A stretch of 64,000 nt of DNA, taken from the IMG/VR virus record IMGVR_UViG_3300045012_000181, positions 61,607-125,606 of that record; one strand, given 5' to 3'. A program made the translations under genes and the position numbers. The notes under the pieces were generated by a model. It searched no databases. It was given only the letters and a program-made list of their open reading frames with translations, and was not told the origin of the DNA. This stretch comes from a virus. Shown here piece after piece: positions 1-64,000 of the stretch; the stretch's first letter is position 1, and each line of letters begins with the position of its first letter.

Positions 1-180
1 GGCGGTTCGATGTGCGCCAACTGCGAATACCTACGGGCCAATAATGTCTGCGCCCAGAAACTCTTTGTGCAGTGGAACGGCTCTTCCAAGATTCCAGCGC
101 CCATCAAAAATTACTGCTGTGACTTTTGGGAAGTCAACCCACGAGTGTTGGATGTCAAGCTTGAGGATGTAGGCCTATGA
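1..180 (+). CDS. Partial small Cys-rich protein (5' end outside window)
   Basis: The frame is open from the first base and ends at TGA 178-180, giving at least 59 residues. Cysteines are arranged as M-C-A-N-C near the start, one further Cys about nine residues on, and an adjacent Cys pair, a pattern that suggests metal binding. A Met in codon 4 could be the real start, but the frame continues upstream so truncation is equally possible. It overlaps the next frame by four bases (ATGA), typical of a phage operon. I do not recognise the family. Confidence 0.55.
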   Translation, partial: GGSMCANCEYLRANNVCAQKLFVQWNGSSKIPAPIKNYCCDFWEVNPRVLDVKLEDVGL

Positions 181-281
181 AGAAACTCCGGCCCCTGAAT
201 TTGCAGGAATGGCACGACAAAATCACAAAAGTTTTGGCCCAAAAAGCCAAGCGCCGGCTCTTAAGCCGGACCCCGAAGTAA
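177..281 (+). CDS. Small basic hypothetical protein (34 aa)
   Basis: The ATG overlaps the TGA of the upstream frame (ATGA), a common translational coupling arrangement. The product is strongly basic in its second half (QKAKRRLLSRTPK) with no recognisable domain. Its reality rests on the coupling only. Confidence 0.4.
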   Translation: MKKLRPLNLQEWHDKITKVLAQKAKRRLLSRTPK

Positions 282-285
282 CACT

Positions 286-300
286 GTGGACGAAGTCCAC
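286..300 (+). repeat. Short inverted repeat
   Basis: GTGGAC (286-291) and GTCCAC (295-300) flank three bases. No T-run follows, so this is not a convincing terminator. It sits in the 58-base gap before the FN3 gene and could be a processing or pausing hairpin, or chance. Confidence 0.25.
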
Positions 301-339
301 TTACTCAATAATCGAATAATCGTTATCGAAAGGAATTTA

Positions 340-630
340 ATGTCCCATCAAGTAAATCTAGCTTGGACAGCCAGTACAGACCCCGTCACAGGCTATAACG
401 TTCTTCGAGGCACCACGGCTACCGGTCCATTTACCGTCGTGAATAGCACGCCCTTGGCCTCCACTGCAACGACCTACACCGACGTGGGGCCCTTTCCTAA
501 CTTGGGGCCTTTCTTCTATACGGCTCAGTCCCTGAATGGCTCTGAGACTTCGGTCGATAGCAACGTTACCGCTGCGGTGTTTCTTCCCCCCTTGCCACCG
601 ACGAATTTGCAAGTGGCTTCCGTTTCTTAA
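340..630 (+). CDS. Single fibronectin type III domain protein
   Basis: A 96-residue protein made almost entirely of one FN3 domain: LAWTAS near residue 6, the Y-N-V-L-R-G strand, the G-P-F turn and a final Y-T-A-Q-S strand followed by a proline linker. The start is the ATG at 340 behind GAAAGG, not an upstream in-frame ATG at 286 that lacks a ribosome binding site. The last residues (PPTNLQVASVS) look like the linker that in bacterial multi-domain proteins leads to another FN3 repeat, suggesting the domain was cut from a longer ancestor. Probably a virion surface or adhesion protein. Confidence 0.75.
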   Translation: MSHQVNLAWTASTDPVTGYNVLRGTTATGPFTVVNSTPLASTATTYTDVGPFPNLGPFFYTAQSLNGSETSVDSNVTAAVFLPPLPPTNLQVASVS

Positions 631-670
631 TAGCATGCTCAGTAGCTGGTGTTATTGTAGGTAAATCGGG

Positions 671-691
671 AGGGCCTCTAAATGGGGCCCT
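671..691 (+). terminator. Hairpin, possible weak terminator
   Basis: AGGGCC (671-676) pairs with GGCCCT (686-691) around a nine-base loop and is followed by the pyrimidine-rich TCTCATCT. There is no true T-run. It lies in the only sizeable gap (631-714) of the first gene group. Confidence 0.35.
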
Positions 692-714
692 TCTCATCTA
701 AAGCGTGAGGGCTT

Positions 715-909
715 ATGTCAAGAGAAGTTTATGATAATCCGTGTGATGCCGGAATGCATCGCTACTTTGTTATTACGGATGGCACAGTTGAGGGTCTGGA
801 GACCATTAAGGTTTATTCCGTTATCGCCTGTACTGTATGTGCTGATAGCAGGCTTTTGGAGCACATCATGGTCAAGGATGCGGACAAGTTAACACAAAAA
901 GGAAAATAA
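715..909 (+). CDS. Hypothetical protein (64 aa) with one CxxC pair
   Basis: Begins at ATG behind GTGAGGGCTT. It holds Cys10 and a C-T-V-C pair at residues 39-42, within a mixed alpha/beta composition. No membrane segment or signal peptide. No family recognised. It opens the run of small genes that includes the WxDG paralogue family. Confidence 0.6.
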   Translation: MSREVYDNPCDAGMHRYFVITDGTVEGLETIKVYSVIACTVCADSRLLEHIMVKDADKLTQKGK

Positions 910-915
910 AACTCC

Positions 916-1584
916 ATGAGTTCTCGTCAATCCACAGTTGCCACCAGCGTCAGCCAGAATGCCCTGCAGTATCAGGCGCCTAATGGCTTCGCCGTTGTTC
1001 AAAATGATATCGCTCTGTCTAACCAATCCGGAAATCCGGCTCTTAAAGGCATCGTTAGCGGTTTGGGTACTACGGCGGCCGCCACACAAACCCTACCCAT
1101 CCTTACTTCTTCGGGTGCCAATCATGGCCTCACTAGTTCGGGCACCACGGCCACTTGTACCTTGGGCTCGCCGCATGGCTATGCCATAGGCGCCGGCAGC
1201 ATCACGGCTACTGTAAGTGCCAGCAATGCGGCCTATAACGTAACGGGTGCCACCGTGGCCTTCATAAGCCCTTATGCCTTCACCTATACGACTTCCGGTT
1301 CAAATTTGGCCGTCTCGGATGGCGGCACGGTTGTCATCACCACCCCGGCTTGGAGCACCACGCAGAGCGCCAATCAGGGCTTTAGCCCCCTGCCCGCCGG
1401 TACGGCCGTGGGAACCACGGGCCAGCCCTTCTATGGGGGCATCACGGGTACGACCTTTAATAGTGCCACCACGGGCACGATTGAAACTTGGGGCGATGGT
1501 ACCTTCTGGGATCTGACCAACAACCGAGCCGTCAGTGTAAATGCCCTGGGTTTTGATCCGGCCTTCCAAGGGCACTCGGCCTAG
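916..1584 (+). CDS. Virion-associated beta-rich protein, WxDG paralogue 1 (222 aa)
   Basis: Rich in Thr, Ser, Gly and Ala with alternating hydrophobics, as in phage decoration or fibre proteins. The C-terminus carries a motif that recurs in three other proteins here (1615, 3469 and 3744): IETWGDGTFWDLTNNR followed by F-D-P. The N-terminal T-S-V-S-Q-N is shared with the protein at 1615. The middle 120 residues are a low-complexity Thr/Ser/Ala insertion absent from the others. The ATG follows AAAGGAAAATAAAACTCC. Function unknown; a structural role is inferred from composition and position. Confidence 0.65.
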   Translation: MSSRQSTVATSVSQNALQYQAPNGFAVVQNDIALSNQSGNPALKGIVSGLGTTAAATQTLPILTSSGANHGLTSSGTTATCTLGSPHGYAIGAGSITATVSASNAAYNVTGATVAFISPYAFTYTTSGSNLAVSDGGTVVITTPAWSTTQSANQGFSPLPAGTAVGTTGQPFYGGITGTTFNSATTGTIETWGDGTFWDLTNNRAVSVNALGFDPAFQGHSA

Positions 1585-1614
1585 TTCTAAGTCCAATAAA
1601 AAGGAAAATCAAAT

Positions 1615-1902
1615 ATGGCTTCGCGTCTTACAGCAGTTTCAACAAGTGTTAGTCAGAACGGCAACCAGTATGGTGCCGGTCAGGCCGGGGCTTCTCAGGT
1701 GGATATTTTCCTGAGCCCCGTGCCGGCGCTCAATTTGGGTTCGGCCCTTTCAAACGCCATCCTCGGAACAACCATTCGTGGTAATCTTGTCAGTACCATC
1801 GAGTGCTGGTCTGATGGCGTTGTCTGGGACGTTACAAACACCCGTGCGCTTATTCCCAATTTGGATTACGATCCCAGTTTGCGGATGCGTTCCGGACTTT
1901 AA
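1615..1902 (+). CDS. WxDG paralogue 2 (95 aa)
   Basis: Close relative of the C-terminal half of the preceding protein, with IECWSDGVVWDVTNTR near residues 62-78 and a Y-D-P ending. It also shares the N-terminal S-T-S-V-S-Q-N. This is the compact form of the family, without the long insertion. A good ribosome binding site (AAAAAGGAAAATC) precedes the ATG. Small soluble protein, probably part of the particle. Confidence 0.65.
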   Translation: MASRLTAVSTSVSQNGNQYGAGQAGASQVDIFLSPVPALNLGSALSNAILGTTIRGNLVSTIECWSDGVVWDVTNTRALIPNLDYDPSLRMRSGL

Positions 1903-1928
1903 AAATCTAACAATCCTGTGAGGGGAAT

Positions 1929-2666
1929 ATGTCAGAAGAAAGTAAAGCACCAGAATTTATCGGTGAAAGCCTTGAAAGTCTTTCTCCAGTAAAGAATAAA
2001 GTTGGTCTAATACTGGGTTTGCCTTTGGGTCGACAGGTGGTTCGTAGGGAATGGGCGCATGCCATGATGACAATTGGCTGGCCGCTTAACATAACCATAA
2101 TGCATAGCGTGGTTACGGATATGGCCATCTCGGATGCCCGGAACCTAATCTGTAAACAGGCACAAGAGGTTGGCGCCAAGTTTATTTGGTTCGTTGATGA
2201 TGATACCGTTGTGCCCTCGGCCAGCATTCGAATGCTCATGTATCAGTTGGAACAGCATCCTGATGTATTGGCCATTGGCGGTATTTATTGTTGCAAGACC
2301 GAACCCACCCAGCCCATGGTCTTTGCGGACTTCGGTGCGGGTTCATACTGGGATTGGACCCTGGGCGAGACCTTCGAGTGCGCGGCCGTTGGAACGGGCT
2401 GCATGTTAATTCGTACGGAACATCTAGAAAAACTACCCCAGCCTTGGTTTAAAACCATCGATGTGGTAGTGCACGGTGACCACCCCGACAGGGCCATTCA
2501 ATGCACGGATGATGTGTATTTCTGTAAGCTGGCCAAACAGGCCGGCCTTAAAATTTTAGCACATGGCGGGGTTCTGTGCCATCACTGGGATATGGAGACC
2601 GGCAAGGTCTACAAACTTCCCGAGGATAGCCTGCCCTACCTAAATAAACAAAAAAAGGAAAAATAA
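1929..2666 (+). CDS. Glycosyltransferase, GT-A fold (GT2-like)
   Basis: A 245-residue soluble transferase. Visible features are I-S-D-A-R-N at residues 67-72, the metal- and nucleotide-sugar-binding D-D-D at 90-92 in the F-V-D-D-D-T context, G-T-G-C-M-L-I-R at 155-162, T-D-D at 193-195 (acceptor-site acidic motif) and H-H-W at 218-220. The family transfers sugar from a nucleotide donor; the acceptor here is unknown and could be virion proteins, host wall polymers or modified DNA. It sits among small virion genes, which favours protein or capsid glycosylation, but that is inference. The ATG follows GAGGGGAAT. Confidence 0.85.
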   Translation: MSEESKAPEFIGESLESLSPVKNKVGLILGLPLGRQVVRREWAHAMMTIGWPLNITIMHSVVTDMAISDARNLICKQAQEVGAKFIWFVDDDTVVPSASIRMLMYQLEQHPDVLAIGGIYCCKTEPTQPMVFADFGAGSYWDWTLGETFECAAVGTGCMLIRTEHLEKLPQPWFKTIDVVVHGDHPDRAIQCTDDVYFCKLAKQAGLKILAHGGVLCHHWDMETGKVYKLPEDSLPYLNKQKKEK

Positions 2667-2669
2667 AGT

Positions 2670-3056
2670 ATGGCTATTACAGGACAGACTCTTACTATTC
2701 AGCCTGCTGGCGCGCCCTCATTGACGCCTGCTGGACAGATTGTTTACGGGCCCGGTGACGTACAGGAACCGGCTTTTGTAGCAACTTTTACTTTTATTGG
2801 AGATGGTACTATCACCACCGTGCCAGTCAACTGGATTGACGGCACGCAAACCCTGCCCTTTACCCCAAAGGCCGTTTTGGCCTTCGCAATTCCGGTACTT
2901 TCAGGAAGCGCATCCACCACAGGCGTGTTGCAGGCTGAAGGTTCTTATGCGGCTCCTCGTGTAACCGCCATTTCTAATACCAGTGCCAGCATCGTATATT
3001 CTACGGTTGTGGCCAACAACTCTTCGGCGAGCGTTCTTCTCGTAGTGTATCGTTAA
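2670..3056 (+). CDS. Hypothetical beta-rich virion protein (128 aa)
   Basis: Starts three bases after the glycosyltransferase. Composition is Thr/Ala/Val-rich with beta-strand alternation and almost no charged residues, as in head decoration proteins or short tail proteins. No specific domain recognised. Confidence 0.55.
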   Translation: MAITGQTLTIQPAGAPSLTPAGQIVYGPGDVQEPAFVATFTFIGDGTITTVPVNWIDGTQTLPFTPKAVLAFAIPVLSGSASTTGVLQAEGSYAAPRVTAISNTSASIVYSTVVANNSSASVLLVVYR

Positions 3057-3080
3057 AGTCTAGGCTAAAGGAGAAAAAAC

Positions 3081-3467
3081 TTGAGCCAAAACTTTAAAGA
3101 TGCGCAGCTTACTTATTTCAACCAAGATCTCCAGCTGCCTAGCAAGGTATATGGAATCTTTCTCACTACGGCCTCGTTGACCTACACCTCGATTGCCACG
3201 GGCGCCACTCAGACCCAAACAACGTCCCTCAGGGGTGTTCGAGCCGTTAGCGGTAGCGGTACACCGCCCAACATCGAACCCGGCGACTTTGTGATTGCCG
3301 TCCCAACAAGCACCTTGGGCACGGGTATCGCACAGGCCGGCTCCTATATCAGTGCGGCCAATACGCTCACTGTGGCCTTAACCGCGGCCGCTACGGCCAC
3401 GCCTGGCGCCATCACCTTCCAGATTTTCATCGTGAAGATGGGCCAGAACGACGCCATCAACAGTTAA
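3081..3467 (+). CDS. Hypothetical beta-rich protein (128 aa), TTG start
   Basis: TTG at 3081 follows AAAGGAGAAAAAAC, a strong ribosome binding site. The protein has two low-complexity Thr/Ala stretches and a predicted all-beta character. Same length and style as the preceding gene, though no clear sequence repeat is seen between them. Likely particle protein. Confidence 0.6.
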   Translation: MSQNFKDAQLTYFNQDLQLPSKVYGIFLTTASLTYTSIATGATQTQTTSLRGVRAVSGSGTPPNIEPGDFVIAVPTSTLGTGIAQAGSYISAANTLTVALTAAATATPGAITFQIFIVKMGQNDAINS

Positions 3468-3468
3468 C

Positions 3469-3741
3469 ATGGGCAGCCGACAAAATCAGGACCCAAAAAC
3501 CAAAGGCACACAGTTCGCTGCGCCTTTGGATAATACTGGAGCCATGATTCAGCAAAATGTCTACTGCAATACCGTGGGGGCCGTTAATAGCGGCCTCCGC
3601 GCTTTGCAAGGCACCACCATCAAGGGCCTTGTTGTCGGTCCCATCGAGAAGTGGGCCGACGGTGCAATCTTCGACACTGCAAACAATCGCTATCTATATG
3701 CCGGAAGTGATTTCGACCCGGCTATTCTAAACAGGGCCTAA
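3469..3741 (+). CDS. WxDG paralogue 3 (90 aa)
   Basis: Contains IEKWADGAIFDTANNRYL near residues 61-78 and a final F-D-P, matching the paralogues at 916 and 1615 but with Phe in place of the second Trp. Abuts its neighbours by one or two bases on each side, so it is co-translated with them. Confidence 0.65.
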   Translation: MGSRQNQDPKTKGTQFAAPLDNTGAMIQQNVYCNTVGAVNSGLRALQGTTIKGLVVGPIEKWADGAIFDTANNRYLYAGSDFDPAILNRA

Positions 3742-3743
3742 CT

Positions 3744-3947
3744 ATGTCAAACCGCACAACGCCCACAGATGTCAATTTGACTTTCTATGCCACCAGTACA
3801 TTGCCCGCAGTGGCACCCGGAACCTTCTTGGTGGGAACTTCAGGACAATACCAGGTTTGGTCCGATAGAGCCGTCTGGGACACCACCAACAACGTTTATC
3901 TTTATCCCGGGGTGAATTTCAGCCCCTATGCGCTTTTTGGAGATTAG
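3744..3947 (+). CDS. WxDG paralogue 4 (67 aa)
   Basis: Shortest family member: Y-Q-V-W-S-D-R-A-V-W-D-T-T-N-N near residues 36-50, then L-Y-P-G-V-N-F-S-P. The conserved Gly after Asp is replaced by Arg. Placed head-to-tail with paralogue 3, which suggests recent tandem duplication followed by N-terminal divergence. Confidence 0.6.
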   Translation: MSNRTTPTDVNLTFYATSTLPAVAPGTFLVGTSGQYQVWSDRAVWDTTNNVYLYPGVNFSPYALFGD

Positions 3948-3955
3948 CAACGACC

Positions 3956-4165
3956 ATGGCACAAGAAATCATAGGTAAACCTACTTCCGGTACGCAAACC
4001 AACGATAACAACAAGGCTGTGCCTAAACCCTCAGCTGCGGACTCGGACAAAAATCAAGCCCTTCCAAAAACTGATATGCAAAACGCCTTCCCTAAGGGGC
4101 CTTTTGGTATTAATAGGCCTGACAAGTCTGGAATAGGGCGCAGTATTTTCGACAAGGAAAGTTAA
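3956..4165 (+). CDS. Hypothetical disordered protein (69 aa)
   Basis: Rich in Lys, Asp, Asn, Pro and Ser with no hydrophobic core, so probably unstructured. Two bases from the next gene. No family recognised. Confidence 0.5.
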   Translation: MAQEIIGKPTSGTQTNDNNKAVPKPSAADSDKNQALPKTDMQNAFPKGPFGINRPDKSGIGRSIFDKES

Positions 4166-4167
4166 AC

Positions 4168-4902
4168 ATGCCCAAAGAACTTGAAGACAAACTAAAAAAA
4201 CAAGCGGGCAAGCACGGCAATTGGACCGATGAGCACAAGGACGCATATGTATACGGCGCCATGCGCAAGACCGGTTGGAAACCCAAACGGGAACAGCACG
4301 GCTCACTGAACGATATCGTCTTTCATGAAGAGGCCGACGCCAAAATGGGCGATAGGCTCTGTGATGCCTACACACATCCTGTACACAAGGGCTATGAGGC
4401 CTTCACGCCCGGGGAACTAGACCCCCCGGCTATGGACGAGACCGGGGTCTTTACCAAGGGCTCCCAGAGTTGCAACCGAGATGCCGGACAGGGCGTACAC
4501 TTTGGCGCACCAATTGATTTCTTCGGCCCCGATACGGATTACCGGGCCGAAGAAATCGACCCCTCGCAATATGGGCGTTCCTATGAACCCACGCCTTTTC
4601 GCGACTACTTTAAAACAGACGATAAGATGGCCGAACGTTCCTATAGACTTAGGGAACAAGATAAGTATGATACCTCTCCCACACCGGGTGTGGTAACGGA
4701 TAAACAACCAATGTCTGAGGCCTATGGTGCAGTCAATTATCAGGGCGCAGGTCCAGATGGTTGCGACGGGCACAAAGCCGGCGATTGTGACTATCGCAGT
4801 TTTGACAACCAGATAAAATACCTTCGTGCAAACAAGGATGCTCCGGAGTATGACGCCGCCACTTCTGGACTGGACACCAAAATGGGCGAAGATATTGAGT
4901 AA
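4168..4902 (+). CDS. Hypothetical protein with conserved N-terminal helix-turn segment (244 aa)
   Basis: The first 40 residues (KELEDKLKKQA, then DEHKDAYVYGAMRKTGWKP) resemble a short conserved segment I know from many small phage proteins of unknown role. The remaining 200 residues are acidic, Tyr- and Asp-rich, and low in hydrophobics, so probably extended. Position among virion genes suggests a particle-associated protein. Confidence 0.6.
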   Translation: MPKELEDKLKKQAGKHGNWTDEHKDAYVYGAMRKTGWKPKREQHGSLNDIVFHEEADAKMGDRLCDAYTHPVHKGYEAFTPGELDPPAMDETGVFTKGSQSCNRDAGQGVHFGAPIDFFGPDTDYRAEEIDPSQYGRSYEPTPFRDYFKTDDKMAERSYRLREQDKYDTSPTPGVVTDKQPMSEAYGAVNYQGAGPDGCDGHKAGDCDYRSFDNQIKYLRANKDAPEYDAATSGLDTKMGEDIE

Positions 4903-4907
4903 AAGTT

Positions 4908-4936
4908 CCCCTTAACGGGGTTCCCTCTAATGAGGG
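4908..4936 (+). promoter_or_regulatory. Two tandem hairpins upstream of a small frame
   Basis: CCCC (4908-4911) pairs with GGGG (4917-4920), then CCCTC (4923-4927) pairs with GAGGG (4932-4936) across a TAAT loop. The candidate ATG at 4930 sits in and just after the second loop, so the structure could gate its translation. Alternatively the pair is a terminator-like pause after 4902. Confidence 0.3.
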
Positions 4937-5079
4937 TATATAGAGGGCAATTTTCCGTCCGGCCAAGCCAAGACCCCCTCACCTTGGCGCCACTGAAGTG
5001 GTCAAACCGGCGGATATCCGGGCGCGGCACTCGGGGTACAAAAATGCCGCAAATTTTCGAGGTTAAAAATGACCGCTAG
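4930..5079 (+). CDS. Possible small basic protein (49 aa)
   Basis: An open frame fills most of the 166-base gap between two clear genes and overlaps the next start by 11 bases. The product is Arg/Lys-rich (NRRISGRGTRGTK). The ribosome binding site is weak and the start lies in a hairpin loop, so the gap may instead be a structured leader. Confidence 0.4.
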   Translation: MRVYRGQFSVRPSQDPLTLAPLKWSNRRISGRGTRGTKMPQIFEVKNDR

Positions 5080-5344
5080 TCTATCAGCACCCTATGCCTT
5101 GGTTGGAGAGAAGACGCCCAGCCAGCCGGCCCACCAAAAGAGTCTCCCACCTGGTCCACCGCATGCCTCTATACAGGTCCCTGTTGCTATAGAAACCAAG
5201 CCTGTGACCAAGGCTTCTGTATCCGTCGTAAAGGCCAAGCCCTTAGCTAGTGCGCCTTTGGTGGTGACCAATGTTCCGGCCCTTCCGGCTGAACCCGTGG
5301 TAATCAAGAGTAATCTGCCCGATGTTCCGACAGCGGGCAACTGA
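5069..5344 (+). CDS. Pro/Val/Ala-rich low-complexity protein (91 aa)
   Basis: ATG behind GAGGTTAAAA. Composed of Pro, Val, Ala, Lys and Ser with repeated 'A-P-x-V-x' style segments and no hydrophobic core, so probably a linker or flexible surface protein. Its stop overlaps the next ATG (TGATG). Confidence 0.55.
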   Translation: MTASLSAPYALVGEKTPSQPAHQKSLPPGPPHASIQVPVAIETKPVTKASVSVVKAKPLASAPLVVTNVPALPAEPVVIKSNLPDVPTAGN

Positions 5345-5745
5345 TGAATCCCACTCTTAAAGCCCAGCGGGATATCCTAGGCGAAATTGCCAGCGAGAAG
5401 GTCATGCTGGTTTGCGGCAAGCACAACTACACGGCTACTCGCAAGCGCGTCAACGGTACGGTTTGCGTTCCGCCCAATACTCGGGGTTGTAAAGAGTGCT
5501 GGAAGGTTTACTATTTTTCGGATTTGGCCCTAACACCGCCTAACAAACGCCAAGAGCGCCTAGACGAACTGGAAGAAGTAATCCACCATGCCGTGGAATA
5601 TGAAACCAAGGGACAGTTCGGTAAGGACTTTGACCTATTCGAGCCCGGTGATTCCCGGTTTGGCGTGGAAGTCGAGAAAGATGCGGCCGACGACCTCACG
5701 GGTGAGGATAAGGTCGCGAATAATAACGAGGAGAAATTGAACTAA
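5344..5745 (+). CDS. Hypothetical zinc-ribbon-like protein (133 aa)
   Basis: Cys24, Cys41, Cys49 and Cys52 could form one zinc site in the N-terminal half. The C-terminal half is acidic and helical (ERLDELEEVIHHAVEYE). Overlaps both neighbours by one base (TAATG type), so the group is translationally coupled. No family recognised. Confidence 0.6.
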   Translation: MNPTLKAQRDILGEIASEKVMLVCGKHNYTATRKRVNGTVCVPPNTRGCKECWKVYYFSDLALTPPNKRQERLDELEEVIHHAVEYETKGQFGKDFDLFEPGDSRFGVEVEKDAADDLTGEDKVANNNEEKLN

Positions 5746-6062
5746 TGGCAAACCTAAACCCTGGCAACCGTGATGGGCTGCCTGTAGCCGAGAACCGGGC
5801 CCTTCTAGATATCGCAAATAAAGAGGGCTCATTTAACAACGAGAAGGACTTCCGTAATAAGTTGGAGGCCTTTCAGAACCGCTTTAGAGAAAGCAAGCCC
5901 TCCGTTGTGGATGTTAGTTCGGATGCCTCTAAGCTCTTTAGGGCTGACTTGGAGAGTATTCATGCCTTGGCCAGCCTTACGGTGGACCGTGAGGTTAGCC
6001 GTTTGTGTATGGCCATGCTCAGGTGCTTGCAGTATCTGGCACATCGTCAGAACATCGAGTAG
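5745..6062 (+). CDS. Hypothetical helical protein (105 aa)
   Basis: Start coupled to the previous stop by TAATG. Predicted mostly alpha-helical with charged surfaces and a C-terminal segment (LCMAMLRCLQYLAH) that could form an amphipathic helix. No domain recognised. Confidence 0.55.
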   Translation: MANLNPGNRDGLPVAENRALLDIANKEGSFNNEKDFRNKLEAFQNRFRESKPSVVDVSSDASKLFRADLESIHALASLTVDREVSRLCMAMLRCLQYLAHRQNIE

Positions 6063-6065
6063 GCC

Positions 6066-6419
6066 ATGAGCACTATAGACCTCTTGCCAGATTGCCGTAC
6101 CCGTGAGCCCAAAGTGGACTGGAATATAAGCAGTCCTGGTTGGGAATGGGAATTCCTCTTCTGTGGCTCCTGTGGCCGCGATGGCGGAAGGGTCCTAAAG
6201 ACCTATTTGCCTAAGGAATTCGCCTACTACATTTGTGAAGACTGCCTTCAAAAGCATGGTCATGTTGTAGGCACCTGGGTCGAACCCGATGAGGTTTTCC
6301 GTCAGAAGGTTGTTCAGGCCATGCAAGAAGAGTACGGTCACACCCTGACCGAGTTGGAAATTCTGGATGAGTTGAAAGACCCCTCCAGCACCATTAGTAA
6401 ACTAGAAAAGGAAAAGTAA
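6066..6419 (+). CDS. Hypothetical zinc-ribbon protein (117 aa)
   Basis: Two CxxC knuckles (C33-G-S-C36 and C57-E-D-C60) make a classic zinc ribbon in the middle of the protein. The C-terminal 45 residues are acidic helices. Such proteins in phages may bind nucleic acid or partner proteins; nothing here decides. Confidence 0.6.
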   Translation: MSTIDLLPDCRTREPKVDWNISSPGWEWEFLFCGSCGRDGGRVLKTYLPKEFAYYICEDCLQKHGHVVGTWVEPDEVFRQKVVQAMQEEYGHTLTELEILDELKDPSSTISKLEKEK

Positions 6420-6423
6420 AAAT

Positions 6424-6912
6424 ATGCCAATGGTATACACTAGCTCACTTGCCACTCCTGGCGTGAGCACAACGTCTGGTACGGGTAACACCGAAACAGA
6501 CGCAATTTATCTGAAACCCGCTAGCGCTGTTCCGGCTCGTAACGTGGCCTTCCAAGCGGCCTACGTAATCGGACGTGCTAGCGCCCTCACCACGATTAGT
6601 GGTATCGTGTTTCGTATCATGCGGGCCACTACGGCCTCTACGGCGGGAACGGCCACTACACCTTCCCCTAAAGATGCGGGCATGCAGGCCGCTACCGCTG
6701 TGGCCTCCACAGGTGGGACGGCCTCTTCGACAGGTCGTACTAACCACGTCATTTTCGGTTGTGGTGCGGCCGGTCCAGGTGGATGGGTTGCGCCCAATCC
6801 TGATAGCGTCGTCATGGTTACCTCTGCGGCCACCCAGCCCTCCGTTGACCTATTGGCAGCTTCAGCGACGGCCTCATTGACCTATGAGTTCAGCGTCGAG
6901 CACGTCGAATAA
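6424..6912 (+). CDS. Beta-rich virion protein (162 aa)
   Basis: Thr/Ala/Ser-rich with little charge, typical of head or tail decoration proteins. ATG follows AAAAGGAAAAGTAAAAAT. Ends in F-S-V-E-H-V-E. No family recognised. Confidence 0.55.
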   Translation: MPMVYTSSLATPGVSTTSGTGNTETDAIYLKPASAVPARNVAFQAAYVIGRASALTTISGIVFRIMRATTASTAGTATTPSPKDAGMQAATAVASTGGTASSTGRTNHVIFGCGAAGPGGWVAPNPDSVVMVTSAATQPSVDLLAASATASLTYEFSVEHVE

Positions 6913-6915
6913 TAA

Positions 6916-7221
6916 ATGGCGTATACGGTCCAACTCGTATACGCAGTGCCCGGGGCCTTTTTGCCCCGGCAGTACTTCTTGCAATTAACGTGGACGGACT
7001 CCGTTGACCCCAATGCGGCCAGTAATAATATATACCGCGCAACGGTCAGCGGAGGTCCGTACACCCTTATTGCCAATGTTCCTGACGGTATCCAGCTCTA
7101 TAACGACTATGCCGTGACCCCAGAGGTCACCTATTTCTATGTTCTTACCGAAGTTAACAATGTTGGTGCCGAGAGTGCGCAGAGTTCTGAACAATCTGGC
7201 ACACCAGGATGGATTCCATAA
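6916..7221 (+). CDS. FN3-domain protein 2 (101 aa)
   Basis: A single fibronectin type III domain: L-Q-L-T-W-T-D-S at residues 22-29, N-I-Y-R-A, G-G-P-Y-T and Y-F-Y-V-L-T-E-V are the expected strands. It abuts the secreted hydrolase gene without a spacer. Bacterial carbohydrate-active enzymes often carry FN3 modules, so this and the next gene may derive from one host cluster. Confidence 0.7.
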   Translation: MAYTVQLVYAVPGAFLPRQYFLQLTWTDSVDPNAASNNIYRATVSGGPYTLIANVPDGIQLYNDYAVTPEVTYFYVLTEVNNVGAESAQSSEQSGTPGWIP

Positions 7222-9846
7222 ATGAAACGTTTCACGCTTGTTATAGGGCTTTTGCTCTCTTTGGTACTACCGGCAACTGCACAGGTCCCAGACCCGTCAA
7301 AATGGGTTGTACTAAATCGTCTTGGCGATACAAGTAACAGTGAACTGGAATGCTATAAACCCTCTCAAATCACCACGGCCAGTAATGTTGCTACTGTGGC
7401 TGTTATTAGCCAAAGTACACCAACCTGTCACGATACAAATATGGACGGTTCCACTCGCACCACGCAATCCACAAGTTGGACTAGTGGTGCGATGCAGTCT
7501 ATTGGCACGTTTACTTTTGGGGACTTCCAATTTAATGCGCAGTTAAGCGGCGCTGGAACATGGCCGGGATTTCTGTGGTTGCTAGGTGCAAACTGCCAAG
7601 CCTCAAATATTCATAGTGCCGACAACATCGGCTCGTGTAACTGGCCCTTCGACACGTCCGATTCGGCGGAAATAGATATTGCAGAGGGCAAACCCGCTAA
7701 TCTTGGCAACAACGCCGTGGGACAGAACATTTGCTCGGGAGCCCCGGCGTGCGGAACCTTCACGGGGCAGGCGACCGTAAATAGCTATGCCTCTGGTAAT
7801 CACACCTACGAACTTATCTGGACATCCAGTTCCGTGACGTGGAAGGTGGATGGCGCTACGACGAACACCTATTCCGGGTCGAATATTCCACAGAACGCAA
7901 TGTTTATGATTGCCAATGTTGCGTTAGCGACTGCCGTTGGCGGCAGTCCACAGGCTGCGACTGCGAAACTAAACTGGGTGAAGGTCTGTTCCACGGCCTG
8001 TGCTAATGGCACAACGGGCGCACCGGCTTCAAATGGCGTGTTCTTCGACAATTTCCCTCAGCTAACACCGCCCTCTTTGTTCTTTAGTGATTTAGATAGC
8101 GGTGTGAATAGCGGTGGCGAAAATGTGGGGGGTTTTGCAGGTTCGTACGTTACGCTTTATGGGAAGAATTTAGGGGTTTCGCAAGGCACTAGTACAGTAA
8201 CTTGGAATGGGCTAAACTGTCTTCGTGTTCTTCCGTCAACTGGGGCCTATACCGGTTGGGGCATGGCCCATCTTTGGTATCAAGAGCTCATCGTTCAAAT
8301 AGGCTCCGGTTGCACCGCCGGCACCGGAAATTTCATTGTTACCACTCCTACCGGTACTTCAAATGCGGTGTCCTTTACCGTTCGTGCCGGCGGTCATATT
8401 TATTTCGTGGCGACCACAGGCAATGATTCCACAGGTACTGGTAGTATTGGCGCACCTTGGCTGACGCCGAAGAATGCCTTCAGTCATATGGGCGCGGGCG
8501 ACACGACCTACTGGGAAGGCGGCGTCATCGTTTCGAGCGGAGGCAGCGTTTCTGCTATGGATTGGGGTGCTAGCGGCACGGCCGGCAACCCCGTAGCAAT
8601 GGTCGCCTATCCAGGTGCGACGCCCCAACCGGGAGTGCAATGTACCGGTTGCACCAATGGTATCGCTGTTCGGTGCTCCGCCGGGTTCCCGTCCAGTTGC
8701 CAGTATTTCACGATGGCGGGACTATCAATCGCCGGAAACATCCAAGCATATTTCGACCAGTATAGCGGGAACAATGAACGCTTCGTCGGAAACTCCTATA
8801 CCTGCACGGGCAGTCCTGGTCAGGTCGGTTGTGTCCAAATCAGTGTGCATACGAACGTCAAGTTGTTTGGAAACGAAATCTCGAACATCGTGGGCAGCGC
8901 GCGTCAATATCACTCGCTTTATTTCTCGACGGACGCGAATCACATGGAGGCCGGATGGAACAGCCTCCACAACAACAACACTTGCCGGGATATCGTGTTC
9001 CATTCTTCGCCATTGGGTTCCGGGGGACCGACCGATCCAACAGGGCACCAGCAATACGATCTCTCTGTTCACGACAATTTGATCCACGACAACAAATGCG
9101 ATGGGATTGACTTCGCTAGCATCGATCCTTCGCAGGGAAAGGTCGAGGCTTACAACAATGTCATCTACAACGTTGGCAATGGCCCCGACCCGCCAGACGG
9201 AACCGGCAGTTACAGTGGTATCTATTTCGCGGATGCGTGTGAGGCTGGAAATGTTGGGTCAGGCGTAGCCGAAGTCTACAACAATACTTTCTATAATGTG
9301 GGCGGGCAAACGAGTATAGGCTTCGATAGTGCCATCACGAAATACGGCAACGGGCCCGGAGCGGCCTGCGGTGGCGGGAACAGTGCCATTACCATCAACG
9401 TCCGCAACAACATTATCCAGCAAACGAATGCCAACCAGGCCTATCTGGCGCAAGCCATAGCAGGAGGGCTGTCACAGATCCACGGCTCCAACAACGTCTG
9501 GTTCGGCAACGGCACAGGCCCGACTGCGGGTGCAGGAACATTCACAAGCAACATAAACTCCAACCCGGGTTTTATTAGCACTTCTACACCGGATTTTCAT
9601 TTAGTCGTTGTAAGCAGTCCGGCCAATGCTGCCGGAGTTGCAGTTACTGCAGGAAACACCTATAATAGCTATCCCCCGTGGCAAGGCAATGTTGCCACGG
9701 ATCATGACGGATTAGTCCGTCCAGCACCTCCGGCCATAGGCGCCTATGAGTTTTCGGCTGGCGTGGCCAGTACTTTAGCCCCGCCAACAAATTTACATGT
9801 TGTTCCACAAGTTCAACCCGCATTTGGTTTGTGGTTCCTTTTCTAA
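7222..9846 (+). CDS. Secreted GH16-like / IPT / parallel beta-helix protein (874 aa)
   Basis: Residues 1-20 form a signal peptide (basic start, hydrophobic core, A-T-A before Gln21). Residues 25-260 look like a concanavalin-type glycoside hydrolase family 16 domain with E-I-D-I-A-E at 150-155 providing the family's Glu/Asp/Glu catalytic triad. An IPT/TIG immunoglobulin-like domain follows at about 280-390, then a right-handed parallel beta-helix (repeating N-N and G-N turns) to about 850, and a tail reading PPTNLHV. GH16 enzymes cleave beta-1,3/1,4 glucans or galactans. A leader peptide is unusual for a virion protein, so this is either an auxiliary gene secreted by the infected cell or a depolymerase captured from a host gene. 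Confidence 0.75.
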   Translation: MKRFTLVIGLLLSLVLPATAQVPDPSKWVVLNRLGDTSNSELECYKPSQITTASNVATVAVISQSTPTCHDTNMDGSTRTTQSTSWTSGAMQSIGTFTFGDFQFNAQLSGAGTWPGFLWLLGANCQASNIHSADNIGSCNWPFDTSDSAEIDIAEGKPANLGNNAVGQNICSGAPACGTFTGQATVNSYASGNHTYELIWTSSSVTWKVDGATTNTYSGSNIPQNAMFMIANVALATAVGGSPQAATAKLNWVKVCSTACANGTTGAPASNGVFFDNFPQLTPPSLFFSDLDSGVNSGGENVGGFAGSYVTLYGKNLGVSQGTSTVTWNGLNCLRVLPSTGAYTGWGMAHLWYQELIVQIGSGCTAGTGNFIVTTPTGTSNAVSFTVRAGGHIYFVATTGNDSTGTGSIGAPWLTPKNAFSHMGAGDTTYWEGGVIVSSGGSVSAMDWGASGTAGNPVAMVAYPGATPQPGVQCTGCTNGIAVRCSAGFPSSCQYFTMAGLSIAGNIQAYFDQYSGNNERFVGNSYTCTGSPGQVGCVQISVHTNVKLFGNEISNIVGSARQYHSLYFSTDANHMEAGWNSLHNNNTCRDIVFHSSPLGSGGPTDPTGHQQYDLSVHDNLIHDNKCDGIDFASIDPSQGKVEAYNNVIYNVGNGPDPPDGTGSYSGIYFADACEAGNVGSGVAEVYNNTFYNVGGQTSIGFDSAITKYGNGPGAACGGGNSAITINVRNNIIQQTNANQAYLAQAIAGGLSQIHGSNNVWFGNGTGPTAGAGTFTSNINSNPGFISTSTPDFHLVVVSSPANAAGVAVTAGNTYNSYPPWQGNVATDHDGLVRPAPPAIGAYEFSAGVASTLAPPTNLHVVPQVQPAFGLWFLF

Positions 9847-10590
9847 ATGGCTGCTCCAACAATACAGCAACATAAGGCTAATTTTACTAGTACAACTACG
9901 TCAACGAGTATTACCCTTACTAGTAACATAACCGCTGGTAACATGATTCTGTGTTGGATTGGAGCCGCTTCTGCGGCAGCGGGCAGCGGGCAGGTTATTG
10001 TAGGCACTCCAACAATGACCGGTGAAACCTTTGTAAAGGTGACCGGGGCATCCAATGCCGGAACTTCGGGCCATGGTCAAGTAGCCTGTTACGCCGTCAA
10101 TAGCGCAAACGGTGGACACAATGTTGTCAACGTCTCTACTAGCGGCGCGGGTGGTGCCAACGATGTCCACATTCATGTTCAGGAAATAACCGGGCAAATT
10201 GCCTCTCCTCAGGATGCCACAGGCAATACGGAATCAACTACGATTTCGGTTAGTACATCCGGCAGCACTTCAACAGCCAATGACTTAATCATTGCGTTCT
10301 TTTATGATGACATCAACAATCGCACGTATGTGGCAGAGAGCAGTCCTCTTGTTTATGCCCAAATCGATCAAACCAATAACGTAAGTGGTGGCGATGCGGC
10401 GTTCTCGGAATCGCTAACAGTTTCCTCCACGGGCATCAAAACAGCCACGGCTACCGGCACCTCTGGTGATACCATTGAGCAAGGCATCATTGCAATAGCC
10501 GGAACCGCCAGTGCAAACTTAACTTTTGAAGACGACAGCTACAACACAAATTTGGCTTGGCCTGTCGAACCACAAATCAGCGTTTGGTAG
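9847..10590 (+). CDS. Beta-rich adhesin-like protein (247 aa)
   Basis: The opening P-T-I-Q-Q-H and the following pattern (S-I-T-L-T-S-N, G-N-M-I-L-C-W-I) match a segment near residues 585-640 of the fibre at 28738 (P-T-I-V-Q-Q-H, then G-N-S-I-L-V-V-L-L), so a shared surface domain is present in both. The last 20 residues turn into an acidic E-D-D-S-Y...W-P segment resembling the repeats of the next protein. Immediately abuts the preceding gene. Confidence 0.55.
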   Translation: MAAPTIQQHKANFTSTTTSTSITLTSNITAGNMILCWIGAASAAAGSGQVIVGTPTMTGETFVKVTGASNAGTSGHGQVACYAVNSANGGHNVVNVSTSGAGGANDVHIHVQEITGQIASPQDATGNTESTTISVSTSGSTSTANDLIIAFFYDDINNRTYVAESSPLVYAQIDQTNNVSGGDAAFSESLTVSSTGIKTATATGTSGDTIEQGIIAIAGTASANLTFEDDSYNTNLAWPVEPQISVW

Positions 10591-10593
10591 AAA

Positions 10594-12081
10594 ATGCTAC
10601 GATACTTTTGGCCCAGTGACGATGAGCAGCTAGCCGGTCAATGGCAAGATAGCCATTTCGACGAGGATGCCGGTTGGTGGGTAAGTATTCAACAGGCCGG
10701 CGCTGTAGTAGCCTTGGCTGTCGGGCTAAGTATAGTCTCCACCAACACGCTGGCAGCCCAGCAGGTTTTTAGCCAGTCTCAAGACGATCCCGTTACTTTC
10801 TTTTCCAATGTTATTCCTATACAGGAAGAATACTGGCAGAATCCCGTACCGCCATTCAACTGGCCCCAAACTGCTGTCATAACAGATGACGATGTTCATC
10901 CCACGTATGCCCCGGTTTATCAACCGGATGAGGATCGTTGGGACCCCCAGATTCCGTCTGTCCCGGCAAGCAATTTTGTTCAGCTGCCTTTTGTTGATAG
11001 CGAAAACACGCCGACTTTCGTTGCGGCCGTTCCTGTCACTGACGAACAAAGTCCTTGGGTCCCGCAACCACCGCCTTACGATACACCCTGGACGCTCATG
11101 TTGTTCTTGGACGACGGCAGCACCGTGCCGGTCTTCCAATATGATGAGGATTTCTGGGCCAATCCCGTTTCGCCTCAAAACTGGCCTCAGCCTCAACAGC
11201 CTTTTTCAGCCTCTGACGAGGATACACAAGTAATCCAGTTCGTGGCCGGTGAGGATCCAATTTGGCTACAATTGGTCCAACCTCTTCAGGCCATCTTGAA
11301 CTGGCCTCAACAGTGGCCTTTCGAACAGAACGAATCCACTAATCTTATTGCGTTCACGTCCGAGGATTCTTGGCAGAACCCCACTCCGCCAGTTCCTGCT
11401 AGCATATATCGTGTAGACCAGTGGGCTTTCGAACAAACTGACGCCACTGGTGCCTTATATTTGGATTTGGATGAAGGCCTGTCAGGCCCTCTTCCGGCCC
11501 CGGTTCCGGCCAGTTTGGCCCTGCTACAACAGTGGCCTTTCGAAATGCACGAACCGGCTTTCTTCCTCACGGTCATTCATGAGGAGGATTTGTGGGCCAA
11601 CCCTGTAGCGCCTGTAGCCAGCTATCCCGTTCCGGCTATCTATGGTTATATTCAGGCCGGGGATTTTGATGAGATAATTGGCCCCTTTCCCACATCCACT
11701 TTGGATGAATTGTATGCCAGCGGGCAGTTTATGGCCCCAACGGTTGCACCAGTTATAGACCGTAACTTTCTGCTATTACCTTATGAACCCGAACCCGAGG
11801 AAATACCGGCCGGCAGTTTGGTGCCCTTCATACCACCTCCGCCGCCTTTCTGTCCTTTGCCGCCAGCTGGTCCGGATGCCGATATTAGTATCAGCACCTT
11901 TTCGAATTTTAAGGGCGGTCCCGTTCTGGCGCTATTCTGTCGAATCTGTATGAGCAAGAATCCCCTCGTGGTCCGCGGGGATTATGCCATCTGGTGTCAG
12001 GATTGTTGTGCCTTTGTTTCAAAGCAGGATACCTACATGGGCACTACACAGGCCCCGGGGCAGTTTAAGGCGAGGTTCTAG
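10594..12081 (+). CDS. Tandem ED-W-NP repeat protein with C-terminal zinc ribbon (495 aa)
   Basis: Built of about eight degenerate repeats of 45-60 residues, each with acidic-x-W-x-N-P-x-x-P followed by a W-P-Q or P-A-S segment (examples: EEYWQNPVPPFNWPQ, EDFWANPVSPQNWPQ, EDSWQNPTPPVPAS). A polyproline stretch (FIPPPPPFCPLPP) and a zinc ribbon (CRIC ... WCQDCC) end the protein. Strongly acidic and Trp/Pro-rich, with no match I recognise. Position between adhesin-like genes suggests an extended structural protein. Confidence 0.6.
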   Translation: MLRYFWPSDDEQLAGQWQDSHFDEDAGWWVSIQQAGAVVALAVGLSIVSTNTLAAQQVFSQSQDDPVTFFSNVIPIQEEYWQNPVPPFNWPQTAVITDDDVHPTYAPVYQPDEDRWDPQIPSVPASNFVQLPFVDSENTPTFVAAVPVTDEQSPWVPQPPPYDTPWTLMLFLDDGSTVPVFQYDEDFWANPVSPQNWPQPQQPFSASDEDTQVIQFVAGEDPIWLQLVQPLQAILNWPQQWPFEQNESTNLIAFTSEDSWQNPTPPVPASIYRVDQWAFEQTDATGALYLDLDEGLSGPLPAPVPASLALLQQWPFEMHEPAFFLTVIHEEDLWANPVAPVASYPVPAIYGYIQAGDFDEIIGPFPTSTLDELYASGQFMAPTVAPVIDRNFLLLPYEPEPEEIPAGSLVPFIPPPPPFCPLPPAGPDADISISTFSNFKGGPVLALFCRICMSKNPLVVRGDYAIWCQDCCAFVSKQDTYMGTTQAPGQFKARF

Positions 12082-12082
12082 A

Positions 12083-12445
12083 ATGCAAGTTGCGGATTCT
12101 GCGGTAAATTTGACGGGCCAAACCACTTCAATACCCGTCACACAGGCCTTTGCCAATCCCGTTTGTTCGGGTATGTATGCCGTTTGGGTCGATGTCATGG
12201 TTACTTCCCCCGGGACGGCTGGCACAGTGGTGGTTACGGTGGAATGGTCTAATGGGCAGGCCGCCGTTGGGGCTAGCACCGTTAGTAGTGCGCCTGTAAG
12301 TTTGGCCAGTATAGGCGAAACGGGGCTCTTATTGGGTTGTTTTTGGGCTGTGGCCAATGAACCCATCAGTTATAGCACCACCGTAACGGGCTCAACGGGC
12401 AATCCCGTCTATGTGCTCAGGTTGCGTTTCGAGTTCTTGGGCTAA
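12083..12445 (+). CDS. Hypothetical beta-rich protein (120 aa)
   Basis: The ATG at 12083 lies one base after the previous stop and gives MQVADSAVNLTG; the longer frame from 11984 would overlap the previous gene by 98 bases and is not favoured. Predicted beta-sandwich, uncharged, virion-like. No family recognised. Confidence 0.6.
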   Translation: MQVADSAVNLTGQTTSIPVTQAFANPVCSGMYAVWVDVMVTSPGTAGTVVVTVEWSNGQAAVGASTVSSAPVSLASIGETGLLLGCFWAVANEPISYSTTVTGSTGNPVYVLRLRFEFLG

Positions 12446-12627
12446 TGAATATCGCCGTCATGGAATTTGCTTTTAATCCCGGCAGTCCGCCGCCTCCAGG
12501 GCAGCCCATTGTGACGGCCGGCGGAAATTTTTTGAATGGTCTGCAACACTTGGAAAGACCCCTTAAACATCTATGCTTGCTCATGTTCTTGAATATGCCG
12601 CTGGTCTTACGTTGGCTCTTTACATAG
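12445..12627 (+). CDS. Small hypothetical protein (60 aa)
   Basis: Coupled to the upstream gene by TAATG. The first 40 residues include a polyproline turn (GSPPPPGQP). The last 20 residues overlap the start of the next frame and may simply be read-through to the first stop. Confidence 0.45.
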   Translation: MNIAVMEFAFNPGSPPPPGQPIVTAGGNFLNGLQHLERPLKHLCLLMFLNMPLVLRWLFT

Positions 12628-12788
12628 GTGTTGGGCTCTTGAATAGGTTAGTTGTGGAGCTCACCCGGGCCCGTTTGATTACAGTGCCGCTTATTATTTG
12701 CAGTAATTGTGCTATTACCACGGCCTCCTGGTTGCATCCCCGGTGCGGTGGCGCGTTGTGTCCTAGGTGTTCAATTTGGAAATGGTAG
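12573..12788 (+). CDS. Small membrane protein with zinc-ribbon tail (71 aa)
   Basis: One hydrophobic segment (residues 9-25) followed by a Cys-rich tail with C43-S-N-C46, C58, and C63-P-R-C66. An in-frame TAA three codons upstream fixes the ATG as the earliest start. It overlaps the previous frame by 55 bases. Function unknown. Confidence 0.5.
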   Translation: MLAHVLEYAAGLTLALYIGVGLLNRLVVELTRARLITVPLIICSNCAITTASWLHPRCGGALCPRCSIWKW

Positions 12789-12803
12789 AGGGTTAGTAAA
12801 ATT
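12788..12803 (+). promoter_or_regulatory. Ribosome binding site with AUU start
   Basis: GAGGG (12788-12792), eight bases, then ATT at 12801. The next in-frame start-like codon, TTG 12864, has no Shine-Dalgarno and would remove 21 conserved-looking residues. Confidence 0.6.
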
Positions 12804-14702
12804 TCAGACCAATTCATCCAAGTTCCACCGCAATCAACGGGCCTCAAAATAGACTGCACCGAGTTGGTCGTCGGGGCTAACACCGTGGAACGCGAGCGGC
12901 AAAACATCGCCGACCCCTCGAATGCCGCAGGTCTGGCCGGAGTCGTGAATTCCGCGCCCGGTGGCAGCACTTATGGCCTCGTAACATGGAACCAGCCCAG
13001 TGGTACACAGGCCGTTTCCGGTAGTATAACGGCCACACAGGCCACGGGTTCAAATTTGCACGTTGTTGTGGACACCGCGCCCACTACCACGGTTACGGGA
13101 ACGGTTGGGGCCACGCAGAGCACGAGCCCTTGGGTAGACAACCTTACACAGGTTGCGGGCACGGCCCTAGGCGCCACGGCTGTCGTGAATTATGGTTCAA
13201 CACCGGCTGCGGTTGTGGTGCCGGCTGTAAATGCCTTCGTCACGAATACCGTTCCGGTTACAGGGACCTTTTTTCAGGGCACGCAACCCGTCTCTGGAAC
13301 CGTAACCGCCAACCAAGGCACGGCCAACAGTTTGGCCAATGCCTGGCCCACGGAACTTACGGATGGCACCAATGGTCCAGCTGCCGTTAAGGCCGCCAGT
13401 ACTGCGGCCGTTGTTGCAGACAAGGCCCTTGTAGTAGCCGTTAGCCCCAATAATAGCGTGGCCGTAACGGGCACATTTTTTCAAGGCACCCAGCCCGTTA
13501 GTGGTACGGTCACGGCCAATCAGGGCACGGCCAATACCGCAGCCAATAGTTGGCAAGTTGAAGTCACAGACGGCACCAACGTTCTGGGCGTCTCAGCGCA
13601 TCCACTTCGCGTGGACCCCACGGGCACCACCACGCAGCCCGTTTCAGGCACAGTTACAGTAGGCAATGCCAGTCTGGCCGTTACACAAAGTACAAGTCCG
13701 TGGGTTGATAATATCACCCAGGTGGCCAGTACTGCACTGGGCGTACCGCAGACCTTTGGGACGGCGCCGACGGGCGTAGTAATCGGGACCAGTTCGGACA
13801 TGTATATCGCGGGTACGAGGGCCCGCTCAAATCAAACCACGACGGCGGCCGGTGTTCAGGATGTAAACCTTGTGGGCACACTGGGCGTAACCAACTCCGT
13901 GACTAATGGCTCCTTCATGGCCATCACGGACAACACCACCAAGGCCGGCGTCATAGCCGCTACGACGGCCCTCAAGACCGATTTGAGTTCCGTGGCTGGT
14001 ACGGCCACCAGTACGGCCGCTTCGGGCGTGCAAAAAGTCGGCATCACTGGAAACGCCAACGCCACTTTAGATAGCACAATCGGGGCGGCCACAGCACCGA
14101 CGAATGCCTTGGCCACGTCAGCGGTATATCAGACCACGGTTCCGGCCCTTACGGCTGGACAAGCTGTAGCTGTACAAGCCGACTCCACTGGTAGCACCTT
14201 CGTTAACATAGAAGGGCGTCGAGCAACTTATGCCTCGGGAAATTCCGGTCTAACATCGGTAGCGGGCGTTGGTGCTTTTCTTCAGGGTTCCTCAACCAAA
14301 ACAGTTCGAATTGTCAAGGTGGGTCTTAACTATATTGCCACGAGCACCACGCTGGCCTATCATACCATAAAGTTAAATCGTTACAGTGCACTATCAGGTG
14401 GCACAAACGTAGCGGACACCATTACAAAATTGGACACAAACAACGGTACGGCCACCGCAGTTTGCGACCATGTAACGGCCGTAAACACAACTCAAACTCT
14501 AGTGGGGACTGCAGTTTTAGACCAAGGTCTTGCACTTTCCACGACGGTAGTGGCCACTTGTCCAGTCTACAGTAAGGAATGGACGTTCGGCGGCTTGCCA
14601 GCCCAGGCTTTTGTTCTGAGGGGAACCACGGATTTTCTTGGAGTTTTGTTTGATGCCGCAACCCTAACCTATGGGTATTGGATAGAATGGACGGAAGAGT
14701 AA
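12801..14702 (+). CDS. Large repeat-containing fibre-like protein (633 aa), probable ATT start
   Basis: Reading from ATT 12801 gives the N-terminus (I/M)SDQFIQVPPQSTGLKIDC, which reads like the normal beginning of phage proteins of this type; the first conventional candidate, TTG 12864, is internal. The first 280 residues contain two diverged copies of TGTFFQGTQPVSGTVTANQG and two of QSTSPWVDN-x-TQVA. The C-terminal 180 residues are a separate beta domain. Presumably a tail or capsid fibre. Confidence 0.7.
   Translation: MSDQFIQVPPQSTGLKIDCTELVVGANTVERERQNIADPSNAAGLAGVVNSAPGGSTYGLVTWNQPSGTQAVSGSITATQATGSNLHVVVDTAPTTTVTGTVGATQSTSPWVDNLTQVAGTALGATAVVNYGSTPAAVVVPAVNAFVTNTVPVTGTFFQGTQPVSGTVTANQGTANSLANAWPTELTDGTNGPAAVKAASTAAVVADKALVVAVSPNNSVAVTGTFFQGTQPVSGTVTANQGTANTAANSWQVEVTDGTNVLGVSAHPLRVDPTGTTTQPVSGTVTVGNASLAVTQSTSPWVDNITQVASTALGVPQTFGTAPTGVVIGTSSDMYIAGTRARSNQTTTAAGVQDVNLVGTLGVTNSVTNGSFMAITDNTTKAGVIAATTALKTDLSSVAGTATSTAASGVQKVGITGNANATLDSTIGAATAPTNALATSAVYQTTVPALTAGQAVAVQADSTGSTFVNIEGRRATYASGNSGLTSVAGVGAFLQGSSTKTVRIVKVGLNYIATSTTLAYHTIKLNRYSALSGGTNVADTITKLDTNNGTATAVCDHVTAVNTTQTLVGTAVLDQGLALSTTVVATCPVYSKEWTFGGLPAQAFVLRGTTDFLGVLFDAATLTYGYWIEWTEE
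13255..13540 (+). repeat. Diverged internal coding repeats
   Basis: Two copies of a roughly 75-base unit at about 13255-13330 and 13463-13540 encode the same F-F-Q-G-T-Q-P-V-S-G-T-V-T segment with many silent differences. A second repeat pair at about 13111-13170 and 13681-13741 encodes S-T-S-P-W-V-D-N. Silent divergence points to old duplication kept by protein-level selection. Confidence 0.7.
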
Positions 14703-14703
14703 A

Positions 14704-15006
14704 ATGGCTCTTAAAACCTATATAGGCTTTCTGGGACAGGTGAAGGGTGACGGTGTTTCTACCACTTGCTCTGTTAATTTGCTTACAGACCCTGTTGGCT
14801 ATCAGTTGCCCAGCAGTGGTGTGGCGCTGCCTTTTACAATAACAGCCACAATCTTGCCTACAACTATTACCGATCCATTCTCCTCGGATGGACAAACACC
14901 CACCATGGCTTTTGGGCTCACGCACAATATTGTAAATGTAACCTGGCCCTTAGCACCTGGTAATGGGGCCTTTTTGAGCTTTGGTGGAAATCTCTATTTT
15001 TCTTAG
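14704..15006 (+). CDS. Hypothetical protein, paralogue A (100 aa)
   Basis: Resembles the next protein: both begin with a K-T-x-I/F-x segment, then G-x-V-K/Q-G-D-x-V-S-T, and end in a Thr-Pro-rich strand and aromatic tail. The pair looks like a tandem duplication. Short beta-rich virion proteins. Confidence 0.6.
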   Translation: MALKTYIGFLGQVKGDGVSTTCSVNLLTDPVGYQLPSSGVALPFTITATILPTTITDPFSSDGQTPTMAFGLTHNIVNVTWPLAPGNGAFLSFGGNLYFS

Positions 15007-15017
15007 AAGGAGTTTTA

Positions 15018-15302
15018 GTGGCGATTAAAACGGAATTTAACATTACTGGGAATGTGCAAGGAGACAATGTCTCAACGGTGTTTGTTCTCGACCTAGAGCG
15101 GGATCCATACACTATTGCGATAGGTACTCCAGTTATTAACTGGTTCGCCGTGGATGGAAAGTCCACCAAGGCATCGGGAATTGTAGGGTTAGATGGAAAT
15201 TCTTACAGTCTGCTGGATACTAAGGTTACTATAACCTTTCCTACTGCACCCGCCAATACGCCTACTAGTGCTGGTTTTACCTTTTTCTTACTTTTTGATT
15301 AA
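15018..15302 (+). CDS. Hypothetical protein, paralogue B (94 aa), GTG start
   Basis: GTG at 15018 follows AGAAGGAGTTTTA, a strong ribosome binding site. Shares G-N-V-Q-G-D-N-V-S-T-V-F with the G-Q-V-K-G-D-G-V-S-T-T-C of the preceding protein. The stop overlaps nothing; the homing endonuclease begins ten bases later. Confidence 0.6.
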   Translation: MAIKTEFNITGNVQGDNVSTVFVLDLERDPYTIAIGTPVINWFAVDGKSTKASGIVGLDGNSYSLLDTKVTITFPTAPANTPTSAGFTFFLLFD

Positions 15303-15312
15303 AGGGGGTCCT

Positions 15313-15735
15313 TTGGCCACACTGGAATGGGCTGCAGGCTTTATAGACGGCGAGGGATGTGTGGATATTTGGACTACCAAGAAAGGACAGCAATGTGTTC
15401 GCCTGTCCGTTACTAATACACACTTACCAGCCCTGAAAGAACTACAAAGCCTTTTTGGCGGCGGACGAATTTGGTTAAGAAAAGGTTCAAAATATCCCAA
15501 TGCGTTGCCATGTTACCAAATTACATGGCATGGTAAAAAAGGTGTGGAACCGATTTTACAAGCTATTCTTCTGTATTCAGTTGTCAAACGAGAACAGATT
15601 AAGTTCGTACTGGACTCTTGGATGCCACGAATCAAGAAATCTGGTACGGGCAAGTTAACAGAAGAAGAAATTAAAATGCGTGGCGAACTAAAAGAGATGC
15701 TCTCCAAAATGAAGCATCAAGCCTATACACAATAA
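15313..15735 (+). CDS. LAGLIDADG homing endonuclease (140 aa)
   Basis: TTG at 15313 follows AAAGGGGG and gives MATLEWAAGFIDGEGCV, with the single LAGLIDADG motif at residues 7-16 (A-A-G-F-I-D-G-E-G-C), the second Asp/Glu being catalytic. One motif per chain means it should act as a homodimer. A free-standing selfish gene placed between two small virion genes, immediately before the portal group. Lys-rich and lower in GC than its neighbours, in keeping with separate origin. Confidence 0.9.
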   Translation: MATLEWAAGFIDGEGCVDIWTTKKGQQCVRLSVTNTHLPALKELQSLFGGGRIWLRKGSKYPNALPCYQITWHGKKGVEPILQAILLYSVVKREQIKFVLDSWMPRIKKSGTGKLTEEEIKMRGELKEMLSKMKHQAYTQ

Positions 15736-15750
15736 GGGAGAACTTCAATC
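15736..15750 (+). promoter_or_regulatory. Ribosome binding site with AUC start
   Basis: GGGAG at 15736-15740, seven bases, then ATC at 15748. The first conventional codon in frame, GTG 15766, is 25 bases from the Shine-Dalgarno, too far for normal initiation. Confidence 0.65.
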
Positions 15751-16101
15751 GCCACATTTGCAGCAGTGTTTTCACCCAGCTCGGCCTCAGGCGGAGTGGA
15801 ATCTGTAACTAAACAGACAATCGCACCAGCGGCCTCCGGTGCAGAAATTGTCTTGGGTACCAACCAACTATTCGCCATCTGTGGAATTGCCGTTGGAACG
15901 CCCGGCGCCACTACGGGCGCCAATATCAATCTGGAGTTTGGTCCGCCGGGCCTTGGAGCCGCCTCAGCTGCTGACATGGGCCTTCCAGTCAATCAAGTCT
16001 TCACATTCGATATGAGTGACGAGTTTAGGAGTATTAGGGTCTTCAACAACTGCACCACAACCAACGTAGATGTATACGTAATGAAGCTCAAGCGCACTTA
16101 G
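15748..16101 (+). CDS. Small virion-type protein (117 aa), probable ATC start
   Basis: Reading from ATC gives (I/M)ATFAAVFSPSSASGG, a typical compact N-terminus for a phage particle protein. The body is a beta-sandwich-like sequence ending in a Lys-rich strand (YVMKLKRT). It directly precedes the portal gene, so a head-completion or decoration role is possible. No family recognised. Confidence 0.65.
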   Translation: MATFAAVFSPSSASGGVESVTKQTIAPAASGAEIVLGTNQLFAICGIAVGTPGATTGANINLEFGPPGLGAASAADMGLPVNQVFTFDMSDEFRSIRVFNNCTTTNVDVYVMKLKRT

Positions 16102-16126
16102 CAGTACAGTGAGGGAACTTTAGAAA

Positions 16127-18526
16127 ATGGCTAATGCACTTCCAACGATGGCCTCATCGGACCGCAATCCCCGCAGGGCGCTAGGTACACACTACACCAC
16201 GCCCGTAGGTGGGATGCTCAACGATAATGCCAACCTAGATGATGATGTATCGGGAGCTGTTGATAATGCCGAACGAGCACGCCGAAATAAAAAGCTCCAG
16301 TTTGTCTCGGCTGAACTCAAAAGAATGAGGTATTTTAGGCGCCAATATGATCTACGGAGGGCGCACTACTATCGCCAGTACTTAGGCCAGCGGGACGATA
16401 AATACTATCCCGACAATCTAACCAAGCGTTCTAATACCTTTGTTCCATACCCGTTCTCCACGGTAGAAAATATTGTGGCGCGTACCATGGACGCCTTCTT
16501 CAGTATGGAGGATTGGTTCGAGACCAAGCCCAAACCGCCCTATAGCCAAGACGATCAGGCCGATCAGATGCAAGTGGCCCTACAGGATAAACTTCACAAG
16601 GCCGATTTAATCAGCGCCGTCGAACAGTTGGTTCGAAATTTGGTCATCTATGGTCAAAACGCCGTTAAGGTCGATTGGAATTTTGGCTATACCACCGTCG
16701 TAAGCAAAGAACCCATTTATTATCAGCAGCCCGTAATGCAACCCCTCGTGGACCCCGCCACGGGACAGCCCGCTATAGGGCCGGATGGTCAGCCCATGCA
16801 ACAGCCCGTGGTAGACCCCCAAACGGGCCAGCCGGCCATGCAACCCGTTATGGGACCCGACGGTCAGCCCATCATTCAGGGCTACAGGGCCAAGCAAGAG
16901 GAAGTGCCCAAGGCCTGCCCGCGCTTTACGGTCATAGACGTTTATGATTATCTATACGATCCGGATGGCGCCTATGAGGCCCATCTGACCGAGCGAACAT
17001 GGCGTGAGCTCAAGGAAGAGCAAACAGCCAGCCTGCAGGCCATGGACAATGATCCCAATAGGCAACCGGCCTACTTTCAAGAAGGCCTGGATACTCTGGG
17101 TCAGCGTCTAAGTAACGAGGAAAACGCCGACGAGATTGTTATAAGGCTGGCTGAGTTTTGGAACAAGAACGATAACACCTGGACCATCATGACCTTTGGT
17201 GAGGATCCCGAGGGAATCTCTTTCAAGGACCTACGGGCCAGCTTTAGGGCCACGGCCTATAGTCCCTACAAGCGCCGGATTTACGGGGGCGAGACCATCC
17301 TTTTGTTCGATGGTGACAACCCCTTCTTCCACAAGCGCTCGCCCATTCTGCACACGGATTTCATTAAATTACCCAACGAGGCCTTTGGCCTAGGCGCCAT
17401 CGAAATCATTTCGGATTTGTCTGAGAGCCTAAACCGCTTCGTCAACATGATTGCCGACAACTGGAATATTGGTATCAACCACCGATATGCCTATGATATC
17501 AATGCCGAAATCGACCACGAAAGCCTGCAGCGTTTTAACATACCTGGGGGTTTTGTTGGAACCGTTGGGGACCCTTCTAAGGTTATTTTCCCTTTGCCGC
17601 AGTTTACACCGGCCGCTGGGGATTATGCCATCCTAGATGTCTATAGGCCCATGATTGAGCAGGCCTCTGGAATAAGCGACTTTTATAGTAAGGGCGTTGG
17701 AAGCGGTGGTGGTAACAAGACCGCCACGGGCATCCAGCAAATCATTGGCGAGAGCAACTACCGTCTGAAGATGTTCATTCGCAATCTGGAAGTGGACATT
17801 TTGCAGCCCCTGTTGGAGATGTGCGCCAGCATGATTCAGCAGTTCGTGGATAGACCGTGGGATGCCGCCAACCCCAAGGCCGACGTGCCGGGCCAACCGC
17901 CCACAGTAACAGTGGACCCCAAGAGTCTAATTGGCACCTACCAGTTCAACATCGTTGCGGCTAACTATGCCACTTCCAAGATTGTTCGACAGCGTAATCT
18001 GATGGCCTTGGCCCAGATTATGAAAGATAATCCCTATATCAATGTGCAAGTTGCCACGAGGGAAATGCTCAAGACATTTGAGATTAAGCACATTGACCAA
18101 ATCATGAAGACCGATCAGCAAGTGCAGCAAGAGCAGCAACAGAACATGCAACAGCAGCTCATGATGCAGCAGATGCAACACCAGCAGGAGATGGAAAAAA
18201 TTCAAGCCAAAGGTCAAGCCGATGCCCTGGTTGCTGCTAACAGTCCCAGCCCCATTGCTCCTAGTGGTGAGTCTATTGGTGGTCAGCACGAGTCTAACGA
18301 TAATGCTGGCAAGTCTGCTGACAAGAAGGCTGAGAAATCTGCCAAACCGGGAGGTCCTCCAGGTGCTAAAGGCGCTCGAAGCCCAAAGACGGGCCGACCC
18401 ACCAAGTCCCAGCACGAGGGCCGAATTCCGGGATCTAATATAGATACTATGGCCAAAAAGCTAGGCGGGGCGGGCGGCACGAGTGCTCTGGGCCTCAGTC
18501 AGCTGGGCAACATGCCCCCGGAGTAA
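16127..18526 (+). CDS. Portal (head-tail connector) protein (799 aa)
   Basis: Ring-forming portal through which DNA is packaged and ejected. Residues 1-190 contain the N-terminal helices with YFRRQYDLRRAHYYRQYLGQR and the N-T-F-V-P-Y-P-F-S-T-V-E-N core. Residues about 195-250 are an unusual insertion of Gly/Pro/Gln repeats (DPATGQPA, GPDGQP, DPQTGQPA, GPDGQP). The stem and clip region follow, then a Gln-rich coiled coil (about 660-700) and a disordered basic tail. The length and plan fit podovirus portals. It is followed by scaffold-like and capsid genes as expected. Confidence 0.85.
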   Translation: MANALPTMASSDRNPRRALGTHYTTPVGGMLNDNANLDDDVSGAVDNAERARRNKKLQFVSAELKRMRYFRRQYDLRRAHYYRQYLGQRDDKYYPDNLTKRSNTFVPYPFSTVENIVARTMDAFFSMEDWFETKPKPPYSQDDQADQMQVALQDKLHKADLISAVEQLVRNLVIYGQNAVKVDWNFGYTTVVSKEPIYYQQPVMQPLVDPATGQPAIGPDGQPMQQPVVDPQTGQPAMQPVMGPDGQPIIQGYRAKQEEVPKACPRFTVIDVYDYLYDPDGAYEAHLTERTWRELKEEQTASLQAMDNDPNRQPAYFQEGLDTLGQRLSNEENADEIVIRLAEFWNKNDNTWTIMTFGEDPEGISFKDLRASFRATAYSPYKRRIYGGETILLFDGDNPFFHKRSPILHTDFIKLPNEAFGLGAIEIISDLSESLNRFVNMIADNWNIGINHRYAYDINAEIDHESLQRFNIPGGFVGTVGDPSKVIFPLPQFTPAAGDYAILDVYRPMIEQASGISDFYSKGVGSGGGNKTATGIQQIIGESNYRLKMFIRNLEVDILQPLLEMCASMIQQFVDRPWDAANPKADVPGQPPTVTVDPKSLIGTYQFNIVAANYATSKIVRQRNLMALAQIMKDNPYINVQVATREMLKTFEIKHIDQIMKTDQQVQQEQQQNMQQQLMMQQMQHQQEMEKIQAKGQADALVAANSPSPIAPSGESIGGQHESNDNAGKSADKKAEKSAKPGGPPGAKGARSPKTGRPTKSQHEGRIPGSNIDTMAKKLGGAGGTSALGLSQLGNMPPE

Positions 18527-18529
18527 ACG

Positions 18530-18685
18530 ATGGTCAAGTGTGAAATCTGTGAGGCCCAGCCTTCAAGCTACATCGACCCCGTGGACTTCCAGCAAGTCTG
18601 CCGGGATTGTTTCTTTAACGTCGTGTTCCACATGCTAGACCCTGAAATTTCGGAGGAAGACCTTGCCCAGCAAAACCAAAACTAA
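18530..18685 (+). CDS. Small two-knuckle zinc protein (51 aa)
   Basis: ATG three bases after the portal stop. C4-E-I-C7 and C24-R-D-C27 form a simple zinc ribbon. It overlaps the next gene by 23 bases. A class of tiny Cys-rich proteins recurs through this genome. Function unknown. Confidence 0.6.
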   Translation: MVKCEICEAQPSSYIDPVDFQQVCRDCFFNVVFHMLDPEISEEDLAQQNQN

Positions 18686-19040
18686 TGCCTTGTTATTTGT
18701 GGAAGTAGACAAAGAGGATGTCAGACCCCTTGGTACTGGCAAGGAACTTAGCGGTGCTATTCTCTCTCTTGGAGGACAGTTGGGCTTTCAAGAACTACTC
18801 CGGCGCTTCAGAGTCACTAGGGCGTTACTTAGAAGCCGGCTGGAACAGCCCACCGAAGACGAAAACCGCCACCAACTACGTGCATTGATAGAGGCCTATG
18901 GCTTTGTGGAGCGGCAGCTACGGCAGGAAAGCGGCCGACCAACCGAAGAGGCCCGCGAGGCCTATCAGGAGGAGCGGCAGGAGTTTGAAAGACTGGCGAA
19001 GTACGTGGAAATTATAGGCAGAAGTGGGGAAGCCAACTAG
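18663..19040 (+). CDS. Hypothetical helical protein (125 aa), TTG start
   Basis: TTG at 18663 is preceded by GGAGGAAGACC, a strong ribosome binding site inside the previous gene. Highly charged (Arg/Glu) and helical, probably with coiled coils (residues 60-120). Between portal and scaffold, so a head-assembly accessory role is possible. Confidence 0.6.
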   Translation: MPSKTKTNALLFVEVDKEDVRPLGTGKELSGAILSLGGQLGFQELLRRFRVTRALLRSRLEQPTEDENRHQLRALIEAYGFVERQLRQESGRPTEEAREAYQEERQEFERLAKYVEIIGRSGEAN

Positions 19041-19256
19041 ATGGCCATAGGCGGTCCCGTACGCTACTACAGCCTTAAGAGCGGTTGTTGCCATGGCCTT
19101 AACATAACCCTGTGCGATGCCCATTTGGCGGCCCGAATTAATTCCGGGTGGAAGCTTGGTCAGGATAGAGGGCCTGATAACCAAGTTTGCCACGATTGTC
19201 CAAAAAGTTTACCCGCTACCACAAGTAGCGGAAATCCAAATACGCCACAAGCGTAG
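19041..19256 (+). CDS. Small Cys-rich protein (71 aa)
   Basis: Follows the previous stop with no gap. Cys16, Cys17, Cys25, Cys50 and Cys53 suggest a zinc site. No family recognised. Confidence 0.5.
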   Translation: MAIGGPVRYYSLKSGCCHGLNITLCDAHLAARINSGWKLGQDRGPDNQVCHDCPKSLPATTSSGNPNTPQA

Positions 19257-19264
19257 GAGAATAA

Positions 19265-20296
19265 ATGCAAGAACAGCAACAGGCCCTTCCAAACGAAGGC
19301 GAGACACAGGCCCTTGCGCCCGTTCCGCCCCCACTGGAACAGCCAGCAGTCGAGCCACAAGCCGGCTGGAACCCCCCGACGGGAGACGAAGATTTTGATT
19401 CGCTCTTTCAGCGGGTTGGTGTTGATGGTGAGAATCTCACCAATAGCAACACCGTTCCCACGGAACTGACAACAGCTGCCGAGGAACCTGCACCTCAAAC
19501 ACCCGCAGTGACACCTACGGAACCCACGAAGTGGTCTGAACTTAAGACCAAGACTGGTACGGTTTACAAGACCGCCGAGGATGCCATACAGGGTATTGAG
19601 ACCAAAGATCGTACCATCGAACAATTGCGTTCGATGATTGCGGCCGTCACAGGCGAAGACCCACTTAGCAAATCGGGTATTAAACCCGGCACTACAAATG
19701 CCCCGCAGAAGCCCGTTAGCTATTTACAAGATCGTCGACGGTTTGCGCAAGACCTTACCAAAGCCGCAGAACTTGGACAAAAAGAAGACCAATGGGACCC
19801 CTATGGAAACGTACTGGGTCAATATGTCTATGAGATTGTTCAGAGTGCGGTCGGGCCCTATATGCCCGTGGTCCAGAATGTCGGAAAGCAGCAGGCCCTG
19901 GAGAACGTTTCCAAGGACGTGCCGGATTTCCGAAACTTCTATGGTTCACAGGAATATCAAAAGGTCTTGGAACAGAGGCCCAAACTGGCTGGCTATATTA
20001 AAACCCTGGAAGGCAATCCCACCATGCAAGAGGATCTTGCGGAACAATATCGCGATGTTTGGAATGAGCACCAGGTTAAGAAGCTGGCCGAGCTGGCGTC
20101 TAGACCGACTCCAGTAGCCCAAAACCCCACACCTAGAACACCCCTACAGCCCCGAACTTCGGACTTTAAGCAAGAACCCAACGATGGTATGCGGCGTAAT
20201 CAACCGCAGACCAAACCCACTTTGGCAACCAAAGAAGGTCGTAGGATGCTTATTGAGGAACTGGAGAAACGCGGGCTGGCGGACGTGAATTTCTAG
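19265..20296 (+). CDS. Probable scaffolding protein (343 aa)
   Basis: Sits directly before the major capsid gene, the usual place for scaffolding. Residues 1-80 are acidic, Pro-rich and disordered. The centre holds charged helices (DAIQGIETKDRTIEQLRSM). The C-terminus is basic then amphipathic (KEGRRMLIEELEKRG), resembling the coat-binding helix of known scaffolds. Length and composition fit; no direct sequence match is claimed. Confidence 0.6.
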   Translation: MQEQQQALPNEGETQALAPVPPPLEQPAVEPQAGWNPPTGDEDFDSLFQRVGVDGENLTNSNTVPTELTTAAEEPAPQTPAVTPTEPTKWSELKTKTGTVYKTAEDAIQGIETKDRTIEQLRSMIAAVTGEDPLSKSGIKPGTTNAPQKPVSYLQDRRRFAQDLTKAAELGQKEDQWDPYGNVLGQYVYEIVQSAVGPYMPVVQNVGKQQALENVSKDVPDFRNFYGSQEYQKVLEQRPKLAGYIKTLEGNPTMQEDLAEQYRDVWNEHQVKKLAELASRPTPVAQNPTPRTPLQPRTSDFKQEPNDGMRRNQPQTKPTLATKEGRRMLIEELEKRGLADVNF

Positions 20297-20324
20297 GTCG
20301 GTAATTCCTTAAAGGAGAATTACT

Positions 20325-21290
20325 TTGGCAGACGTTATTACAGTAACTGCGGGGAGTGCGGGACAAGCAGGTTCTACAGCAGCCGAATTGATTACCTACA
20401 TGAGTGCGCGGCTCCTCGAAGTTGCGGAGCTTAACACCATCCTGGATCAGTTCGGTGACAAACACCCGTTGCCGGCGAATTCGTCCAAAACGATTCGCTT
20501 CACGAGGGAAGAGAAGCTGTCTGTTGCTGCTACTCCTACTCAGTTGACAGAAGGTGTGCCGCCCGATGCTTCGGCGCTCACTATTAACCAGTTTGAAGCA
20601 ATCACCGAACAGTACGGCGCTCTCGTTCGTTTGTCGGACCTTGCAGAATTGACCGCGAGACATAATCTCGTCGAACGTACAATTTACGTTCTTGGCTTGC
20701 AGGCCGCAGAAACCTACGATCAGCTTATCTATAACGTACTGAATTCCGGTACCACGGTCTATCGGCCCAACAACAAGAGTTCGGATACAGCCCTTGTGGG
20801 CTCGGATGTCGTGACTGCTGTGGACCTCGTTGAGGTTGAGGCCACACTTAACGGCAACGGCGCCCGTCCATACGAGAGCGGTTATTACGCCTTCGTTACG
20901 AGCCCCCAGCCCTATGCCGCATTGCTCAAGGACCCGGATTTTAAGGCCGCCGCTCAGTTTCGAGCGCCCGAGAAAATCTGGCGTGGTGAAGTCGGTGAGC
21001 TTTATGGCTTCCGAGTCATTCGGAGCAATTCTCCGGCCTTCGCCGCAACCTCGCAGGTCACTGCGGGTCAGTCCAGCTTGGTTTACACCAGTCTGGCCAT
21101 TGGGCGATTTGCCTACCAGATCTCGGACCTCCAGAACCTCCGTGTCTACGTTGTGGCTCCCGGTGGACAGGCCGACCCCTTGCAGCAAAGCCGCAAGATT
21201 GGTTGGAAGTTCGCTTTCAAGTCGCTCATAACCAACCAGAACTGGGTAATCGTGGTTCGCAGTTCGGGTCTCAATAGCAAAACCAACTAA
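20325..21290 (+). CDS. Major capsid protein, N4gp56 family (321 aa), TTG start
   Basis: Shell protein with the HK97-type fold. The signature of the N4gp56 family is clear: the N-terminal Y-M-S-x-R-L-L-E helix, D-Q-F-G-D-K-H-P-L-P with N-S-S-K-T-I-R-F, L-T-E-G-V-P-P-D, then Q-Y-G-A-L-V-R-L-S-D near residues 104-113 and G-L-Q-A-A-E-T-Y-D. It starts at TTG 20325 after AAAGGAGAATTACT, unusual for the most highly expressed phage protein. Length matches the family. Confidence 0.92.
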   Translation: MADVITVTAGSAGQAGSTAAELITYMSARLLEVAELNTILDQFGDKHPLPANSSKTIRFTREEKLSVAATPTQLTEGVPPDASALTINQFEAITEQYGALVRLSDLAELTARHNLVERTIYVLGLQAAETYDQLIYNVLNSGTTVYRPNNKSSDTALVGSDVVTAVDLVEVEATLNGNGARPYESGYYAFVTSPQPYAALLKDPDFKAAAQFRAPEKIWRGEVGELYGFRVIRSNSPAFAATSQVTAGQSSLVYTSLAIGRFAYQISDLQNLRVYVVAPGGQADPLQQSRKIGWKFAFKSLITNQNWVIVVRSSGLNSKTN

Positions 21291-21300
21291 CAATTTTCTG

Positions 21301-21331
21301 GCTAGGGGCCTCTTCATGGAGGTCCCTGTGG
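21301..21331 (+). terminator. Strong hairpin after the capsid gene
   Basis: AGGGGCCTC (21304-21312) pairs with GAGGTCCCT (21319-21327) over a six-base loop, nine pairs including one G-U, extended by GGC/GCC outside. No U-run follows, so it may be an RNA-stability or partial attenuation element that sets capsid expression above downstream genes. Confidence 0.45.
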
Positions 21332-21347
21332 CCACAAAGGAAAAAGA

Positions 21348-21692
21348 ATGGGAAACTGGAAACCAAATCCGCTGGGCTTGCTTGAAGGCGAGATCGTGTG
21401 GAACGGTATTAATGAGAAGGGCACTAGCAACGCCGAAATTGACGTTGATACTGCGCCTTCCTTCCGTGCACAGGTCCCCGTCAAGGAAGGCCTCGCGGCT
21501 CAGGATACGTTCAAAATGGACGCCTCTCAGCCCTCCAGCCGAGCTCCCGTGGAACTCCGCCGCATGCACCTTGCGGGCGGGGAAGACGTGGGTGAAGGCT
21601 CCGAGGTCCTCAAGGGCTCCAACATGTTTAACGAATTCGGTGGTGGGACTGGAAAGTCCGCCGGCGAATTCACAGCTAATGAGAATAAGTAA
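21348..21692 (+). CDS. Hypothetical capsid-associated protein (114 aa)
   Basis: ATG after AAAGGAAAAAGA. Placed directly after the capsid gene, like decoration proteins. Sequence is mixed with a Gly-rich, probably flexible C-terminus. Function inferred from position only. Confidence 0.6.
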   Translation: MGNWKPNPLGLLEGEIVWNGINEKGTSNAEIDVDTAPSFRAQVPVKEGLAAQDTFKMDASQPSSRAPVELRRMHLAGGEDVGEGSEVLKGSNMFNEFGGGTGKSAGEFTANENK

Positions 21693-21711
21693 GAAAGAAG
21701 GGTGACCAAAA

Positions 21712-22395
21712 ATGGCAGTTAAGAAAACGGTAGCAGCGCCTCACACAGAGGCGACTATTCCGGAAACTGCTTCGACGGATGGCGAACTTCAAGCCGCCGA
21801 AGAGGTCACGGCAACCACAGGGGCCGCTGAACAGGCGGCCCTTGATGCAGCTGTGGCGCAGTCCAAATTAGTGGCGTTGGCCAAGGCCCGGGCGGCCAAG
21901 GCTGCCAAGGCCCAACAGGCTAAAATCGAAATCCAGGCCAAAGAACTGGCCCGGCGGGAGGCCGCTGAAAGCATTAGCAGCATTCAGAGCCTTCTGGCGG
22001 CCGAACAAACCAACGATAGACACAGTTTTGGCGATATCAGAGAAGTTGCCAAGACCATGCCCACGCGAGAGGAATACGTGAAGGTTGAAATTCCCTTGGC
22101 CGATCTTTTCGATCACAGCCATCCGGGCGTACAACTCAATCGACACAAGTTCGAACCCGGAAAGACCTATTTGCTTAGGGGTGACGTTGCCCTGGAAGTC
22201 AAACGTCGATTGGCCATGTTTCACGATGAGCAGGTACGCTTGCTGAGGCCCAATGCCGACCGTAAGGCCCTGAATGACGTGAACCGTGGGAGTCAGTGGA
22301 CCTCTAGAGGCGGAAATTCCGTCGTCCCATTGGGACGATTGGAAGACATCCCTACAGCTGCAGACGAGCGTATCTATACCGTTGACTTCGATTAG
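21712..22395 (+). CDS. Hypothetical protein with Ala-rich coiled coil (227 aa)
   Basis: Residues 45-100 form a long Ala/Lys/Glu coiled coil (ARAAKAAKAQQAKIEIQAKE). Residues 110-227 are a separate compact domain ending in D-F-D. Possibly a head-completion or internal protein. Confidence 0.55.
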   Translation: MAVKKTVAAPHTEATIPETASTDGELQAAEEVTATTGAAEQAALDAAVAQSKLVALAKARAAKAAKAQQAKIEIQAKELARREAAESISSIQSLLAAEQTNDRHSFGDIREVAKTMPTREEYVKVEIPLADLFDHSHPGVQLNRHKFEPGKTYLLRGDVALEVKRRLAMFHDEQVRLLRPNADRKALNDVNRGSQWTSRGGNSVVPLGRLEDIPTAADERIYTVDFD

Positions 22396-22408
22396 AAACT
22401 AACAAGAG

Positions 22409-22504
22409 ATGCACGCGAAGCGCACCCTAGGGTGGACAGCTGAGTGCGTGAAGGCAGTCTTGGAGGCCTATATCCTGCTACAACAAAGAAGGCCCAAACT
22501 TTAA
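22409..22504 (+). CDS. Small basic helical protein (31 aa)
   Basis: Open frame filling the gap between two genes and ending one base before the next ATG. The predicted product has an amphipathic helix (ECVKAVLEAYILLQQRR). Its DNA contains a perfect palindrome, CACCCTAGGGTG. The upstream AAGAG is close to the ATG, so initiation may be weak or coupled. Confidence 0.45.
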   Translation: MHAKRTLGWTAECVKAVLEAYILLQQRRPKL

Positions 22505-22505
22505 T

Positions 22506-22832
22506 ATGCCAAATCAAGACAAGAAACAACTCAATTCCTATACAAGTGGCCCGGGTAAGCTGAGTGGACCGCCGCCTAAAGTCGCAACAACCGATCCCAT
22601 AGGTCCTGGACAGTTAAGCAAGCCTGCCAAAGAGTATCAACCCATCAAGGAAAAGGAACGTCCCTATATGGACACCCTACGCCCTGGAGACAAAGGCTCT
22701 TTGGTGGGACCCAAAGGCCGTTCAGTCAACGTGACGGCCACTGTGCCCGAAGAGGAACAAAGCTCCTCGGTCTTTACCCCGGATAAATCCGAAAACTACA
22801 GTATCCGGCAGCCCGCCCCCCAGGACAGGTAA
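22506..22832 (+). CDS. Hypothetical disordered protein (108 aa)
   Basis: Rich in Pro, Lys, Gly and Ser with repeated G-P-G-K/Q-L-S (residues 15-20 and 35-40). No hydrophobic core. It ends one base before the endolysin start. Confidence 0.5.
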   Translation: MPNQDKKQLNSYTSGPGKLSGPPPKVATTDPIGPGQLSKPAKEYQPIKEKERPYMDTLRPGDKGSLVGPKGRSVNVTATVPEEEQSSSVFTPDKSENYSIRQPAPQDR

Positions 22833-22833
22833 G

Positions 22834-23232
22834 ATGGCAGATTTCCAAGTGGCCGTGAACTTAGTAATGAACCACGAGGGCGGCTTAGTGGACAATCCCT
22901 CTGACCCCGGAGGACTCACCAATTGGGGTATTAGTCTTAGATGGCATCCCGAACTGGGCGCCGACGGTATCCGAAACCTAACTAAGGCACAGGCCTCGGA
23001 CATCTACCTAAAGAAGTATTGGACCCCGGCCATGGACCAAGAACCAGACCAGCGCATGGCCAATGCCATGTTAGACACTGCGGCCAACCAAGGCCCGCCG
23101 GTTGCCGTTCAGCTTTACCAACAATTTGGACACAGTATCAAGGAGTTTCAGTTGGCCCGTCTATTGCGCTACGCCGCCTTGGGAAAGCCCCAGAACAATC
23201 ATAGTTGGTTTGAACGCGTTTTGGATGTGTGA
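22834..23232 (+). CDS. Endolysin, GH108-like lysozyme (132 aa)
   Basis: N-acetylmuramidase-type peptidoglycan hydrolase. The GH108 motif N-H-E-G-G at residues 13-17 supplies the catalytic Glu15, followed by the D-P-G-G-x-T-N-W-G-I signature at 24-33 and the Y-x-K-K-Y-W segment. At 132 residues it is shorter than usual (about 160-180) and lacks the C-terminal peptidoglycan-binding part. No signal peptide, so it needs the holin three genes downstream. Confidence 0.85.
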   Translation: MADFQVAVNLVMNHEGGLVDNPSDPGGLTNWGISLRWHPELGADGIRNLTKAQASDIYLKKYWTPAMDQEPDQRMANAMLDTAANQGPPVAVQLYQQFGHSIKEFQLARLLRYAALGKPQNNHSWFERVLDV

Positions 23233-23245
23233 GGCCTAAAAACAT

Positions 23246-23836
23246 TTGTGTATTTACTTCTATCGCCATGGCCAGACCAACGAGGATCTACCAGACAACG
23301 ATTTGGTTAGTGGCTGGAATGATATTCCCTTGAATGCCGAAGGCCGTCTAAATGCCTCACGAGCGGCCCGGCGTCTAAAGGAACTTGGCATCACGAGCAT
23401 AACAAGCTCGGATACCAAGAGGGCCCTTCAGACCTCGGAAATAATTAGCCGATATGTGGGTATCCCGATTGTTACGACGGAGCGTCTTAGAAGCTGGAAC
23501 ATGGGCTCGCTACAGGGCATGGACCACAAGGCCGCGGACCCCTTCTTGGAATTCTTTGAGCGCCATCCAGATGTCCGGGTGCCTGGTGGAGAGGCCTTCA
23601 GGACCTTCTACAACCGCTTCAAAACCGTATTCTTCTATTTTGTGGGCTATGTTAGAAAGTTTCCCAATGCCCGGCCAGCCTTGGGCACGCACAGCCAAGA
23701 CTTGGATCTTATATCCTGGCTAATTGAGGGCATCGAGCCGGGCAAGCAACTTGAGTTTGGCAAGGGCATCAAGCCAGGCGGCATACTAGAAGTTTCTGTG
23801 GACGACAAAATTACTGTACGAAAGCTGAGGGTCTGA
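23246..23836 (+). CDS. Histidine phosphatase superfamily protein (196 aa)
   Basis: Phosphoglycerate-mutase-like fold. R7-H8-G9 in Y-F-Y-R-H-G-Q-T is the phosphohistidine loop; R59 in S-S-D-T-K-R-A-L-Q-T, the acidic residue of G-G-E-A-F (about 116) and H149 in G-T-H-S-Q-D complete the active site. It starts at TTG 23246. The substrate is unknown: sugar phosphates, nucleotides or lipid-linked phosphates are possible. Its position between endolysin and holin is unusual and may point to a cell-envelope substrate. Confidence 0.85.
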   Translation: MCIYFYRHGQTNEDLPDNDLVSGWNDIPLNAEGRLNASRAARRLKELGITSITSSDTKRALQTSEIISRYVGIPIVTTERLRSWNMGSLQGMDHKAADPFLEFFERHPDVRVPGGEAFRTFYNRFKTVFFYFVGYVRKFPNARPALGTHSQDLDLISWLIEGIEPGKQLEFGKGIKPGGILEVSVDDKITVRKLRV

Positions 23837-23839
23837 TCT

Positions 23840-24271
23840 ATGGCTGTGGACTGGACAAGTTTGGTTGGGGGTTCTGTGGCCGATGCCGTGGCCAAGATTG
23901 TTTCCCTGTTTAAAATCGATCCCACGGTGGCCCTACAAAATCGGACCGAGATAGAAAGAATTCAACTGGGCATGCAGTCCCAGCTTATCGCGCAGGTCTC
24001 GGCGCAGATTGCCGTAGACCAGCAAGAAGCCGCCAGCCCAAGTATGTTTGTGGCGGGTTGGCGACCGGCCATCGGATGGATTTGCGGCCTGGGCCTCTTC
24101 ACGCAGTTTATAATCAATCCCTTGGCCACTTGGTTGGCGGCACTGTTCCATCATCCAATTGCGTTTCCCTCGCTGGACCTAGGAACCTTAATGACCCTCT
24201 TGTTCGGTATGCTTGGATTGGCTGCCGGTGAGCATTACGAAAACGTTCAAACCGCTGTAAACGGAAAGTAA
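23840..24271 (+). CDS. Holin, three-helix type (143 aa)
   Basis: Forms the inner-membrane lesion that releases or activates endolysin. F-V-A-G-W-R-P-A-I-G-W begins the first hydrophobic segment (about 70-95), with further segments at about 97-110 and 115-135, and the typical L-G-T-L-M-T-L-L-F-G-M-L-G-L ending. The N-terminal 60 residues are a cytoplasmic helix. Matches the 3TM holin family. Confidence 0.85.
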   Translation: MAVDWTSLVGGSVADAVAKIVSLFKIDPTVALQNRTEIERIQLGMQSQLIAQVSAQIAVDQQEAASPSMFVAGWRPAIGWICGLGLFTQFIINPLATWLAALFHHPIAFPSLDLGTLMTLLFGMLGLAAGEHYENVQTAVNGK

Positions 24272-24961
24272 ATGGCCCTTACGGTTTCCAGTATCGCCTC
24301 GGACAGTTCAATCGACATCCGTCAGGTTCTTGTGGCCACGGACACCAAGTTTATCGGTTGGATTGATCGCATACACAAGGACTGTATGCACAGTTCGGTT
24401 TACAGCCCGTTTATTGTGGCCCGACAGAGTCTTATAACGATTGCCGGGCAATCCAACTATACACTGGCACCTACAGCGGGTGTTACGGGAGCCGGACCGG
24501 GCATCCGTCGAATTTTGGGCGTTTTCGACAGCACTCGGAATCGTATACTCTTCCCGATTGAACGTGCAACATCACCTATTTCGCAGGTTGATAAACAAGA
24601 GCCTAGTCCGGGCCAGCAGGGCAGTCCGCAAATAGAGTTTGGTCAACCCTTGGCTTCGCCTATCTCCCTACAAGCCGGACAGCCGGGTTATTTCAGATAC
24701 TTCCCTAATGCCGCCCTGAATCCACCGGCCATCTCGCTTATTCCCACACCGGCCGCACCACTCACCATCAGCGTCACCTATGAACTACAGGTCGTTACAC
24801 TTGTGAATCCCACCGATACGCTCTTGGTACCTGAAGATGGCCGGGATATGGTTGTGGCGGGTGTGAACTATTTGGCCAATATTTTCCTTAAGCGCATGGA
24901 CGAGGCCCAGATTTGGGCCCAGATTTACTCGGCTCTCAAAAAAGGAGAAAGTCTTGTTTAG
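24272..24961 (+). CDS. Head-tail adaptor-like protein A (229 aa)
   Basis: The C-terminal part (L-L-V-P-E-D-G-R-D-M-V-V-A-G-V-N-Y, then aromatic-rich helices) parallels I-L-L-I-P-S-D-Y-F-D-V-L-V-A-G-V-N-Y in the protein at 31538, so the two are distant paralogues. The pattern of an N-terminal helical domain plus a beta region fits phage adaptor or tail tubular A proteins. Abuts the holin stop. Confidence 0.6.
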   Translation: MALTVSSIASDSSIDIRQVLVATDTKFIGWIDRIHKDCMHSSVYSPFIVARQSLITIAGQSNYTLAPTAGVTGAGPGIRRILGVFDSTRNRILFPIERATSPISQVDKQEPSPGQQGSPQIEFGQPLASPISLQAGQPGYFRYFPNAALNPPAISLIPTPAAPLTISVTYELQVVTLVNPTDTLLVPEDGRDMVVAGVNYLANIFLKRMDEAQIWAQIYSALKKGESLV

Positions 24962-25397
24962 GCGGCTTATTGTTTTGGTGGGAGCTTTATTGCTTAGTCT
25001 ACCCGCACAGGGCGGCCCCCGGGATTGGCTAAAGCACAATTGGAAACCGCTCCTGATAACGGGAATCAGTTTAGGAAGTTCTTTGGCCATGACACATGAG
25101 GCCCATACCTGCCGAGTGCAGTTTGGGCCGGCGCCCTGTGCCGGCGGTTACGGCGAATTCGGGGCCCGGGAGGGTCTTAGGTTCGGCACCTCCGCGCTTA
25201 TGAGTGGTCTCTCGTGGTACGGCTACAAGCAAGGCTACAAGGATTGGTTCTTGCCTGCTGTGGGATTCGCTACTTATAACGGCATATCGGCATATCGTCA
25301 AACCCTTGTGGGTTGTCCCTCGGGTGAGCACTTCCTATATGGCACCAAATTCACCTGTGTAGACAATTATAGCGAGAACAGCTGGAGCAGCCATTAA
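24954..25397 (+). CDS. Exported small protein (147 aa), TTG start
   Basis: TTG at 24954 after AAAGGAGAAAGTC, overlapping the previous gene by eight bases. Residues 1-21 form a signal peptide (FRRLIVLVGALLLSLPAQG). Four Cys residues (about 52, 61, 126 and 137) could form disulfides in the periplasm. Two moderately hydrophobic stretches follow the leader. It may be a lysis accessory or superinfection protein; no family recognised. Confidence 0.6.
   Translation: MFRRLIVLVGALLLSLPAQGGPRDWLKHNWKPLLITGISLGSSLAMTHEAHTCRVQFGPAPCAGGYGEFGAREGLRFGTSALMSGLSWYGYKQGYKDWFLPAVGFATYNGISAYRQTLVGCPSGEHFLYGTKFTCVDNYSENSWSSH
25384..25395 (+). promoter_or_regulatory. Ribosome binding site with AUU start overlapping a stop codon
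   Basis: GGAG (25384-25387), five bases, then ATT at 25393, whose last T begins the TAA stop of the previous gene (ATTAA). The alignment of the following protein with its paralogue starts exactly here. Confidence 0.7.
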
Positions 25398-28300
25398 ACA
25401 CGTCTTCGACACCGTAGCCAATCAGGCCAACGTATTGGTGGCCAATGCCACTGTTACTGTTTACGTGACGGGTACACTTACGCTTGCGCCCTTGTTTGTG
25501 GACGATGGCATCACGCCCGGAAGTAACCCCGTCTTTACCAATAACCTGGGTGTCTTTAACTTCTACGTGGCCGACGGGCGTTATGACATTCAGGTCTCCG
25601 GCCCTAACATTAGTACCTTCGTGCAGAAGAATGTGGAAATTTCGGATGTTACCGAGGCCGGACCGGGAACGGGCGATTTGCCTTGGCAAACGGATCTTAT
25701 CGATTTTGTTAATCAAAGCGCCGTGCCGCCGGTTCCGCCAGCTGGAACCGTGGACCTCTACACACTGGCCAGCAATCGGCATATTTACATTCAGGACAGC
25801 ACCGGTACTATAACAGACCTCACGGCCACTGGAGGTGGTGGCGGTGTAAGTAGTTTGAATGGTTTGACCGGTGCGCTTAATATTGTAGGCGGAAGCGGGA
25901 TTGCCATTTCGACCGGTGGCAGCAGTGTCCAAGTGTCCGCCACCGGCGGGGGTGGAGGGGGCTCACCAGCGGGTCCTGTTGGAACCGTTCAGGTCACAAA
26001 CAGTTCACTCAATGGCTTCGCGGCCAGCTCGATTAATGATAATGGCACCGTTGTCAGTATCGCGGAAGAAGTAGAATTTAGGGGCCCCGACCCCTATACA
26101 GACGTTCGTCAATTTGGTGTGCGCGCCACTGCTTCAAATACCGTTCCCGCCATCCCTGGTATTACGGCCACAATTAACGCGGGTTCGTCTTTGGCCAGTC
26201 TCTCCTCAGCCAGTAGTTTTCAAAACGGCGATGGCGTGGTTATCTACGGGGCGGGTTCGGCCCTTGTAATCACCCCGCCCGCTGGGACGGCTATTACACC
26301 CAGTTTGGCCGCCGCAGGAACCGGTACGGGATTGGTTGTACCGGCAAATACCGGTGCAACAACGTATAACTACCAAATCGTGGCGCGAGATGTGGTTGGG
26401 GGCCTAACGGCGGCCTCTGCTGTGGCCTCAATAGGCAATGGCATACCCTTGGGAAAGAATTCCATTGGCATCACGGGCTTTAGTCGGAGCGGCACCACGG
26501 TTACTGTGAATACCTCCAGCGCGCATAGCCTGGTAGCCGGGGCTATGGTTTATATCAGCGGCTCCAGCGACAATTTGAACTTTGGCGGTTGGTATGTTGT
26601 GGGTACCGTTCCGGATGCCTTGCATTTTACCTATATTACGGGAATGGATGTCGCCAACGGCGCCAGTACTTCGGGTACGGGCGGCACGGCTGTATGGTTT
26701 AGTTGCAATCACGTAACTTGGACGCCCGTGCCTGGGGCCTTCACCTATTATATTTACGGGCGCACCGGAGGCAGCCTTACGCTACTGGGGGCCAGCAGGC
26801 CCCAAAATCCCGGACAAGGCCTCATTGACGCCACTTGGGATGACTTTGGCTCGCCCATGATGGACGGCATTACGCAGCCCTTTTTTGTGCCGAGTACGCC
26901 TCCAGTAAGCACCCTTAACGATCCCTTGGTGGCTATTATAGTTTCTGGAGCTGGAACGCCTACATTGACACTGAGTGCAACTGCGAGTACGGCCGTAGCC
27001 GGGGCTCCGATTTTGTTTGATAATACCCCCAATATTCAAACAGCCGCGGCCCGTACAGTACAAAGTGGCTTGCTTTACTTTCCTGGAGGGACGTACGTTA
27101 CAAATTCTTTCCTTACAATACCCGGTGGTGTGGCCGTTTCGTTGGCCGGAGCCAGCCTAGTGCTTAATGACACCATGCAAATAGGTAATGGTGATAGATT
27201 CTATGGCAATCTGGGGGCACAAGGCAACAGCGGTCCACAGTTTAGTTGGCCTCAGGGCGGTATCATAATCGCTGCCAAGGCCAACCCCGGTGTCTGGGCT
27301 ATTAATGGCGGGGGCGTAATTTTAGACGGTATAAACCTCCAAGGCTCTGCAAACGGACAGCTTTTAATGGCCTTGGATGGCGGGGGTGGGAGCAGCCAGA
27401 ATCAGTTCAAAAACACCAATTTCAGTGACGGTGGCAGTGGGGACTATATGGGTGTCAACCTATTGGCCCGAGGGGGTTTTTGGAATAAGTTTGATACCGT
27501 CACATTCGCCACTGGTCCGGGCCAGCAGGGCGGGGGCTTCACGGGTTCTACTTGCACACCAGCAGCCCTCTTTAATAGTGGCAGCACGACGTTTAGAAAC
27601 ATGTCCGTACAGGATCGCGGGATATTCTTTATTCCGGGAGCTGCCGGCGCCAACGTCGAATTTACTGGTACTTCCAGGGCTCAGGGCATCATCACGCCTT
27701 TCTTTATGACCTATGGTCTTAATGCCGGGGGCTATTTCAGTTTTTCCGATGTTGAGTTGGATACAACTTTTCAGGCCCTATTTGCTAACCTTTCCCCCAA
27801 CACCACGGGTTTGTCATTCCCAACTGTGGCCATTGTGCCAGGTATAAACGGTGGAACTGGAGGGGGATTTGGTACGCTTACAGGCAAGCCCATTGGGAGC
27901 AGCCCAGGTACAGGCCTTGTACTAGGACCCGTATCGGGTCAAAATGTTAACCTGGTCTATGGCTTTAATTTTAGTAACAATCCCGCAAATGTCACTGGTA
28001 CAGGGGCTTTTCAGTATCCCGTATCGGTCTCAGGCGCACCCGGTGCGATTGTAAGTGCCGGTGGAAATGTTGGTATAGGCAATCTTAGCTATATTGTAAC
28101 CTATATTGATATCAACGGGCGCGAAAGCACGGCCAGTGCTTTCACTAACGTTAGCACGACACCCGGCAATCAAACGGTTACAATTACTCCCCCACCGGCT
28201 CCACCGGGAGCGGTGGCCTGGAGGCCTTGGCGTTGTAATCCCAATGGCCTAAACTGTAACGAAGTAAACCTGGGTCCATGCCATCAGGCCTCGTTGACCT

Positions 28301-28647
28301 TTGCGCAAAACTATGTGGATAGCTTTTCTTTCGTGTGCGATAGTCTTAATCCGCCCGTTGTAAACTACGCCGGGGCCTCGTCCATTTCACAATTTGGCGT
28401 CACGGGAACGAACTTTAACGTTGTGGGCGGCGGTTTCTTTAGTCAAATGACCGGGACTTTCACAGGCAACCGAACCATAATGCTACCAGATAGCAATGCC
28501 ATTCTAGTGGGTCTTAGCACGTTTGCCACCCTAAATCCGGCCATTCCACTCAGTCTGTGCGCGGATTGCACCATTGCAAATCCCTGTGCCGGTGGCGGTA
28601 CGGGCGCGTTGGCCAAGCGCCTAGGCGGAACGTGGGTGTGCAATTGA
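25393..28647 (+). CDS. Tail fibre/spike with pectate-lyase-like fold, paralogue 1 (1084 aa), probable ATT start
   Basis: From ATT the protein begins (I/M)KHVFDTVANQANVLVANA, matching position for position the MFHYYDTVANQANVLIPNA of the fibre at 28738; the next start-like codon, TTG 25435, would delete 14 conserved residues. The shared N-terminal ~95 residues (to G-D-L-P-W-Q-T-D) are probably the virion anchor. Residues about 220-290 and 540-760 have the D-V-R-Q-F-G-V-R and G-G-T-Y features of right-handed beta-helix spikes, with a Gly-rich hinge near 145-185. It likely recognises or cleaves a host polysaccharide. Confidence 0.75.
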   Translation: MKHVFDTVANQANVLVANATVTVYVTGTLTLAPLFVDDGITPGSNPVFTNNLGVFNFYVADGRYDIQVSGPNISTFVQKNVEISDVTEAGPGTGDLPWQTDLIDFVNQSAVPPVPPAGTVDLYTLASNRHIYIQDSTGTITDLTATGGGGGVSSLNGLTGALNIVGGSGIAISTGGSSVQVSATGGGGGGSPAGPVGTVQVTNSSLNGFAASSINDNGTVVSIAEEVEFRGPDPYTDVRQFGVRATASNTVPAIPGITATINAGSSLASLSSASSFQNGDGVVIYGAGSALVITPPAGTAITPSLAAAGTGTGLVVPANTGATTYNYQIVARDVVGGLTAASAVASIGNGIPLGKNSIGITGFSRSGTTVTVNTSSAHSLVAGAMVYISGSSDNLNFGGWYVVGTVPDALHFTYITGMDVANGASTSGTGGTAVWFSCNHVTWTPVPGAFTYYIYGRTGGSLTLLGASRPQNPGQGLIDATWDDFGSPMMDGITQPFFVPSTPPVSTLNDPLVAIIVSGAGTPTLTLSATASTAVAGAPILFDNTPNIQTAAARTVQSGLLYFPGGTYVTNSFLTIPGGVAVSLAGASLVLNDTMQIGNGDRFYGNLGAQGNSGPQFSWPQGGIIIAAKANPGVWAINGGGVILDGINLQGSANGQLLMALDGGGGSSQNQFKNTNFSDGGSGDYMGVNLLARGGFWNKFDTVTFATGPGQQGGGFTGSTCTPAALFNSGSTTFRNMSVQDRGIFFIPGAAGANVEFTGTSRAQGIITPFFMTYGLNAGGYFSFSDVELDTTFQALFANLSPNTTGLSFPTVAIVPGINGGTGGGFGTLTGKPIGSSPGTGLVLGPVSGQNVNLVYGFNFSNNPANVTGTGAFQYPVSVSGAPGAIVSAGGNVGIGNLSYIVTYIDINGRESTASAFTNVSTTPGNQTVTITPPPAPPGAVAWRPWRCNPNGLNCNEVNLGPCHQASLTFAQNYVDSFSFVCDSLNPPVVNYAGASSISQFGVTGTNFNVVGGGFFSQMTGTFTGNRTIMLPDSNAILVGLSTFATLNPAIPLSLCADCTIANPCAGGGTGALAKRLGGTWVCN

Positions 28648-28736
28648 GACAGGTTAAACATCCTTATAAGCAAAAATGGGACCAAGCCCGTCGTTCTGAA
28701 GAAAACGAAAATTTTAGCGCAGAAACCTTAAACTAA
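28644..28736 (+). CDS. Possible 30-residue coupled protein
   Basis: TTG overlaps the TGA of the fibre gene (TTGA) and the frame stops one base before the TTG of the next fibre. The product is charged (KHPYKQKWDQARRSEENE). No Shine-Dalgarno is visible, so translation would rely on reinitiation. It may be only a spacer that delivers ribosomes to the next gene. Confidence 0.35.
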   Translation: MRQVKHPYKQKWDQARRSEENENFSAETLN

Positions 28737-28737
28737 C

Positions 28738-31314
28738 TTGTTTCATTACTACGACACTGTCGCCAATCAAGCCAACGTCCTAATACCCAATGCCACTGTA
28801 ACTATCTACGTGGCTGGTACTCTGACGCTGGCCCCATTGTTCATTGACGATGGTCTGACGGCCGGTCCTAATCCCGTCTTCACAAACAATTTGGGGGTCT
28901 TTAATTTCTTCATTGCGGACGGGCGTTATGATATCGCCGTCACGGGCCCAAATATTTCCTCGTTCACTCAGCAGAACGTCGAAATCTCTGATGTAACACA
29001 GGCCGGTCCTGGAACGGGAGATTTGCCCTGGCAAACCGATAACTTCGAGGTGGCCGAATTGGCCTTGGCCAATGTACCCGGAACGCCCCCTTCGGGCTTC
29101 ATGAGCGTCTATAGCAAACTAAGCCCCAAGCACCTGTTTGTGAAGGATGATACTGGGCTGGAGACGGATTTATTTACGGCTGTGGGCTCGGGTGCCCAAC
29201 CCCCGCTTAACAGCCTACAATATGATAGCGCCGGCAGCCTAGCGGGCTCGCAGTTCATTTACAACCCCACTGATAATAGCGATGTAACCTGTGCGGCGCC
29301 CTGTGTGAGCCTTACGGTTTCGGGCCGTAATTCTGGAATTCTGCTGGAAAGCCCTAGTGGGAATAATTTTGTAAATATTGCTGCCGAGGACACCGAAGAC
29401 GGGGCCAATCTGGTTGTACAGAGCAGCGTCACAAGCCCGGCCTTCATAACCACCGGGCAGGCAAGCTTCTCCTATATTGGAGGTAACACCCCCGGGGGTT
29501 CTTGTTTCGATACCACGGGCTCCTTGGGCTCTTCGAATCCCTGTGCTCAGGGCTACGTGTCCTACCCCTCGGATATCGGCACGGAAACCCTTAATGGACA
29601 GGATTTACTGGGCTTTCTATCTTCGCCACTGCTCAGCAAGGGCCCTGGTCAAACCATTGGTACGTTGGCCAACTTCGTCGTCAACAAACCCGTGGCGCAG
29701 ACGGCCCTGGGGGCCTATGTACCGGCCGTCGAAAATACCACTAATAGTTATGGCCTGCTGGTGCAGGATCAGGGTGGTTTTAGTACTGTCGAGACTGCAG
29801 CGGTTAAGATACTTCCACAAACCCTGCCCAGTGCTGGAACGCTCTACGGTATCGAAGCCCTACCAGGCTCGGGCATCAACCTTCTCAGCGACGGCATAGA
29901 TTTAAGCAATGAGCCCTTCCCCCCGCTGCCGCCCTTGGGGCGTATACGAGTCTACAGCAATAGCACAACAGGCAATCTTAGTTGTGTGACCTCGACGGGC
30001 GCCAATTGCCTCCCAGTGCCCAGCGGTGGGACCGGTACCGTAACCAGTGTGGGCCTCAATATGCCCCCGCAGTTTCTGGTGAGCAATTCACCCGTGACTA
30101 CGGCCGGCGTCCTGACGGCCACGCTTACAAATGAAGTTCCTAATACGGTATTTGCCGGACCGGGCCTCAATACCATAGGAGGTATTTTTGACGGCGTGGT
30201 GGCTGGAGTTTCGTCAGCCGTGGCCACAAGTATATCCCTGACAAACACGCCCACTACGGCGCACGACTGGGCCTTTTTCCTCTCCATGGCGGATAACAAT
30301 ATCGGCGAGAGTTCGGCCACTACGGTAACCGGAACGGGAACTTGGAATCCGGTCTTTCTTAATAATAACCAGGGCGTGCTCTATAATCAGATTCTGAGCT
30401 CTGCGGCGCCCCTGACGGCTACGGCTACCTTGCCTACAGCCACCAACTGGGCCGCGCAAATGTTTTTCCTGGCCCTGCCACCGGCCGTTACGCCTACAAT
30501 TGTACAGCAGCATGCCGTCACAGGCGCCGTTACACCCGGTAGCAGTGTAACCTTTCTATCGCCCACCACACCAGGTAATTCCATTCTTGTGGTGTTACTG
30601 GGTGCGCCTAGTAACCCCGCTAATACCATCAGCAGTCTTGTAACAGACTCCCAAGGCAATGCCTACACGCCCATCGCCGTGGAACAAAACACCTTTGGGG
30701 CCGGTGAGGTGGTGCAGTCCTGGCTAAGTGCCGGTACGCATGGCGGCACATCGGCAACAATCACTTGGGGTAAGGGCTCCGGCAATGGCGTTAGTGGCTC
30801 GTTGCTCATAATGGAGTTGAACAATCTGGCCATACCCACCGGTCAGCCTTCGTTTCGCTTCCTACAGAAGGGCGATGTTAGCAGTGCGGGCCTGTTGCCC
30901 ATCCAGAGTTTTAGTAACGCCGTTTTGCCCATCAATGTAAACGTGCTGGCCAATACTCTAACCACCGTGGCCACACAGAATATTACAATGCCCCCTGTGG
31001 GGGGTCCGTGGCGGGCCTTTGTTAGCTATTCCATGTCTGTTAGTACGGGTAGTAGCGGGGTGGGCTATGCCTTTTGGGTTAATGATGGCGGCACGAGTTT
31101 TGCCGGTGTGGTGACGGGTCAGAGCAATGGCTCTTCAGGCGGGCTGACATCGGCCTCTTATGGCGGCTATAGCACAGTCACCTATAGTAATGGCGCCAAT
31201 ATTACTTTTACTTTGGCCACCCAAGGCGATCATGGCTATGTGGTTCAGGCCGTGCCTTTTATCGGTAGTGGCCCCAATAGTAGTTTCCAAATTGTCATAG
31301 TGAGCAGCAACTGA
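28738..31314 (+). CDS. Tail fibre, paralogue 2 (858 aa), TTG start
   Basis: Shares its first ~95 residues with the preceding fibre, then diverges completely. Contains a segment near residues 585-640 like the protein at 9847, and a C-terminal domain of about 150 residues with a Gly/Ser-rich beta pattern reminiscent of C1q/TNF-like trimer heads. A shared anchor with different binding regions suggests dual receptor specificity. No ribosome binding site precedes the TTG, so translation probably depends on upstream ribosomes. Confidence 0.7.
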   Translation: MFHYYDTVANQANVLIPNATVTIYVAGTLTLAPLFIDDGLTAGPNPVFTNNLGVFNFFIADGRYDIAVTGPNISSFTQQNVEISDVTQAGPGTGDLPWQTDNFEVAELALANVPGTPPSGFMSVYSKLSPKHLFVKDDTGLETDLFTAVGSGAQPPLNSLQYDSAGSLAGSQFIYNPTDNSDVTCAAPCVSLTVSGRNSGILLESPSGNNFVNIAAEDTEDGANLVVQSSVTSPAFITTGQASFSYIGGNTPGGSCFDTTGSLGSSNPCAQGYVSYPSDIGTETLNGQDLLGFLSSPLLSKGPGQTIGTLANFVVNKPVAQTALGAYVPAVENTTNSYGLLVQDQGGFSTVETAAVKILPQTLPSAGTLYGIEALPGSGINLLSDGIDLSNEPFPPLPPLGRIRVYSNSTTGNLSCVTSTGANCLPVPSGGTGTVTSVGLNMPPQFLVSNSPVTTAGVLTATLTNEVPNTVFAGPGLNTIGGIFDGVVAGVSSAVATSISLTNTPTTAHDWAFFLSMADNNIGESSATTVTGTGTWNPVFLNNNQGVLYNQILSSAAPLTATATLPTATNWAAQMFFLALPPAVTPTIVQQHAVTGAVTPGSSVTFLSPTTPGNSILVVLLGAPSNPANTISSLVTDSQGNAYTPIAVEQNTFGAGEVVQSWLSAGTHGGTSATITWGKGSGNGVSGSLLIMELNNLAIPTGQPSFRFLQKGDVSSAGLLPIQSFSNAVLPINVNVLANTLTTVATQNITMPPVGGPWRAFVSYSMSVSTGSSGVGYAFWVNDGGTSFAGVVTGQSNGSSGGLTSASYGGYSTVTYSNGANITFTLATQGDHGYVVQAVPFIGSGPNSSFQIVIVSSN

Positions 31315-31547
31315 TGATTAAGGTGCAAACTACGCCCTTGGTGGTATGCGATGTGTGCCGAATTTTAGAGAGCGATTTGACGCTCAAATACTGCGACTAT
31401 TGCGGTCTTTGCGATTCGTGGATTTGCAAACAAGACCAAGAGGCCTGGTGGCGCCGAACCAAGGCCTTCTGGAAGCGTCGAGTGGAACCCAATTTCAGGG
31501 GCGATCCCAACTATATTAAGTCCGAAGGAGAACCGCCATCCCCATAA
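31314..31547 (+). CDS. Small double zinc-ribbon protein (77 aa)
   Basis: C12-D-V-C15, C27-D-Y-C30, C33 and C38 give six candidate ligands. The C-terminal half is Trp/Arg-rich (WWRRTKAFWKRR), suggesting nucleic acid or membrane contact. ATG overlaps the fibre stop by one base. Function unknown. Confidence 0.6.
   Translation: MIKVQTTPLVVCDVCRILESDLTLKYCDYCGLCDSWICKQDQEAWWRRTKAFWKRRVEPNFRGDPNYIKSEGEPPSP
31527..31540 (+). promoter_or_regulatory. Ribosome binding site with AUC start
   Basis: GGAG (31527-31530) within GAAGGAGAA, seven bases, then ATC at 31538, overlapping the previous gene by ten bases. The first ATG in frame (31574) has no ribosome binding site. Confidence 0.65.
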
Positions 31548-32761
31548 TCGTTACAACTGGAACAAGTACCGGAATGGTTGCGGGTTGCGTAGGCGTCTAT
31601 CCTACGGCCCAGCAGGTTGTAAATAGCGTTTCAACGGACCTCCTACAACGCATCGCGCCCGAAGACCCGGTATTGTTGGACTACATAAATCGTGTGCAAT
31701 TACAGCTTCTACGGGTGAGCCGCTGGAAGTTTCTCAAGAGCCCCTTACAGAGCTTCGTCACCAGGATTGGTCGGAGTGATTACTGGATTGGACCGGCGGG
31801 CTCGGGGCCCCTGGACGTTGTGGATACTGGGCTCAACATCAGCAATTTGGGGCCCATCGACAGCGATAGCTTCTATGACCGCACCAATTACCGTTTGCTG
31901 AAGCGTATTAATGAACAGATTCTAAGCGCCACGTTTGCCTACAGGGATAGCTCCAGCCGATTGGGACCGCCCAGGGAATTTCGAGTAGACCCCTCCACGC
32001 CCTGTACGATTAATCTTTATCCCGCACCGGACAACCAGAACAACTATCAGCCCGTTCCGGAGAATCCGGCCGTTAGTGCCATTGCCGGCGGGGCCTTGCC
32101 GGCGCGCATCTACTGGGTGCGTACAACTTTCGTGGATAGCCTGGGCAACGAGTCCAGTGCCTCTTCGGAGGCCTATCAGTTTATGCCCGCAGGCAGTTTA
32201 CTAGTGGTACAGCCCCCACAAGAAATCCCAAGCGCGGATAGCGGTGTGCAGTACAACCGATATAACGTGTATGTTTTTAGTGCCGGCACAAACGAAACGG
32301 CCACCAACGGCAACGAAACCCTGGCCACTCAGGGCGGCCCACTCTCGACTGCAACGGCCTACCAGGAGCCTCCAACGGGCTTCCTAACGGGCGGACTGAG
32401 TTTTCCCACGGCCAATAACGTGGCACAAATGGGCGGCTATTTGATTCAATTTCGCTACTACCAGGCCAAGCCCCAGATAATCAATCTTAACAATATCCTG
32501 TTGATTCCTTCGGATTATTTTGACGTGCTGGTCGCCGGGGTTAATTACTTTACGGCACAATTCCTAAAGGACGAGGGCGCGCAGGCCTATTGGAAGAGCG
32601 AATATGATTCAGGTATCGTAGGAATGATTCGCGATAAGAATCTATTCCCCAAGGGCCCGGCCTTCATCAGTCCGGATCCCACATCCCAGAGCCTTGGAAA
32701 CTACTTCGGCTATGAAACGGAACTTCTTGGTGGGTTTACCGGTGGAACGGGTAACGGATAA
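31538..32761 (+). CDS. Adaptor/tail tubular-like protein B (407 aa), probable ATC start
   Basis: From ATC the product begins (I/M)PIIVTTGTSTGMVAG; starting at the downstream ATG would cut 12 residues. The N-terminal part (VNSVSTDLLQRIAPEDPVLLDYINRVQ) is a helical domain typical of phage adaptor proteins. An Ig-like insertion (about 170-270) follows, then the L-V-A-G-V-N-Y-F motif shared with the adaptor at 24272. It precedes the large tail protein at 33409, separated only by an HNH gene. Confidence 0.65.
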   Translation: MPIIVTTGTSTGMVAGCVGVYPTAQQVVNSVSTDLLQRIAPEDPVLLDYINRVQLQLLRVSRWKFLKSPLQSFVTRIGRSDYWIGPAGSGPLDVVDTGLNISNLGPIDSDSFYDRTNYRLLKRINEQILSATFAYRDSSSRLGPPREFRVDPSTPCTINLYPAPDNQNNYQPVPENPAVSAIAGGALPARIYWVRTTFVDSLGNESSASSEAYQFMPAGSLLVVQPPQEIPSADSGVQYNRYNVYVFSAGTNETATNGNETLATQGGPLSTATAYQEPPTGFLTGGLSFPTANNVAQMGGYLIQFRYYQAKPQIINLNNILLIPSDYFDVLVAGVNYFTAQFLKDEGAQAYWKSEYDSGIVGMIRDKNLFPKGPAFISPDPTSQSLGNYFGYETELLGGFTGGTGNG

Positions 32762-33408
32762 TGAAAACTAAGACTTGTTCTAAGTGCGGAATCGAAAAAC
32801 CCCTAGACGGATTCTATCTCAATCACGGGAAGCCTCGTTCTTCGTGCAAAAAGTGTTGCAGTAAAGCTGGATATCGCGCTAAAGGTCTAAACAAACAGTA
32901 CGGGCGCACTTCAATCATTGACGGCGTAAAGGAATGCAACCACTGTCATGAAATCAAACTTGTATCTGAGTTTATGGTCTCCGCTACTGGAACTCGTGTT
33001 AATCCTTGCACTACATGCAACAACAGGCGTTGTAAGGATTACAAAAGAAGTTTTTCAGAGAATGAAAGACTTGTGGAAAATGCACGTACAAGGGTCTATC
33101 GAATTGCTCTTCGCAACCAAGCCCTTGAACTTTACGGAAAAACATGTGCATGCTGTGGCGAACACAGATATGAATTCCTTGACATCCACCACGTCGAGGG
33201 CGGTGGTAATAAACATCGGAAATCGATATCTGGAAACAAGAATTTCGGAGGATACCTTTTTTTGCTTTGGCTAAAAAGAAACAACTGGCCTTCTGGCTTT
33301 CAGGTGCTGTGCAGCAACTGTAATGGTGCTGATGGGTTTCATGGCGAATGTCCGCATCAAAAGGAATTTCGTGAGCTTAGTGTGCTGTCTTTAGTTGGGG
33401 CTTGTTAA
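32761..33408 (+). CDS. HNH homing endonuclease with zinc-finger repeats (215 aa)
   Basis: Two N-terminal Cys4 units (C6xxC9/C29xxC32 and C59xxC62/C83xxC86), then a basic linker and an HNH domain: a CACCG pair near 129-133, D-I-H-H-V-E-G-G-G-N-K-H at 141-152 with the catalytic His, and L-C-S-N-C-N at 183-188. It overlaps the adaptor by one base and abuts the tail gene, so insertion did not disrupt either. Its lower GC content contrasts with its neighbours. Mobile element. Confidence 0.9.
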   Translation: MKTKTCSKCGIEKPLDGFYLNHGKPRSSCKKCCSKAGYRAKGLNKQYGRTSIIDGVKECNHCHEIKLVSEFMVSATGTRVNPCTTCNNRRCKDYKRSFSENERLVENARTRVYRIALRNQALELYGKTCACCGEHRYEFLDIHHVEGGGNKHRKSISGNKNFGGYLFLLWLKRNNWPSGFQVLCSNCNGADGFHGECPHQKEFRELSVLSLVGAC

Positions 33409-35949
33409 ATGGCCGAGACAAGCATAGTTGCAGGTAGAGAGGCTGAGCGCTATTACCCTTATAGCGGAATGTTTTATGCCAATCGGCACTCTTTTTGGTC
33501 CGCCGGTCAGGATTCCTGGACCCTACCACCGGCCCAAGAGCAGGATAGTTTTTTGCAGCTCATCAACGTGGAGCCCGTTCTTCAGGGCGTATTACAACGC
33601 CGGAGGGGCTATCAGGTATTTGGGCCCTTTGCCGGCAGTAGCACACCGGCCTTCACACACAGTTACGCCTTCAGGAATGATGATTTGGGCCTGCGCAGGG
33701 TCATATGGTGTTCGCCCGTTAAGGGCCCCATGGCCACAGATGAACAGGGCAACATAGTGGCGAATCCCATCTACAATCCCATTGTAACTGGGATAAATAC
33801 ACCCAGCCCTCGGATGGTTCTTAGCCGGGATTATGCCTATTTTTCCGATGGCCTACAGGGCGACAGTGTCAAGTGGGATGGCGTGAATCGCTCGCCGGCC
33901 AGTAACGTAACAAATTGGGGCATCCAGATTGGCTCCACGCCCATTGCGGCCTTTGGGCCCAATCCGGCCGGTACGGGTACGGATGTTATAGTCGGGGCTG
34001 GCACGGTGGCTTGGTCAAATCCCGGCAACGTCACGGGACCACCGGATGGCAATTTCGCCACGTTAGCTCTGGCCGCGGGCCAGACGGGCGATTTCCTGCA
34101 GGCCAGCAATTATGGCTTCTCTTTTACGGCCGCAGCCGGACCCGTAGTGGGTATCACTGTGACCTTCACGGGCTTCCAGAGTACGGGCATTTCAGGTATC
34201 AACAGCCACGTGGTTTTGCTTAAGAATGGTATCGCCAGCGGAATTGGCAAAACTCTGACTATGAACCCCGTTGTGGGGCCCATTACGCTTGGTGGGAACA
34301 ACGACCTGTGGGGCAATACCTTCCTGGCTTCGGATATCAGCGCCAACACATCTTTTGGTGTGCAGATTTTTTATAGCAACGGCACGGCCTCCACACCGCT
34401 CAATGTGGGCTTCGATAGCATCCAAATTACCGTAACGTGTGCCGGTGGAAGTATTGCCTTCACCACGAATACCGCCTCCACCAATGTGGTGCTCCTGAAT
34501 GGCCGGACTTATACATATGCCTTTCAGAATGCCACGACACTGACCACCTCGGATTTGGGGCCCTTTAGTGTAAGTACAGGCCCGTTGGCCGGTAATCAGA
34601 TTAATCTTTCAAATATTCCGGTTTCCACCGACCCACAAGTCACGACCGTGTTGATACTGGCCACGGCCGATGGCAACGATGAAACCACACTGTATCTATT
34701 GGGCACGGTGGCCAACGGCACCACGACCTTCGTGGACAATATCCCGGATAGTCTCTCGGCCACCTATATCAGCGGGCCCACACTTTTGACAAACAGCCTC
34801 TATCAGGATACGGATGCCTTTGGCAATCTGCATGGCATCGCCAACAATGTGCCTCCGCCCGTGGGGCTGACCTATATGGTCAAGCACAAAGGCCGTTTGT
34901 ATGGTGCGGTCGGCCGGGCACTTTATTACTCCAAGAACTTGGATGATGTTACCACGGCCAACGGTCTAATTACCTCCAAATGGGAAGAGGCCTGGCCTAC
35001 TATCAATCAGTTTGATATTTCGGAGACGGCCGAGACCATCCAGGGCCTTCTATCGGATGGCGAGACGCTTTGGATCGGTACGGAAAGCCACATCCGAAGG
35101 CTCATTGGCGATTCGCCCAGCAACTTCCAGATACCCGAAATTCAATTCAACGATGTGGGCCTCTTTAGTCAGGATGTTTGGAAAATAGTGTTTGCCGAGG
35201 GCGCTCCAGTAGGCACCATGTGGCTCACCAAGGACCTTAAGGTCATGGCCTCGGACTTTAATACCTATCAGGATGTGGGCCGGCCAATCCAGGATATTCT
35301 TAATAGTATAAATACCCAGGGCCAATTGCATGCCGCTTTCGTGAGCAAGGGCCCGGCCAACTACTTCATGCTCTATCTGACAATCGGCGGGCCGGATCTC
35401 ATACCCAATACGGTCTGCGTCTTCAATCTGGTGAGCAAGAAGTGGTTCATATGGAAACCCGCGGATGAGATAAGTACGAGTCTCTTCTTGATTGATGCCT
35501 CGGGCCAGCCCCGGTGGTTATTTGCCTCGGCCTTTCCGAGTATTGAAACACAGTCCTATTTCTTTGAGTGGACCTATGGACTATTCCAAGACCGCTTCAA
35601 CTTGGCGCCCACTAATTACGCCGTAACCATCCAAACCACGTGGTTTGACATGGGCGATTATGGCCTCCGGAAATTTGTGAACCAGATTATTCCCACGACC
35701 GCGGACAACGCAGCCCTGACCATACAAGTGGAGGCGGCCTCCAACGAACAGGACTTCAATAGTCCACTGCTGGTGGTTCCGCCCACAACGGTCACGCCCG
35801 CGTCTATTCCGGATGACGTGTTTGTACCCCTGGCAAGCGGTCCAAGCCACAACAGGGCCTTTAGATTCACCTTCGTGAGCCCGGCCTCCACGATTCAGAA
35901 TGTCCTGACGGGCTTCTCGATTGAAGCCGGGGTAATGCACAGATACTAA
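33409..35949 (+). CDS. Large tail protein (tail tubular B / stabilisation-like, 846 aa)
   Basis: Beta-propeller-like sequence beginning with P-P-A-Q-E-Q-D and L-I-N-V-E-P, an opening seen in phage proteins that read 'list of values' blades; D-G-L-Q-G-D-S-V-K-W-D-G near 145-156 and G-L-L-S-D-G-E-T-L-W-I-G near 548-559 are propeller-style strands. An inserted Ig-like region lies at about 180-350. Position after the adaptor fits the tail nozzle. The family assignment is by analogy, not by a direct match. Confidence 0.65.
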   Translation: MAETSIVAGREAERYYPYSGMFYANRHSFWSAGQDSWTLPPAQEQDSFLQLINVEPVLQGVLQRRRGYQVFGPFAGSSTPAFTHSYAFRNDDLGLRRVIWCSPVKGPMATDEQGNIVANPIYNPIVTGINTPSPRMVLSRDYAYFSDGLQGDSVKWDGVNRSPASNVTNWGIQIGSTPIAAFGPNPAGTGTDVIVGAGTVAWSNPGNVTGPPDGNFATLALAAGQTGDFLQASNYGFSFTAAAGPVVGITVTFTGFQSTGISGINSHVVLLKNGIASGIGKTLTMNPVVGPITLGGNNDLWGNTFLASDISANTSFGVQIFYSNGTASTPLNVGFDSIQITVTCAGGSIAFTTNTASTNVVLLNGRTYTYAFQNATTLTTSDLGPFSVSTGPLAGNQINLSNIPVSTDPQVTTVLILATADGNDETTLYLLGTVANGTTTFVDNIPDSLSATYISGPTLLTNSLYQDTDAFGNLHGIANNVPPPVGLTYMVKHKGRLYGAVGRALYYSKNLDDVTTANGLITSKWEEAWPTINQFDISETAETIQGLLSDGETLWIGTESHIRRLIGDSPSNFQIPEIQFNDVGLFSQDVWKIVFAEGAPVGTMWLTKDLKVMASDFNTYQDVGRPIQDILNSINTQGQLHAAFVSKGPANYFMLYLTIGGPDLIPNTVCVFNLVSKKWFIWKPADEISTSLFLIDASGQPRWLFASAFPSIETQSYFFEWTYGLFQDRFNLAPTNYAVTIQTTWFDMGDYGLRKFVNQIIPTTADNAALTIQVEAASNEQDFNSPLLVVPPTTVTPASIPDDVFVPLASGPSHNRAFRFTFVSPASTIQNVLTGFSIEAGVMHRY

Positions 35950-35964
35950 AGGATTTAGCACAAA

Positions 35965-36336
35965 ATGCCCGCACGACCCTCTAATATCGGCGGTACGCAG
36001 GACATCCTCCCGACAGTCAACCAGCTCATCCGGGAGTTGCAAATACGCGTCGATAGCCTGAATAAGATTCTGCCCATCCATCGGACGGTGGCCGCCACGG
36101 GTACCTTGAATTTCGGGAGCATTCCGGCCGGTAGTTCCGTTGAACGCACCATACAGGTCGCCGGGGCGCGCCAGAACGGCACGGCCTTTGCCTCACCGCA
36201 ACTGGAACCGGGCGCACATCTTATGTGGTCGGCCAAGATAACCGGAACGGGCATCGTAACAGTAAGGTTGGTCAATCCCACGAGCGCTCCAATTACGGCC
36301 AATACCGTGGTTTGGAATGCCACGGTCTCGCAGTAG
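35965..36336 (+). CDS. Hypothetical tail-associated protein (123 aa)
   Basis: Residues 12-40 form a helix (LPTVNQLIRELQIRVDSLNKIL), the rest is a beta domain. A short coiled coil with a beta head is common in small tail or fibre-attachment proteins. ATG behind AAAGGATTTAGCACAAA. Confidence 0.55.
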   Translation: MPARPSNIGGTQDILPTVNQLIRELQIRVDSLNKILPIHRTVAATGTLNFGSIPAGSSVERTIQVAGARQNGTAFASPQLEPGAHLMWSAKITGTGIVTVRLVNPTSAPITANTVVWNATVSQ

Positions 36337-36348
36337 TCCAAAGGACTT

Positions 36349-36672
36349 ATGAGTGCACTTGGTGACAATAAACAACTGGATGCGGTCATTGCCGCTCTGG
36401 AGCGCATCGAAACCCGAGCCGAACGCTTGGATACTCGAACGGCCATGTTGGATGAGCGCACGGCCCGCTTGGATGAACGTTCCCTGACTATCGTAAAGGC
36501 CGTGGAAGGCAACGGCATGCCCGGTCTTAGGCAGCGAGTAGAGGACCTAGAGGCCGTTAAGAATAAGGCCACGGGCGTTGTGGCCGTACTTGGGACAATT
36601 GGTGTGGGCATTTGGGGATTTTTGGAATGGGCTTTTCATGCTGCTGGGAGGGGGAATATTGCGCCACATTAA
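36349..36672 (+). CDS. Coiled-coil membrane protein (107 aa), possible lysis accessory
   Basis: Residues 15-50 are heptads with a repeating L-D-x-R-T-A-R/M-L-D-E-R unit, followed by one transmembrane segment at about 75-98 (VVAVLGTIGVGIWGFLEWAF). The plan of coiled coil plus one C-terminal membrane helix resembles XhlA-type and some spanin-like proteins. It overlaps the following HNH start by 14 bases. Confidence 0.6.
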   Translation: MSALGDNKQLDAVIAALERIETRAERLDTRTAMLDERTARLDERSLTIVKAVEGNGMPGLRQRVEDLEAVKNKATGVVAVLGTIGVGIWGFLEWAFHAAGRGNIAPH

Positions 36673-37114
36673 AACAGTTGCAATAACCAGAAAATGTAGA
36701 ATCTGTAAGAAATACAAACCAAACAGTAGTAAGCACTTTCGGTTCAATGGCGGTGGCCATCGTAGTCTGCGTACCACTTGTAGAGTCTGCGAGCGCGTGT
36801 ACAACAAGGAATTTGCAAAAGGCCACAGGGAACATCGCAAAGCTAAAACGAAGGCCCATTACAATAAGTGGCGATTAGCTGTTTTGGAGCACTTAGGTAA
36901 TAAGTGCGTGCGTTGTGGTTTTTACGATATTCGTGCTCTTCAAGTAGATCACATACGAGGTGGTGGATGTTATGATACTCTACACACAGGTACTAGAAAA
37001 TACTTTGAGCACGTTAAGGCAAATCCCGAAAAATATCAGCTCTTATGTGCCAACTGCAATTGGATAAAACGCGTGGAAAACGATGAGACCAGGAAAATTT
37101 CATGCGCCATATAA
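36659..37114 (+). CDS. HNH homing endonuclease (151 aa), TTG start
   Basis: TTG at 36659 follows GGGAGGGGG and gives MRHIKTVAITRKCRICKKY; the longer frame from 36578 would overlap the membrane protein by 95 bases. Cys-rich N-terminus (C-R-I-C and C-R-V-C), then the HNH core: C-V-R-C-G, L-Q-V-D-H-I-R-G-G-G and L-C-A-N-C-N-W. Overlaps the next gene by 13 bases. Second member of the HNH group in the right part of the structural region. Confidence 0.88.
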   Translation: MRHIKTVAITRKCRICKKYKPNSSKHFRFNGGGHRSLRTTCRVCERVYNKEFAKGHREHRKAKTKAHYNKWRLAVLEHLGNKCVRCGFYDIRALQVDHIRGGGCYDTLHTGTRKYFEHVKANPEKYQLLCANCNWIKRVENDETRKISCAI

Positions 37115-37458
37115 GGCTGGCAACAACCGAAGAAATAGATAGTATAAGGGATAAAGCGGATTTGATGCCCGACAACACGCACGTGTTGGCCTTGGATGCC
37201 GATAAGGGCTCTCCGGATATCGCGGTTGTGCGCAGGTGCGTGGAGGTCAATCCCGTGATTTACGGTTCCGAAACTAACGACCTACGGCGCGTGAGATTCA
37301 TATATAGTTTAGAAGAGCGTCTGCTGGGTGCTGGCGTGGACCGCTACTACAGTCAGTTTGACGCCTCCAAAGAAGATTACATGAAGGTCATGGAGCATTA
37401 TGGCTTCGAGCGCATTTCGCCCCAGCCAGAGTACAGATATCTTAGGATCATAAAATAA
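37102..37458 (+). CDS. GNAT-like acetyltransferase fragment or small relative (118 aa)
   Basis: The start (MRHIRLATTEEIDSI) and the end (M-K-V-M-E-H-Y-G-F-E-R-I-S) look like the first strand and last helix of a GNAT fold, with D-A-S-K-E-D-Y in between. The acetyl-CoA-binding R/Q-x-x-G-x-G/A loop is not visible, and the protein is shorter than usual, so activity is doubtful. Its beginning, MRHI, resembles that of the preceding HNH protein, possibly by chance. Confidence 0.45.
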   Translation: MRHIRLATTEEIDSIRDKADLMPDNTHVLALDADKGSPDIAVVRRCVEVNPVIYGSETNDLRRVRFIYSLEERLLGAGVDRYYSQFDASKEDYMKVMEHYGFERISPQPEYRYLRIIK

Positions 37459-37459
37459 T

Positions 37460-38125
37460 ATGGGCACCACTCAAAAAAGTACACAAGCCAACACCTACGA
37501 TCCCAGTTCCATGGGCACCTTTCAGAGCTTCATGCAGGGCCTGGGCCAGATTCTACCGGGCTTCATGAACAATCCCTTCGGCACGCAGCAGTTTAAAACG
37601 GGCCAGCAACTGGGCACCAATCAGGCCCATAATCTAAATCAGACCGCCACATCTGGGCTGATTAATAACATGACCGGAAGTGGGATGACCGGAGGGGCCT
37701 CTAATCCCGCAGCCACGGAGATGCTCCAGAATCAGGCCCGGGCGGGTACAAATACCCAGTCCAATTTGGGTTTCATTCAACCCACACAGAATGCCCTACA
37801 GATGCAACAGGGCGCCATTAATACCGCTGCGGGCTTCAGGCCCTTGCAAACGGGCGGAACCAATACCCAGAGCACACAGGGCCTTGGTACTTGGCTGCCA
37901 CAAGTGGCCAGTGCGGCCCTTGGAGGCCTCTCGGGCATGGGCGGCATGTTTGGCGGAAGCGCTCCCTTTGCCAGCAACAATCCTCAAATGCAGGGCTTTC
38001 AAGGCGGAACCGTTGGCGGGGCTTTGCCTACTGGGGGCTTTGCCGGTGTGAATTTACCGCCTCCAGCCGCCGGCGGTCAGATGCCCGGAGGCTTTTTTGG
38101 CGGCAACTGGTCAACTGGGGAGTAG
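37460..38125 (+). CDS. Gly/Gln/Asn-rich internal (ejection-type) protein (221 aa)
   Basis: Dominated by Gly, Gln, Asn, Thr and Met with an apolar C-terminal half (GGLSGMGGMFGG). Such composition and position, three genes before a giant protein, fit an ejected internal virion protein. No family recognised. Confidence 0.55.
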   Translation: MGTTQKSTQANTYDPSSMGTFQSFMQGLGQILPGFMNNPFGTQQFKTGQQLGTNQAHNLNQTATSGLINNMTGSGMTGGASNPAATEMLQNQARAGTNTQSNLGFIQPTQNALQMQQGAINTAAGFRPLQTGGTNTQSTQGLGTWLPQVASAALGGLSGMGGMFGGSAPFASNNPQMQGFQGGTVGGALPTGGFAGVNLPPPAAGGQMPGGFFGGNWSTGE

Positions 38126-38145
38126 GAACCGGCTAAGGAGCCTTT

Positions 38146-38532
38146 ATGAGATTGCCGGATTTCAAACACGCCCTGCAAATGTTTTGGGTCTATGTGGGCT
38201 GCAGCGTGGCCGATATTATTAGTTCCTTGCACATAAAGGCGCCCTTCGAGGAAACCAATCCCTTCAGCCGGCACGCCGACGGAACCTTTTGGCTAAAGCA
38301 CGCTCTGGTGTGCGATGGCATACATACGCTGGAAATTTTGTTCCTGTCCGCGGCCGTCTATTTGGCCGCCAGGCCTCTGGGAACTAGAGTAGCCCGTGTG
38401 GCCATGGGTTTGCCTTGGCTCTATTACGGCTACTTGCACCTGGATGCGGCCTTCAACAACGCACTACTACAAACTCCGCACTTGTACGTCGAGACGGCAC
38501 ACGGTCTTCTCGGCAGATTGCTAGGATACTAG
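38146..38532 (+). CDS. Membrane protein with DxxSS/ETNP motif (128 aa)
   Basis: Predicted helices at about 10-28, 60-78, 84-105. The cytoplasm-facing D-I-I-S-S-L-H followed by E-E-T-N-P-F resembles D-G-L-S-T-V-H ... E-A-N-P-L in the leftward membrane protein at 51271, suggesting a shared family. ATG follows CTAAGGAGCCTTT. Function unknown. Confidence 0.6.
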   Translation: MRLPDFKHALQMFWVYVGCSVADIISSLHIKAPFEETNPFSRHADGTFWLKHALVCDGIHTLEILFLSAAVYLAARPLGTRVARVAMGLPWLYYGYLHLDAAFNNALLQTPHLYVETAHGLLGRLLGY

Positions 38533-38535
38533 AAA

Positions 38536-39930
38536 ATGGCTGACGGCTCCAGTATTGGATACTTTCCAGGGATGTCGCGTCTGATGGGCGAAGTCGACAG
38601 CCCAACGAATGCCCAACCCCTGACCTCGCCGCAATTTGGCGGTTCGCCGGAACAGATGATGGCCTTTTTGCAGAGTCCGCATGTACAGCAGACTCTGCAA
38701 CAGTGGGGCATCAACTTTGATCCCTCAAAGATGCGCCAGAGTCCGTTCTTTCCCAATAGCTTCATGCAGCATCACCCACACCTAGGTGGGGCCATGTCCG
38801 GTGCAATGGCCAATGTTGCGGCCACTCCCGAGGCACCGCTGGTTTCAGGTGCGGGCTCGGGCATGACGCGCGCCATGCAGGGCATGCTGGGCGGCCCGGA
38901 GATGCAACGGCAGTATCAGGTGCGCCAGATGCTGGCGCCCATGCAAGCCATGGGCATGCAGATGCCCGAAGCGGAATTTCAGCGCAAGCAACAACTGCTG
39001 GAGGCCTTGAAACAGGATTTGGATGCCCGAGAGGCCCAGGGTCAGGCCGCGCTTAGACAGCGAGGCGAGGAGCAGCGGCAAAAGAACGAGGCCATCCAAC
39101 CCCGTATCTATCAAGTACCCGGCGGTTATGTAGCCAACCAAGAGATACCAGGTCAGCCTCAAGGTGGCCCATCTGGGGATCAATTTAGCATGCAAGGGCA
39201 ATCACCTATGCGGCCACAGATAGACCCCTCTACAGGACAAGCATGGCTGGCACCCGGGGCAGGCCTAACACCCGAAACACAGACGCAGTGGAATTCGCAG
39301 TTTCATCCCACTGATCCGGCTTTGTTGGCAGCACAGTCGGCTGCAAAAGACCCTCAAAAGGGTGCCTTGGCCAAGAAATACGACGCCCAAGGCAAGGAAA
39401 TTACTGATGAAAACCTTGCGGGCCGTCCGGCGGCCGTAGTGGGCGACATCGGCGCTCAGACAGATCTCCGACGAGCCCAAGCCGGAACCGAGGGGGCCAA
39501 ACAGGGCGCCCTAGGTGCACGAGCCGAACGCGACAGGGCTGCGGCGCAAAATCCCGGTGGGCGCTTTGGACAAGCCGCTAAAGACCGATATGCTCAAGAA
39601 TACAACAGGGCTGAACAACATGCCCAAGATCAAATTAGCCGGGTACAGCAATTGATGCAAATGCCTCCTGACAAGGGAGGTTTAGATAAGGCTACAGGTG
39701 AGGCCCAAATCCAACAGTGGCAGAATTGGCTGGGCACACAAAAAGAAAACATTGATCGCCAGATGGGCAAGCCCGGTCAGAGCGCCCGAGAAGCTGGAAC
39801 ACAGCAGAAGAAGACTACGGATTTGCCTAGGCCCGTTTCACCTGGAGCCAGCCCTAATGGCGGCGTTAGTTCACAGAATCCCAATGTAGCCCTCCCAACG
39901 CCTCCAGCGGCTCCTGAGAACCCCTACTAA
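38536..39930 (+). CDS. Probable internal virion protein (464 aa)
   Basis: Met/Gln-rich in the first half with helices (MQRQYQVRQMLAPMQAMGMQ), Arg/Gln/Ala coiled coil from about 300 to 430, and a Pro-rich disordered end. The position between a small internal protein and the giant protein fits a member of an ejectosome. Nothing more specific can be said. Confidence 0.55.
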   Translation: MADGSSIGYFPGMSRLMGEVDSPTNAQPLTSPQFGGSPEQMMAFLQSPHVQQTLQQWGINFDPSKMRQSPFFPNSFMQHHPHLGGAMSGAMANVAATPEAPLVSGAGSGMTRAMQGMLGGPEMQRQYQVRQMLAPMQAMGMQMPEAEFQRKQQLLEALKQDLDAREAQGQAALRQRGEEQRQKNEAIQPRIYQVPGGYVANQEIPGQPQGGPSGDQFSMQGQSPMRPQIDPSTGQAWLAPGAGLTPETQTQWNSQFHPTDPALLAAQSAAKDPQKGALAKKYDAQGKEITDENLAGRPAAVVGDIGAQTDLRRAQAGTEGAKQGALGARAERDRAAAQNPGGRFGQAAKDRYAQEYNRAEQHAQDQISRVQQLMQMPPDKGGLDKATGEAQIQQWQNWLGTQKENIDRQMGKPGQSAREAGTQQKKTTDLPRPVSPGASPNGGVSSQNPNVALPTPPAAPENPY

Positions 39931-39939
39931 GACCTCTGA

Positions 39940-42900
39940 ATGCCTCCACTACCTCAACAACCCGATCAGCAACAAATTCCGCCTCTGCCTTCGACTGATC
40001 CGTTTGAGCAGTCCTATCAAAAGCACAAGGCCGAAATTGAGACTCCACAGGCGCCCCCAAAGGCGCCTGTTTCTCAAGGCGCCGATCCACGTGTGAGCGC
40101 TGACCCCCTTAGGGGCATTCTAGACCCCGTTCAGGTGGACAATGGTATCAAGCGACAGGCCTGGGATGCCTACCACGGGGCCAAGACACCTGAGGAGTTC
40201 CGGAAGTTCTTTGATAACGCCCAACTACCACAGGAAACCAAAAGAGCCCTTTGGAACCTGAAGTTCCAAGCACCTATTGAAACTGTGCAGGGCGCTCAAC
40301 AGGCCATCCAGCAGGCCGCTCCTCAAGAGACCTATCAGCAGTTTGTGGCTAAGAACTATCCAGCTTGGTCTCAGGCCCAGGCTCGTCCAGATGAACCCTC
40401 CGTGCCAATTCCCAGTATGTTTGGAACTCTCAATGTTCCGACATGGCACCAGTTACAAAAGAGCCTGGCACAGGCCCCGCCAAGCGAACAGGAGTGGCAG
40501 GCCCAGAATCAGTTGTGGAATAATCCCCAACAGGCCTTCCAGCAGATGGTCGGACAGATGGCCGCGCACCCGACCCAGACCGCTTTGGGCATGGTTGGTA
40601 CGGCCAGCGGGGCTCCAGAACAGGGAGCCCTGCCCTCCAAGCCCACTGTGGATGTCCAGAGCCTCTTACAGCCCAAGGGTAAGTTTGGCCAGGGCGCCGC
40701 TCAGGGTCTTAGCGAACTAACCAGCCCACAAAATATTGGAATGCTTCTTACAATTCCGGCCGAGCGTTTGATTGGCCTGTATTATAAGGGCCAGATGAGC
40801 TTGGATACCCTTCAACTGGTCAACCAAGCCCGTGCCAAGTATATGGCCGGTGATAATGCCGGTGCGCAGGAACTTCTTGGGCAGGCTGCCGTTACGGGCG
40901 GTATGGTTGCGGGCATGGAAGCCAGTGAACGCACGGGGCGTACGGCCAGTCAAACAACTCCACAGGGCCCCGCACGTGTCTCCGATATGGGCCGCGGGGA
41001 GGGCCAGCAGATGGCCGGTCCGGGAGTTCCCGGGCAGCCCACACCCGTTCAAATCGGGCCCACACAGACCGCCAACGTTGGCGTAGAGGGCGGACCCCGT
41101 CCTAGCATGCAATCCGGTCTTACGGCCGCCCAAGAGGTCACGGGCCGCAGTACGGGTGCCGGTTTGAGGGCTCCCACAAGTGCGCCCATCGAGCGCGGTG
41201 GCACCACGGCTGGTGGTACGGTTGGAACCGTAACGCCCAAGCCATCGACGCTGCCCTTGCACGTGCCGGAACAACGCACGGCCGAACTGGACCGCCGTCA
41301 AACCCTTGATCTGCCGCCGGCCGAGGGCGACCGCCGTTTGCAAGATCGCCGGAACATTAATGATGTGGCCCGGGAACAAATGACCCAGGGCCTGCAGGGA
41401 CAGCCCACACCGGGCCAGCAGCTTGAACAGACCATGCGCCAGGGTCTGCCCAAACCCGGTATTGATGAGGCTCAGGTCTGGCAGTATATTACTCAAAAGG
41501 GCATCAACAATCCGACTTGGTACGCGGAGTGGAAACGCCAGTTTGAGGCTGCTGCGGTTAAGAATCCCAGAAATGGGCCGGGCGAAATGCTCAAGGCCGT
41601 TCAGGCCGAGATGGAGGCCTCTAAGCAGCCCCAAATTCAGGCCCAACCAGTTGCTACACCGCAACCATCGGCCTTAGACAAAGTCCGCCAAATTCAAGGA
41701 GCTCCAACAGATGCCCAAAGGCCGTCCGGGCTTCCCCAAGCCCCGTCCAATGCCCCCGCCGAGCCAACCGGGCCAGGGCAACAGCCCGTTCGAGCAGCCC
41801 AAGCCCCCGCTGGTCCAGCCGGGGAACCCCTACCAGGCACCAAAGAGCCCGTTCGGCTAGCCGCGGCTACGCCGCGTGAACAGCAAACCAAACCGCAACC
41901 CAAGCCCTACGTCCCGCTTCCGCCGGGAGAGCGCCCACGCATGGTCGTGGGACCAAAGGAACCCGTTGGGGGCTCTAAAGAGGCGCCTCCGCCTGGGGCT
42001 ACGGCGCCGTCAGCTCCAGTTGAGATTCCCAAGGCCACACCCCGACCGGCTGGTGCGATGAAGCCCGAGTTGGAGTCTTGGAAGGAAACCCGCCGGACCG
42101 AGGCCCAACAGCGTAATGAGATTCTAAAACAGAACGCCCAAGGTCGAGAGCCTAAGGCCGATAACAGGGGCGAGCTGCACAAGGTCGTGGACCGTTATTT
42201 GAAGAGTCCCGGAGACTCGGCCCGCAGGGGCTTCGAGCTCGACCAGGCCGTGGAGGCCATCCGCAAGCAAGGCCCCGAGGCCATAGAGCGGGAGCATGCC
42301 GAGCTGTCCCAGAAGGCCACCCGAGCGGAGAAGATGGCCGATTGGGGCCACAAGGCCTTGGATAAGGGCGTTGAAGCCTGGGACTTGGAGATGCGCGATA
42401 AGGCCCACGCCGTTAAATTTCCGGCCTATGAGGAAGGCGGAGCAACCTATTTCACTGGCAAGACCACCGATGAGGGCAAACCCGAGGCCCACCTGAAGCC
42501 CTCCCGGGAGTTGCCAGCCGATGAGGCCGAAGCCATCGCCCGTCTGCGCGGGAACACGCTTAAAGAAGTCGGGACGCCCCGAGATGTGCCCGAGGAGGAA
42601 AAGGCCCAGCTTAAAACCTGGGAAGAGAACCGCGATAGGCTTGTGGAGGAGATTCGCAAGCGTGGCGGTAAGGTCACTGAGCAGGCCTACAAGCAGCTAC
42701 AAACATATATCACAGGTATCCAGAGCATCAAGGGCACGCGGTTTATCGTGGCCGGTGGTCCCGAACTAACAAAGGGCCCCGAGGGCGCACTGGAGCGCAC
42801 CGGCACTCGCACCACTCAGCAGATGTGGAACACGTTCCTAGGGCATCCCGAGGGGGCGCACTTTGCCCGCCCCAGCCGGGAACGCGTGGAAACACGCGTG

Positions 42901-45900
42901 AAGGAATTGGAGCGTGAGGCCCAGAAGTCCCGGGAAATCATGGGCGCTCTTAAGGGCGAGGAGCCCGCTGAGAAGGCCGAGCCCACAAAGACGCCGCTTT
43001 ATCCTAGCGTGGAGAAGGCCCCAGCACCCGAAGAGAAGTCCGAGGAGAGCGGTGGGGACTTCCTCATGCGCTTCTTTGAGAGCGAGGACCCCCGAATTAA
43101 GGAACTACTGCCCAAGGAAGCCGTGGAGGCCCTTAGCCGGTTGCATGACAAGATTGGTGAAACGCCCGAGCGCGAACAAGCGGCCAAAGAGGTTCTGGAG
43201 AGTATTGCCAAGAACAAAGGCAAAGACGCCATCGTAGATGCGGCCAAGAAGTACGGCAAGGCCTTACAGGGCTTGGTCCGTGAGGGCCTGTCTGAGCCCA
43301 AGGCCGAGCGACAGTTGCCAGCGCCCAAGGCCGAAGAGCCAACAGAGACCAAGGGCGGTTTTACCAACAAAACCCGAGAACTTTCCGAAAAGAATGCAGC
43401 CCAAGGTCGCGCGGACCGTCAAGACGGCCCATTGGATGTAGCACGTTTTAAAGGCCCAGCGCCCAAACAGCCGGCCGAGCCCGCCAAGACGCTCAGCGAC
43501 GAGGATGTCATGCACGACATCCAGAACATGCCCCACGTCAAGGAGGTCTACGATAAGCTCTCGGCCCAACAAAAACTGGAATTCATCGACCGCTACAAAG
43601 ACCCCAATCAGCATCCGGATGTGGACATTTTGGCGCCGCCTGAGCTGCGAGAACGTACAAAAGCCCCCAAGCCAGCCGAAAAAGAGCCCAGTGCCTTAGA
43701 AAAGGCCGAGGAGCTCTTTGAGCGCGCCAAGGCTTCGGGCGATTCCGAGGTGATCCAGCGGGCCAAGGACCTCCGAGACAGCCTACTAGAAACCAAGGCC
43801 AGCCCCGCTACACCGACAAAATCCGAAACCTCGTCTCCCGACACTCTTAGGCGAGCTGCAGCACGGGCTCCCCGTGAGGCCTCGCCTGAGGCTCTCAAGA
43901 AGCACGCCGAAAAGACCTCTAAAATTGAAGGCGAATACGCCCAAGATCGGGCCAAACATGCCGAGCGCCTGAATGAAGTACAGGCCCTAAGGGCCGTTGA
44001 CCCCAAGGACTACACGCCGGCCTTTGTGGACCGCTTGGAGAGATACGGCAAGGGCCTGCTGGATGCCGAGGGCCAACACGATTTTCTGGCCAAGGTCTTT
44101 GAGGCCCGCCAGAGATTCCGCGCGGGTGATGACAAAGCCGGACATGCCGCCGTAACTAGTGCCTTGGCCATGGCGGACCAACGCCTTTTTGTGCCCAAAG
44201 AGCCTGTCCTGCCAGTCAGGCCCTCAGTGCCAGCCGAGGAGGCACAACGGGGGCAGAGCAAAGCCGATTCGATTCGGGAGCAACTAGGCCGGATTGCCCA
44301 GCACGTCCAAGGTGTGCCTGTTGGCGAAGACCGCACCAACTTGGAACAACGCCTGCAGACCATCAGTTCCAAACTCGAAGAGACTGCCGCCAAGATGAAA
44401 TTGGCCATGCGCAATATTCGAGCCATGGAAGAGCGGGGCGAATTCGAGCGCACCTACAAAGACAAAGACGGCAAACCCGTCACAGAAACCCTCGATCAAA
44501 TCAAGGCCCGGGTGCGTAATTTGGGCTTGGAGCGTAGCCGATACGTTGAGGAACACCTGCCCGCTCTGGAGGTGGCTGCAAAGGCCTTAAGCCATTCGAC
44601 GGGCGAGAAACCCATTGACTATAAGCAGCCCAAGCCCGGGAAAACGGTGGCAGATGTTACGCGTTATGAGCCCGATCCCCGGACGGGCAAGCCCATACCT
44701 GTGCGGACGCAGCCCGAGGTCGTGGAGGCTCCGCAGGCCGGAACCCGAACCAAGGCCGAGCTCATAGATGATCTTAAGCAGGCCCAAGAACACCTCAAGA
44801 ACCTGATTAATAAATCCGTTGAGACGGAGTTTGATAAAACGGGCAAGGGCTCCAAGAAGTTCGGCTCCAGCGCGGAACAAAAGGGCGCTTCGGATCTGCG
44901 CAAGCTCATCACGGACTTGCAGCGCCAAATCGGGCCCAACGCGCCCGGTGCGGCCGAGGGCACCAAGGAAACCATCGAGGGCCAGGGCCTCCTTAAGGCC
45001 TCGGGTGCATTCCAGAAGCCCGCTGGCGAACGCATGACCGCGGGCGAGCCCACAGGACCCGCTCCAGAGGACCCCGTTGCGGACCTGCATGCCTACTTGA
45101 ATGAGTTCGCTGAAGCTCGCGATAAGGAAACCGGCGCTTTAAAGTGGGGCATTGACCCGACTGCGATGGAGTATATCAACAAGGCCCTTCCGAGTGGAAG
45201 TGCTGCCAAGACCTTCGGGCCCGCAGCCGAACACCTGGCTCGTCCGATTTTTGAGGCCATGCAAAGGGGCTCTATCATGCCCGATGTTGCGGCCAAGCGC
45301 CTTGAGCGCTCACTGCGAGCGCTGGCCAAGGGCCTTGCGGATGCCAAGAAGGCCCCGGCCGAACAACAGATTGACATCAGGAAAGCAGCCGTCTCGGAGG
45401 CAAAAAAAATCGCCCGCGGCGAAGGGCCAACGGGCGAGAAGGGTTCCTTTGATATCGGTAAGGAGCGGGGCCGTGGTCTAGAGGCCGCGAAGCGCATCCG
45501 CGAGGAGCGCGAACGCGAAGAGAAGGGCCCCTTCTACAGCATGTCCGAGAGGGTCGTACGGGAGAATTGGCCCGGCGGACCGGATGCCAAGGCCTCGCCT
45601 AAGGACATCGGTGGGATGCTCGCGAATGCAGGTGTGTCTAAGAACGAACTCAAGTGGTCCGATGTGGACAGCTACTTGCTGAAGGCCCAGAAAGAGGGCC
45701 GGCAGGTCACAAGGAAGGAAGTGCTGGATTATCTGAAGGAGAAGAATCCCCGGGTTGAGGTGACTGAAAAGAAGTTCGATAAGGCCGCAGCCACAGCGCA
45801 CCAAGAAAAACTTCGTGAATATTCCAACAAACTTGCGCAGGGCTTTGAGGAAACCAAGAACGCTCTAAAAGATGCCTTGGGCATTTCGGACAACAACGCT

Positions 45901-48900
45901 GCTGCACTGATACACAGGCATTCCGAGCTACCAGAGGACCGCGGTGGATCGGCCTACGCTAGGGAACAAGAGCTAAAGCAGCTCCGAAACGACGTGGAGG
46001 ATATTGCCCTGACTAAGGGCAAACACATCTCCATTGCCGAGTTGGACAAGCTCTTTGAAAAAATGGACCAGCACAACATACAGGCCTACAATTTTGAGAC
46101 CTTCCGGGATAGTCCGGAAATGCAAGGGGGTGCTAATGGCCCGCGCTACGAAAGCTATAGCATGCCCGGCGGCGACAACTACCGGGAGGTGCTGCTTAGA
46201 ATCCCCTCTGAAGGTATGAAGGGCGAGAAGATCGGAGAGGGTGCCGAGGCCAAGGACGTTTACCATGGTCCGCACTTCGACGAGCCCAACGTCGTGGCGC
46301 ACCTGCGCCTCAAGGACCGCGTGGATGCCTCTGGCAAGAAGACGCTCTTCATAGAAGAGGTTCAGAGCGATTGGGCTCGTGAGCTCCGAGAACAGCAGAA
46401 AAAAGGCGGTGAGGCGGCCTGGTTCGGTAACCCCCGCGGAGCCGGGATCGGTGCTCCGGATATGCCGTTCACCGAGGGCCACTGGCTCGAACTGGCCATG
46501 AAGCACGTGCTCAAGGAGGCCGCAAACAAGGGCTATGACAAGGTCGCATGGACCACGGGCGAGCAACAGGCCGCCCGATACAGTCTCCGAAAGCGTTTCG
46601 ACCGCATTGGTCTAGAGGAAGACCGAGACGGCCACGTGCACTTGGTCGGCCGTACACCGGGGAATGCCGAGGCCTACAATCCCTACAACACTCTAGAACG
46701 AAACATAGACCTTTCCAAATTGCACGAGTACGTAGGCCGGGAAAACGCCCAGAAACTACTGGAGGCCTACAGGGGCGCCGACCAACAGAAGCCCTCTAGA
46801 GCTTATATTGAAGCCAAGGATTTTGCCAAAGGCGGCGAACACCACCTCCAACTCTACGACAAGATGATTCCGCAATTTATGGAACGGTATGGCAAGAAGT
46901 GGGGCGCCAAGGTCGGGCAGAGCACTCTGGACACCACGGACATGGTTAAGGCACATGTGTCGCCTGGCGGAGCTGAAGCAACGTCCGCCACCGTACACAG
47001 CATGGACATCCCCTCGGCCATGCGCGATGTCCTCAAGCAACCCCTCCGGCAGATTGGCGGAAGTCAGGCCGGATTTGTGCGGCCCTTTGGCAAGAAGGCC
47101 ACCGAAGCGGCGGAGCGCAAGACCGCCAGGGAGAAGCAGGCCCAAGAACTCCGGGACGCCGTGGAGCAAAACAAGCCCCATCAAATCGCCCAGAAACTGG
47201 AGGGCTTCGTCCGAAGTCTGCCCAAGGGCACCGTGGACGAGCGCCTGAAGATGGCCAACGAGGCCATCAAAGCGCAGCCCTCAACAGGTCCGGGCCGTGT
47301 AAAGCAGGCCCTCCTGAACGCCCGAGTGAATCTGAAGACCATGGCCAGCTGGTACTGGAATGGCGAAAAATCCGGTATCAAACTCCGGGACGCCATGAAA
47401 GGCAACACCGATCCCAATGTGGGCTTCAAGAAGGCCCTAGGCCATTACAACGAGGCCTATCAGACCGCAGCGGCTGACGCCCACGCCGTCGTCGTGAACA
47501 TGCGCAAGGCCCATCCCCAGCACGTATTGGATGCCCTACATCTGGCCATGGACACCAACTTCGACAAGGACCTGCTGGCCAAGGCAGCCTCTAACGAGAA
47601 GTTGGACGCCCGCTTGCGCAAGGCCGCGCATGTGGCCCAGAATCTCACGCCTGAGGAGCTGGGCGCCGCGAAGGCATACTCGCAATTTTTCGAGGAACAG
47701 GGCCAGATGCTCAGCCGCATAGGCGCTCTGAGGCACATGCTCGAAAACTACGTCCCGCATATCGTCGACCCCGAAAGCGTACCGGGGCAGAAGTTCATGA
47801 GCGAATTGCGTGCGGGCGTCTTTGACACCAACTTCAAGTACGCCAAACAGCGCATCCACGAAACCATGCTCGATGGTGCCCAGAAGGGCATCAAATACCA
47901 GCTGGGCATCGACCGCGCCTTCTGGGATTATCACCGCCGGAGCACGCAGAGCATCGCCAGCCGGGCCTTCATCAAGGAACTCAATGGCGTTTCGCAAGAA
48001 GACAACAGGCCCGCACTGGTCCCGGGCTACAACACCATCCAGCCCATTTTGCCGGCCGAGTACAGCAAATACCCACAAATCAAAGAGATGCTCGATGCCA
48101 AACCCGAACTCAAAAAAGGCCTTGCGGACTCCTACATGTTCCGAGATAATCGGGGCCCTTCAGGTCCAATAGCCGACGTAAGCACATTAGAGGCCCTGGG
48201 CATCAAGTACAACGAAAAGACCCTAACGGAAAACGATAAGGCCCGGCTGGACGTGAGCGACTACAAGCACGTCGACCACCCAGATTTTAAACAGACGGTT
48301 TACGTTGGTAAGGGCCCGGACGGCAAGCCGGTCTTCTACAAGGCCGACCTCTATGCGCATCCGGCCATCTACGACCACCTCAAGAACATCTACGAGGCCT
48401 CACAGTTCAGAACAAACAAGGTCACGCAAACTGCGCTGGCCGTTACGGCAGCTTCCAAGCGCCTGCTTCTAAAGGTTCTGCCCAGCGGTTTCCACTACAG
48501 CCAAGAGGGCCTGCACAGCATCGGGCATGGCATAAACCCCTTCAAGAAGGACATCTGGAACGGTCAAACGGCCCGGGCCTCTCTAAACGACCCCGTTGTA
48601 AAGCGCGGTCTGCGAAGCGGCCTGCAATTGTTCGACTACGATAACGCCGACGCCATGGAAGGCATCAAGGGCGTCAAGGGCTTCGAGAAGGATTTCGAAA
48701 ATCACCTGTTTGGCAAATTCATCCCCGGCCTCAAAATCGAGACCTTCAAAAAGCAGGTGCACGAGAATCTGGAAATCTACGGCAAAAAGGGCTACTCCGA
48801 GGACCGCATCTATGAGATGACGGCTCAGCAAATCAACAACGCCTACGGAATGCAGAACCGACTGTTCACCGGTCGGACAAAGTTTATGCAGGATTTGTTC

Positions 48901-49509
48901 CGCTTGACGGCCCTAGCTCCGGACTTTCTAGAGAGTCGGGCAAGATTCGTGGGGAGTGCCTTTAGGCCAGGTGGCCGTCAACAGGCCATGGCCCTCATGC
49001 GCCTTGGATTGTACATGTACGGCACGGCCCGAGTTCTGAACGCCATCAGCAACGATGGCGACGCCAAATGGCACCCCAAGGACTTCTTCACATGGCACGT
49101 CCGCGGGCATGAATTCAGCATGCGCTCCGTGCTGACGGATGCCATCTTCGCCGCCACGGACCCCAGCGCCTTCCTGGCCTCTCGTGGAGCCCTGTTGCCC
49201 AGGGCCGTGTTTGCCGAAGGCCAGAAGGCCGGCACGCCCAAGTTTCTCAAGGACAAACAGCCCTCTGGAGTCATGCAGGGTCTCGTTCGGAGTCTGTCGC
49301 CCATCGTGGCCCAGAGGCCCATCATGGCGCTCATGCGCAAGGCCTATGAGCAAAAAAACGGCCCCAGTATTGCCTGGGAAACTTTCGCAGGCATACTTGA
49401 GGCCGTGGCAGGTGTTAAGGAAAAAGAGGAAACTTCCGACGGATCAACGCGGAGGTCGGGGCCTTCTGGGCCGCACCTGCCCCGAATGCCGAGGCTTTCC
49501 AGTCGGTGA
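39940..49509 (+). CDS. Giant polyvalent / ejected virion protein (3189 aa)
   Basis: One uninterrupted frame of 9,570 bases. Residues 1-700 are Pro/Gln-rich and mostly disordered. Residues 700-1900 are long charged helices with repeated K-E/A-P-E linkers. Residues about 2050-2380 match the large polyvalent protein domain found in many phage and mobile-element giants: L-F-I-E-E-V-Q-S-D-W-A-R, P-F-T-E-G-H-W-L-E-L-A-M-K, V-A-W-T-T-G-E-Q-Q and L-Y-D-K-M-I-P-Q-F with K-K-W-G-A-K-V-G. The final 700 residues are helical, ending in an apolar section. It likely enters the host with DNA. A virion RNA polymerase was considered and not supported. Confidence 0.75.
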   Translation: MPPLPQQPDQQQIPPLPSTDPFEQSYQKHKAEIETPQAPPKAPVSQGADPRVSADPLRGILDPVQVDNGIKRQAWDAYHGAKTPEEFRKFFDNAQLPQETKRALWNLKFQAPIETVQGAQQAIQQAAPQETYQQFVAKNYPAWSQAQARPDEPSVPIPSMFGTLNVPTWHQLQKSLAQAPPSEQEWQAQNQLWNNPQQAFQQMVGQMAAHPTQTALGMVGTASGAPEQGALPSKPTVDVQSLLQPKGKFGQGAAQGLSELTSPQNIGMLLTIPAERLIGLYYKGQMSLDTLQLVNQARAKYMAGDNAGAQELLGQAAVTGGMVAGMEASERTGRTASQTTPQGPARVSDMGRGEGQQMAGPGVPGQPTPVQIGPTQTANVGVEGGPRPSMQSGLTAAQEVTGRSTGAGLRAPTSAPIERGGTTAGGTVGTVTPKPSTLPLHVPEQRTAELDRRQTLDLPPAEGDRRLQDRRNINDVAREQMTQGLQGQPTPGQQLEQTMRQGLPKPGIDEAQVWQYITQKGINNPTWYAEWKRQFEAAAVKNPRNGPGEMLKAVQAEMEASKQPQIQAQPVATPQPSALDKVRQIQGAPTDAQRPSGLPQAPSNAPAEPTGPGQQPVRAAQAPAGPAGEPLPGTKEPVRLAAATPREQQTKPQPKPYVPLPPGERPRMVVGPKEPVGGSKEAPPPGATAPSAPVEIPKATPRPAGAMKPELESWKETRRTEAQQRNEILKQNAQGREPKADNRGELHKVVDRYLKSPGDSARRGFELDQAVEAIRKQGPEAIEREHAELSQKATRAEKMADWGHKALDKGVEAWDLEMRDKAHAVKFPAYEEGGATYFTGKTTDEGKPEAHLKPSRELPADEAEAIARLRGNTLKEVGTPRDVPEEEKAQLKTWEENRDRLVEEIRKRGGKVTEQAYKQLQTYITGIQSIKGTRFIVAGGPELTKGPEGALERTGTRTTQQMWNTFLGHPEGAHFARPSRERVETRVKELEREAQKSREIMGALKGEEPAEKAEPTKTPLYPSVEKAPAPEEKSEESGGDFLMRFFESEDPRIKELLPKEAVEALSRLHDKIGETPEREQAAKEVLESIAKNKGKDAIVDAAKKYGKALQGLVREGLSEPKAERQLPAPKAEEPTETKGGFTNKTRELSEKNAAQGRADRQDGPLDVARFKGPAPKQPAEPAKTLSDEDVMHDIQNMPHVKEVYDKLSAQQKLEFIDRYKDPNQHPDVDILAPPELRERTKAPKPAEKEPSALEKAEELFERAKASGDSEVIQRAKDLRDSLLETKASPATPTKSETSSPDTLRRAAARAPREASPEALKKHAEKTSKIEGEYAQDRAKHAERLNEVQALRAVDPKDYTPAFVDRLERYGKGLLDAEGQHDFLAKVFEARQRFRAGDDKAGHAAVTSALAMADQRLFVPKEPVLPVRPSVPAEEAQRGQSKADSIREQLGRIAQHVQGVPVGEDRTNLEQRLQTISSKLEETAAKMKLAMRNIRAMEERGEFERTYKDKDGKPVTETLDQIKARVRNLGLERSRYVEEHLPALEVAAKALSHSTGEKPIDYKQPKPGKTVADVTRYEPDPRTGKPIPVRTQPEVVEAPQAGTRTKAELIDDLKQAQEHLKNLINKSVETEFDKTGKGSKKFGSSAEQKGASDLRKLITDLQRQIGPNAPGAAEGTKETIEGQGLLKASGAFQKPAGERMTAGEPTGPAPEDPVADLHAYLNEFAEARDKETGALKWGIDPTAMEYINKALPSGSAAKTFGPAAEHLARPIFEAMQRGSIMPDVAAKRLERSLRALAKGLADAKKAPAEQQIDIRKAAVSEAKKIARGEGPTGEKGSFDIGKERGRGLEAAKRIREEREREEKGPFYSMSERVVRENWPGGPDAKASPKDIGGMLANAGVSKNELKWSDVDSYLLKAQKEGRQVTRKEVLDYLKEKNPRVEVTEKKFDKAAATAHQEKLREYSNKLAQGFEETKNALKDALGISDNNAAALIHRHSELPEDRGGSAYAREQELKQLRNDVEDIALTKGKHISIAELDKLFEKMDQHNIQAYNFETFRDSPEMQGGANGPRYESYSMPGGDNYREVLLRIPSEGMKGEKIGEGAEAKDVYHGPHFDEPNVVAHLRLKDRVDASGKKTLFIEEVQSDWARELREQQKKGGEAAWFGNPRGAGIGAPDMPFTEGHWLELAMKHVLKEAANKGYDKVAWTTGEQQAARYSLRKRFDRIGLEEDRDGHVHLVGRTPGNAEAYNPYNTLERNIDLSKLHEYVGRENAQKLLEAYRGADQQKPSRAYIEAKDFAKGGEHHLQLYDKMIPQFMERYGKKWGAKVGQSTLDTTDMVKAHVSPGGAEATSATVHSMDIPSAMRDVLKQPLRQIGGSQAGFVRPFGKKATEAAERKTAREKQAQELRDAVEQNKPHQIAQKLEGFVRSLPKGTVDERLKMANEAIKAQPSTGPGRVKQALLNARVNLKTMASWYWNGEKSGIKLRDAMKGNTDPNVGFKKALGHYNEAYQTAAADAHAVVVNMRKAHPQHVLDALHLAMDTNFDKDLLAKAASNEKLDARLRKAAHVAQNLTPEELGAAKAYSQFFEEQGQMLSRIGALRHMLENYVPHIVDPESVPGQKFMSELRAGVFDTNFKYAKQRIHETMLDGAQKGIKYQLGIDRAFWDYHRRSTQSIASRAFIKELNGVSQEDNRPALVPGYNTIQPILPAEYSKYPQIKEMLDAKPELKKGLADSYMFRDNRGPSGPIADVSTLEALGIKYNEKTLTENDKARLDVSDYKHVDHPDFKQTVYVGKGPDGKPVFYKADLYAHPAIYDHLKNIYEASQFRTNKVTQTALAVTAASKRLLLKVLPSGFHYSQEGLHSIGHGINPFKKDIWNGQTARASLNDPVVKRGLRSGLQLFDYDNADAMEGIKGVKGFEKDFENHLFGKFIPGLKIETFKKQVHENLEIYGKKGYSEDRIYEMTAQQINNAYGMQNRLFTGRTKFMQDLFRLTALAPDFLESRARFVGSAFRPGGRQQAMALMRLGLYMYGTARVLNAISNDGDAKWHPKDFFTWHVRGHEFSMRSVLTDAIFAATDPSAFLASRGALLPRAVFAEGQKAGTPKFLKDKQPSGVMQGLVRSLSPIVAQRPIMALMRKAYEQKNGPSIAWETFAGILEAVAGVKEKEETSDGSTRRSGPSGPHLPRMPRLSSR

Positions 49510-49522
49510 AATAAGGAAATAG

Positions 49523-49570
49523 ATGGCCATACTCACTAACGCGAGGAAACCCAGACTCAACATCTACTGA
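49523..49570 (+). CDS. Possible 15-residue micro-frame
   Basis: ATG 49523 follows AATAAGGAAATAG, a clear ribosome binding site, but the frame encodes only MAILTNARKPRLNIY. Its stop overlaps the stop of the converging leftward gene. It may be a true micropeptide, or the relic of a longer gene. Confidence 0.3.
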   Translation: MAILTNARKPRLNIY

Positions 49571-49866
49571 TTCTCGATTTGTTCGTTTGAAGCCTCCTGC
49601 ATTACAACTACAGTTTCATTCAGCCCCGGTTCAGTCGCCGGGGCTGTTGCATTTTCCGGGCCATTTTCAGCGGGACCAGTTGGTTGTGAGGGCTCTGCCG
49701 CGGCCGGCTGGGAGGGGTTGTTCTTGAGCTGGGCCCTTCGGCTGTACCAATCCGTGCGACTCTGAAGGAACTGCTGGATGGCCTTGGAGTTGATTGTGTC
49801 CATCCGGAGCATCTTCAAGAGGATGAGAATTTCCAGTAGCATCAGCAATCGGTCCAGCCAGTTCAT
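49564..49866 (-). CDS. Hypothetical protein with amphipathic N-terminus (100 aa)
   Basis: Starts MNWLDRLLMLLEILILLKML, a helix hydrophobic enough to sit on or in the membrane, followed by a charged helix and a Pro/Ala/Glu-rich tail. AGAGG lies eight bases before the ATG. Its first 200 bases overlap the end of the next gene upstream, an unusually long overlap here; codon choice suggests this frame is the one under selection in the overlap. Contains the structural-operon terminator hairpin inside its coding sequence. Confidence 0.6.
   Translation of the reverse strand: MNWLDRLLMLLEILILLKMLRMDTINSKAIQQFLQSRTDWYSRRAQLKNNPSQPAAAEPSQPTGPAENGPENATAPATEPGLNETVVVMQEASNEQIENQ
49621..49657 (+). terminator. 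Probable rho-independent terminator of the rightward operon
   Basis: CAGCCCCGG (49621-49629) pairs perfectly with CCGGGGCTG (49638-49646), nine G/C-rich pairs over an eight-base loop, followed by TTGCATTTTCC. It has the T-rich side only in the rightward direction and lies just past the convergent point of the two arms. Confidence 0.55.
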
Positions 49867-50212
49867 TTTCAGACCTCTTAGTATCCAAATGTGGTGGCCC
49901 AGTCGGAACCTGGCATTCGGCGGCTTCTATCTCAAGTTGCAGGAGGGCCAGACATCTCCAGGCCATTTTTGCTGAATGCCTCGTGCCATCCTCATCCAGC
50001 GTACCGCGTTCCATAAAGTGCCGGATTATGCAATCGGCGTGATCCGTGCTTTTCTCGCGGGCCCAGTGCAGGGGCTGGCCGGGATTGTGCTGCTGATTTC
50101 CTATATAGCTGACGTGGGCCACAGCGGCAATGGCATCCGGGAAGTACCCCAAGACGCCGCTTCCAATGGGCATTTCCTTACGGGCCTGTTTATCCGTGGG
50201 CAATTTGGCCAA
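49667..50212 (-). CDS. dATP/dGTP diphosphohydrolase-like protein (DUF5664 type, 181 aa)
   Basis: Residues 20-100 match the family: P-D-A-I-A-A-V-A, I-G-N-Q-Q-H-N-P-G-Q-P-L-H-W, K-S-T-D-H-A-D at 54-60 and R-H-S-A-K-M-A-W-R-C-L-A-L-L near 77-90. These proteins are related to MazG-like nucleotide pyrophosphohydrolases. TTG at 50212 follows GAGGAATTGACAA. The last 80 residues are low-complexity and overlap the neighbouring gene, so the functional part is the first 105. Role: shaping dNTP pools during replication. Confidence 0.75.
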   Translation of the reverse strand: MAKLPTDKQARKEMPIGSGVLGYFPDAIAAVAHVSYIGNQQHNPGQPLHWAREKSTDHADCIIRHFMERGTLDEDGTRHSAKMAWRCLALLQLEIEAAECQVPTGPPHLDTKRSENELAGPIADATGNSHPLEDAPDGHNQLQGHPAVPSESHGLVQPKGPAQEQPLPAGRGRALTTNWSR

Positions 50213-50778
50213 TTGTCAATTCCTCCGTCAAATATTCATCCAAATTTTCAACAATATGCACGCCATCCGGGAACGGGCTAGCGCTATTGTAGGGCGCCAG
50301 ATGGGCATAGCTCTTGATGCCAGCTTCGTGCATATCAATTATGGTGGCCCTTTTGTCATCTATAAACGACGATAACTCCAGAGCCTGGGCAATGGCGGCC
50401 TTCTGGCCCGGTTTGTCAACAACTATGACAGTGGGGTAGGTGATGCCAAACCAGTTCCTGAGGGCCCAACAGGCCTGCTCGCGGGGCGTCATGCCAGCTG
50501 TGGGCACCCGGCTGGTTATGAAGAAAAATTCCGCCCGTTTATGCATGTACTGCAAGTCCCTCGTGGCGGGCATGGGCTTGAGCGTCATCCAGAAATTCTT
50601 GATGCGCCGGATTTCGTCCCAGACCTTGTCCACCTGTTCGGGCGAATATTCGTCCTCGAAGTCCCAGGTTAACTGCGGTCCGGAGTGATTGGTACCGAAC
50701 ATGGGATTGGCGATTCTGTAGAAAGCCCCCACGAAATCGAACACCACACCGTCAAAGGTCCACCCCAAGTTTTCTCAT
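50190..50778 (-). CDS. HAD-family phosphatase read through a +1 frameshift (195 aa)
   Basis: ATG at 50778 overlaps the upstream stop (ATGA). Frame 0 reads M-R-K-L-G-V-D-L then meets TGA. Skipping one T at CTT-TGA-C puts the ribosome in the long frame and yields MRKLGVDLDGVVFDF, restoring the HAD motif I D-x-D-G (Asp7 and Asp9). Motif II is F-I-T-S-R, motif III the Lys of D-K-P-G-Q-K and motif IV F-I-D-D-K. Without the shift the long frame has a TTG start and no nucleophile. Probably a nucleotidase acting beside the dNTP hydrolase next door. The site is described separately. Confidence 0.8.
50751..50766 (-). promoter_or_regulatory. Candidate RF2-type programmed +1 frameshift site
   Basis: On the minus strand GGGGTG (50766-50761), GAC spacer (50760-50758), CTT (50757-50755), TGA (50754-50752), C (50751). 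The prfB site has AGGGGG, a three-base spacer, CUU, UGA, C. The shift sequence and spacing are identical; the Shine-Dalgarno-like stimulator differs by one base and can pair using G-U. Confidence 0.75.
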
Positions 50779-51068
50779 GGACACTGTTGTGTTCCTTTCT
50801 CTAGGTCTTGTTGGAAGTAATGTTTATCCAACTTTTCTATCAAATCCGTTAAGAGGCCCAACTCGCGCTTATCAAAGGTCATACGAAATTCCTCTTTGGG
50901 GTTTTTACCCTTGACCACGAACTCCAAAAAGCGCTCATCAATGGTCCCCAAGGCGCTGGCCTCACAGGACAGCGTTAAGGCCACTGCGTCCGGTAACACA
51001 TCCAACTCGACTCTTTTGGCCTCTTCTATTTCGTTTGTAGAGGACTGCGTAAGCTTCATTATCACCAT
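50775..51068 (-). CDS. Hypothetical protein (97 aa)
   Basis: ATG 51068 follows GGGAGCTGAT and overlaps the end of the gene upstream; the longer frame from 51128 is not favoured. The sequence alternates strands with acidic and Lys-rich helices (KRELGLLTDLIEKLDKHYFQ). No family recognised. Its stop couples to the frameshifted HAD gene by ATGA. Confidence 0.6.
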   Translation of the reverse strand: MVIMKLTQSSTNEIEEAKRVELDVLPDAVALTLSCEASALGTIDERFLEFVVKGKNPKEEFRMTFDKRELGLLTDLIEKLDKHYFQQDLEKGTQQCP

Positions 51069-51069
51069 A

Positions 51070-51267
51070 TCAGCTCCCAAACATCTTAACAACATCCGCG
51101 TACGTCTCGTTGGCCTCCAGAACCTCACCGGCCAGCATACAGAGATAGCTCTGCGGCCCGCCCCACTGGGCCTTGGGCACGGCCTGAACCCAAACCACGT
51201 GCTCGGTATTCACCAAGCAGTCCAAATTGCCCCCGGGCAGGGCCCGCGTTATCGTAATGAATGGCAT
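51070..51267 (-). CDS. Small protein resembling FlbD (65 aa)
   Basis: MPFITITRALPGGNLDCLVN, then a strand and G-E-V-L-E-A-N-E-T-Y-A-D-V-V-K, gives the size and strand-helix plan of the FlbD-like family, which occurs in many phages with unknown role. The resemblance is in pattern rather than in long identities. Confidence 0.5.
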   Translation of the reverse strand: MPFITITRALPGGNLDCLVNTEHVVWVQAVPKAQWGGPQSYLCMLAGEVLEANETYADVVKMFGS

Positions 51268-51270
51268 CTT

Positions 51271-51561
51271 TCAGAGCCTCCAGTTGCGTGTTCCAAAATA
51301 CAGGTGCGCTGCGGATTGAACAAAACCCCCCACGCCCATAACCAATCCGGCATCATGGTTGAAGTGGCTAATCAAGAAGGCCACGAGTATTTCCCCGGCG
51401 ATAAGGGCCGAGCCCTCGCCAAATATTCGTAATGTGCTGGGCCTGGGACCCAGAAGGGGATTGGCCTCCACATAGCCGGGCTTTTTGAGGAAGTGCACCG
51501 TACTGAGACCATCGTAGAAGGCACTCAGACCCAGTGTTATGGCTGCGATTGTTAGAAACAT
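51271..51561 (-). CDS. Membrane protein with DGLST / EANP motif (96 aa)
   Basis: ATG 51561 overlaps the upstream TAA (TAATG) and lies nine bases from AAAGGAGA. Hydrophobic segments at about 1-15, 45-62 and 68-88. D-G-L-S-T-V-H at 17-23 and E-A-N-P-L at 33-37 resemble the D-x-x-S-T/S-x-H ... E-x-N-P pattern in the protein at 38146. I recall similar motifs in small membrane proteins of Acidobacteria, but cannot verify this. Confidence 0.6.
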   Translation of the reverse strand: MFLTIAAITLGLSAFYDGLSTVHFLKKPGYVEANPLLGPRPSTLRIFGEGSALIAGEILVAFLISHFNHDAGLVMGVGGFVQSAAHLYFGTRNWRL

Positions 51562-51935
51562 TAGTGACATTCTCCTTTGCAGCCCACGTGGTTGCACTTG
51601 GGACAACAGGGGCCGAATTCGGCCTCATCTAGAGACATGTCCGCACAACGGCCATGACGTTTGGCCGCTCGGGTCTCTAGTTGCCACAGGGCTTCTTTTA
51701 GGTGGTCAAGCGCCAACAGGTCTTCTACAGCGGGCACTTGCTTGTACACATACCGAAGTCTGTCGCAACAGGCCCGCAGGACCTCTTGAAGAGTCGTGCC
51801 GGAATAGTGTCCCACATTTCCGGGGTACTTGGGGCCCTCTCGCTTCACAAATTGAAGTGTTAGCAAGGACTCCTTGCGGTCGTTATAGTCCAGTTCGTTT
51901 AGTAGGTAGAAATGGCCCGGGTCAAGAACTTTCAT
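51561..51935 (-). CDS. Conserved-looking phage protein with C-terminal Cys cluster (124 aa)
   Basis: Begins MKVLDPGHFYLLNELD, then F-V-K-R-E-G-P-K-Y-P-G-N, a segment I have the impression recurs in phage genomes, though the role is unknown. The C-terminal end (C-C-P-K-C ... C-K-G-E-C) looks zinc-binding. Overlaps both neighbours by one to four bases. Confidence 0.6.
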   Translation of the reverse strand: MKVLDPGHFYLLNELDYNDRKESLLTLQFVKREGPKYPGNVGHYSGTTLQEVLRACCDRLRYVYKQVPAVEDLLALDHLKEALWQLETRAAKRHGRCADMSLDEAEFGPCCPKCNHVGCKGECH

Positions 51936-52051
51936 TGGTGCCCACCTGTATGTAAAATCCTCCAGATAAAATACAAATTGGCCGCCGAAGTTATAAGCGC
52001 TCCGATTGTGCGGATGATGCTAAAGGCGAATTGGAGCTCTTGTCGGTTCAC
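51932..52051 (-). CDS. Small single-span membrane protein (39 aa), GTG start
   Basis: GTG 52051 overlaps the upstream TGA (GTGA). One hydrophobic stretch (FAFSIIRTIGALITSAANLY) spans most of the protein. The longer frame from 52114 lies inside the upstream gene and is rejected. Function unknown. Confidence 0.5.
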   Translation of the reverse strand: MNRQELQFAFSIIRTIGALITSAANLYFIWRILHTGGHQ

Positions 52052-52227
52052 GTTTCTTCTTTTACTAAAACGGGCTCGCCGTTCAATTCCGGGGGGTAAT
52101 GGCGGAGAATCCATTCAAGCCTCTCCGGGCTCACGTACAACTCCCGCCTTTCGGCGGCCATGATGAGGCCATACAGCTCAAGACGGCGGCCCCGCATGGG
52201 ATTCTGGCTGTTCTTCCGATAGGCCAT
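52048..52227 (-). CDS. Small basic protein (59 aa)
   Basis: ATG directly adjoins the TAG of the vWA gene (TAGATG). Residues 1-20 are Arg-rich (YRKNSQNPMRGRRLE), followed by a helix-turn segment with E-R-L-E-W-I-L-R-H-Y-P-P-E-L. Fills an otherwise empty interval exactly. No family recognised. Confidence 0.6.
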   Translation of the reverse strand: MAYRKNSQNPMRGRRLELYGLIMAAERRELYVSPERLEWILRHYPPELNGEPVLVKEET

Positions 52228-52893
52228 CTAGGGCTTGGAATCGTCCGGCGTGGTGTTGAGGGCGCTTGTGGAGCTCGTGATGAAATTGCAGCTGGCCAAG
52301 GCCTGACCAGAGGCATAACTATTGGTTGCGTTATATAGGCTCTTGTAGATGTTAGGAATGTTGAAGGGGTTGTTGTAATCGGTTGCCACAGAGAAGTTGA
52401 AGCCAAGGTTTTGTCCAACGCTCCAGCTATCAGGCCCGGAACCCAAGAAAACAAACTGAAAGTTCTCCGAACGCCTCTCGTCGATAAGACGGCGGACCTG
52501 TTGCAGGGAGTAGTCCCGACTGCGGTTCTCTTGGCCATCTGTAATTACGACTACTAAATTCCTATAATGGCTATCAGAATATCGAAAGGATTCCAGCAAC
52601 AGACCCACAGAGTCCAATAACCTCGTCCAACCCTCCGGACGATACTCTGAGTGTTCCAATTGACCAACATCCCGGATGTCCTTTCGGGATATTAGAAAGT
52701 CCGTCCGTTCATTGAAGACCGCCACGGTAATTTTATACCGCTGTCCGTCTTCTCGGAGCCTGTCCAGATAGTTGTTAACCTCTCGGATGGTCTCATCCCG
52801 GCGCACATCCATGCTACCACTGGCATCCAGCAGCAACGTGACGTTCGTCAAACCCCCAATGGGGTATTGCCTACGACGTTTGTTACTAAGCAT
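52228..52893 (-). CDS. von Willebrand factor A domain protein (221 aa)
   Basis: The MIDAS metal site is complete: D-A-S-G-S at residues 23-27, a Thr in E-G-W-T-R, and the Asp of V-I-T-D-G. The domain runs from about 15 to 190. ATG 52893 follows AAGGAGAAGGAATAAA; the longer frame upstream overlaps the endonuclease. vWA proteins usually bind partners through a bound Mg. With no MoxR ATPase beside it, its partner is unknown. A vWA gene in an early operon is uncommon. Confidence 0.85.
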   Translation of the reverse strand: MLSNKRRRQYPIGGLTNVTLLLDASGSMDVRRDETIREVNNYLDRLREDGQRYKITVAVFNERTDFLISRKDIRDVGQLEHSEYRPEGWTRLLDSVGLLLESFRYSDSHYRNLVVVITDGQENRSRDYSLQQVRRLIDERRSENFQFVFLGSGPDSWSVGQNLGFNFSVATDYNNPFNIPNIYKSLYNATNSYASGQALASCNFITSSTSALNTTPDDSKP

Positions 52894-52894
52894 T

Positions 52895-53347
52895 TTATTC
52901 CTTCTCCTTGTAAACCTTGGTCTCGCGACCCCATCTATCAAGATATTCTAAGATAACGGTACGATTCTTTTCAAACCAACCCAAAGCCGGATTGCAGCGA
53001 GTGCACAACAGTTCCCGCACCTGTCCGGTATCGTGGTTGTGATCGACGGCCAACCGGGTTTTTATGTTGGTACGCTTACAAATGGCGCAAACTCCGGCTT
53101 GTGCAATCAACATCTTGTCGTAGTCTTCAACGGTTATGGCGTATTTGCGCTTGTAAAGCAGTGCCCGGTTTTGCGCACACCGTGCTTCACTGTATTTCTT
53201 GTTGTAGGCTTTGTGGTAGGCGTTGTGCTTCTCGCGCACCCCGGGAGCCTCCCAATGCCGCCATACTTGGTAGCAGTTTTTGCAACGGCCTCTGCAATAG
53301 TAAGGACGGTCTGTATACGGACAATCAGTTATCTGTTTTCTCTGCAC
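52895..53347 (-). CDS. Endonuclease VII-like nuclease 1 (150 aa)
   Basis: Relative of T4 recombination endonuclease VII, which resolves branched DNA. After a Cys-rich, basic N-terminal half (C-P-Y ... C-R-G-R-C-K-N-C), the core shows Y-D-K-M-L-I-A-Q-A-G-V-C-A-I-C, then V-D-H-N-H-D-T-G with the catalytic Asp/His and R-E-L-L-C-T-R-C-N with N-P-A-L-G. The chosen GTG at 53347 overlaps the exonuclease stop by 23 bases; other starts are possible. Free-standing copies often act like homing nucleases. Confidence 0.8.
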   Translation of the reverse strand: MQRKQITDCPYTDRPYYCRGRCKNCYQVWRHWEAPGVREKHNAYHKAYNKKYSEARCAQNRALLYKRKYAITVEDYDKMLIAQAGVCAICKRTNIKTRLAVDHNHDTGQVRELLCTRCNPALGWFEKNRTVILEYLDRWGRETKVYKEKE

Positions 53348-54041
53348 GCGTAGCCCGACCCCATCTCCTGCAGCTTTTGCAAACAAAACGCCGGTACTGC
53401 TTATTGTTGACGTAGGCAAAGCCCCGATATTCCACAGCTCCACCGCACACACCGCATTTCGAACGGTCCATCACCAAACGGGTGTGCGCGTTGTCGAAAG
53501 GCCGGAGTCTAAAGTAAAGTTCCTCGGTGGTTCGAACATCCTGACGGCAATAGTCGACCATTCGGTCCAAAACGCTCAAATCTCCGCGCAACAAGTCCAT
53601 CCAGGATTCCGGAAACCGCAGGCCCTTGTTGCTCTTTTTGTTCTTTAGCTTGAGCACTCGGCCCAAGTTGTCCAGACTATTGGACTTGTACTTGGCCACA
53701 CTGCGTGCAATCAAGCAGGTATCGCGGATTTTAGAATTGGGCAGCGGGGGTAAGTCATGAAAAAGCAAGCGCCCGTTTATAAAACGGCGATCGAAAACCG
53801 CGGCAAAGTGCCCCACCAATATGTCGGCCTTCTCGAACACAGCGGCGGCGCGTTCCAGCACGCTCCGGTCGTCTAGGGCCAACAGTTCCTTTTCTGAAAC
53901 CGTGATGTCATAAACTTTGGGATCGTCAGCCCATTTATAGCACAAGGTGACAATCATGCCCTGATCGGCGTGCAGGGCGCCTACCCCGAGCGTTTCTATA
54001 TCGAACGTGAGCACTCGAACTTCGTTACTTTTGTTTGCCAT
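53325..54041 (-). CDS. DnaQ-like 3'-5' exonuclease with zinc-ribbon tail (238 aa)
   Basis: DEDD-type exonuclease: D14-I-E16 (Exo I), G-H-F ... F-D84 (Exo II, with His in place of the usual Asn) and Y164-C-R-Q-D168 (Exo III). A C-terminal zinc ribbon uses C196xxC199 and C221xxC224. Close in plan to the YprB/RNase H-like exonucleases. AAGGAAATAG precedes the ATG. It may degrade host DNA or help replication proofreading; the polymerase has its own exonuclease domain. Confidence 0.85.
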   Translation of the reverse strand: MANKSNEVRVLTFDIETLGVGALHADQGMIVTLCYKWADDPKVYDITVSEKELLALDDRSVLERAAAVFEKADILVGHFAAVFDRRFINGRLLFHDLPPLPNSKIRDTCLIARSVAKYKSNSLDNLGRVLKLKNKKSNKGLRFPESWMDLLRGDLSVLDRMVDYCRQDVRTTEELYFRLRPFDNAHTRLVMDRSKCGVCGGAVEYRGFAYVNNKQYRRFVCKSCRRWGRATRAEKTDN

Positions 54042-54354
54042 CTATTTCCTTTAGGACCTGCTGCGCAGGGGGATTTTTTAGATACTCAACCATATTCTGA
54101 AGCCAAGAAATGTTGTCCACACGACCCAGTCGGCGGTTACAGCCATAGTGCCGGCCGCCACAGAGCAGGCCCCGTACTGAGCGCCTTTTGTCTTTTATCC
54201 TGTGGTCGTGGTCGGTTTCCACGCGGAGGCCCTGTTTTGAGCCGCGGCGAAGGGGCCGCTTACAAGCCGCACACAACCAGTTCTGAAAGTCGCCGATGGC
54301 CGTCCACTCCTCCAGTGTTATGCCGTAAGTTCGCTTAAGATAGGCGTTGTTCAA
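54025..54354 (-). CDS. Endonuclease VII-like nuclease 2 (109 aa), TTG start
   Basis: Core motifs: Y-G-I-T-L-E-E-W near 10-17, W-L-C-A-A-C, V-E-T-D-H-D-H near 45-51 and V-R-G-L-L-C-G ... Y-G-C-N-R-R-L-G near 61-76. TTG overlaps the upstream TGA (TTGA). It lacks the N-terminal Cys-rich half of the other copy. Probable role: resolution of recombination intermediates before packaging. Confidence 0.82.
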   Translation of the reverse strand: MNNAYLKRTYGITLEEWTAIGDFQNWLCAACKRPLRRGSKQGLRVETDHDHRIKDKRRSVRGLLCGGRHYGCNRRLGRVDNISWLQNMVEYLKNPPAQQVLKEIDGKQK

Positions 54355-54593
54355 CGGAGCTTCCGAACGCGTTTTACCATTCCGCGTGGAATGAAACTCG
54401 GCAACAAGACCTTCTCCAGTTCTTTATCCTCATTGTCGATGCCCGAGGCCAAACAGATTCCCCGTTTTGTGTTTCGAACCAATATACCGGCACTCACAAC
54501 CTCCACGCCCTCCTCATAGGGTGCACACCAGCCCCGACCGCCACAAGCATCTTCCCAGATGACCTCTACGCAATCCCCGATTTTGAGTTTCAT
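54351..54593 (-). CDS. Hypothetical beta-barrel-like protein (80 aa)
   Basis: MKLKIGDCVEVIWEDACGG with alternating strands, like small SH3-type barrels. ATG overlaps the previous gene by four bases (ATGA). No family recognised. Confidence 0.5.
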   Translation of the reverse strand: MKLKIGDCVEVIWEDACGGRGWCAPYEEGVEVVSAGILVRNTKRGICLASGIDNEDKELEKVLLPSFIPRGMVKRVRKLR

Positions 54594-54811
54594 CGAGTGC
54601 CCTCATCACTGCAGACAAACAAAAGTTTGCCATCCGTGGGCCTGACAAAAATTTCTACTGTGTCGGTAGCCTCGGGGGTTTTTCTGATGGCGTAGACCCT
54701 CACAAGACCCTCAAAGGGCGCAGCATATGTGATGTGGTAGTCCTTGCTGAAGGGCGCCAGTGCAGTGGCCGTGGCATCCCGGATGAGTAAATCGTAGAAT
54801 TTTACGTTCAT
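54590..54811 (-). CDS. Hypothetical protein (73 aa)
   Basis: ATG at 54811 overlaps the ATPase stop (ATGA), favouring it over an in-frame start 78 bases upstream. Product MNVKFYDLLIRDATATALAP is alpha/beta. No family recognised. Confidence 0.5.
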   Translation of the reverse strand: MNVKFYDLLIRDATATALAPFSKDYHITYAAPFEGLVRVYAIRKTPEATDTVEIFVRPTDGKLLFVCSDEGTR

Positions 54812-55671
54812 AGGTCTTTGTACTTTCCTTTCGGCCATCCAGTGGCTTTTTCGGTAGGCCCTCCAAACGTAAAGGACTCTCCCAACCACTGTATCGTTCC
54901 GTTACGCAAGCGGCGTACGAACAAATCCTCAATAGGCTCCCCCCGCCGCAGTTCAAAGGATAGTTTCAGAACGGGTTCGGGTGTGTGTTCGCTACTAAGC
55001 CTAGTAACCTCCAGGAGCGTGTCCAAATCTCCATAAAGCGCACTGCTACCGCGCATGCGGTCACCACCACGCTTCTGCTTGGCCGGATCAGGGTCTTGTT
55101 TACCAATGTGGTGAATGAACATCACGGCGGTTTTGTGGTCCTCGATTATATGATCCGCTACTCGCATGAGTGCGCCCATTTCCTGGCTATCATTTTCATT
55201 GCTTAGGTTGAACTTAGCAAAGGGATCGAACACGATCACCTCGGGTTTGATATCCTTAATCAAGCAGTTTATGTAATCTCGTCCTTCTGCTGTATCCAGA
55301 CGCATGGCCGTATCTCTGGATTGAATAAAGAACGGGAGTCCTTCGGGTTCCACACCTGCCGTCAGCCCCGGCAAGCCTTCTTTGCCTCTTAGTCGCTCCA
55401 ATAGACCCTGTTCGCCCATCTCCATTTCCAGATACAAAACCCTTCTAGGTTGCGGAACGGGCAGTACAGGTACGCCGGAAGCATAGGAGGCGTCGAACAA
55501 TCGTCTGCCGCGGGCGATGTCAAGCATTATATTCAACATAATAAAGGACTTGTTGGTTTTTGGACTCCCGGCCATAAAAAGTTTCCCGCCGCAGGGGAGT
55601 ACCCCTCTGCCTATCACGTGCGCCCCGGGTTTATACTCCAGTTTCAAGAAGTCCGCCAGAGACAGGGCCAC
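54808..55671 (-). CDS. RepA-like hexameric helicase-type ATPase (AAA_25 group, 287 aa)
   Basis: RecA-fold ATPase of the plasmid RepA/AAA_25 type. The Walker A loop reads G-S-P-K-T-N-K-S at 35-42, with Asn in place of the usual Gly before Lys-Ser. Walker B is V-I-V-F-D-P near 150-155, and F-I-H-H-I-G-K near 175 is the conserved sensor segment. GTG 55671 follows GGAGGTCTTGA. This is the best candidate for the replicative helicase, with no separate primase seen in the window. Confidence 0.8.
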   Translation of the reverse strand: MALSLADFLKLEYKPGAHVIGRGVLPCGGKLFMAGSPKTNKSFIMLNIMLDIARGRRLFDASYASGVPVLPVPQPRRVLYLEMEMGEQGLLERLRGKEGLPGLTAGVEPEGLPFFIQSRDTAMRLDTAEGRDYINCLIKDIKPEVIVFDPFAKFNLSNENDSQEMGALMRVADHIIEDHKTAVMFIHHIGKQDPDPAKQKRGGDRMRGSSALYGDLDTLLEVTRLSSEHTPEPVLKLSFELRRGEPIEDLFVRRLRNGTIQWLGESFTFGGPTEKATGWPKGKYKDL

Positions 55672-56170
55672 TCAAGACCTCCATGCCCAAGTTAGAGGGT
55701 TTCTGTAAATTACGCGGTTGCTCATCTTTTGTTTTGCGTTTCTTCCAATTACAGTTTGCGCACAGCAGCTGGTATTTTCCGGTTGTGTCGGCAATAACTT
55801 TCTTATGGAAACGAGAATGGTTATACTTTAGAGCTTTATGTTCTTGTACACCTCCGCCGTCGACATGATCGATTTGCAGCATGTCCTTATCAGTGCATCC
55901 AAATGTACCATCCTCGTTTAGCCATCTACAGTTGGGATTCGCGCACCTATTTCCTAGCTTATCAAAAGCAGCATCTCGAAGTTTGTTGTAGTATTTCTTA
56001 TCGGCCACTCTGTGCCTTCCGAAGAACCTCTGTTTATGTTTTTTATTTTTCTCTTCACAATCTTTACATGTCACCCTACCCGCAGGAACCTTATTTCTTA
56101 TACAGGTCGGGCATATTCCAGCGGCTTTGTTTCGCTTGTAACGTTCTCGTAACCAAGCCGCAGTTGGCAC
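55631..56170 (-). CDS. HNH homing endonuclease (179 aa), GTG start
   Basis: GTG 56170 overlaps the upstream TAG (TAGTG) and is preceded by AGAGAGG. N-terminal Cys4 unit (C-P-T-C and C-K-D-C), basic linker, then the HNH core with M-L-Q-I-D-H-V-D-G-G-G and L-L-C-A-N-C-N-W. Its 3' end overlaps the ATPase start by 41 bases, so it is wedged between two replication genes. Lower GC content marks it as an insertion. Confidence 0.9.
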   Translation of the reverse strand: MPTAAWLRERYKRNKAAGICPTCIRNKVPAGRVTCKDCEEKNKKHKQRFFGRHRVADKKYYNKLRDAAFDKLGNRCANPNCRWLNEDGTFGCTDKDMLQIDHVDGGGVQEHKALKYNHSRFHKKVIADTTGKYQLLCANCNWKKRKTKDEQPRNLQKPSNLGMEVLSGPVSGGLLETGV

Positions 56171-56574
56171 TAAGCCTCTCTTTTGGGATAAATGATTGCT
56201 ACAAGCGTTCCGTCTGTGGGATTGGCACTCAGGCCCTCTCGAATAAAGTGCACACGCTTTCTGAATAGGCGCAACTCCGCACCATGTTGCTTTAGCACGT
56301 GGAACCATTCCGTGTCCGTGCGGGCCGGAACCACGTAGACCACCACGCGAGCCCCGCTTGATAGGCCTTTTAGGACCCAAGGCCCAATATCGGACCAAGG
56401 CGGATTTACAAAGACTCTTTTGTCGGTCCAATCCAACTTCAGACCATCCGAGTCCTTCTCGGGATCGAATTGGGAGTTCAGGGGACAGGGGTCCAAGTCG
56501 AAATCGAACTCCGTGTTGAGGGCTTGGAACAGGTAATCCGGGGTGGCGTAGTTGTTATTGCCCGACCATTTCAC
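56170..56574 (-). CDS. Phage N-6-adenine DNA methyltransferase, Dam-like (134 aa)
   Basis: Short phage Dam family: N-N-N-Y-A-T-P-D at 6-13, L-D-P-C at 27-30 and the catalytic N-P-P-W at 57-60, followed by W-V-L-K. The family methylates adenine, often protecting phage DNA from host restriction. At 134 residues it is at the short end of the family; the C-terminal strand I-I-Y-P-K-R is present. The start overlaps the SerRS-arm gene by 20 bases. Confidence 0.85.
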   Translation of the reverse strand: MKWSGNNNYATPDYLFQALNTEFDFDLDPCPLNSQFDPEKDSDGLKLDWTDKRVFVNPPWSDIGPWVLKGLSSGARVVVYVVPARTDTEWFHVLKQHGAELRLFRKRVHFIREGLSANPTDGTLVAIIYPKREA

Positions 56575-56812
56575 AGAGCTGTTCCTCCAGTTGGGCTATC
56601 CGTAACGTATTGGACCGTATCTGGGCGTCCAAGTAGTAAATCTCGGATTCCAGTTTTTTAATGGCCCGGAGATTTTGTACTTCGGTTTCGGCTTCCCGGC
56701 GCTGAATATCAACGTCCAGGATTTGAGTAACAATGTCCGAATTCAGACCCCGTGCCAGTTGGTTCTCGCGATAGCGCTCGGGCCTTAACCGCATGTCCTT
56801 GATGTCGTGCAT
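56555..56812 (-). CDS. Stand-alone SerRS N-terminal arm homologue (85 aa)
   Basis: The opening MHDIKDMRLRPERYR and R-G-L near 21-23, then I-L-D-V-D-I-Q-R-R-E near 31-40 and E-V-Q-N-L-R-A-I-K-K near 44-53, follow the start of bacterial seryl-tRNA synthetase, whose first ~100 residues form a two-helix coiled coil that grips the long variable arm of tRNA-Ser. The rest (LDAQIRSNTLRIAQLEEQL) supplies the second helix. No catalytic domain follows. ATG overlaps nothing but adjoins the upstream TAG (TAGATG), with AAGAAGATGA before it. It may bind tRNA-Ser or mimic SerRS. Confidence 0.72.
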   Translation of the reverse strand: MHDIKDMRLRPERYRENQLARGLNSDIVTQILDVDIQRREAETEVQNLRAIKKLESEIYYLDAQIRSNTLRIAQLEEQLCEMVGQ

Positions 56813-57100
56813 CTAGTTCATCTTCTTGAAACTCAGGCCCGCCGGCATGGCCAGAGGCCCATCGGCCACGTCCATCTCCTCTGCAGCGATGGCGTTCCGG
56901 GCCTTTATTGTTGCGAGAGTGCGCTGAGTTTGTTCTTGGAGAGTTTCAAGCTCACAACTTGGAAAGATACCCAACCTATAGCGAATTCCATCCTGGCCCA
57001 TTATGGGCCTGTGCACCAAGGTTAGGTACCTGAATTCCCGCAGCACTATGCAGGGTTCATCAGTGAGCACGTTATACAAGACTTCACCGTATTTATTCAA
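56813..57100 (-). CDS. Hypothetical protein (95 aa), TTG start
   Basis: TTG 57100 follows AAGGAAAACAA, overlapping the upstream gene by eight bases. Residues 1-50 are beta-like (MNKYGEVLYNVLTDEPCIV), then a helix (TLQEQTQRTLATIKARNAI). No family recognised. Confidence 0.55.
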   Translation of the reverse strand: MNKYGEVLYNVLTDEPCIVLREFRYLTLVHRPIMGQDGIRYRLGIFPSCELETLQEQTQRTLATIKARNAIAAEEMDVADGPLAMPAGLSFKKMN

Positions 57101-57257
57101 TTGTTTTCCTTAAAAACCTTAGAAGAGCCTTGGAACAGTCTTGACACAGCTCTTTGTCCACATCAAGAGACAGTCCCTCCAGACTTAAACGACATTGTTC
57201 ACAAAACTCAGGTATGTCTTTAGCACATCTATCACATCTGACTACGGTTTTTCTCAT
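57093..57257 (-). CDS. Small zinc-ribbon protein (54 aa)
   Basis: ATG overlaps the polymerase stop (ATGA). C8-D-R-C11, C19-E-Q-C22 and C38-Q-D-C41 give six Cys in CxxC pairs within 54 residues. Lys/Arg-rich at both ends. Probably a nucleic-acid-binding accessory; not otherwise recognised. Confidence 0.65.
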   Translation of the reverse strand: MRKTVVRCDRCAKDIPEFCEQCRLSLEGLSLDVDKELCQDCSKALLRFLRKTIE

Positions 57258-59752
57258 TTCGCCTCGCCCCAACTTCCCCCCACACCTGTTTCAACAGGAA
57301 AACTGTAGCCTCCAAACTCTTTCCAAGGCTGCGTAAGAACCTTCTCTAAAACGGTCTTTACCTCATCCACCATATTCAGGGGGGTCTCCAAAACAAAACT
57401 ATCGTGCACAGTTACCAACAGACGAGCCGGATGCGGTAGAGGATGATAAACCTGAACCACCTTTTGAACCTCAGATTCAGGCCAACCGATTCTGTCGTAC
57501 ATCAGGGCAATCATGCAACGGATAAGAATCTCGGCGCCGCAACTTTGAGGGAGGAAAGAAATCGACTCAGTATGGGCGCTGGAAGTGTAGAAAAAACGCT
57601 TGCGCCCGAAGGGATTTGTTAGATAGCCGTCGGCTTTGGCTCGGGCTGCGGTTTCGTTCTGCCAAGCGATGGTTTTGGGATTGGCAGCCTTCCATTTGTC
57701 CACCAGAACTTTTACCTCGGCGTAGGGCAAGTCGTTAATCTTGGCTATCTTCATAGCCCCCTCAGCGTAGTTCAAGCCGTGGGTGACCTTCTTGGCCTTT
57801 GTGTATGGACTGTCTCCTGCGGAATCTTTTACGACTTCATCGTAGGGAATATCAAATAGGGTGCTGGCATTGTATTTATGCTCGGAATAACCAGGTTGTG
57901 CCAACCTATCTAGGCGTTCGTAGTCATTAGACAACAACGCCGTTAGGCGGTTCTCCAGGGAAGCAAAGTCCGAACTTACGATAACCCAATCGTTGTGACT
58001 GGGAACGTAAATATAGCGAGCACTTGCAGGAAGATTTTGAAGATTGGGTCCGCTACTCGATAGTCGCCCCGAGGCAGTTCCATGAACATTAAATGAGGCA
58101 TGAATGCGCTCGACACCGCTGTCCTCCCAGCTCTCCTTCACGAAAGTGCTTAGCAAGCTGGCAATCTGTCTTAGCTGTTGCAGGACTCGCAGGGCCTTGA
58201 GGACTTCGAGGGCTTTGTCGAGTCCGACTTCCTGTTCGTAGGCTTTTCGGGAAGCCGCCCGGATGAGCTTGGGAAGGGCGACCTTGTCAACAGTCGGTTC
58301 ATTCGTCTTCGCATGCGTTTGTACTGGGAGCTTCGCTTTCGCATATAAGTAATCCTTCAGAACCTCAGAGCTCTTCCAAGGCGTAACACTCTCGGTGGAG
58401 TCCGTCATCACATATTTGAGGGGCTTTTTTGTGCGCTCGGACAGAGTTCCAGGAGGCGCCAAAACGCGTTTGCGTATCGGGACCTCCTGGGTCTGTAATT
58501 CCGCTGGAAGTTCGTTCTCCAGCTCTTTTGACTTGTGCTCCAAGTCTGCCCGAACAGTTTTGAGACGGGCGGGATCGATTCGGAATCCGGTTTCGTGCAG
58601 CAGATGGCAGATACGGGCCAAGGGCACTTGGACATTCTGGTACAAATCCAAGAGTCCCTCATTCCGGAGCATTGGCCGCAGTTGCTGGTAAATTTGAAAG
58701 GTCGCGTCACAGTCCCTTATGTTGTAGAGGGTTTCATCGTCGCCGGATAGATGCTTCCAAGCGGTCTTATTAAGCAGGAAGCTTCCAACGAAGCCCAAGC
58801 CATGAGGCATATCAGGGAAGCACAAATGTTCCATAAGCATGCCATCCCACGAATGGAAGTCCTTGGGAGGCTCTATGCCGATGGCCTTGAGACGGGGCAA
58901 ATCGAACTGCTCACCATTCCAAGTTACAATGTCCGTGGCGTTGGCAAAAATACGCTTGAGCTCAGTTAGATAGACGCCCTTTGGGGGCACACTTAATCCG
59001 GTGTACTTTTGGCCGCACAGACCCACCATGGTAATTTCGCCGGTGGTACGGACCGTTTCTATGTCCGTCGCGAATTCCCTGAACTGAAAGGCCCTCACGT
59101 CCTCCAAAGTTGGAGTGGTGTTGTAGTGTTCCGGAGCGAGGTCTAGCGTTTTCGAGAGGTCTTTGACAACCGCTGGGATGTAGCTTTGGTCGCGGGCGAT
59201 ATAGGCCGGGTGCAACGTCGGGACTGTAAGGGGCTCCGGACCGCACGCGGGAACTGCGAGGGGAGAACCGCGCCATCGCATGATTCCAGTTTTTCCGGTG
59301 AGCGCAATAAGGCTCTTATCGCCAAAGCAATCAATCCGAGTCCAATTACGACCAGTGAGAACGGGCTTAACATGGTTGTTCCAGCATTGTTTTAGTGCGG
59401 CTTCCGCCTCTTCCTTCGATATGTAATCTCGTGCATCAGGATCAGTAGGAAAAATATTACCAGGGGGCCTACAACCCAATACGTTGCACTTCGAAACGGT
59501 TGCGCCTTCGACTCCAGCAGCGCGGTATAAACCTCCTGAACGCTTGCCATTTTCACCCTCTTTTCCGAACAGCCAGCCACCGCTCGTGCCCACGAAGGGC
59601 TCGGAGCGCTCGGCCTCAAGTTCACCGGGCGCCTCGCCCACACACAGGCGGCTACCAGCAACCAAATGGGCCGGAACAAAGTTGGAATTCGGGAAGAGCC
59701 GCGCCATGGGACATCCGGCACAGCCTGGAGTTTCACTAACGGTCTTAGGCAA
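57254..59752 (-). CDS. Uracil-DNA glycosylase / family A DNA polymerase fusion (832 aa)
   Basis: TTG 59752 follows AGGAGTTTGA. Residues 1-205 are a UDG family 4/5-like domain: V-G-E-A-P-G-E at 38-44 (active-site loop), the four iron-sulphur-type cysteines C11, C14, C94 and C123, and L-H-P-A at 180-183. Residues 220-360 form the 3'-5' exonuclease (D230-I-E232; N279..F-D284; Y343..D347). The polymerase part has T-A-S-G-R-L-S-S-S-G-P-N-L-Q-N-L-P at 559-575, motif A D595 with E600, motif B K-K-V-T-H-G-L-N-Y, and motif C H783-D784-S785, with Ser replacing the usual Glu. It should replicate the phage genome while handling uracil in DNA. Confidence 0.9.
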   Translation of the reverse strand: MPKTVSETPGCAGCPMARLFPNSNFVPAHLVAGSRLCVGEAPGELEAERSEPFVGTSGGWLFGKEGENGKRSGGLYRAAGVEGATVSKCNVLGCRPPGNIFPTDPDARDYISKEEAEAALKQCWNNHVKPVLTGRNWTRIDCFGDKSLIALTGKTGIMRWRGSPLAVPACGPEPLTVPTLHPAYIARDQSYIPAVVKDLSKTLDLAPEHYNTTPTLEDVRAFQFREFATDIETVRTTGEITMVGLCGQKYTGLSVPPKGVYLTELKRIFANATDIVTWNGEQFDLPRLKAIGIEPPKDFHSWDGMLMEHLCFPDMPHGLGFVGSFLLNKTAWKHLSGDDETLYNIRDCDATFQIYQQLRPMLRNEGLLDLYQNVQVPLARICHLLHETGFRIDPARLKTVRADLEHKSKELENELPAELQTQEVPIRKRVLAPPGTLSERTKKPLKYVMTDSTESVTPWKSSEVLKDYLYAKAKLPVQTHAKTNEPTVDKVALPKLIRAASRKAYEQEVGLDKALEVLKALRVLQQLRQIASLLSTFVKESWEDSGVERIHASFNVHGTASGRLSSSGPNLQNLPASARYIYVPSHNDWVIVSSDFASLENRLTALLSNDYERLDRLAQPGYSEHKYNASTLFDIPYDEVVKDSAGDSPYTKAKKVTHGLNYAEGAMKIAKINDLPYAEVKVLVDKWKAANPKTIAWQNETAARAKADGYLTNPFGRKRFFYTSSAHTESISFLPQSCGAEILIRCMIALMYDRIGWPESEVQKVVQVYHPLPHPARLLVTVHDSFVLETPLNMVDEVKTVLEKVLTQPWKEFGGYSFPVETGVGGSWGEAK

Positions 59753-60052
59753 TCAAACTCCTGTTTCTAAAAAGTGGACCGACGGGGTGTACGACCTTCT
59801 GGTCCTCTTATCGCAGGTTCCTCAGCCGGTATAAGCTAGCATTGCCGGCAAGATTGCGCCCGGGCGCCCCTAGAATGTCCCCTCGGCCCGAGGGCTTGGA
59901 GGGTCTAGGGGAACTCAAATTCTCGTGGCAGTAACGAGCTCACACAGTCTACAGGGCCTTTTGAGCCCTGTGCGCATACCCTGCGCTACCCCCCGGAGGG
60001 GGTTTGGGGTCGAACCGAAGTAACTGTGCAATACGACATGCCACGAAACCTG
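59753..60052 (-). ncRNA. Hairpin-rich 300-base gap, possible structured RNA or leader
   Basis: No convincing gene lies here. On the minus strand (the direction of flanking transcription) there are: a 6-bp stem capped by a cUUCCGg-class UCCG tetraloop (60003-59988); GCGCA/TGCGC (59986-59972); ACAGGGC/GCCCTGT with a seven-base loop (59971-59951); CTCG/CGAG; an 8-bp stem CCCCTAGA/TCTAGGGG (59911-59867) enclosing CCCTCGG/CCGAGGG (59894-59880); and palindromes GCGCCCGGGCGC and TTGCCGGCAA. It precedes the polymerase gene, so a long structured 5' leader controlling it is the simplest reading. Confidence 0.45.
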
Positions 60053-60526
60053 TTACAAAATCGGACGTTGTTTCTCAGCAACTCGGATGGCCTCGTCCAG
60101 AGGTTTGCCCATATTAGAAGAACCCCAGCCAAATTTAGTCCCCGAGACGTAGGCCCCGGTATAGGTGGCCTGGATGCCCTCGCGGTACTTCTCCTGTGCC
60201 AGCTGGCGCTCGCGATCCGACTGCCAAGCCAGTATGACGGCCTGCAACTGCCAAGGGTCCGTTGGAACCTGGGCGTCCTCCATGCCCTGTGGGAGCCAGA
60301 TTCCGGCCATCACCCGGGACCACTCGGCATCCCTTGCACGGGCAACCAATCCACGATACATCAGCAGAGATTCCGTGGCGCCCCTCAGCACGCTCCGGCG
60401 GATATCCTGCATCAATTCATGCTGGACCTTCGAGACGTGCTCGAATACGGCCTCGCCTGTTACAAGGTTGGCTACCCTATTGGCCAGCTCTTCAGTTTGC
60501 TGACGTTCGTTTTTTTCTTCGCTCAA
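60053..60526 (-). CDS. Hypothetical helical protein (157 aa), TTG start
   Basis: TTG 60526 follows GGAGACAGC. Residues 1-130 are charged helices (EELANRVANLVTGEAVFEHVSKVQHELMQ is part of a longer run), ending in a Gly/Ser-containing loop. No family recognised. It is separated from its neighbours on both sides by structured gaps, so it may be its own regulatory unit. Confidence 0.65.
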   Translation of the reverse strand: MSEEKNERQQTEELANRVANLVTGEAVFEHVSKVQHELMQDIRRSVLRGATESLLMYRGLVARARDAEWSRVMAGIWLPQGMEDAQVPTDPWQLQAVILAWQSDRERQLAQEKYREGIQATYTGAYVSGTKFGWGSSNMGKPLDEAIRVAEKQRPIL

Positions 60527-60671
60527 GCTGTCTCCTGTGTGCTTCTAAAAATTGCGCCGGCGAGGATTTCGCGTTTGTCACCTCGCATGCTGCCCTGTAT
60601 CCCTGCCTCACGGCTTTGAAAAGGGTTGGACAGCGGTAGTCCTCGGGTCGTTGTTCCGAGCACGTGAGAGA
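60492..60671 (-). CDS. Protein-like frame without a clear start (up to 59 aa)
   Basis: From TAG at 60674-60672 to TGA 60494-60492 the frame reads S-L-T-C-S-E-Q-R-P-E-D-Y-R-C-P-T-L-F-K-A then V-R-Q-G-Y-R-A-A-C-E, then a charged helix. The composition looks coding, more so than the competing 60-residue frame on the same strand (60523-60705). No ATG or TTG is available; GTG 60611-60609 or ACG 60665-60663 would be needed, neither with a Shine-Dalgarno. It could be the 3' part of a gene broken by the structured segment upstream. Confidence 0.35.
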   Translation of the reverse strand, partial: SLTCSEQRPEDYRCPTLFKAVRQGYRAACEVTNAKSSPAQFLEAHRRQLERRKKRTSAN

Positions 60672-60739
60672 CTATAATTACCGCGTCTACTATTTCCCAC
60701 TTCACTCCAGTGGATGCGCGCTATTCACGCCACGGCGCT

Positions 60740-60998
60740 AAAAATTTTGGGACTGTTTAGGCAAGGCACAGTCCCGAGCCTAGTATCTTATTTATAAGGC
60801 GCTAGGATACTTCGCGCCTCTGCTTACGAGCCGTCCCGAAAGCAGATGAAGTAGGACGGCGCGAACCTTGGCAACCGCTGTGTTCGGCAGGTAGAAATTA
60901 GATGCGGAACTCGGCTGCCAGCCCGCAAGATACTCTTTCCTGTCTTAAAGTACGCGGCTTCGTCTGGGACTACGCCGCGCTACCGTGCTGGACCTGTA
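60740..60998 (-). ncRNA. Structured RNA candidate with H-type pseudoknot
   Basis: Between the SSB-like gene and the next frame. Helices visible: CGCGGC/GCCGCG (60953-60958/60974-60979); TGCG..GGCT-gcc-AGCC-CGCA (60903-60927); an 8-bp closing stem TTCGCGCC/GGCGCGAA (60811-60818/60858-60865) enclosing two crossing helices, TCTGCTT/AAGCAGA (60819-60825/60840-60846) and GCCGTCC/GGACGGC (60830-60836/60854-60860), the latter sharing GGC with the outer stem; AGTATC/GATACT; and GGGACTGT/ACAGTCCC (60749-60775). The last is followed on the minus strand by AAAATTTTTA and may end the RNA. No ATG occurs in the sense strand over this length. Confidence 0.5.
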
Positions 60999-61466
60999 CT
61001 AGGCCGCTGGCTGAATTGAAAAATATTGCAGGCGAGGTCGACCAACTTTTTCCTCGCCATCCTTGATGTAGCGGTTTTCGCTAACGTCCGCCGTGAACTT
61101 ACCAGCACCGTTGCTGGCTAGGCGGTTCAAGGTATCTACAAGTTCCTCACCGGGCTGGTGCGTTCCACCGAGGGCCTTGATGAGCAAACTGGCGGCCTGC
61201 ACGACCCACTTGCCCTTGTCAGGCGTGGGCAAAGAGGCGAAAACATGTCGCTTGGACTGCGGGCCCTCTGTGATTACCAAATCGATGTCCGTGGTGCCGA
61301 CCTGATATGGACTAGGCTTGGCGCCAACCAATCGAAAGGCATAATTTCCCGCGGGAACTTCCGTGCGCTCCGTGGGCTGCGTGTCAACCACGTTCAAATT
61401 CAGGTTGGCCCAGCTGAGCGTTGTACTGCCGTTGCCGTTCGTTTCAGTTTCTGTCATTTGTGGCAT
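60999..61466 (-). CDS. Single-stranded DNA-binding-like protein (DUF669/SSB type, 155 aa)
   Basis: ATG 61466 follows AAAGGAAATGA. Residues 35-120 have the beta pattern V-P-A-G-N-Y-A-F-R-L-V-G-A and I-D-L-V-I-T-E-G-P-Q-S-K-R-H-V-F of the DUF669-like proteins that accompany AAA_24 ATPases in phages. Acidic N-terminus, basic middle. It probably coats single strands for the ATPase encoded upstream. The family call rests on pattern and neighbour. Confidence 0.65.
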   Translation of the reverse strand: MPQMTETETNGNGSTTLSWANLNLNVVDTQPTERTEVPAGNYAFRLVGAKPSPYQVGTTDIDLVITEGPQSKRHVFASLPTPDKGKWVVQAASLLIKALGGTHQPGEELVDTLNRLASNGAGKFTADVSENRYIKDGEEKVGRPRLQYFSIQPAA

Positions 61467-61482
61467 TCATTTCCTTTGTGTG

Positions 61483-62325
61483 TTAGATTGAGATTGAAGT
61501 ACTTGAAGTGGCCGCTGTGGGAACTGCACTCGCAGACGCGGCTTGATGACCTGCGAGAATCTTGTTTAGAAGGTCTGGAAAGGAGCCCTGGCCGGTTTCC
61601 TTGTCGAAAATTTCTTCCTGACTCAAGAAAGGCTTTCCACTGTTATTTCTGTCTTTGGCTAAATGGACGGAGTCGGCTTGCGTTATCAAGTACCGTTGCA
61701 TGTACGCACTCTTAGGGTCGCGAGGGTCTTTTAGAAGCTTGCGTACTTTTAGATACATACAACTGTCGAACATGGCTGCTGCGGCGTCTCCTAGAGCCCC
61801 TGGCAAATCTGGTTTTATACGCGTGATAACACCATTGTCATCTTTCTCGTACTTGGCCAATGCTGTTACAACTATATGCTTCTTTTGCCCAAGCAGCGCA
61901 TTAAGAAGATTTCTGGTAACCTCGCTTATTTCTCCAAAATCAAAACCGCTAGGGATTCCGGCTTGGCGTCGCATCGCCTCACGTGGATTCTTCGCAGGAA
62001 AAGATGTAAGCACGTGCTCTTTGATAAAAGATTTTACCATGTACGACAAACTATCCAAAGCGATTGTACGCTTTTTTTGAAAGGGCGCGAAGGTGTCGTA
62101 ACAAATACTCCGGAAGTCAGCAAAGCTCTTGGGTTCCACAAAGTCCACTCCGGCTTTAACAATACTCAACGTGCCCGAACCCTCTCCGGGTTCACAAGCT
62201 GCTATCCCAACGTCCGGCGCGGTGGCAGCCCAAGTGGATTTCCCAATTCCGGGATCAGCCACCAAAAGCACCTTCCAATTGTAACTCTCGGGCTTGATTA
62301 AGTCTTTCGTGTTCCTTAGCTCCAT
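61483..62325 (-). CDS. AAA_24 / Sak4-like recombination ATPase (280 aa)
   Basis: ATG 62325 follows AAAGGAGAACA, removing 14 residues that the longest frame would add inside the HNH gene. Walker A is D-P-G-I-G-K-S-T at 24-31, and T-I-A-L-D-S-L-S near 85-92 is Walker B. K-K-H-I-V-V-T-A-L-A is the sensor strand. RecA-core ATPases of this kind support single-strand annealing or strand exchange in phages. It pairs with the SSB-like gene 16 bases downstream. Confidence 0.8.
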   Translation of the reverse strand: MELRNTKDLIKPESYNWKVLLVADPGIGKSTWAATAPDVGIAACEPGEGSGTLSIVKAGVDFVEPKSFADFRSICYDTFAPFQKKRTIALDSLSYMVKSFIKEHVLTSFPAKNPREAMRRQAGIPSGFDFGEISEVTRNLLNALLGQKKHIVVTALAKYEKDDNGVITRIKPDLPGALGDAAAAMFDSCMYLKVRKLLKDPRDPKSAYMQRYLITQADSVHLAKDRNNSGKPFLSQEEIFDKETGQGSFPDLLNKILAGHQAASASAVPTAATSSTSISI

Positions 62326-62683
62326 TGTTCTCCTTTGGGTTGTGCGGGCAATAGCCAAAATGTCCAAGGGAGTGGTTACAATTCATACATAAAACCCTGA
62401 AGCCCTCGGGAAAGTTGTGATTTTTGAGCCAACGATAGATTTTTACTGCGCTTGGGTCTTCCTTACGGTGCTTGTTGCCGTTTCCGGCTATGTGGTCAAT
62501 AGAAAGAAACTCTTCGTGAGTCTCTTTGCAGCAGGCGCACACAGGAAACGACCCACTGCTGTAGTGCAACAAGACTTCGTGCTTTTGCTCACGGTCTTTT
62601 TGGCGCGTGTAGGCATTGTGATAGGCCTTGTTTTCCCAGTAACGCTTTGAGGTACGTTTATTGCACTCCGCCTTGTTAGCCAC
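62255..62683 (-). CDS. HNH homing endonuclease (142 aa), GTG start
   Basis: Basic, Tyr/Asn-rich N-terminus (NKRTSKRYWENKAYHNAY), then C-A-C-C, F-L-S-I-D-H-I-A-G-N-G-N-K-H with the catalytic His, and V-L-C-M-N-C-N-H-S-L-G. The last 71 bases overlap the ATPase gene. Fourth HNH gene in the window, again touching a replication gene without breaking it. Confidence 0.9.
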   Translation of the reverse strand: MANKAECNKRTSKRYWENKAYHNAYTRQKDREQKHEVLLHYSSGSFPVCACCKETHEEFLSIDHIAGNGNKHRKEDPSAVKIYRWLKNHNFPEGFRVLCMNCNHSLGHFGYCPHNPKENNGAKEHERLNQARELQLEGAFGG

Positions 62684-62735
62684 GTAAAATTCTCGACTCT
62701 TTCTCTTGGGGAATTATATACTTAACTTCCTAACT

Positions 62736-62831
62736 TCAAATATCTTTCGGCTCTCCGCTAGAAAACACAGCGGCTAAACCTACAAAAATGATGATGATGA
62801 TAAGTCCTGCAAAGAATAGTCCGCAATCCAT
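62736..62831 (-). CDS. 31-residue single-span membrane peptide
   Basis: ATG 62831 lies six bases after AAAGGACTTA. The product MDCGLFFAGLIIIIIFVGLA, followed by 11 mostly charged residues, is one transmembrane helix. It includes a run of ATC codons giving five Ile in a row. Function unknown; tiny phage membrane peptides often affect lysis or superinfection. Confidence 0.6.
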   Translation of the reverse strand: MDCGLFFAGLIIIIIFVGLAAVFSSGEPKDI

Positions 62832-62861
62832 TGGTTTAAGTCCTTTCTTTTCTTGAGGAAG

Positions 62862-62924
62862 TCAAGTATATAACTCCCTTCTCTTGTGATAGGCTTTACG
62901 CTTCTCTGGGTCCTTAATAGGCAT
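62862..62924 (-). pseudogene. Possible remnant of an HNH endonuclease N-terminus (20 aa)
   Basis: ATG reading MPIKDPEKRKAYHKRRELYT then TGA. The K-D-P-E-K-R-K-A-Y-H-K opening is typical of free-standing HNH and endonuclease VII-like proteins, but no nuclease core follows. Probably a decayed homing gene, or a very small basic protein. Confidence 0.35.
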
Positions 62925-62940
62925 TCGCGGACTCTTGCAC

Positions 62941-63033
62941 CTACACCCCTCCGCCGCGTCGGTTGAGGCCCTGAGGGCCCAGCAGGCAATAAAAGACACG
63001 GAAACCGTGATGGTCAGATTTAGGGTGCGTCAA
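62941..63033 (-). CDS. Possible 30-residue protein, TTG start
   Basis: AAAGGA lies five bases before TTG 63033 and the frame runs to TAG 62943-62941. A different frame over the same bases reads L-T-I-T-V-S-V-S-F-I-A-C-W-A-L-R, which looks like a membrane helix but lacks a start codon. Only one of these can be the intended gene, and neither is certain. Confidence 0.3.
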   Translation of the reverse strand: MTHPKSDHHGFRVFYCLLGPQGLNRRGGGV

Positions 63034-63075
63034 AAGAGTCCTTTAACCGTGTTAGGGATTCACTGCGGGAGGGAA

Positions 63076-63663
63076 CTAGGACAAGATGGTATGCCAAATG
63101 CTGTTGCTATTCCAGTCGTTGGGACCGTAGAGCCTGGAGAGGTCCTTGGCCTTAACAATACTAGGGAAAAACTCATCTACGGCCTGCATGACACCGGGCC
63201 AAGCCGTGGCGTAGTCATGACCACAGAACAGCCCGCCGGATGCACACAAGGGCCTCCAGGCCTCTATGTCGGCTCGCACGCTCTCGTAGTCATGAGAGGC
63301 GTCTATGAAAATCATGTCGAATTTCCTATCGGACAGGGTCTTTGCACCCTCCAACGAGGTCATACGCATAGGCACAACCACGTCACAATAGGACCCCAGA
63401 TTGGCCTTAAAGGTCTCAAATAGCCAGTTTGAGGGCTTGTCGGCCAGCAGGGGCTTTAACTCCTCGGAGCCCTCCCAAGTGTCGATGGCCCAGACCATTC
63501 CGGGTGTGTTCACGGCCAGCGCAGTTGTAGAACGCCCCATCCAGGAGCCTACTTCCACGATACGGCTGTGCGTGCGGGCCTGATTGGCCAGCCAAGTGAG
63601 CTCGGTGGGGTTCATCCAACCGTCGATTTTTAGAGACCGAGAGATGTCAGGGATTTTTGTCAA
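63076..63663 (-). CDS. Class I SAM-dependent methyltransferase (195 aa), TTG start
   Basis: Methyltransf_24/CmcI-like. Motif I is V-E-V-G-S-W-M-G-R-S near 37-46, with the acidic A-I-D-T-W-E-G near 58-64; F-D-M-I-F-I-D-A-S-H-D-Y near 114-125 and F-C-G-H-D-Y near 145-150 complete the fold. Relatives methylate sugars or small molecules. With the phage glycosyltransferase at 1929 it could decorate a glycan, but that link is inference. Confidence 0.82.
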   Translation of the reverse strand: MTKIPDISRSLKIDGWMNPTELTWLANQARTHSRIVEVGSWMGRSTTALAVNTPGMVWAIDTWEGSEELKPLLADKPSNWLFETFKANLGSYCDVVVPMRMTSLEGAKTLSDRKFDMIFIDASHDYESVRADIEAWRPLCASGGLFCGHDYATAWPGVMQAVDEFFPSIVKAKDLSRLYGPNDWNSNSIWHTILS

Positions 63664-63783
63664 ATAAGTCCTGGAGTGAAAAAGCGTCCGCTACGCGTGA
63701 CGCAGATGCAAAACAAGTACGTGCCAAATCGTGTTTTTGCAACCACTTGGAGGGATTTATTTTTGGAGTGCACCGCAAGCGTG

Positions 63784-64000
63784 CTAGAAGGGCCTCTGGG
63801 TATCGATTCTGAGGCGTATTAGGCGCTTGCTAATGGCCTGATGACTCATGGAAAGGGCCTCTCCGATTTCCTCCTGTGTTAGACCGTCTTGGAGCATCTT
63901 GGCGATGGCCCTATCGGTGCCATCCAGGCTTTTTAACCACTCGTCAAATAACAGGCGCTTCTCCGCGGTGAGCTCCTTAGAGGCCCCCAGAGTATTTTCA
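63784..64000 (-). CDS. Partial HTH protein (sigma region 4-like), 5' end outside window
   Basis: At least 71 residues, ending at TAG 63786-63784 (minus strand). Contains a helix-turn-helix, L-T-Q-E-E-I-G-E-A-L-S-M-S-H-Q-A-I-S-K-R near residues 40-59, as in sigma-70 region 4 and related regulators, preceded by the helix RLLFDEWLKSLDGTDRAIAK. As the first gene of the leftward arm seen here, it could regulate early transcription. Confidence 0.65.
   Translation of the reverse strand, partial: ENTLGASKELTAEKRLLFDEWLKSLDGTDRAIAKMLQDGLTQEEIGEALSMSHQAISKRLIRLRIDTQRPF

What the first reader, a model, noticed from the sequence alone, without database searches (positions are those of the whole stretch)
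12788..31540. Repeated use of AUU/AUC as start codons in one phage
Besides 25393, three more genes (ATT 12801, ATC 15748, ATC 31538) have a good Shine-Dalgarno 7-8 bases before an AUY codon and natural N-termini from that codon (SDQFIQVPP, ATFAAVFSPS, PIIVTTGTS), while the nearest ATG/GTG/TTG downstream lacks a binding site. AUU/AUC are normally rejected by IF3; infC itself is the textbook exception. Four cases clustered in virion genes suggest selection, for example low or IF3-sensitive expression, or a relaxed host initiation system.
Basis: partly seen in the sequence, partly recalled or inferred. Interest (0 to 1): 0.8.

Follow-up and report, generated by a model that had tools for sequence, protein, structure and literature searches.

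The report
Phage genes starting at AUU/AUC codons
A soil phage appears to begin at least four of its virion-region genes at AUU or AUC, codons that bacteria normally reject as starts, and relatives carry ordinary start codons at the same positions, so these look like real, recently switched weak start codons that standard gene finders would miss.

Summary
At 12801 (ATT), 15748 (ATC), 25393 (ATT) and 31538 (ATC) an AUY codon lies 5-8 bases after a Shine-Dalgarno (SD) core, and no ATG/GTG/TTG lies upstream in frame. Homologs show that these are start positions. The 15748 codon aligns with ATG/GTG/TTG in 18 of 18 relatives whose alignment reaches residue 1. 12801 aligns with ATG in 2 of 2. 25393 aligns with ATG or TTG in four relatives and with the TTG of a paralog. 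31538 is also ATC, with its own SD, in a phage 73% identical there. A fifth case is the portal gene of the closest relative L002 (ATC, where the window has ATG and another relative TTG). Scattered assembly error cannot readily produce this. The phage is SU10/phiEco32-like, host unknown; the habit is confined to a small clade. Best reading: SD-directed fMet initiation at AUY, weak and probably IF3-sensitive, helped by nearby upstream stop codons. Selection for low expression is not shown: SDs are not stronger than elsewhere, and start codons turn over between relatives. AUY starts are a known kind; several in one phage's virion genes is an unusual variant.

The parts
12787..12792 (+). SD core AGAGGG of the ATT-12801 gene (overlaps the stop of ORF 12573-12788)
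   Evidence: sequence; duplex energy -6.3
12801..14702 (+). gene starting at ATT 12801, 633 aa, repeat-rich, no Pfam/PHROG hit
   Evidence: I-SDQFIQVPPQSTGLKID aligns with M-AFNFIQVPPQSTGLKVD (L046:6410, ATG) and M-SNGYIQVPPDSTG (L066:5867, ATG); no family hit
15313..15735 (+). LAGLIDADG endonuclease ORF just upstream of the ATC-15748 gene; TTG 15313 taken as likely start, first in-frame canonical codon 15268
   Evidence: PF00961 E=3.4e-5 on 15268-15735; start chosen by eye
15734..15740 (+). SD core AAGGGAG of the ATC-15748 gene
   Evidence: -8.4
15748..16101 (+). gene starting at ATC 15748, 117 aa, directly upstream of portal
   Evidence: same codon is ATG in 15, GTG in 2, TTG in 1 of 18 relatives whose alignment reaches residue 1; second codon GCN in all 18
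16127..18526 (+). portal protein, ATG start here, TTG in L004, ATC in L002
   Evidence: phrog_1216 2.2e-25, phrog_332 3.2e-31; starts:
20325..21290 (+). major capsid-like gene, TTG start with AAAGGAG
   Evidence: PF25209 3.5e-7; SD -8.7
25384..25387 (+). SD core GGAG of the ATT-25393 gene
   Evidence: -5.6
25393..28647 (+). gene starting at ATT 25393 (ATTAA overlaps the stop of 24954-25397), 1084 aa, tail-fibre-like by inference
   Evidence: N-terminus matches paralog 28738 (TTG) and relatives L006/L008 (ATG), L012/L033 (TTG); L009 (ATT) ambiguous
28738..31314 (+). paralog with the same N-terminus (DTVANQANV), TTG start, no SD
31314..31547 (+). small CxxC (zinc-ribbon-like, by eye) gene overlapping the ATC-31538 start by 10 bases
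   Evidence: homologs in L005, L004/L018, L058, L002
31525..31531 (+). SD core AAGGAGA of the ATC-31538 gene
   Evidence: -8.8
31538..32761 (+). head-tail adaptor (SU10 adaptor family) starting at ATC 31538
   Evidence: PF24175 2.6e-7; ATC with its own SD (AAGGAGA) also in L018:10001, 73% aa identity; PIIV aligns with MPIIV of L008 and MPIIF of L012

Best explanation
These are genuine near-cognate (AUU/AUC) translation starts in a small clade of SU10/phiEco32-like soil podophages. SHOWN by sequence: each AUY codon occupies the start position of its gene, most were ordinary AUG/GUG/UUG starts in relatives, and each follows an SD. INFERRED: the 30S subunit is placed on AUY by the SD; initiator fMet-tRNA pairs with A and U and tolerates a third-position mismatch that IF3 normally penalises, so initiation works but at reduced rate. 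Four of the five distinct cases have an upstream ORF ending within about 12 bases of the codon or overlapping it, and the fifth (L002 portal) has one only if an 11-codon mini-ORF is translated, so terminating ribosomes can help. The products with a family match are the portal (in L002) and the head-tail adaptor, taken from general knowledge to be low-copy parts of the particle; a weak start is tolerable there, perhaps useful for stoichiometry. Likelihoods: AUY are the true starts, about 0.92; SD-plus-coupling weak initiation, about 0.6; maintained by selection for low expression rather than tolerated drift, about 0.35.
For: Homolog alignment of start positions: 15748 -> 15 ATG, 2 GTG, 1 TTG of 18 that reach residue 1 (21 of 56 contigs had hits; L033 and L069 did not reach residue 1, L071 aligned from residue 6 with an in-frame ATG four codons on; L069 is ATG when the L004 protein is the query). 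12801 -> ATG in 2 of 2 that reach it (17 contigs with hits). 25393 -> ATG 2, TTG 2, ATT 1 (ambiguous) of 5 that reach it (10 with hits), and TTG in the in-window paralog. 31538 -> ATC with AAGGAGA-like SD in L004/L018 and L003/L020. L002 portal starts ATC after GGTGGAGG where the window has ATG and L004 TTG. Downstream canonical codons have poor SDs and would delete conserved N-termini. No in-frame canonical codon between the upstream stop and any of the four codons. Literature: IF3 represses noncanonical starts, infC AUU/AUC (PMC5472188, passages); AUU/AUA starts lower yield in S. aureus (PMC13009471, passages).
Against: No protein or ribosome data. SDs of the AUY genes are not stronger than those of the other genes (median -6.4 of 125; p = 0.19), so no compensation is seen. 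Three of the four window codons rest on one assembled record. L003 and L004 may share reads (4 mismatches in 17,180 bases). The L009 ATT has an in-frame TTG overlapping the previous stop and may not be a start. Outside G000, L002 and L003/L004 the wide tallies found no excess of AUY. 25393 has the weakest SD and the shortest spacing.
Confidence: 0.7

Rival explanations
1. The true starts are the downstream canonical codons (TTG 12864, GTG 15766, TTG/GTG 25435/25438, ATG 31574); the upstream stretch is leader and the AUY/SD match is coincidence.
For: ATG 31574 is matched by an in-frame ATG near the same place in L018. Gene finders limited to ATG/GTG/TTG would pick these codons.
Against: Conserved N-terminal residues upstream of those codons are shared with relatives and a paralog, starting exactly at the AUY codon. 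SD energies at the downstream codons run from +1.9 to -3.3.
Confidence: 0.06
2. Sequencing or assembly errors turned ATG into ATC/ATT.
For: Relatives have ATG at three of the four positions. One gene elsewhere in the record appears frameshifted in a T run, so the record may not be perfect.
Against: Four hits on third bases of start codons with all four genes otherwise open; ATC of 31538 recurs in a 73%-identical phage in two assemblies; a separate ATC in L002.
Confidence: 0.04
3. AUY is simply part of a relaxed start-codon repertoire: the host (or infected cell) initiates loosely, so start codons drift among AUG, GUG, UUG, AUU and AUC without a regulatory role.
For: Turnover at the same gene: portal ATG/TTG/ATC, 15748 gene ATC/ATG/GTG/TTG. 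About 31% of the roughly assigned canonical starts in the record are GTG or TTG (39 of 125). SDs not stronger.
Against: No AUA, CUG or other near-cognate case was found with comparable support. No host data. More distant relatives keep ATG/GTG/TTG.
Confidence: 0.45
4. AUY starts are a selected stoichiometry or timing device: IF3-sensitive weak initiation keeps low-copy virion proteins low, or delays them until the IF3:ribosome ratio falls.
For: AUY genes lie in the virion region (4 of 55 against 0 of 74, p = 0.031, biased detection); those with a family match are portal or adaptor, and the capsid gene uses TTG with a strong SD. Precedents for IF3-repressed starts in bacteria.
Against: Only one of the codons is clearly conserved between phages; SD strength is ordinary; three AUY genes have no family match.
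Confidence: 0.35

Closest known systems
infC (IF3) AUU/AUC start, IF3 autoregulation
   Same: AUU/AUC start with an SD; infC of the Terriglobia-related genomes shows the same arrangement in the 6 of 20 loci that I could read (GGAG-like SD, then ATC)
   Different: infC regulates itself and keeps a noncanonical start; here the genes are phage virion-region genes and most of the codons are not conserved
S. aureus cvfC1 (AUU) and ccpN (AUA), PMC13009471 (passages)
   Same: Near-cognate AUU/AUA starts lowering yield
   Different: Those have extended SDs and are conserved; here SDs are ordinary
Streptomyces sigR GTC start, PMC5472188 (passages)
   Same: Noncanonical start in a translationally coupled gene pair, repressed by IF3
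   Different: GTC, tested experimentally, one bacterial gene
Odd starts reported in phages: RsoM1USA CTG/GTC (PMC6389784, passages); EspM4VN Val/Leu starts incl. GTG gene 115 (PMC7283392, passages)
   Same: Non-AUG starts reported in phages
   Different: RsoM1USA starts are annotation only in the passages seen; EspM4VN gene 115 is canonical GTG; neither reports AUU/AUC in the passages seen
SU10/phiEco32-like podoviruses
   Same: SU10 adaptor, portal, phiEco32-like COOH-NH2 ligase hits
   Different: 125.6-kb record from metagenomic data; no match for the 846-aa protein among 50,697 phage records

Membership tests
near-cognate (AUU/AUC/AUA) initiated genes | start position occupied by AUU/AUC/AUA | tested here: met
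   homolog-aligned starts
near-cognate (AUU/AUC/AUA) initiated genes | SD at usable spacing and no better canonical start | tested here: met
near-cognate (AUU/AUC/AUA) initiated genes | initiation at that codon seen in protein or ribosome data | not testable with these tools
   sequence only
IF3-repressed regulatory starts (infC/sigR type) | repression by IF3 | not testable with these tools
   no culture; host unknown
IF3-repressed regulatory starts (infC/sigR type) | noncanonical codon conserved in orthologs | tested here: inconclusive
   31538 ATC conserved in L004/L018; 15748 and 12801 not; 25393 only in ambiguous L009
extended-SD near-cognate starts (S. aureus type) | SD stronger than genome norm | tested here: not met
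   p = 0.19, n = 4
SU10/phiEco32-like podovirus | SU10 adaptor and podovirus portal families | tested here: met
   PF24175, phrog_1216 and phrog_332
SU10/phiEco32-like podovirus | elongated-head podovirus particle (recalled) | not testable with these tools
   no particle data

The most novel reading that the evidence does not exclude
In this phage clade and its host, AUU/AUC are regular members of the start-codon set, acquired repeatedly (at least five genes across three phages), and act as a translational throttle on low-copy virion parts whose strength follows IF3 during infection. Gene finders that allow only ATG/GTG/TTG hide such starts, so they may be common in other phages.
Probability: 0.15. 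Interest if true: 0.72.

Novelty: new variant of a known kind. Interest (0 to 1): 0.52.

Why it matters
Switches from AUG to AUU are very rare in annotated bacteria: 1 of 61,358 ancestral AUG starts in PMC5622118 (passages), though annotation bias lowers that figure. At least five such genes in three related phages, among them a portal and an adaptor, show that near-cognate starts can persist in virion genes, that gene callers limited to ATG/GTG/TTG would truncate or lose them, and that a testable link between host IF3 and phage assembly may exist.

Tried and rejected
Wide codon tallies on 57 contigs: no excess of ATY among noncanonical codons after SDs; N-terminal homology limits are too fuzzy, and this argues against a family-wide habit. 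Automated vote for start position: misregistered by gaps (many noncanonical calls lie one or a few codons off an ATG); it recovered only 15748 (10 of 11 votes) and was not used. It suggested an AAG start in the gene at record positions 54,776-55,252, which is an ordinary ATG gene. All-pairs listing of the close contigs was swamped by antisense ORFs.

SD compensation: not seen. Phage-encoded IF3: none. Pfam scan of 124 of 182 gene calls found no initiation factor, though it found a peptide deformylase. Phage tRNA: none. ATA 22470 as a fifth case in the window: no homologs to test it. L009 ATT: left as ambiguous. A group I intron hiding the true 5' exon: no Rfam hit in the record or in 5 relatives. 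More close relatives: queries 33409-35949 and 7222-9846 found none; the L002 portal and the L018 adaptor brought no new close relative; the 15748 protein found none by the pattern scan. PMC4648390 was read in passages and set aside because it concerns eukaryotic cells. In one search the endonuclease query was translated out of frame and its result was not used.

Literature: searches; the listings and the passages read showed no report of AUU/AUC starts in phages. This is only as wide as those searches. The E. coli 64-codon study (Hecht 2017) is not held; seen only as a reference in PMC11497404 (passages).
Full report
The window is bases 61,607-125,606 of a 125,606-base virus record. The record has no tRNA gene and no Rfam match. 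The portal, an SU10-type adaptor and three phiEco32-like COOH-NH2 ligases place it near SU10/phiEco32-like podophages. The relatives are metagenomic viral contigs; that they come from soil is my reading of the sample types, not a tool result. The host is unknown; the only lead is a 46%-identical portal on a 3,264-base contig of a Terriglobia MAG.

The observation. At ATT 12801, ATC 15748, ATT 25393 and ATC 31538 the reading frame opens shortly upstream with no ATG/GTG/TTG before the AUY codon, and an SD precedes it: AGAGGG, AAGGGAG, GGAG and AAGGAGA, with energies -6.3, -8.4, -5.6 and -8.8. The next canonical codons have energies +0.5, +1.9, -2.5 and -3.3. By chance 0.37 such SD-plus-ATY pairs would be expected in the four leader stretches together.

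Homologs decide it. The 15748 protein has hits in 21 of 56 searched contigs. In 18 the alignment reaches residue 1, and there the codon is ATG (15), GTG (2) or TTG (1), always followed by an alanine codon GCN as in the window. The three others: L033 and L069 did not reach residue 1 (L069 does, with ATG, when the L004 protein is the query), and L071 aligned only from residue 6, with an in-frame ATG four codons on. The 12801 protein has hits in 17 contigs, most of them in its repeat-rich body; the two that reach the N-terminus, L046 and L066, have ATG exactly there, followed by the shared motif IQVPPxSTG. The 25393 protein reaches its N-terminus in 5 of 10 contigs: ATG in L006 and L008, TTG in L012 and L033, ATT in L009. 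In addition, the in-window paralog at 28738 shares DTVANQANV and starts at TTG. L009 is ambiguous: an in-frame TTG upstream overlaps the previous gene's stop (read). For 31538 the phage of L004/L018 (73% identity) has ATC too, with its own AAGGAGA; PIIV matches the starts MPIIV of L008 and MPIIF of L012, and L019 begins MPNIL. In more distant relatives this N-terminus varies in length and does not align.

A further case was found on the way. The portal of L002, the closest relative by this protein (83% identity over its full length), starts ATC-GCT-AAC-GCA after GGTGGAGG, where the window reads ATG-GCT-AAT-GCA and L004 reads TTG-GCT-AAC-GCA. So at least five genes across three related phages carry AUY starts. 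All are AUU or AUC; no AUA, CUG or other near-cognate start was found with comparable support.

Assembly error. Three of the window's codons rest on this one record. Against error: all four genes are otherwise open, the changes hit only third bases of start codons, ATC at 31538 is shared with another phage present in two assemblies (4 mismatches in 17,180 bases, so perhaps not independent), and L002 is separate. One frameshifted ORF elsewhere in the record shows that it may not be perfect.

Extent. Among gene calls with a solid codon score, 4 of 55 plus-strand genes of the virion region and 0 of 74 others are AUY (Fisher p = 0.031). Detection leans on relatives, and most of the relatives found carry only this region, so the contrast is weak evidence. 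Roughly assigned canonical starts in the record are 86 ATG, 19 GTG and 20 TTG (up to four of these belong to the AUY genes). Wide tallies over 57 contigs gave no excess of AUY: the habit belongs to a small clade. For scale, in PMC5622118 (passages) 1 of 61,358 ancestral AUG starts switched to AUU, with the caution that annotation hides such cases.

Mechanism. Shown: start position, SD, and neighbouring stops. The upstream ORF stop lies 12 bases before the codon (12801, 15748) or overlaps it by 5 (25393) or 10 bases (31538); in L004/L018 the overlap is 13 bases (read), and in L002 an 11-codon mini-ORF, if translated, ends just after the ATC (read). Inferred: SD-placed 30S subunits or terminating ribosomes initiate with fMet-tRNA at AUY at a reduced rate; IF3 would repress this, as for infC and sigR (PMC5472188, passages). 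IF3 also limits re-initiation without an SD (PMC2268962, passages). Compensation by stronger SDs was tested and not seen (p = 0.19). The genes with a family match (adaptor, and portal in L002) are taken from general knowledge as low-copy virion parts; the capsid gene uses TTG with a strong SD. This fits a throttle but equally fits tolerated drift, because the same genes carry ATG, GTG, TTG or ATC in different phages.

Context of two cases. A small CxxC gene precedes the ATC adaptor gene in this phage and in L004/L018, and a shorter copy precedes the ATC portal gene in L002; copies also occur in L005 (before a portal whose start was not resolved) and in L058. In this phage a LAGLIDADG endonuclease gene sits between the 15748 gene and the gene before it. 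Whether insertion of neighbours reshaped the start sites is open.

Host side. A Terriglobia genome, weakly linked to these phages, has IF3, and 21 of 21 genomes searched around it have IF3. In the 6 of 20 infC loci that I could read, the gene seems to start at ATC after a GGAG-like SD. That is the usual infC arrangement and says nothing about relaxed initiation.

Verdict. The claim that selection drives it is not shown. AUY initiation is a known kind of event; several cases in one phage's virion genes, including an adaptor and (in a relative) a portal, form an unusual variant worth an experiment.

Noticed in passing
L014:3862-4404 (- strand), record positions 3862-4404: Metallophosphoesterase-like ORF whose N-terminus (VQVYLITDTHL, after AAAGGAG and GTG) lies in another frame; the join falls in a T run (CTTTAA), so either a one-base indel or a frameshift. 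A PF00149 hit exists among the scanned proteins.
   Followed up: partly
window 31314-31547; L018, L002, L005, L058: Small CxxC (zinc-ribbon-like) gene that sits before the adaptor gene in two phages and before the portal gene in L002 and L005; it seems to change place.
   Followed up: partly
L002:6698-7709; L009:5289-6147; L048:13647-13962; L073:14954-15815: A gene (capsid-like in L002 by its match to L005) appears interrupted in several relatives, with intron-like junctions by eye; no Rfam intron family reached its threshold.
   Followed up: partly
L014-L016 (minus-strand genes of the record): Pfam hits to peptide deformylase, RtcB, RNA ligase, a HisRS-like protein, NAPRTase, an ice-binding-like protein and three phiEco32-like COOH-NH2 ligases; the individual genes were not located.
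   Followed up: no
window 39940-49509: A single 3189-aa ORF at the end of the plus-strand virion operon.
   Followed up: no
L009:8018: ATT at the homolog-aligned start with CAGGAG upstream, but also an in-frame TTG overlapping the previous stop; possible independent AUU start.
   Followed up: partly

What the first reader, a model, noticed from the sequence alone, without database searches (positions are those of the whole stretch)
56555..56812. Free-standing homologue of the seryl-tRNA synthetase tRNA-binding arm
The 85-residue protein starts like SerRS (M-H-D-I-K ... R-G-L ... L-D-x-D-x-x-R-R) and is predicted to be a two-helix coiled coil, but has no catalytic domain. I know of no described phage protein of this type. 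It could sequester tRNA-Ser, compete with host SerRS, or act as an anti-defence tRNA-binding protein. The operon also holds a Dam methylase and a UDG-polymerase.
Basis: partly seen in the sequence, partly recalled or inferred. Interest (0 to 1): 0.8.

Follow-up and report, generated by a model that had tools for sequence, protein, structure and literature searches.

The report
Stand-alone SerRS arm-base protein in phage
A metagenomic phage carries a small gene whose first two-thirds descend from the tRNA-gripping arm of seryl-tRNA synthetase, but the part that would fold back to complete the arm is replaced by a long helix that probably pairs with a second copy; this reuse of a synthetase fragment has not been described as far as I could find, and its function is untested.

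Summary
The 85-aa ORF is real, and its similarity to the seryl-tRNA synthetase (SerRS) N-terminal domain is more than chance. Pfam PF02403 scores 31.4 bits (cut-off 28.2), from residue 1 of the protein to position 1 of the profile. Profile-profile comparison gives E 6.5e-8, shuffled copies give nothing, and an unbiased tblastn of plasmids returns only SerRS-like N-termini. Only residues 1-57 are SerRS-like. AlphaFold predicts the two small N-terminal helices and the start of the arm helix, then one unbroken helix to residue 84, alone or with 38 SerRS sequences in the alignment. The arm tip, return helix, linker and catalytic domain are missing. Residues 51-82 form Ile(a)/Leu(d) heptads typical of a parallel dimer. 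No free-standing relative was found in phage records, IMG/VR (within pattern limits), 50 viruses sharing its polymerase type, or 98 bacterial genomes. The same 125.6-kb phage encodes RtcB, a T4-like RNA ligase, a TROVE/Ro60 protein and a truncated HisRS core, but no detected tRNA genes. Most likely it is a SerRS-derived, dimerising protein that binds tRNA-Ser or SerRS. The homology is well supported; the function is inferred.

The parts
56555..56812 (-). 85-aa ORF; stand-alone relative of the SerRS N-terminal tRNA-binding domain
   Evidence: PF02403 31.4 bits; hhalign 94.6% / 6.5e-8; intact ORF with codon usage like its neighbours
56642..56812 (-). SerRS-like part, residues 1-57: two small helices plus the proximal arm helix
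   Evidence: Profile and BLAST matches mostly end at residues 50-61; keeps M1, D3, R8, R21, D35, R38, R39, S56 of the conserved SerRS columns
56567..56662 (-). Residues 51-82: zipper-like heptads (a = I,I,I,I,L; d = L,L,N,L,M) in place of the SerRS arm tip and return helix
   Evidence: Heptad read-out; continuous helix in both models
56813..57100 (-). Upstream 95-aa ORF of unknown family; its stop codon directly precedes the ATG of the 85-aa gene
   Evidence: No Pfam match; no phage match; junction read
56170..56574 (-). Downstream Dam (N6-adenine methyltransferase) gene, overlapping the 85-aa ORF by 20 nt
   Evidence: PF05869 E 8e-17; phrog_111 E 1e-27
57254..59752 (-). Family A DNA polymerase with an N-terminal UDG-like region
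   Evidence: PF00476 E 8.8e-39; UDG 22.5 bits, below cut-off

Best explanation
[quoted passage not shown] It keeps the base of that domain: two short helices and the first half of the arm helix (shown by sequence profiles). The arm tip, return helix and catalytic domain are gone (shown). In their place the arm helix continues as a zipper-like helix (predicted), which probably makes the protein a parallel homodimer with two SerRS-arm bases at one end (inferred). The most likely activity is binding host tRNA-Ser, or the tRNA-Ser/SerRS complex, during infection, either shielding or withdrawing tRNA-Ser or altering how host SerRS handles it (inferred from ancestry). A phage with RtcB, an RNA ligase and a TROVE protein, and so probably fighting tRNA-cleaving defences, is a plausible setting (inferred).
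For: PF02403 above its gathering score with end-to-end N-terminal register; both halves contribute and shuffles fail; hhalign 94.6%, E 6.5e-8 over residues 1-61 against 8 SerRS N-domains; best of 11,727 ORFs by 9 bits. Unbiased tblastn of 7.3 Gb of plasmids: 11 records, the ten listed all aligning within residues 1-57; two of them are annotated serS and two unannotated ones read here are full-length SerRS, best E 3e-3; a 53-residue ungapped match to the Nonomuraea SerRS. Conserved SerRS residues retained. Fold search of the second model: top four hits are SerRS, e.g. 6x94 over 54 columns at 0.9 A, none significant. RNA-repair genes elsewhere in the phage: RtcB 216.7 bits, RNA ligase 49.6 bits, TROVE 68.1 bits.
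Against: No homologue was found, so conservation cannot show that the protein is functional. The distal arm and return helix that complete the tRNA-binding coiled coil are missing. Net charge is -3, which does not favour RNA binding. No tRNA genes were detected in the record, and the neighbours are DNA-replication genes, not RNA genes. Dimerisation rests only on heptad reading.
Confidence: 0.38

Rival explanations
1. Structural reuse without tRNA function: the SerRS-derived piece now serves only as a dimerising helical adaptor in the DNA-replication/methylation gene cluster (for example for the neighbouring 95-aa protein, Dam or the polymerase).
For: Arm tip and return helix lost; regular Ile/Leu heptads over residues 51-82; gene tightly packed between the polymerase, the 95-aa ORF and Dam; net charge -3.
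Against: The SerRS-specific residues of the base (D3, R8, R21, R38, R39, S56) are kept, which a pure spacer would not need.
Confidence: 0.33
2. Host-SerRS modulator: the protein docks on the SerRS catalytic domain in place of the native arm base and retunes or blocks charging of tRNA-Ser, in the manner recalled for the T4 vs peptide acting on host ValRS (from memory; not found in the papers searched).
For: What is retained is the arm base, the part next to the catalytic body; SLIMP/SerRS2 in flies shows the SerRS arm and catalytic site can be split between two subunits (PMC10817482).
Against: The linker into the catalytic domain is missing; no complex prediction could be run.
Confidence: 0.2
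3. Decaying remnant of a once complete phage SerRS gene.
For: Full-length SerRS genes occur in some phage records, including Brevundimonas phages.
Against: The ORF is intact, codon usage matches its neighbours, the C-terminus is an orderly zipper rather than a decayed arm, and the stop is followed by an intact Dam gene. PF00587 finds no SerRS catalytic domain in the record, only the separate HisRS-like protein.
Confidence: 0.05
4. Not homologous: a generic coiled coil that happens to resemble SerRS_N.
For: Coiled coils do give weak PF02403 matches (12-18 bits, 25 bits in one case).
Against: Those background matches mostly fall mid-profile; this one starts at position 1, scores above cut-off, has signal in the first 35 residues, and an unbiased search returns SerRS itself.
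Confidence: 0.04

Closest known systems
SerRS N-terminal tRNA-binding domain (Pfam PF02403)
   Same: Start-to-start alignment over residues 1-57; helix pattern h1, h2, long arm helix; D3, R8, R21, R38, R39, S56 kept
   Different: Arm tip and return helix absent, replaced by a continuous zipper-like helix; no catalytic domain; 85 aa instead of about 420-430
Stand-alone LysRS KTSC RNA-binding domain protein of jumbo phages (PMC7824862)
   Same: Phage-encoded, free-standing RNA-binding piece of an aminoacyl-tRNA synthetase; suggested there to aid ribosome rescue or phage translation
   Different: Unrelated domain from another synthetase; no zipper helix described in the passage read
SLIMP, SerRS paralogue of insect mitochondria (PMC10817482)
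   Same: SerRS-derived protein that keeps the tRNA-binding coiled coil while catalysis lies in another subunit
   Different: Full-length paralogue with a dead active site; eukaryotic; keeps the complete arm
Full-length phage SerRS (Brevundimonas phages and others; phrog_16140, 426 positions and unnamed, aligns only at E 0.011)
   Same: Phage record carries a SerRS N-domain
   Different: Complete enzyme; not close in sequence

Membership tests
Pfam PF02403 Seryl_tRNA_N | Score above the curated gathering threshold | tested here: met
   31.4 bits against 28.2
Pfam PF02403 Seryl_tRNA_N | Match over the whole domain (108 positions) | tested here: not met
   Only positions 1-56 align with Pfam; a SerRS profile that included this sequence aligned 1-96, which is circular
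SerRS tRNA-binding arm | Two long antiparallel helices forming a hairpin | tested here: not met
   AlphaFold2: one helix 25/26-84, pLDDT 88.7 and 89.6, without and with SerRS sequences; prediction only
SerRS tRNA-binding arm | N-terminal helices h1 (about 4-8) and h2 (about 11-20) before the arm helix | tested here: met
   Same elements in both models; SerRS entries are the top four fold matches of the second model, E 2-5, so not significant
[quoted passage not shown]
   Needs a binding assay
Seryl-tRNA synthetase (enzyme) | Class II catalytic domain on the same protein | tested here: not met
   ORF ends at residue 85; the only PF00587 match in the record is a separate HisRS-like ORF
Free-standing aaRS-derived RNA-binding proteins | aaRS appended domain encoded as a separate intact gene | tested here: met
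   Intact ORF, no catalytic domain
Free-standing aaRS-derived RNA-binding proteins | RNA binding | not testable with these tools
   Needs a binding assay

The most novel reading that the evidence does not exclude
A new kind of phage counter-defence or translation-control factor: a dimeric decoy made from half of the SerRS arm that takes hold of tRNA-Ser (or of host SerRS) and works alongside the phage's RtcB, RNA ligase, TROVE and HisRS-like proteins to keep the tRNA pool usable during infection.
Probability: 0.15. Interest if true: 0.8.

Novelty: new variant of a known kind. Interest (0 to 1): 0.45.

Why it matters
Stand-alone synthetase appendices in phages are rarely described, and I found no report of one from SerRS. 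If it binds tRNA-Ser or SerRS, it would show that a phage can target one tRNA family, recognised by its long variable arm, with an 85-residue protein, and it would give a small reagent for perturbing serine charging. If it does not bind tRNA, it is a clean example of a tRNA-binding arm turned into a dimerisation helix.

Tried and rejected
Searches for homologues: tblastn of phage records (none); the search for related loci in IMG/VR with the protein and three alignments (none confirmed); genome contigs (none); neighbours used as bait for near relatives of this locus (polymerase, AAA_25, none); a 299-genome draw from the phylum of a Marinomonas strain with the single sequence (empty and uninformative, since the fast first look also missed the real SerRS genes); 50 polymerase-related viruses with PF02403 (only 12-15-bit matches). 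An alignment of nine diverse SerRS was too divergent to give search patterns. PDB phmmer with the single sequence: none. Foldseek with the single-sequence model: not significant, SerRS 6gir at rank 3, E 6.8; nothing useful among viral structures. In 98 genomes of one bacterial phylum all PF02403 matches above cut-off look like ordinary SerRS (frames of about 420 aa or more; two shorter frames of 166 and 245 aa match the full 107-108 positions at over 100 bits, one of them near a contig start, and were not followed up). A NCBIfam 'SidA' hit at 13.4 bits (cut-off 60) is coiled-coil noise. A frameshift fusion to Dam was considered and set aside because the Dam ORF has its own start and typical N-terminus. 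Donor lineage is unresolved: actinobacterial SerRS gives the best E-value; a ruminant-gut MAG SerRS (L143) scores about as well.

Full report
What is there. The minus-strand ORF at 56555-56812 encodes 85 residues and begins with an ATG that follows directly on the stop codon of a 95-aa ORF of unknown family; its end overlaps the start of a Dam methylase by 20 nt. Upstream lies a family A DNA polymerase with a weak N-terminal uracil-DNA-glycosylase match. The window is part of a 125,606-base virus record. Its terminase is remotely like those of phiEco32 and other podoviruses at 23-25% identity, and COOH-NH2 ligases of the phiEco32 type are present. One IMG/VR fragment has an 81% identical terminase, but it is 9 kb long and was not shown to cover this locus.

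Is the SerRS likeness real? Yes. PF02403 matches above its gathering score, residue 1 to profile position 1. The first 35 residues and the remaining residues each give signal in register, while shuffled and reversed copies give none. A profile of 79 SerRS N-domains ranks it first among 11,727 six-frame ORFs of this and related viruses, 9 bits ahead of the next. hhalign against eight SerRS N-domains gives 94.6% and E 6.5e-8 over residues 1-61. Searching 7.3 Gb of plasmid sequence with no prior assumption returned 11 records; the ten listed all align within residues 1-57. Two of those are annotated serS, and two unannotated ones that I read are complete SerRS genes of about 420 residues. The best, from Nonomuraea, aligns over 53 residues without a gap.

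What is missing. [quoted passage not shown] Here the similarity stops at about residue 57: the conserved positions of the arm tip and the IPN linker have no counterpart, and there is no Gly or Pro between residues 23 and 83 to make a turn (sequence). AlphaFold2 from the single sequence gives helices 4-8, 11-20 and 25-84 at mean pLDDT 88.7. Adding 38 SerRS N-domains, which should favour a hairpin, still gives 26-84 as one helix at 89.6. The fold search with the second model puts SerRS entries in the top four places (6x94: 54 columns, 0.9 A), with E-values of 2-5, so it is supportive only and not independent of the alignment.

What replaces it. Residues 51-82 carry heptads with a = I,I,I,I,L and d = L,L,N,L,M. 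From general knowledge of coiled coils, Ile at a and Leu at d favours a parallel dimer. I infer a homodimer with two SerRS arm bases at one end. This was not tested; no multimer prediction was available.

How rare is it? No free-standing relative was found in annotated phages, IMG/VR within the limits of pattern searches, 50 viruses with related polymerases, or 98 bacterial genomes. These searches are weak for a fast-evolving 85-residue protein, so absence is not proven. Full-length SerRS genes do occur in phage records, though some of those records are unverified assemblies.

What it may do. The rest of the phage offers a setting: RtcB and a T4-type RNA ligase, a TROVE/Ro60 protein, a NAMPT-like enzyme and a 212-aa HisRS core-like protein whose best phage relative lies close to a tRNA-His gene in a Sinorhizobium jumbo phage. 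RNA-repair sets of this kind, and stand-alone LysRS KTSC domains, are described in jumbo phages (PMC7824862). No tRNA genes were detected in the record. I take tRNA-Ser or SerRS-complex binding as the most likely activity (0.38), structural reuse as nearly as likely (0.33), and a SerRS modulator as third (0.2). The loss of the tip, the net charge of -3 and the DNA-replication neighbourhood keep the tRNA reading well below certainty.

Verdict. I rate it a new variant of a known kind (free-standing synthetase-derived domain), interest 0.45.

Noticed in passing
L005:3013-3651 (-) (record G000:C1:21013-21651); also L003:1378-2016 (-): 212-aa protein matching the HisRS catalytic core (PF13393 35.5 bits, PF00587 31.2 bits), far shorter than HisRS; 38% identical to a 196-aa protein annotated histidyl-tRNA synthetase, one gene away from tRNA-His, in Sinorhizobium phage Phosso. 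A second synthetase fragment in the same phage.
   Followed up: partly
L005:14033-15205 (-), L004:10134-11090 (-), L006:1687-3081 (-): RNA-repair set: RtcB, T4-type RNA ligase and a TROVE/Ro60 protein with a vWA domain; the TROVE protein is 45-49% identical to those of Xanthomonas, Caulobacter, Brevundimonas and Microcystis phages.
   Followed up: partly
L005:18003-19451 (-): Nicotinamide/nicotinate phosphoribosyltransferase-like gene, suggesting NAD salvage by the phage.
   Followed up: no
L004:15913-17451, L004:8805-9809, L005:7597-8781 (all -): Three proteins of the phiEco32-type COOH-NH2 ligase family (PF14395), with a glutamine amidotransferase at L004:14073-15167.
   Followed up: no
window 39940-49509 (+): 3189-aa ORF, the largest in the window; part of it gives a weak PF02403 match (13.7 bits), a useful noise level for coiled coils.
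   Followed up: no
window 52895-53452 and 54025-54354 (-): Two genes matching recombination endonuclease VII (PF02945), with further HNH-like ORFs at 55631-56431 and 62255-62683 judged by eye, so the replication region is dense in small nucleases.
   Followed up: partly
window 52228-52941 (-): Stand-alone vWA-domain protein (PF00092 35.3 bits), in addition to the vWA of the TROVE protein.
   Followed up: no
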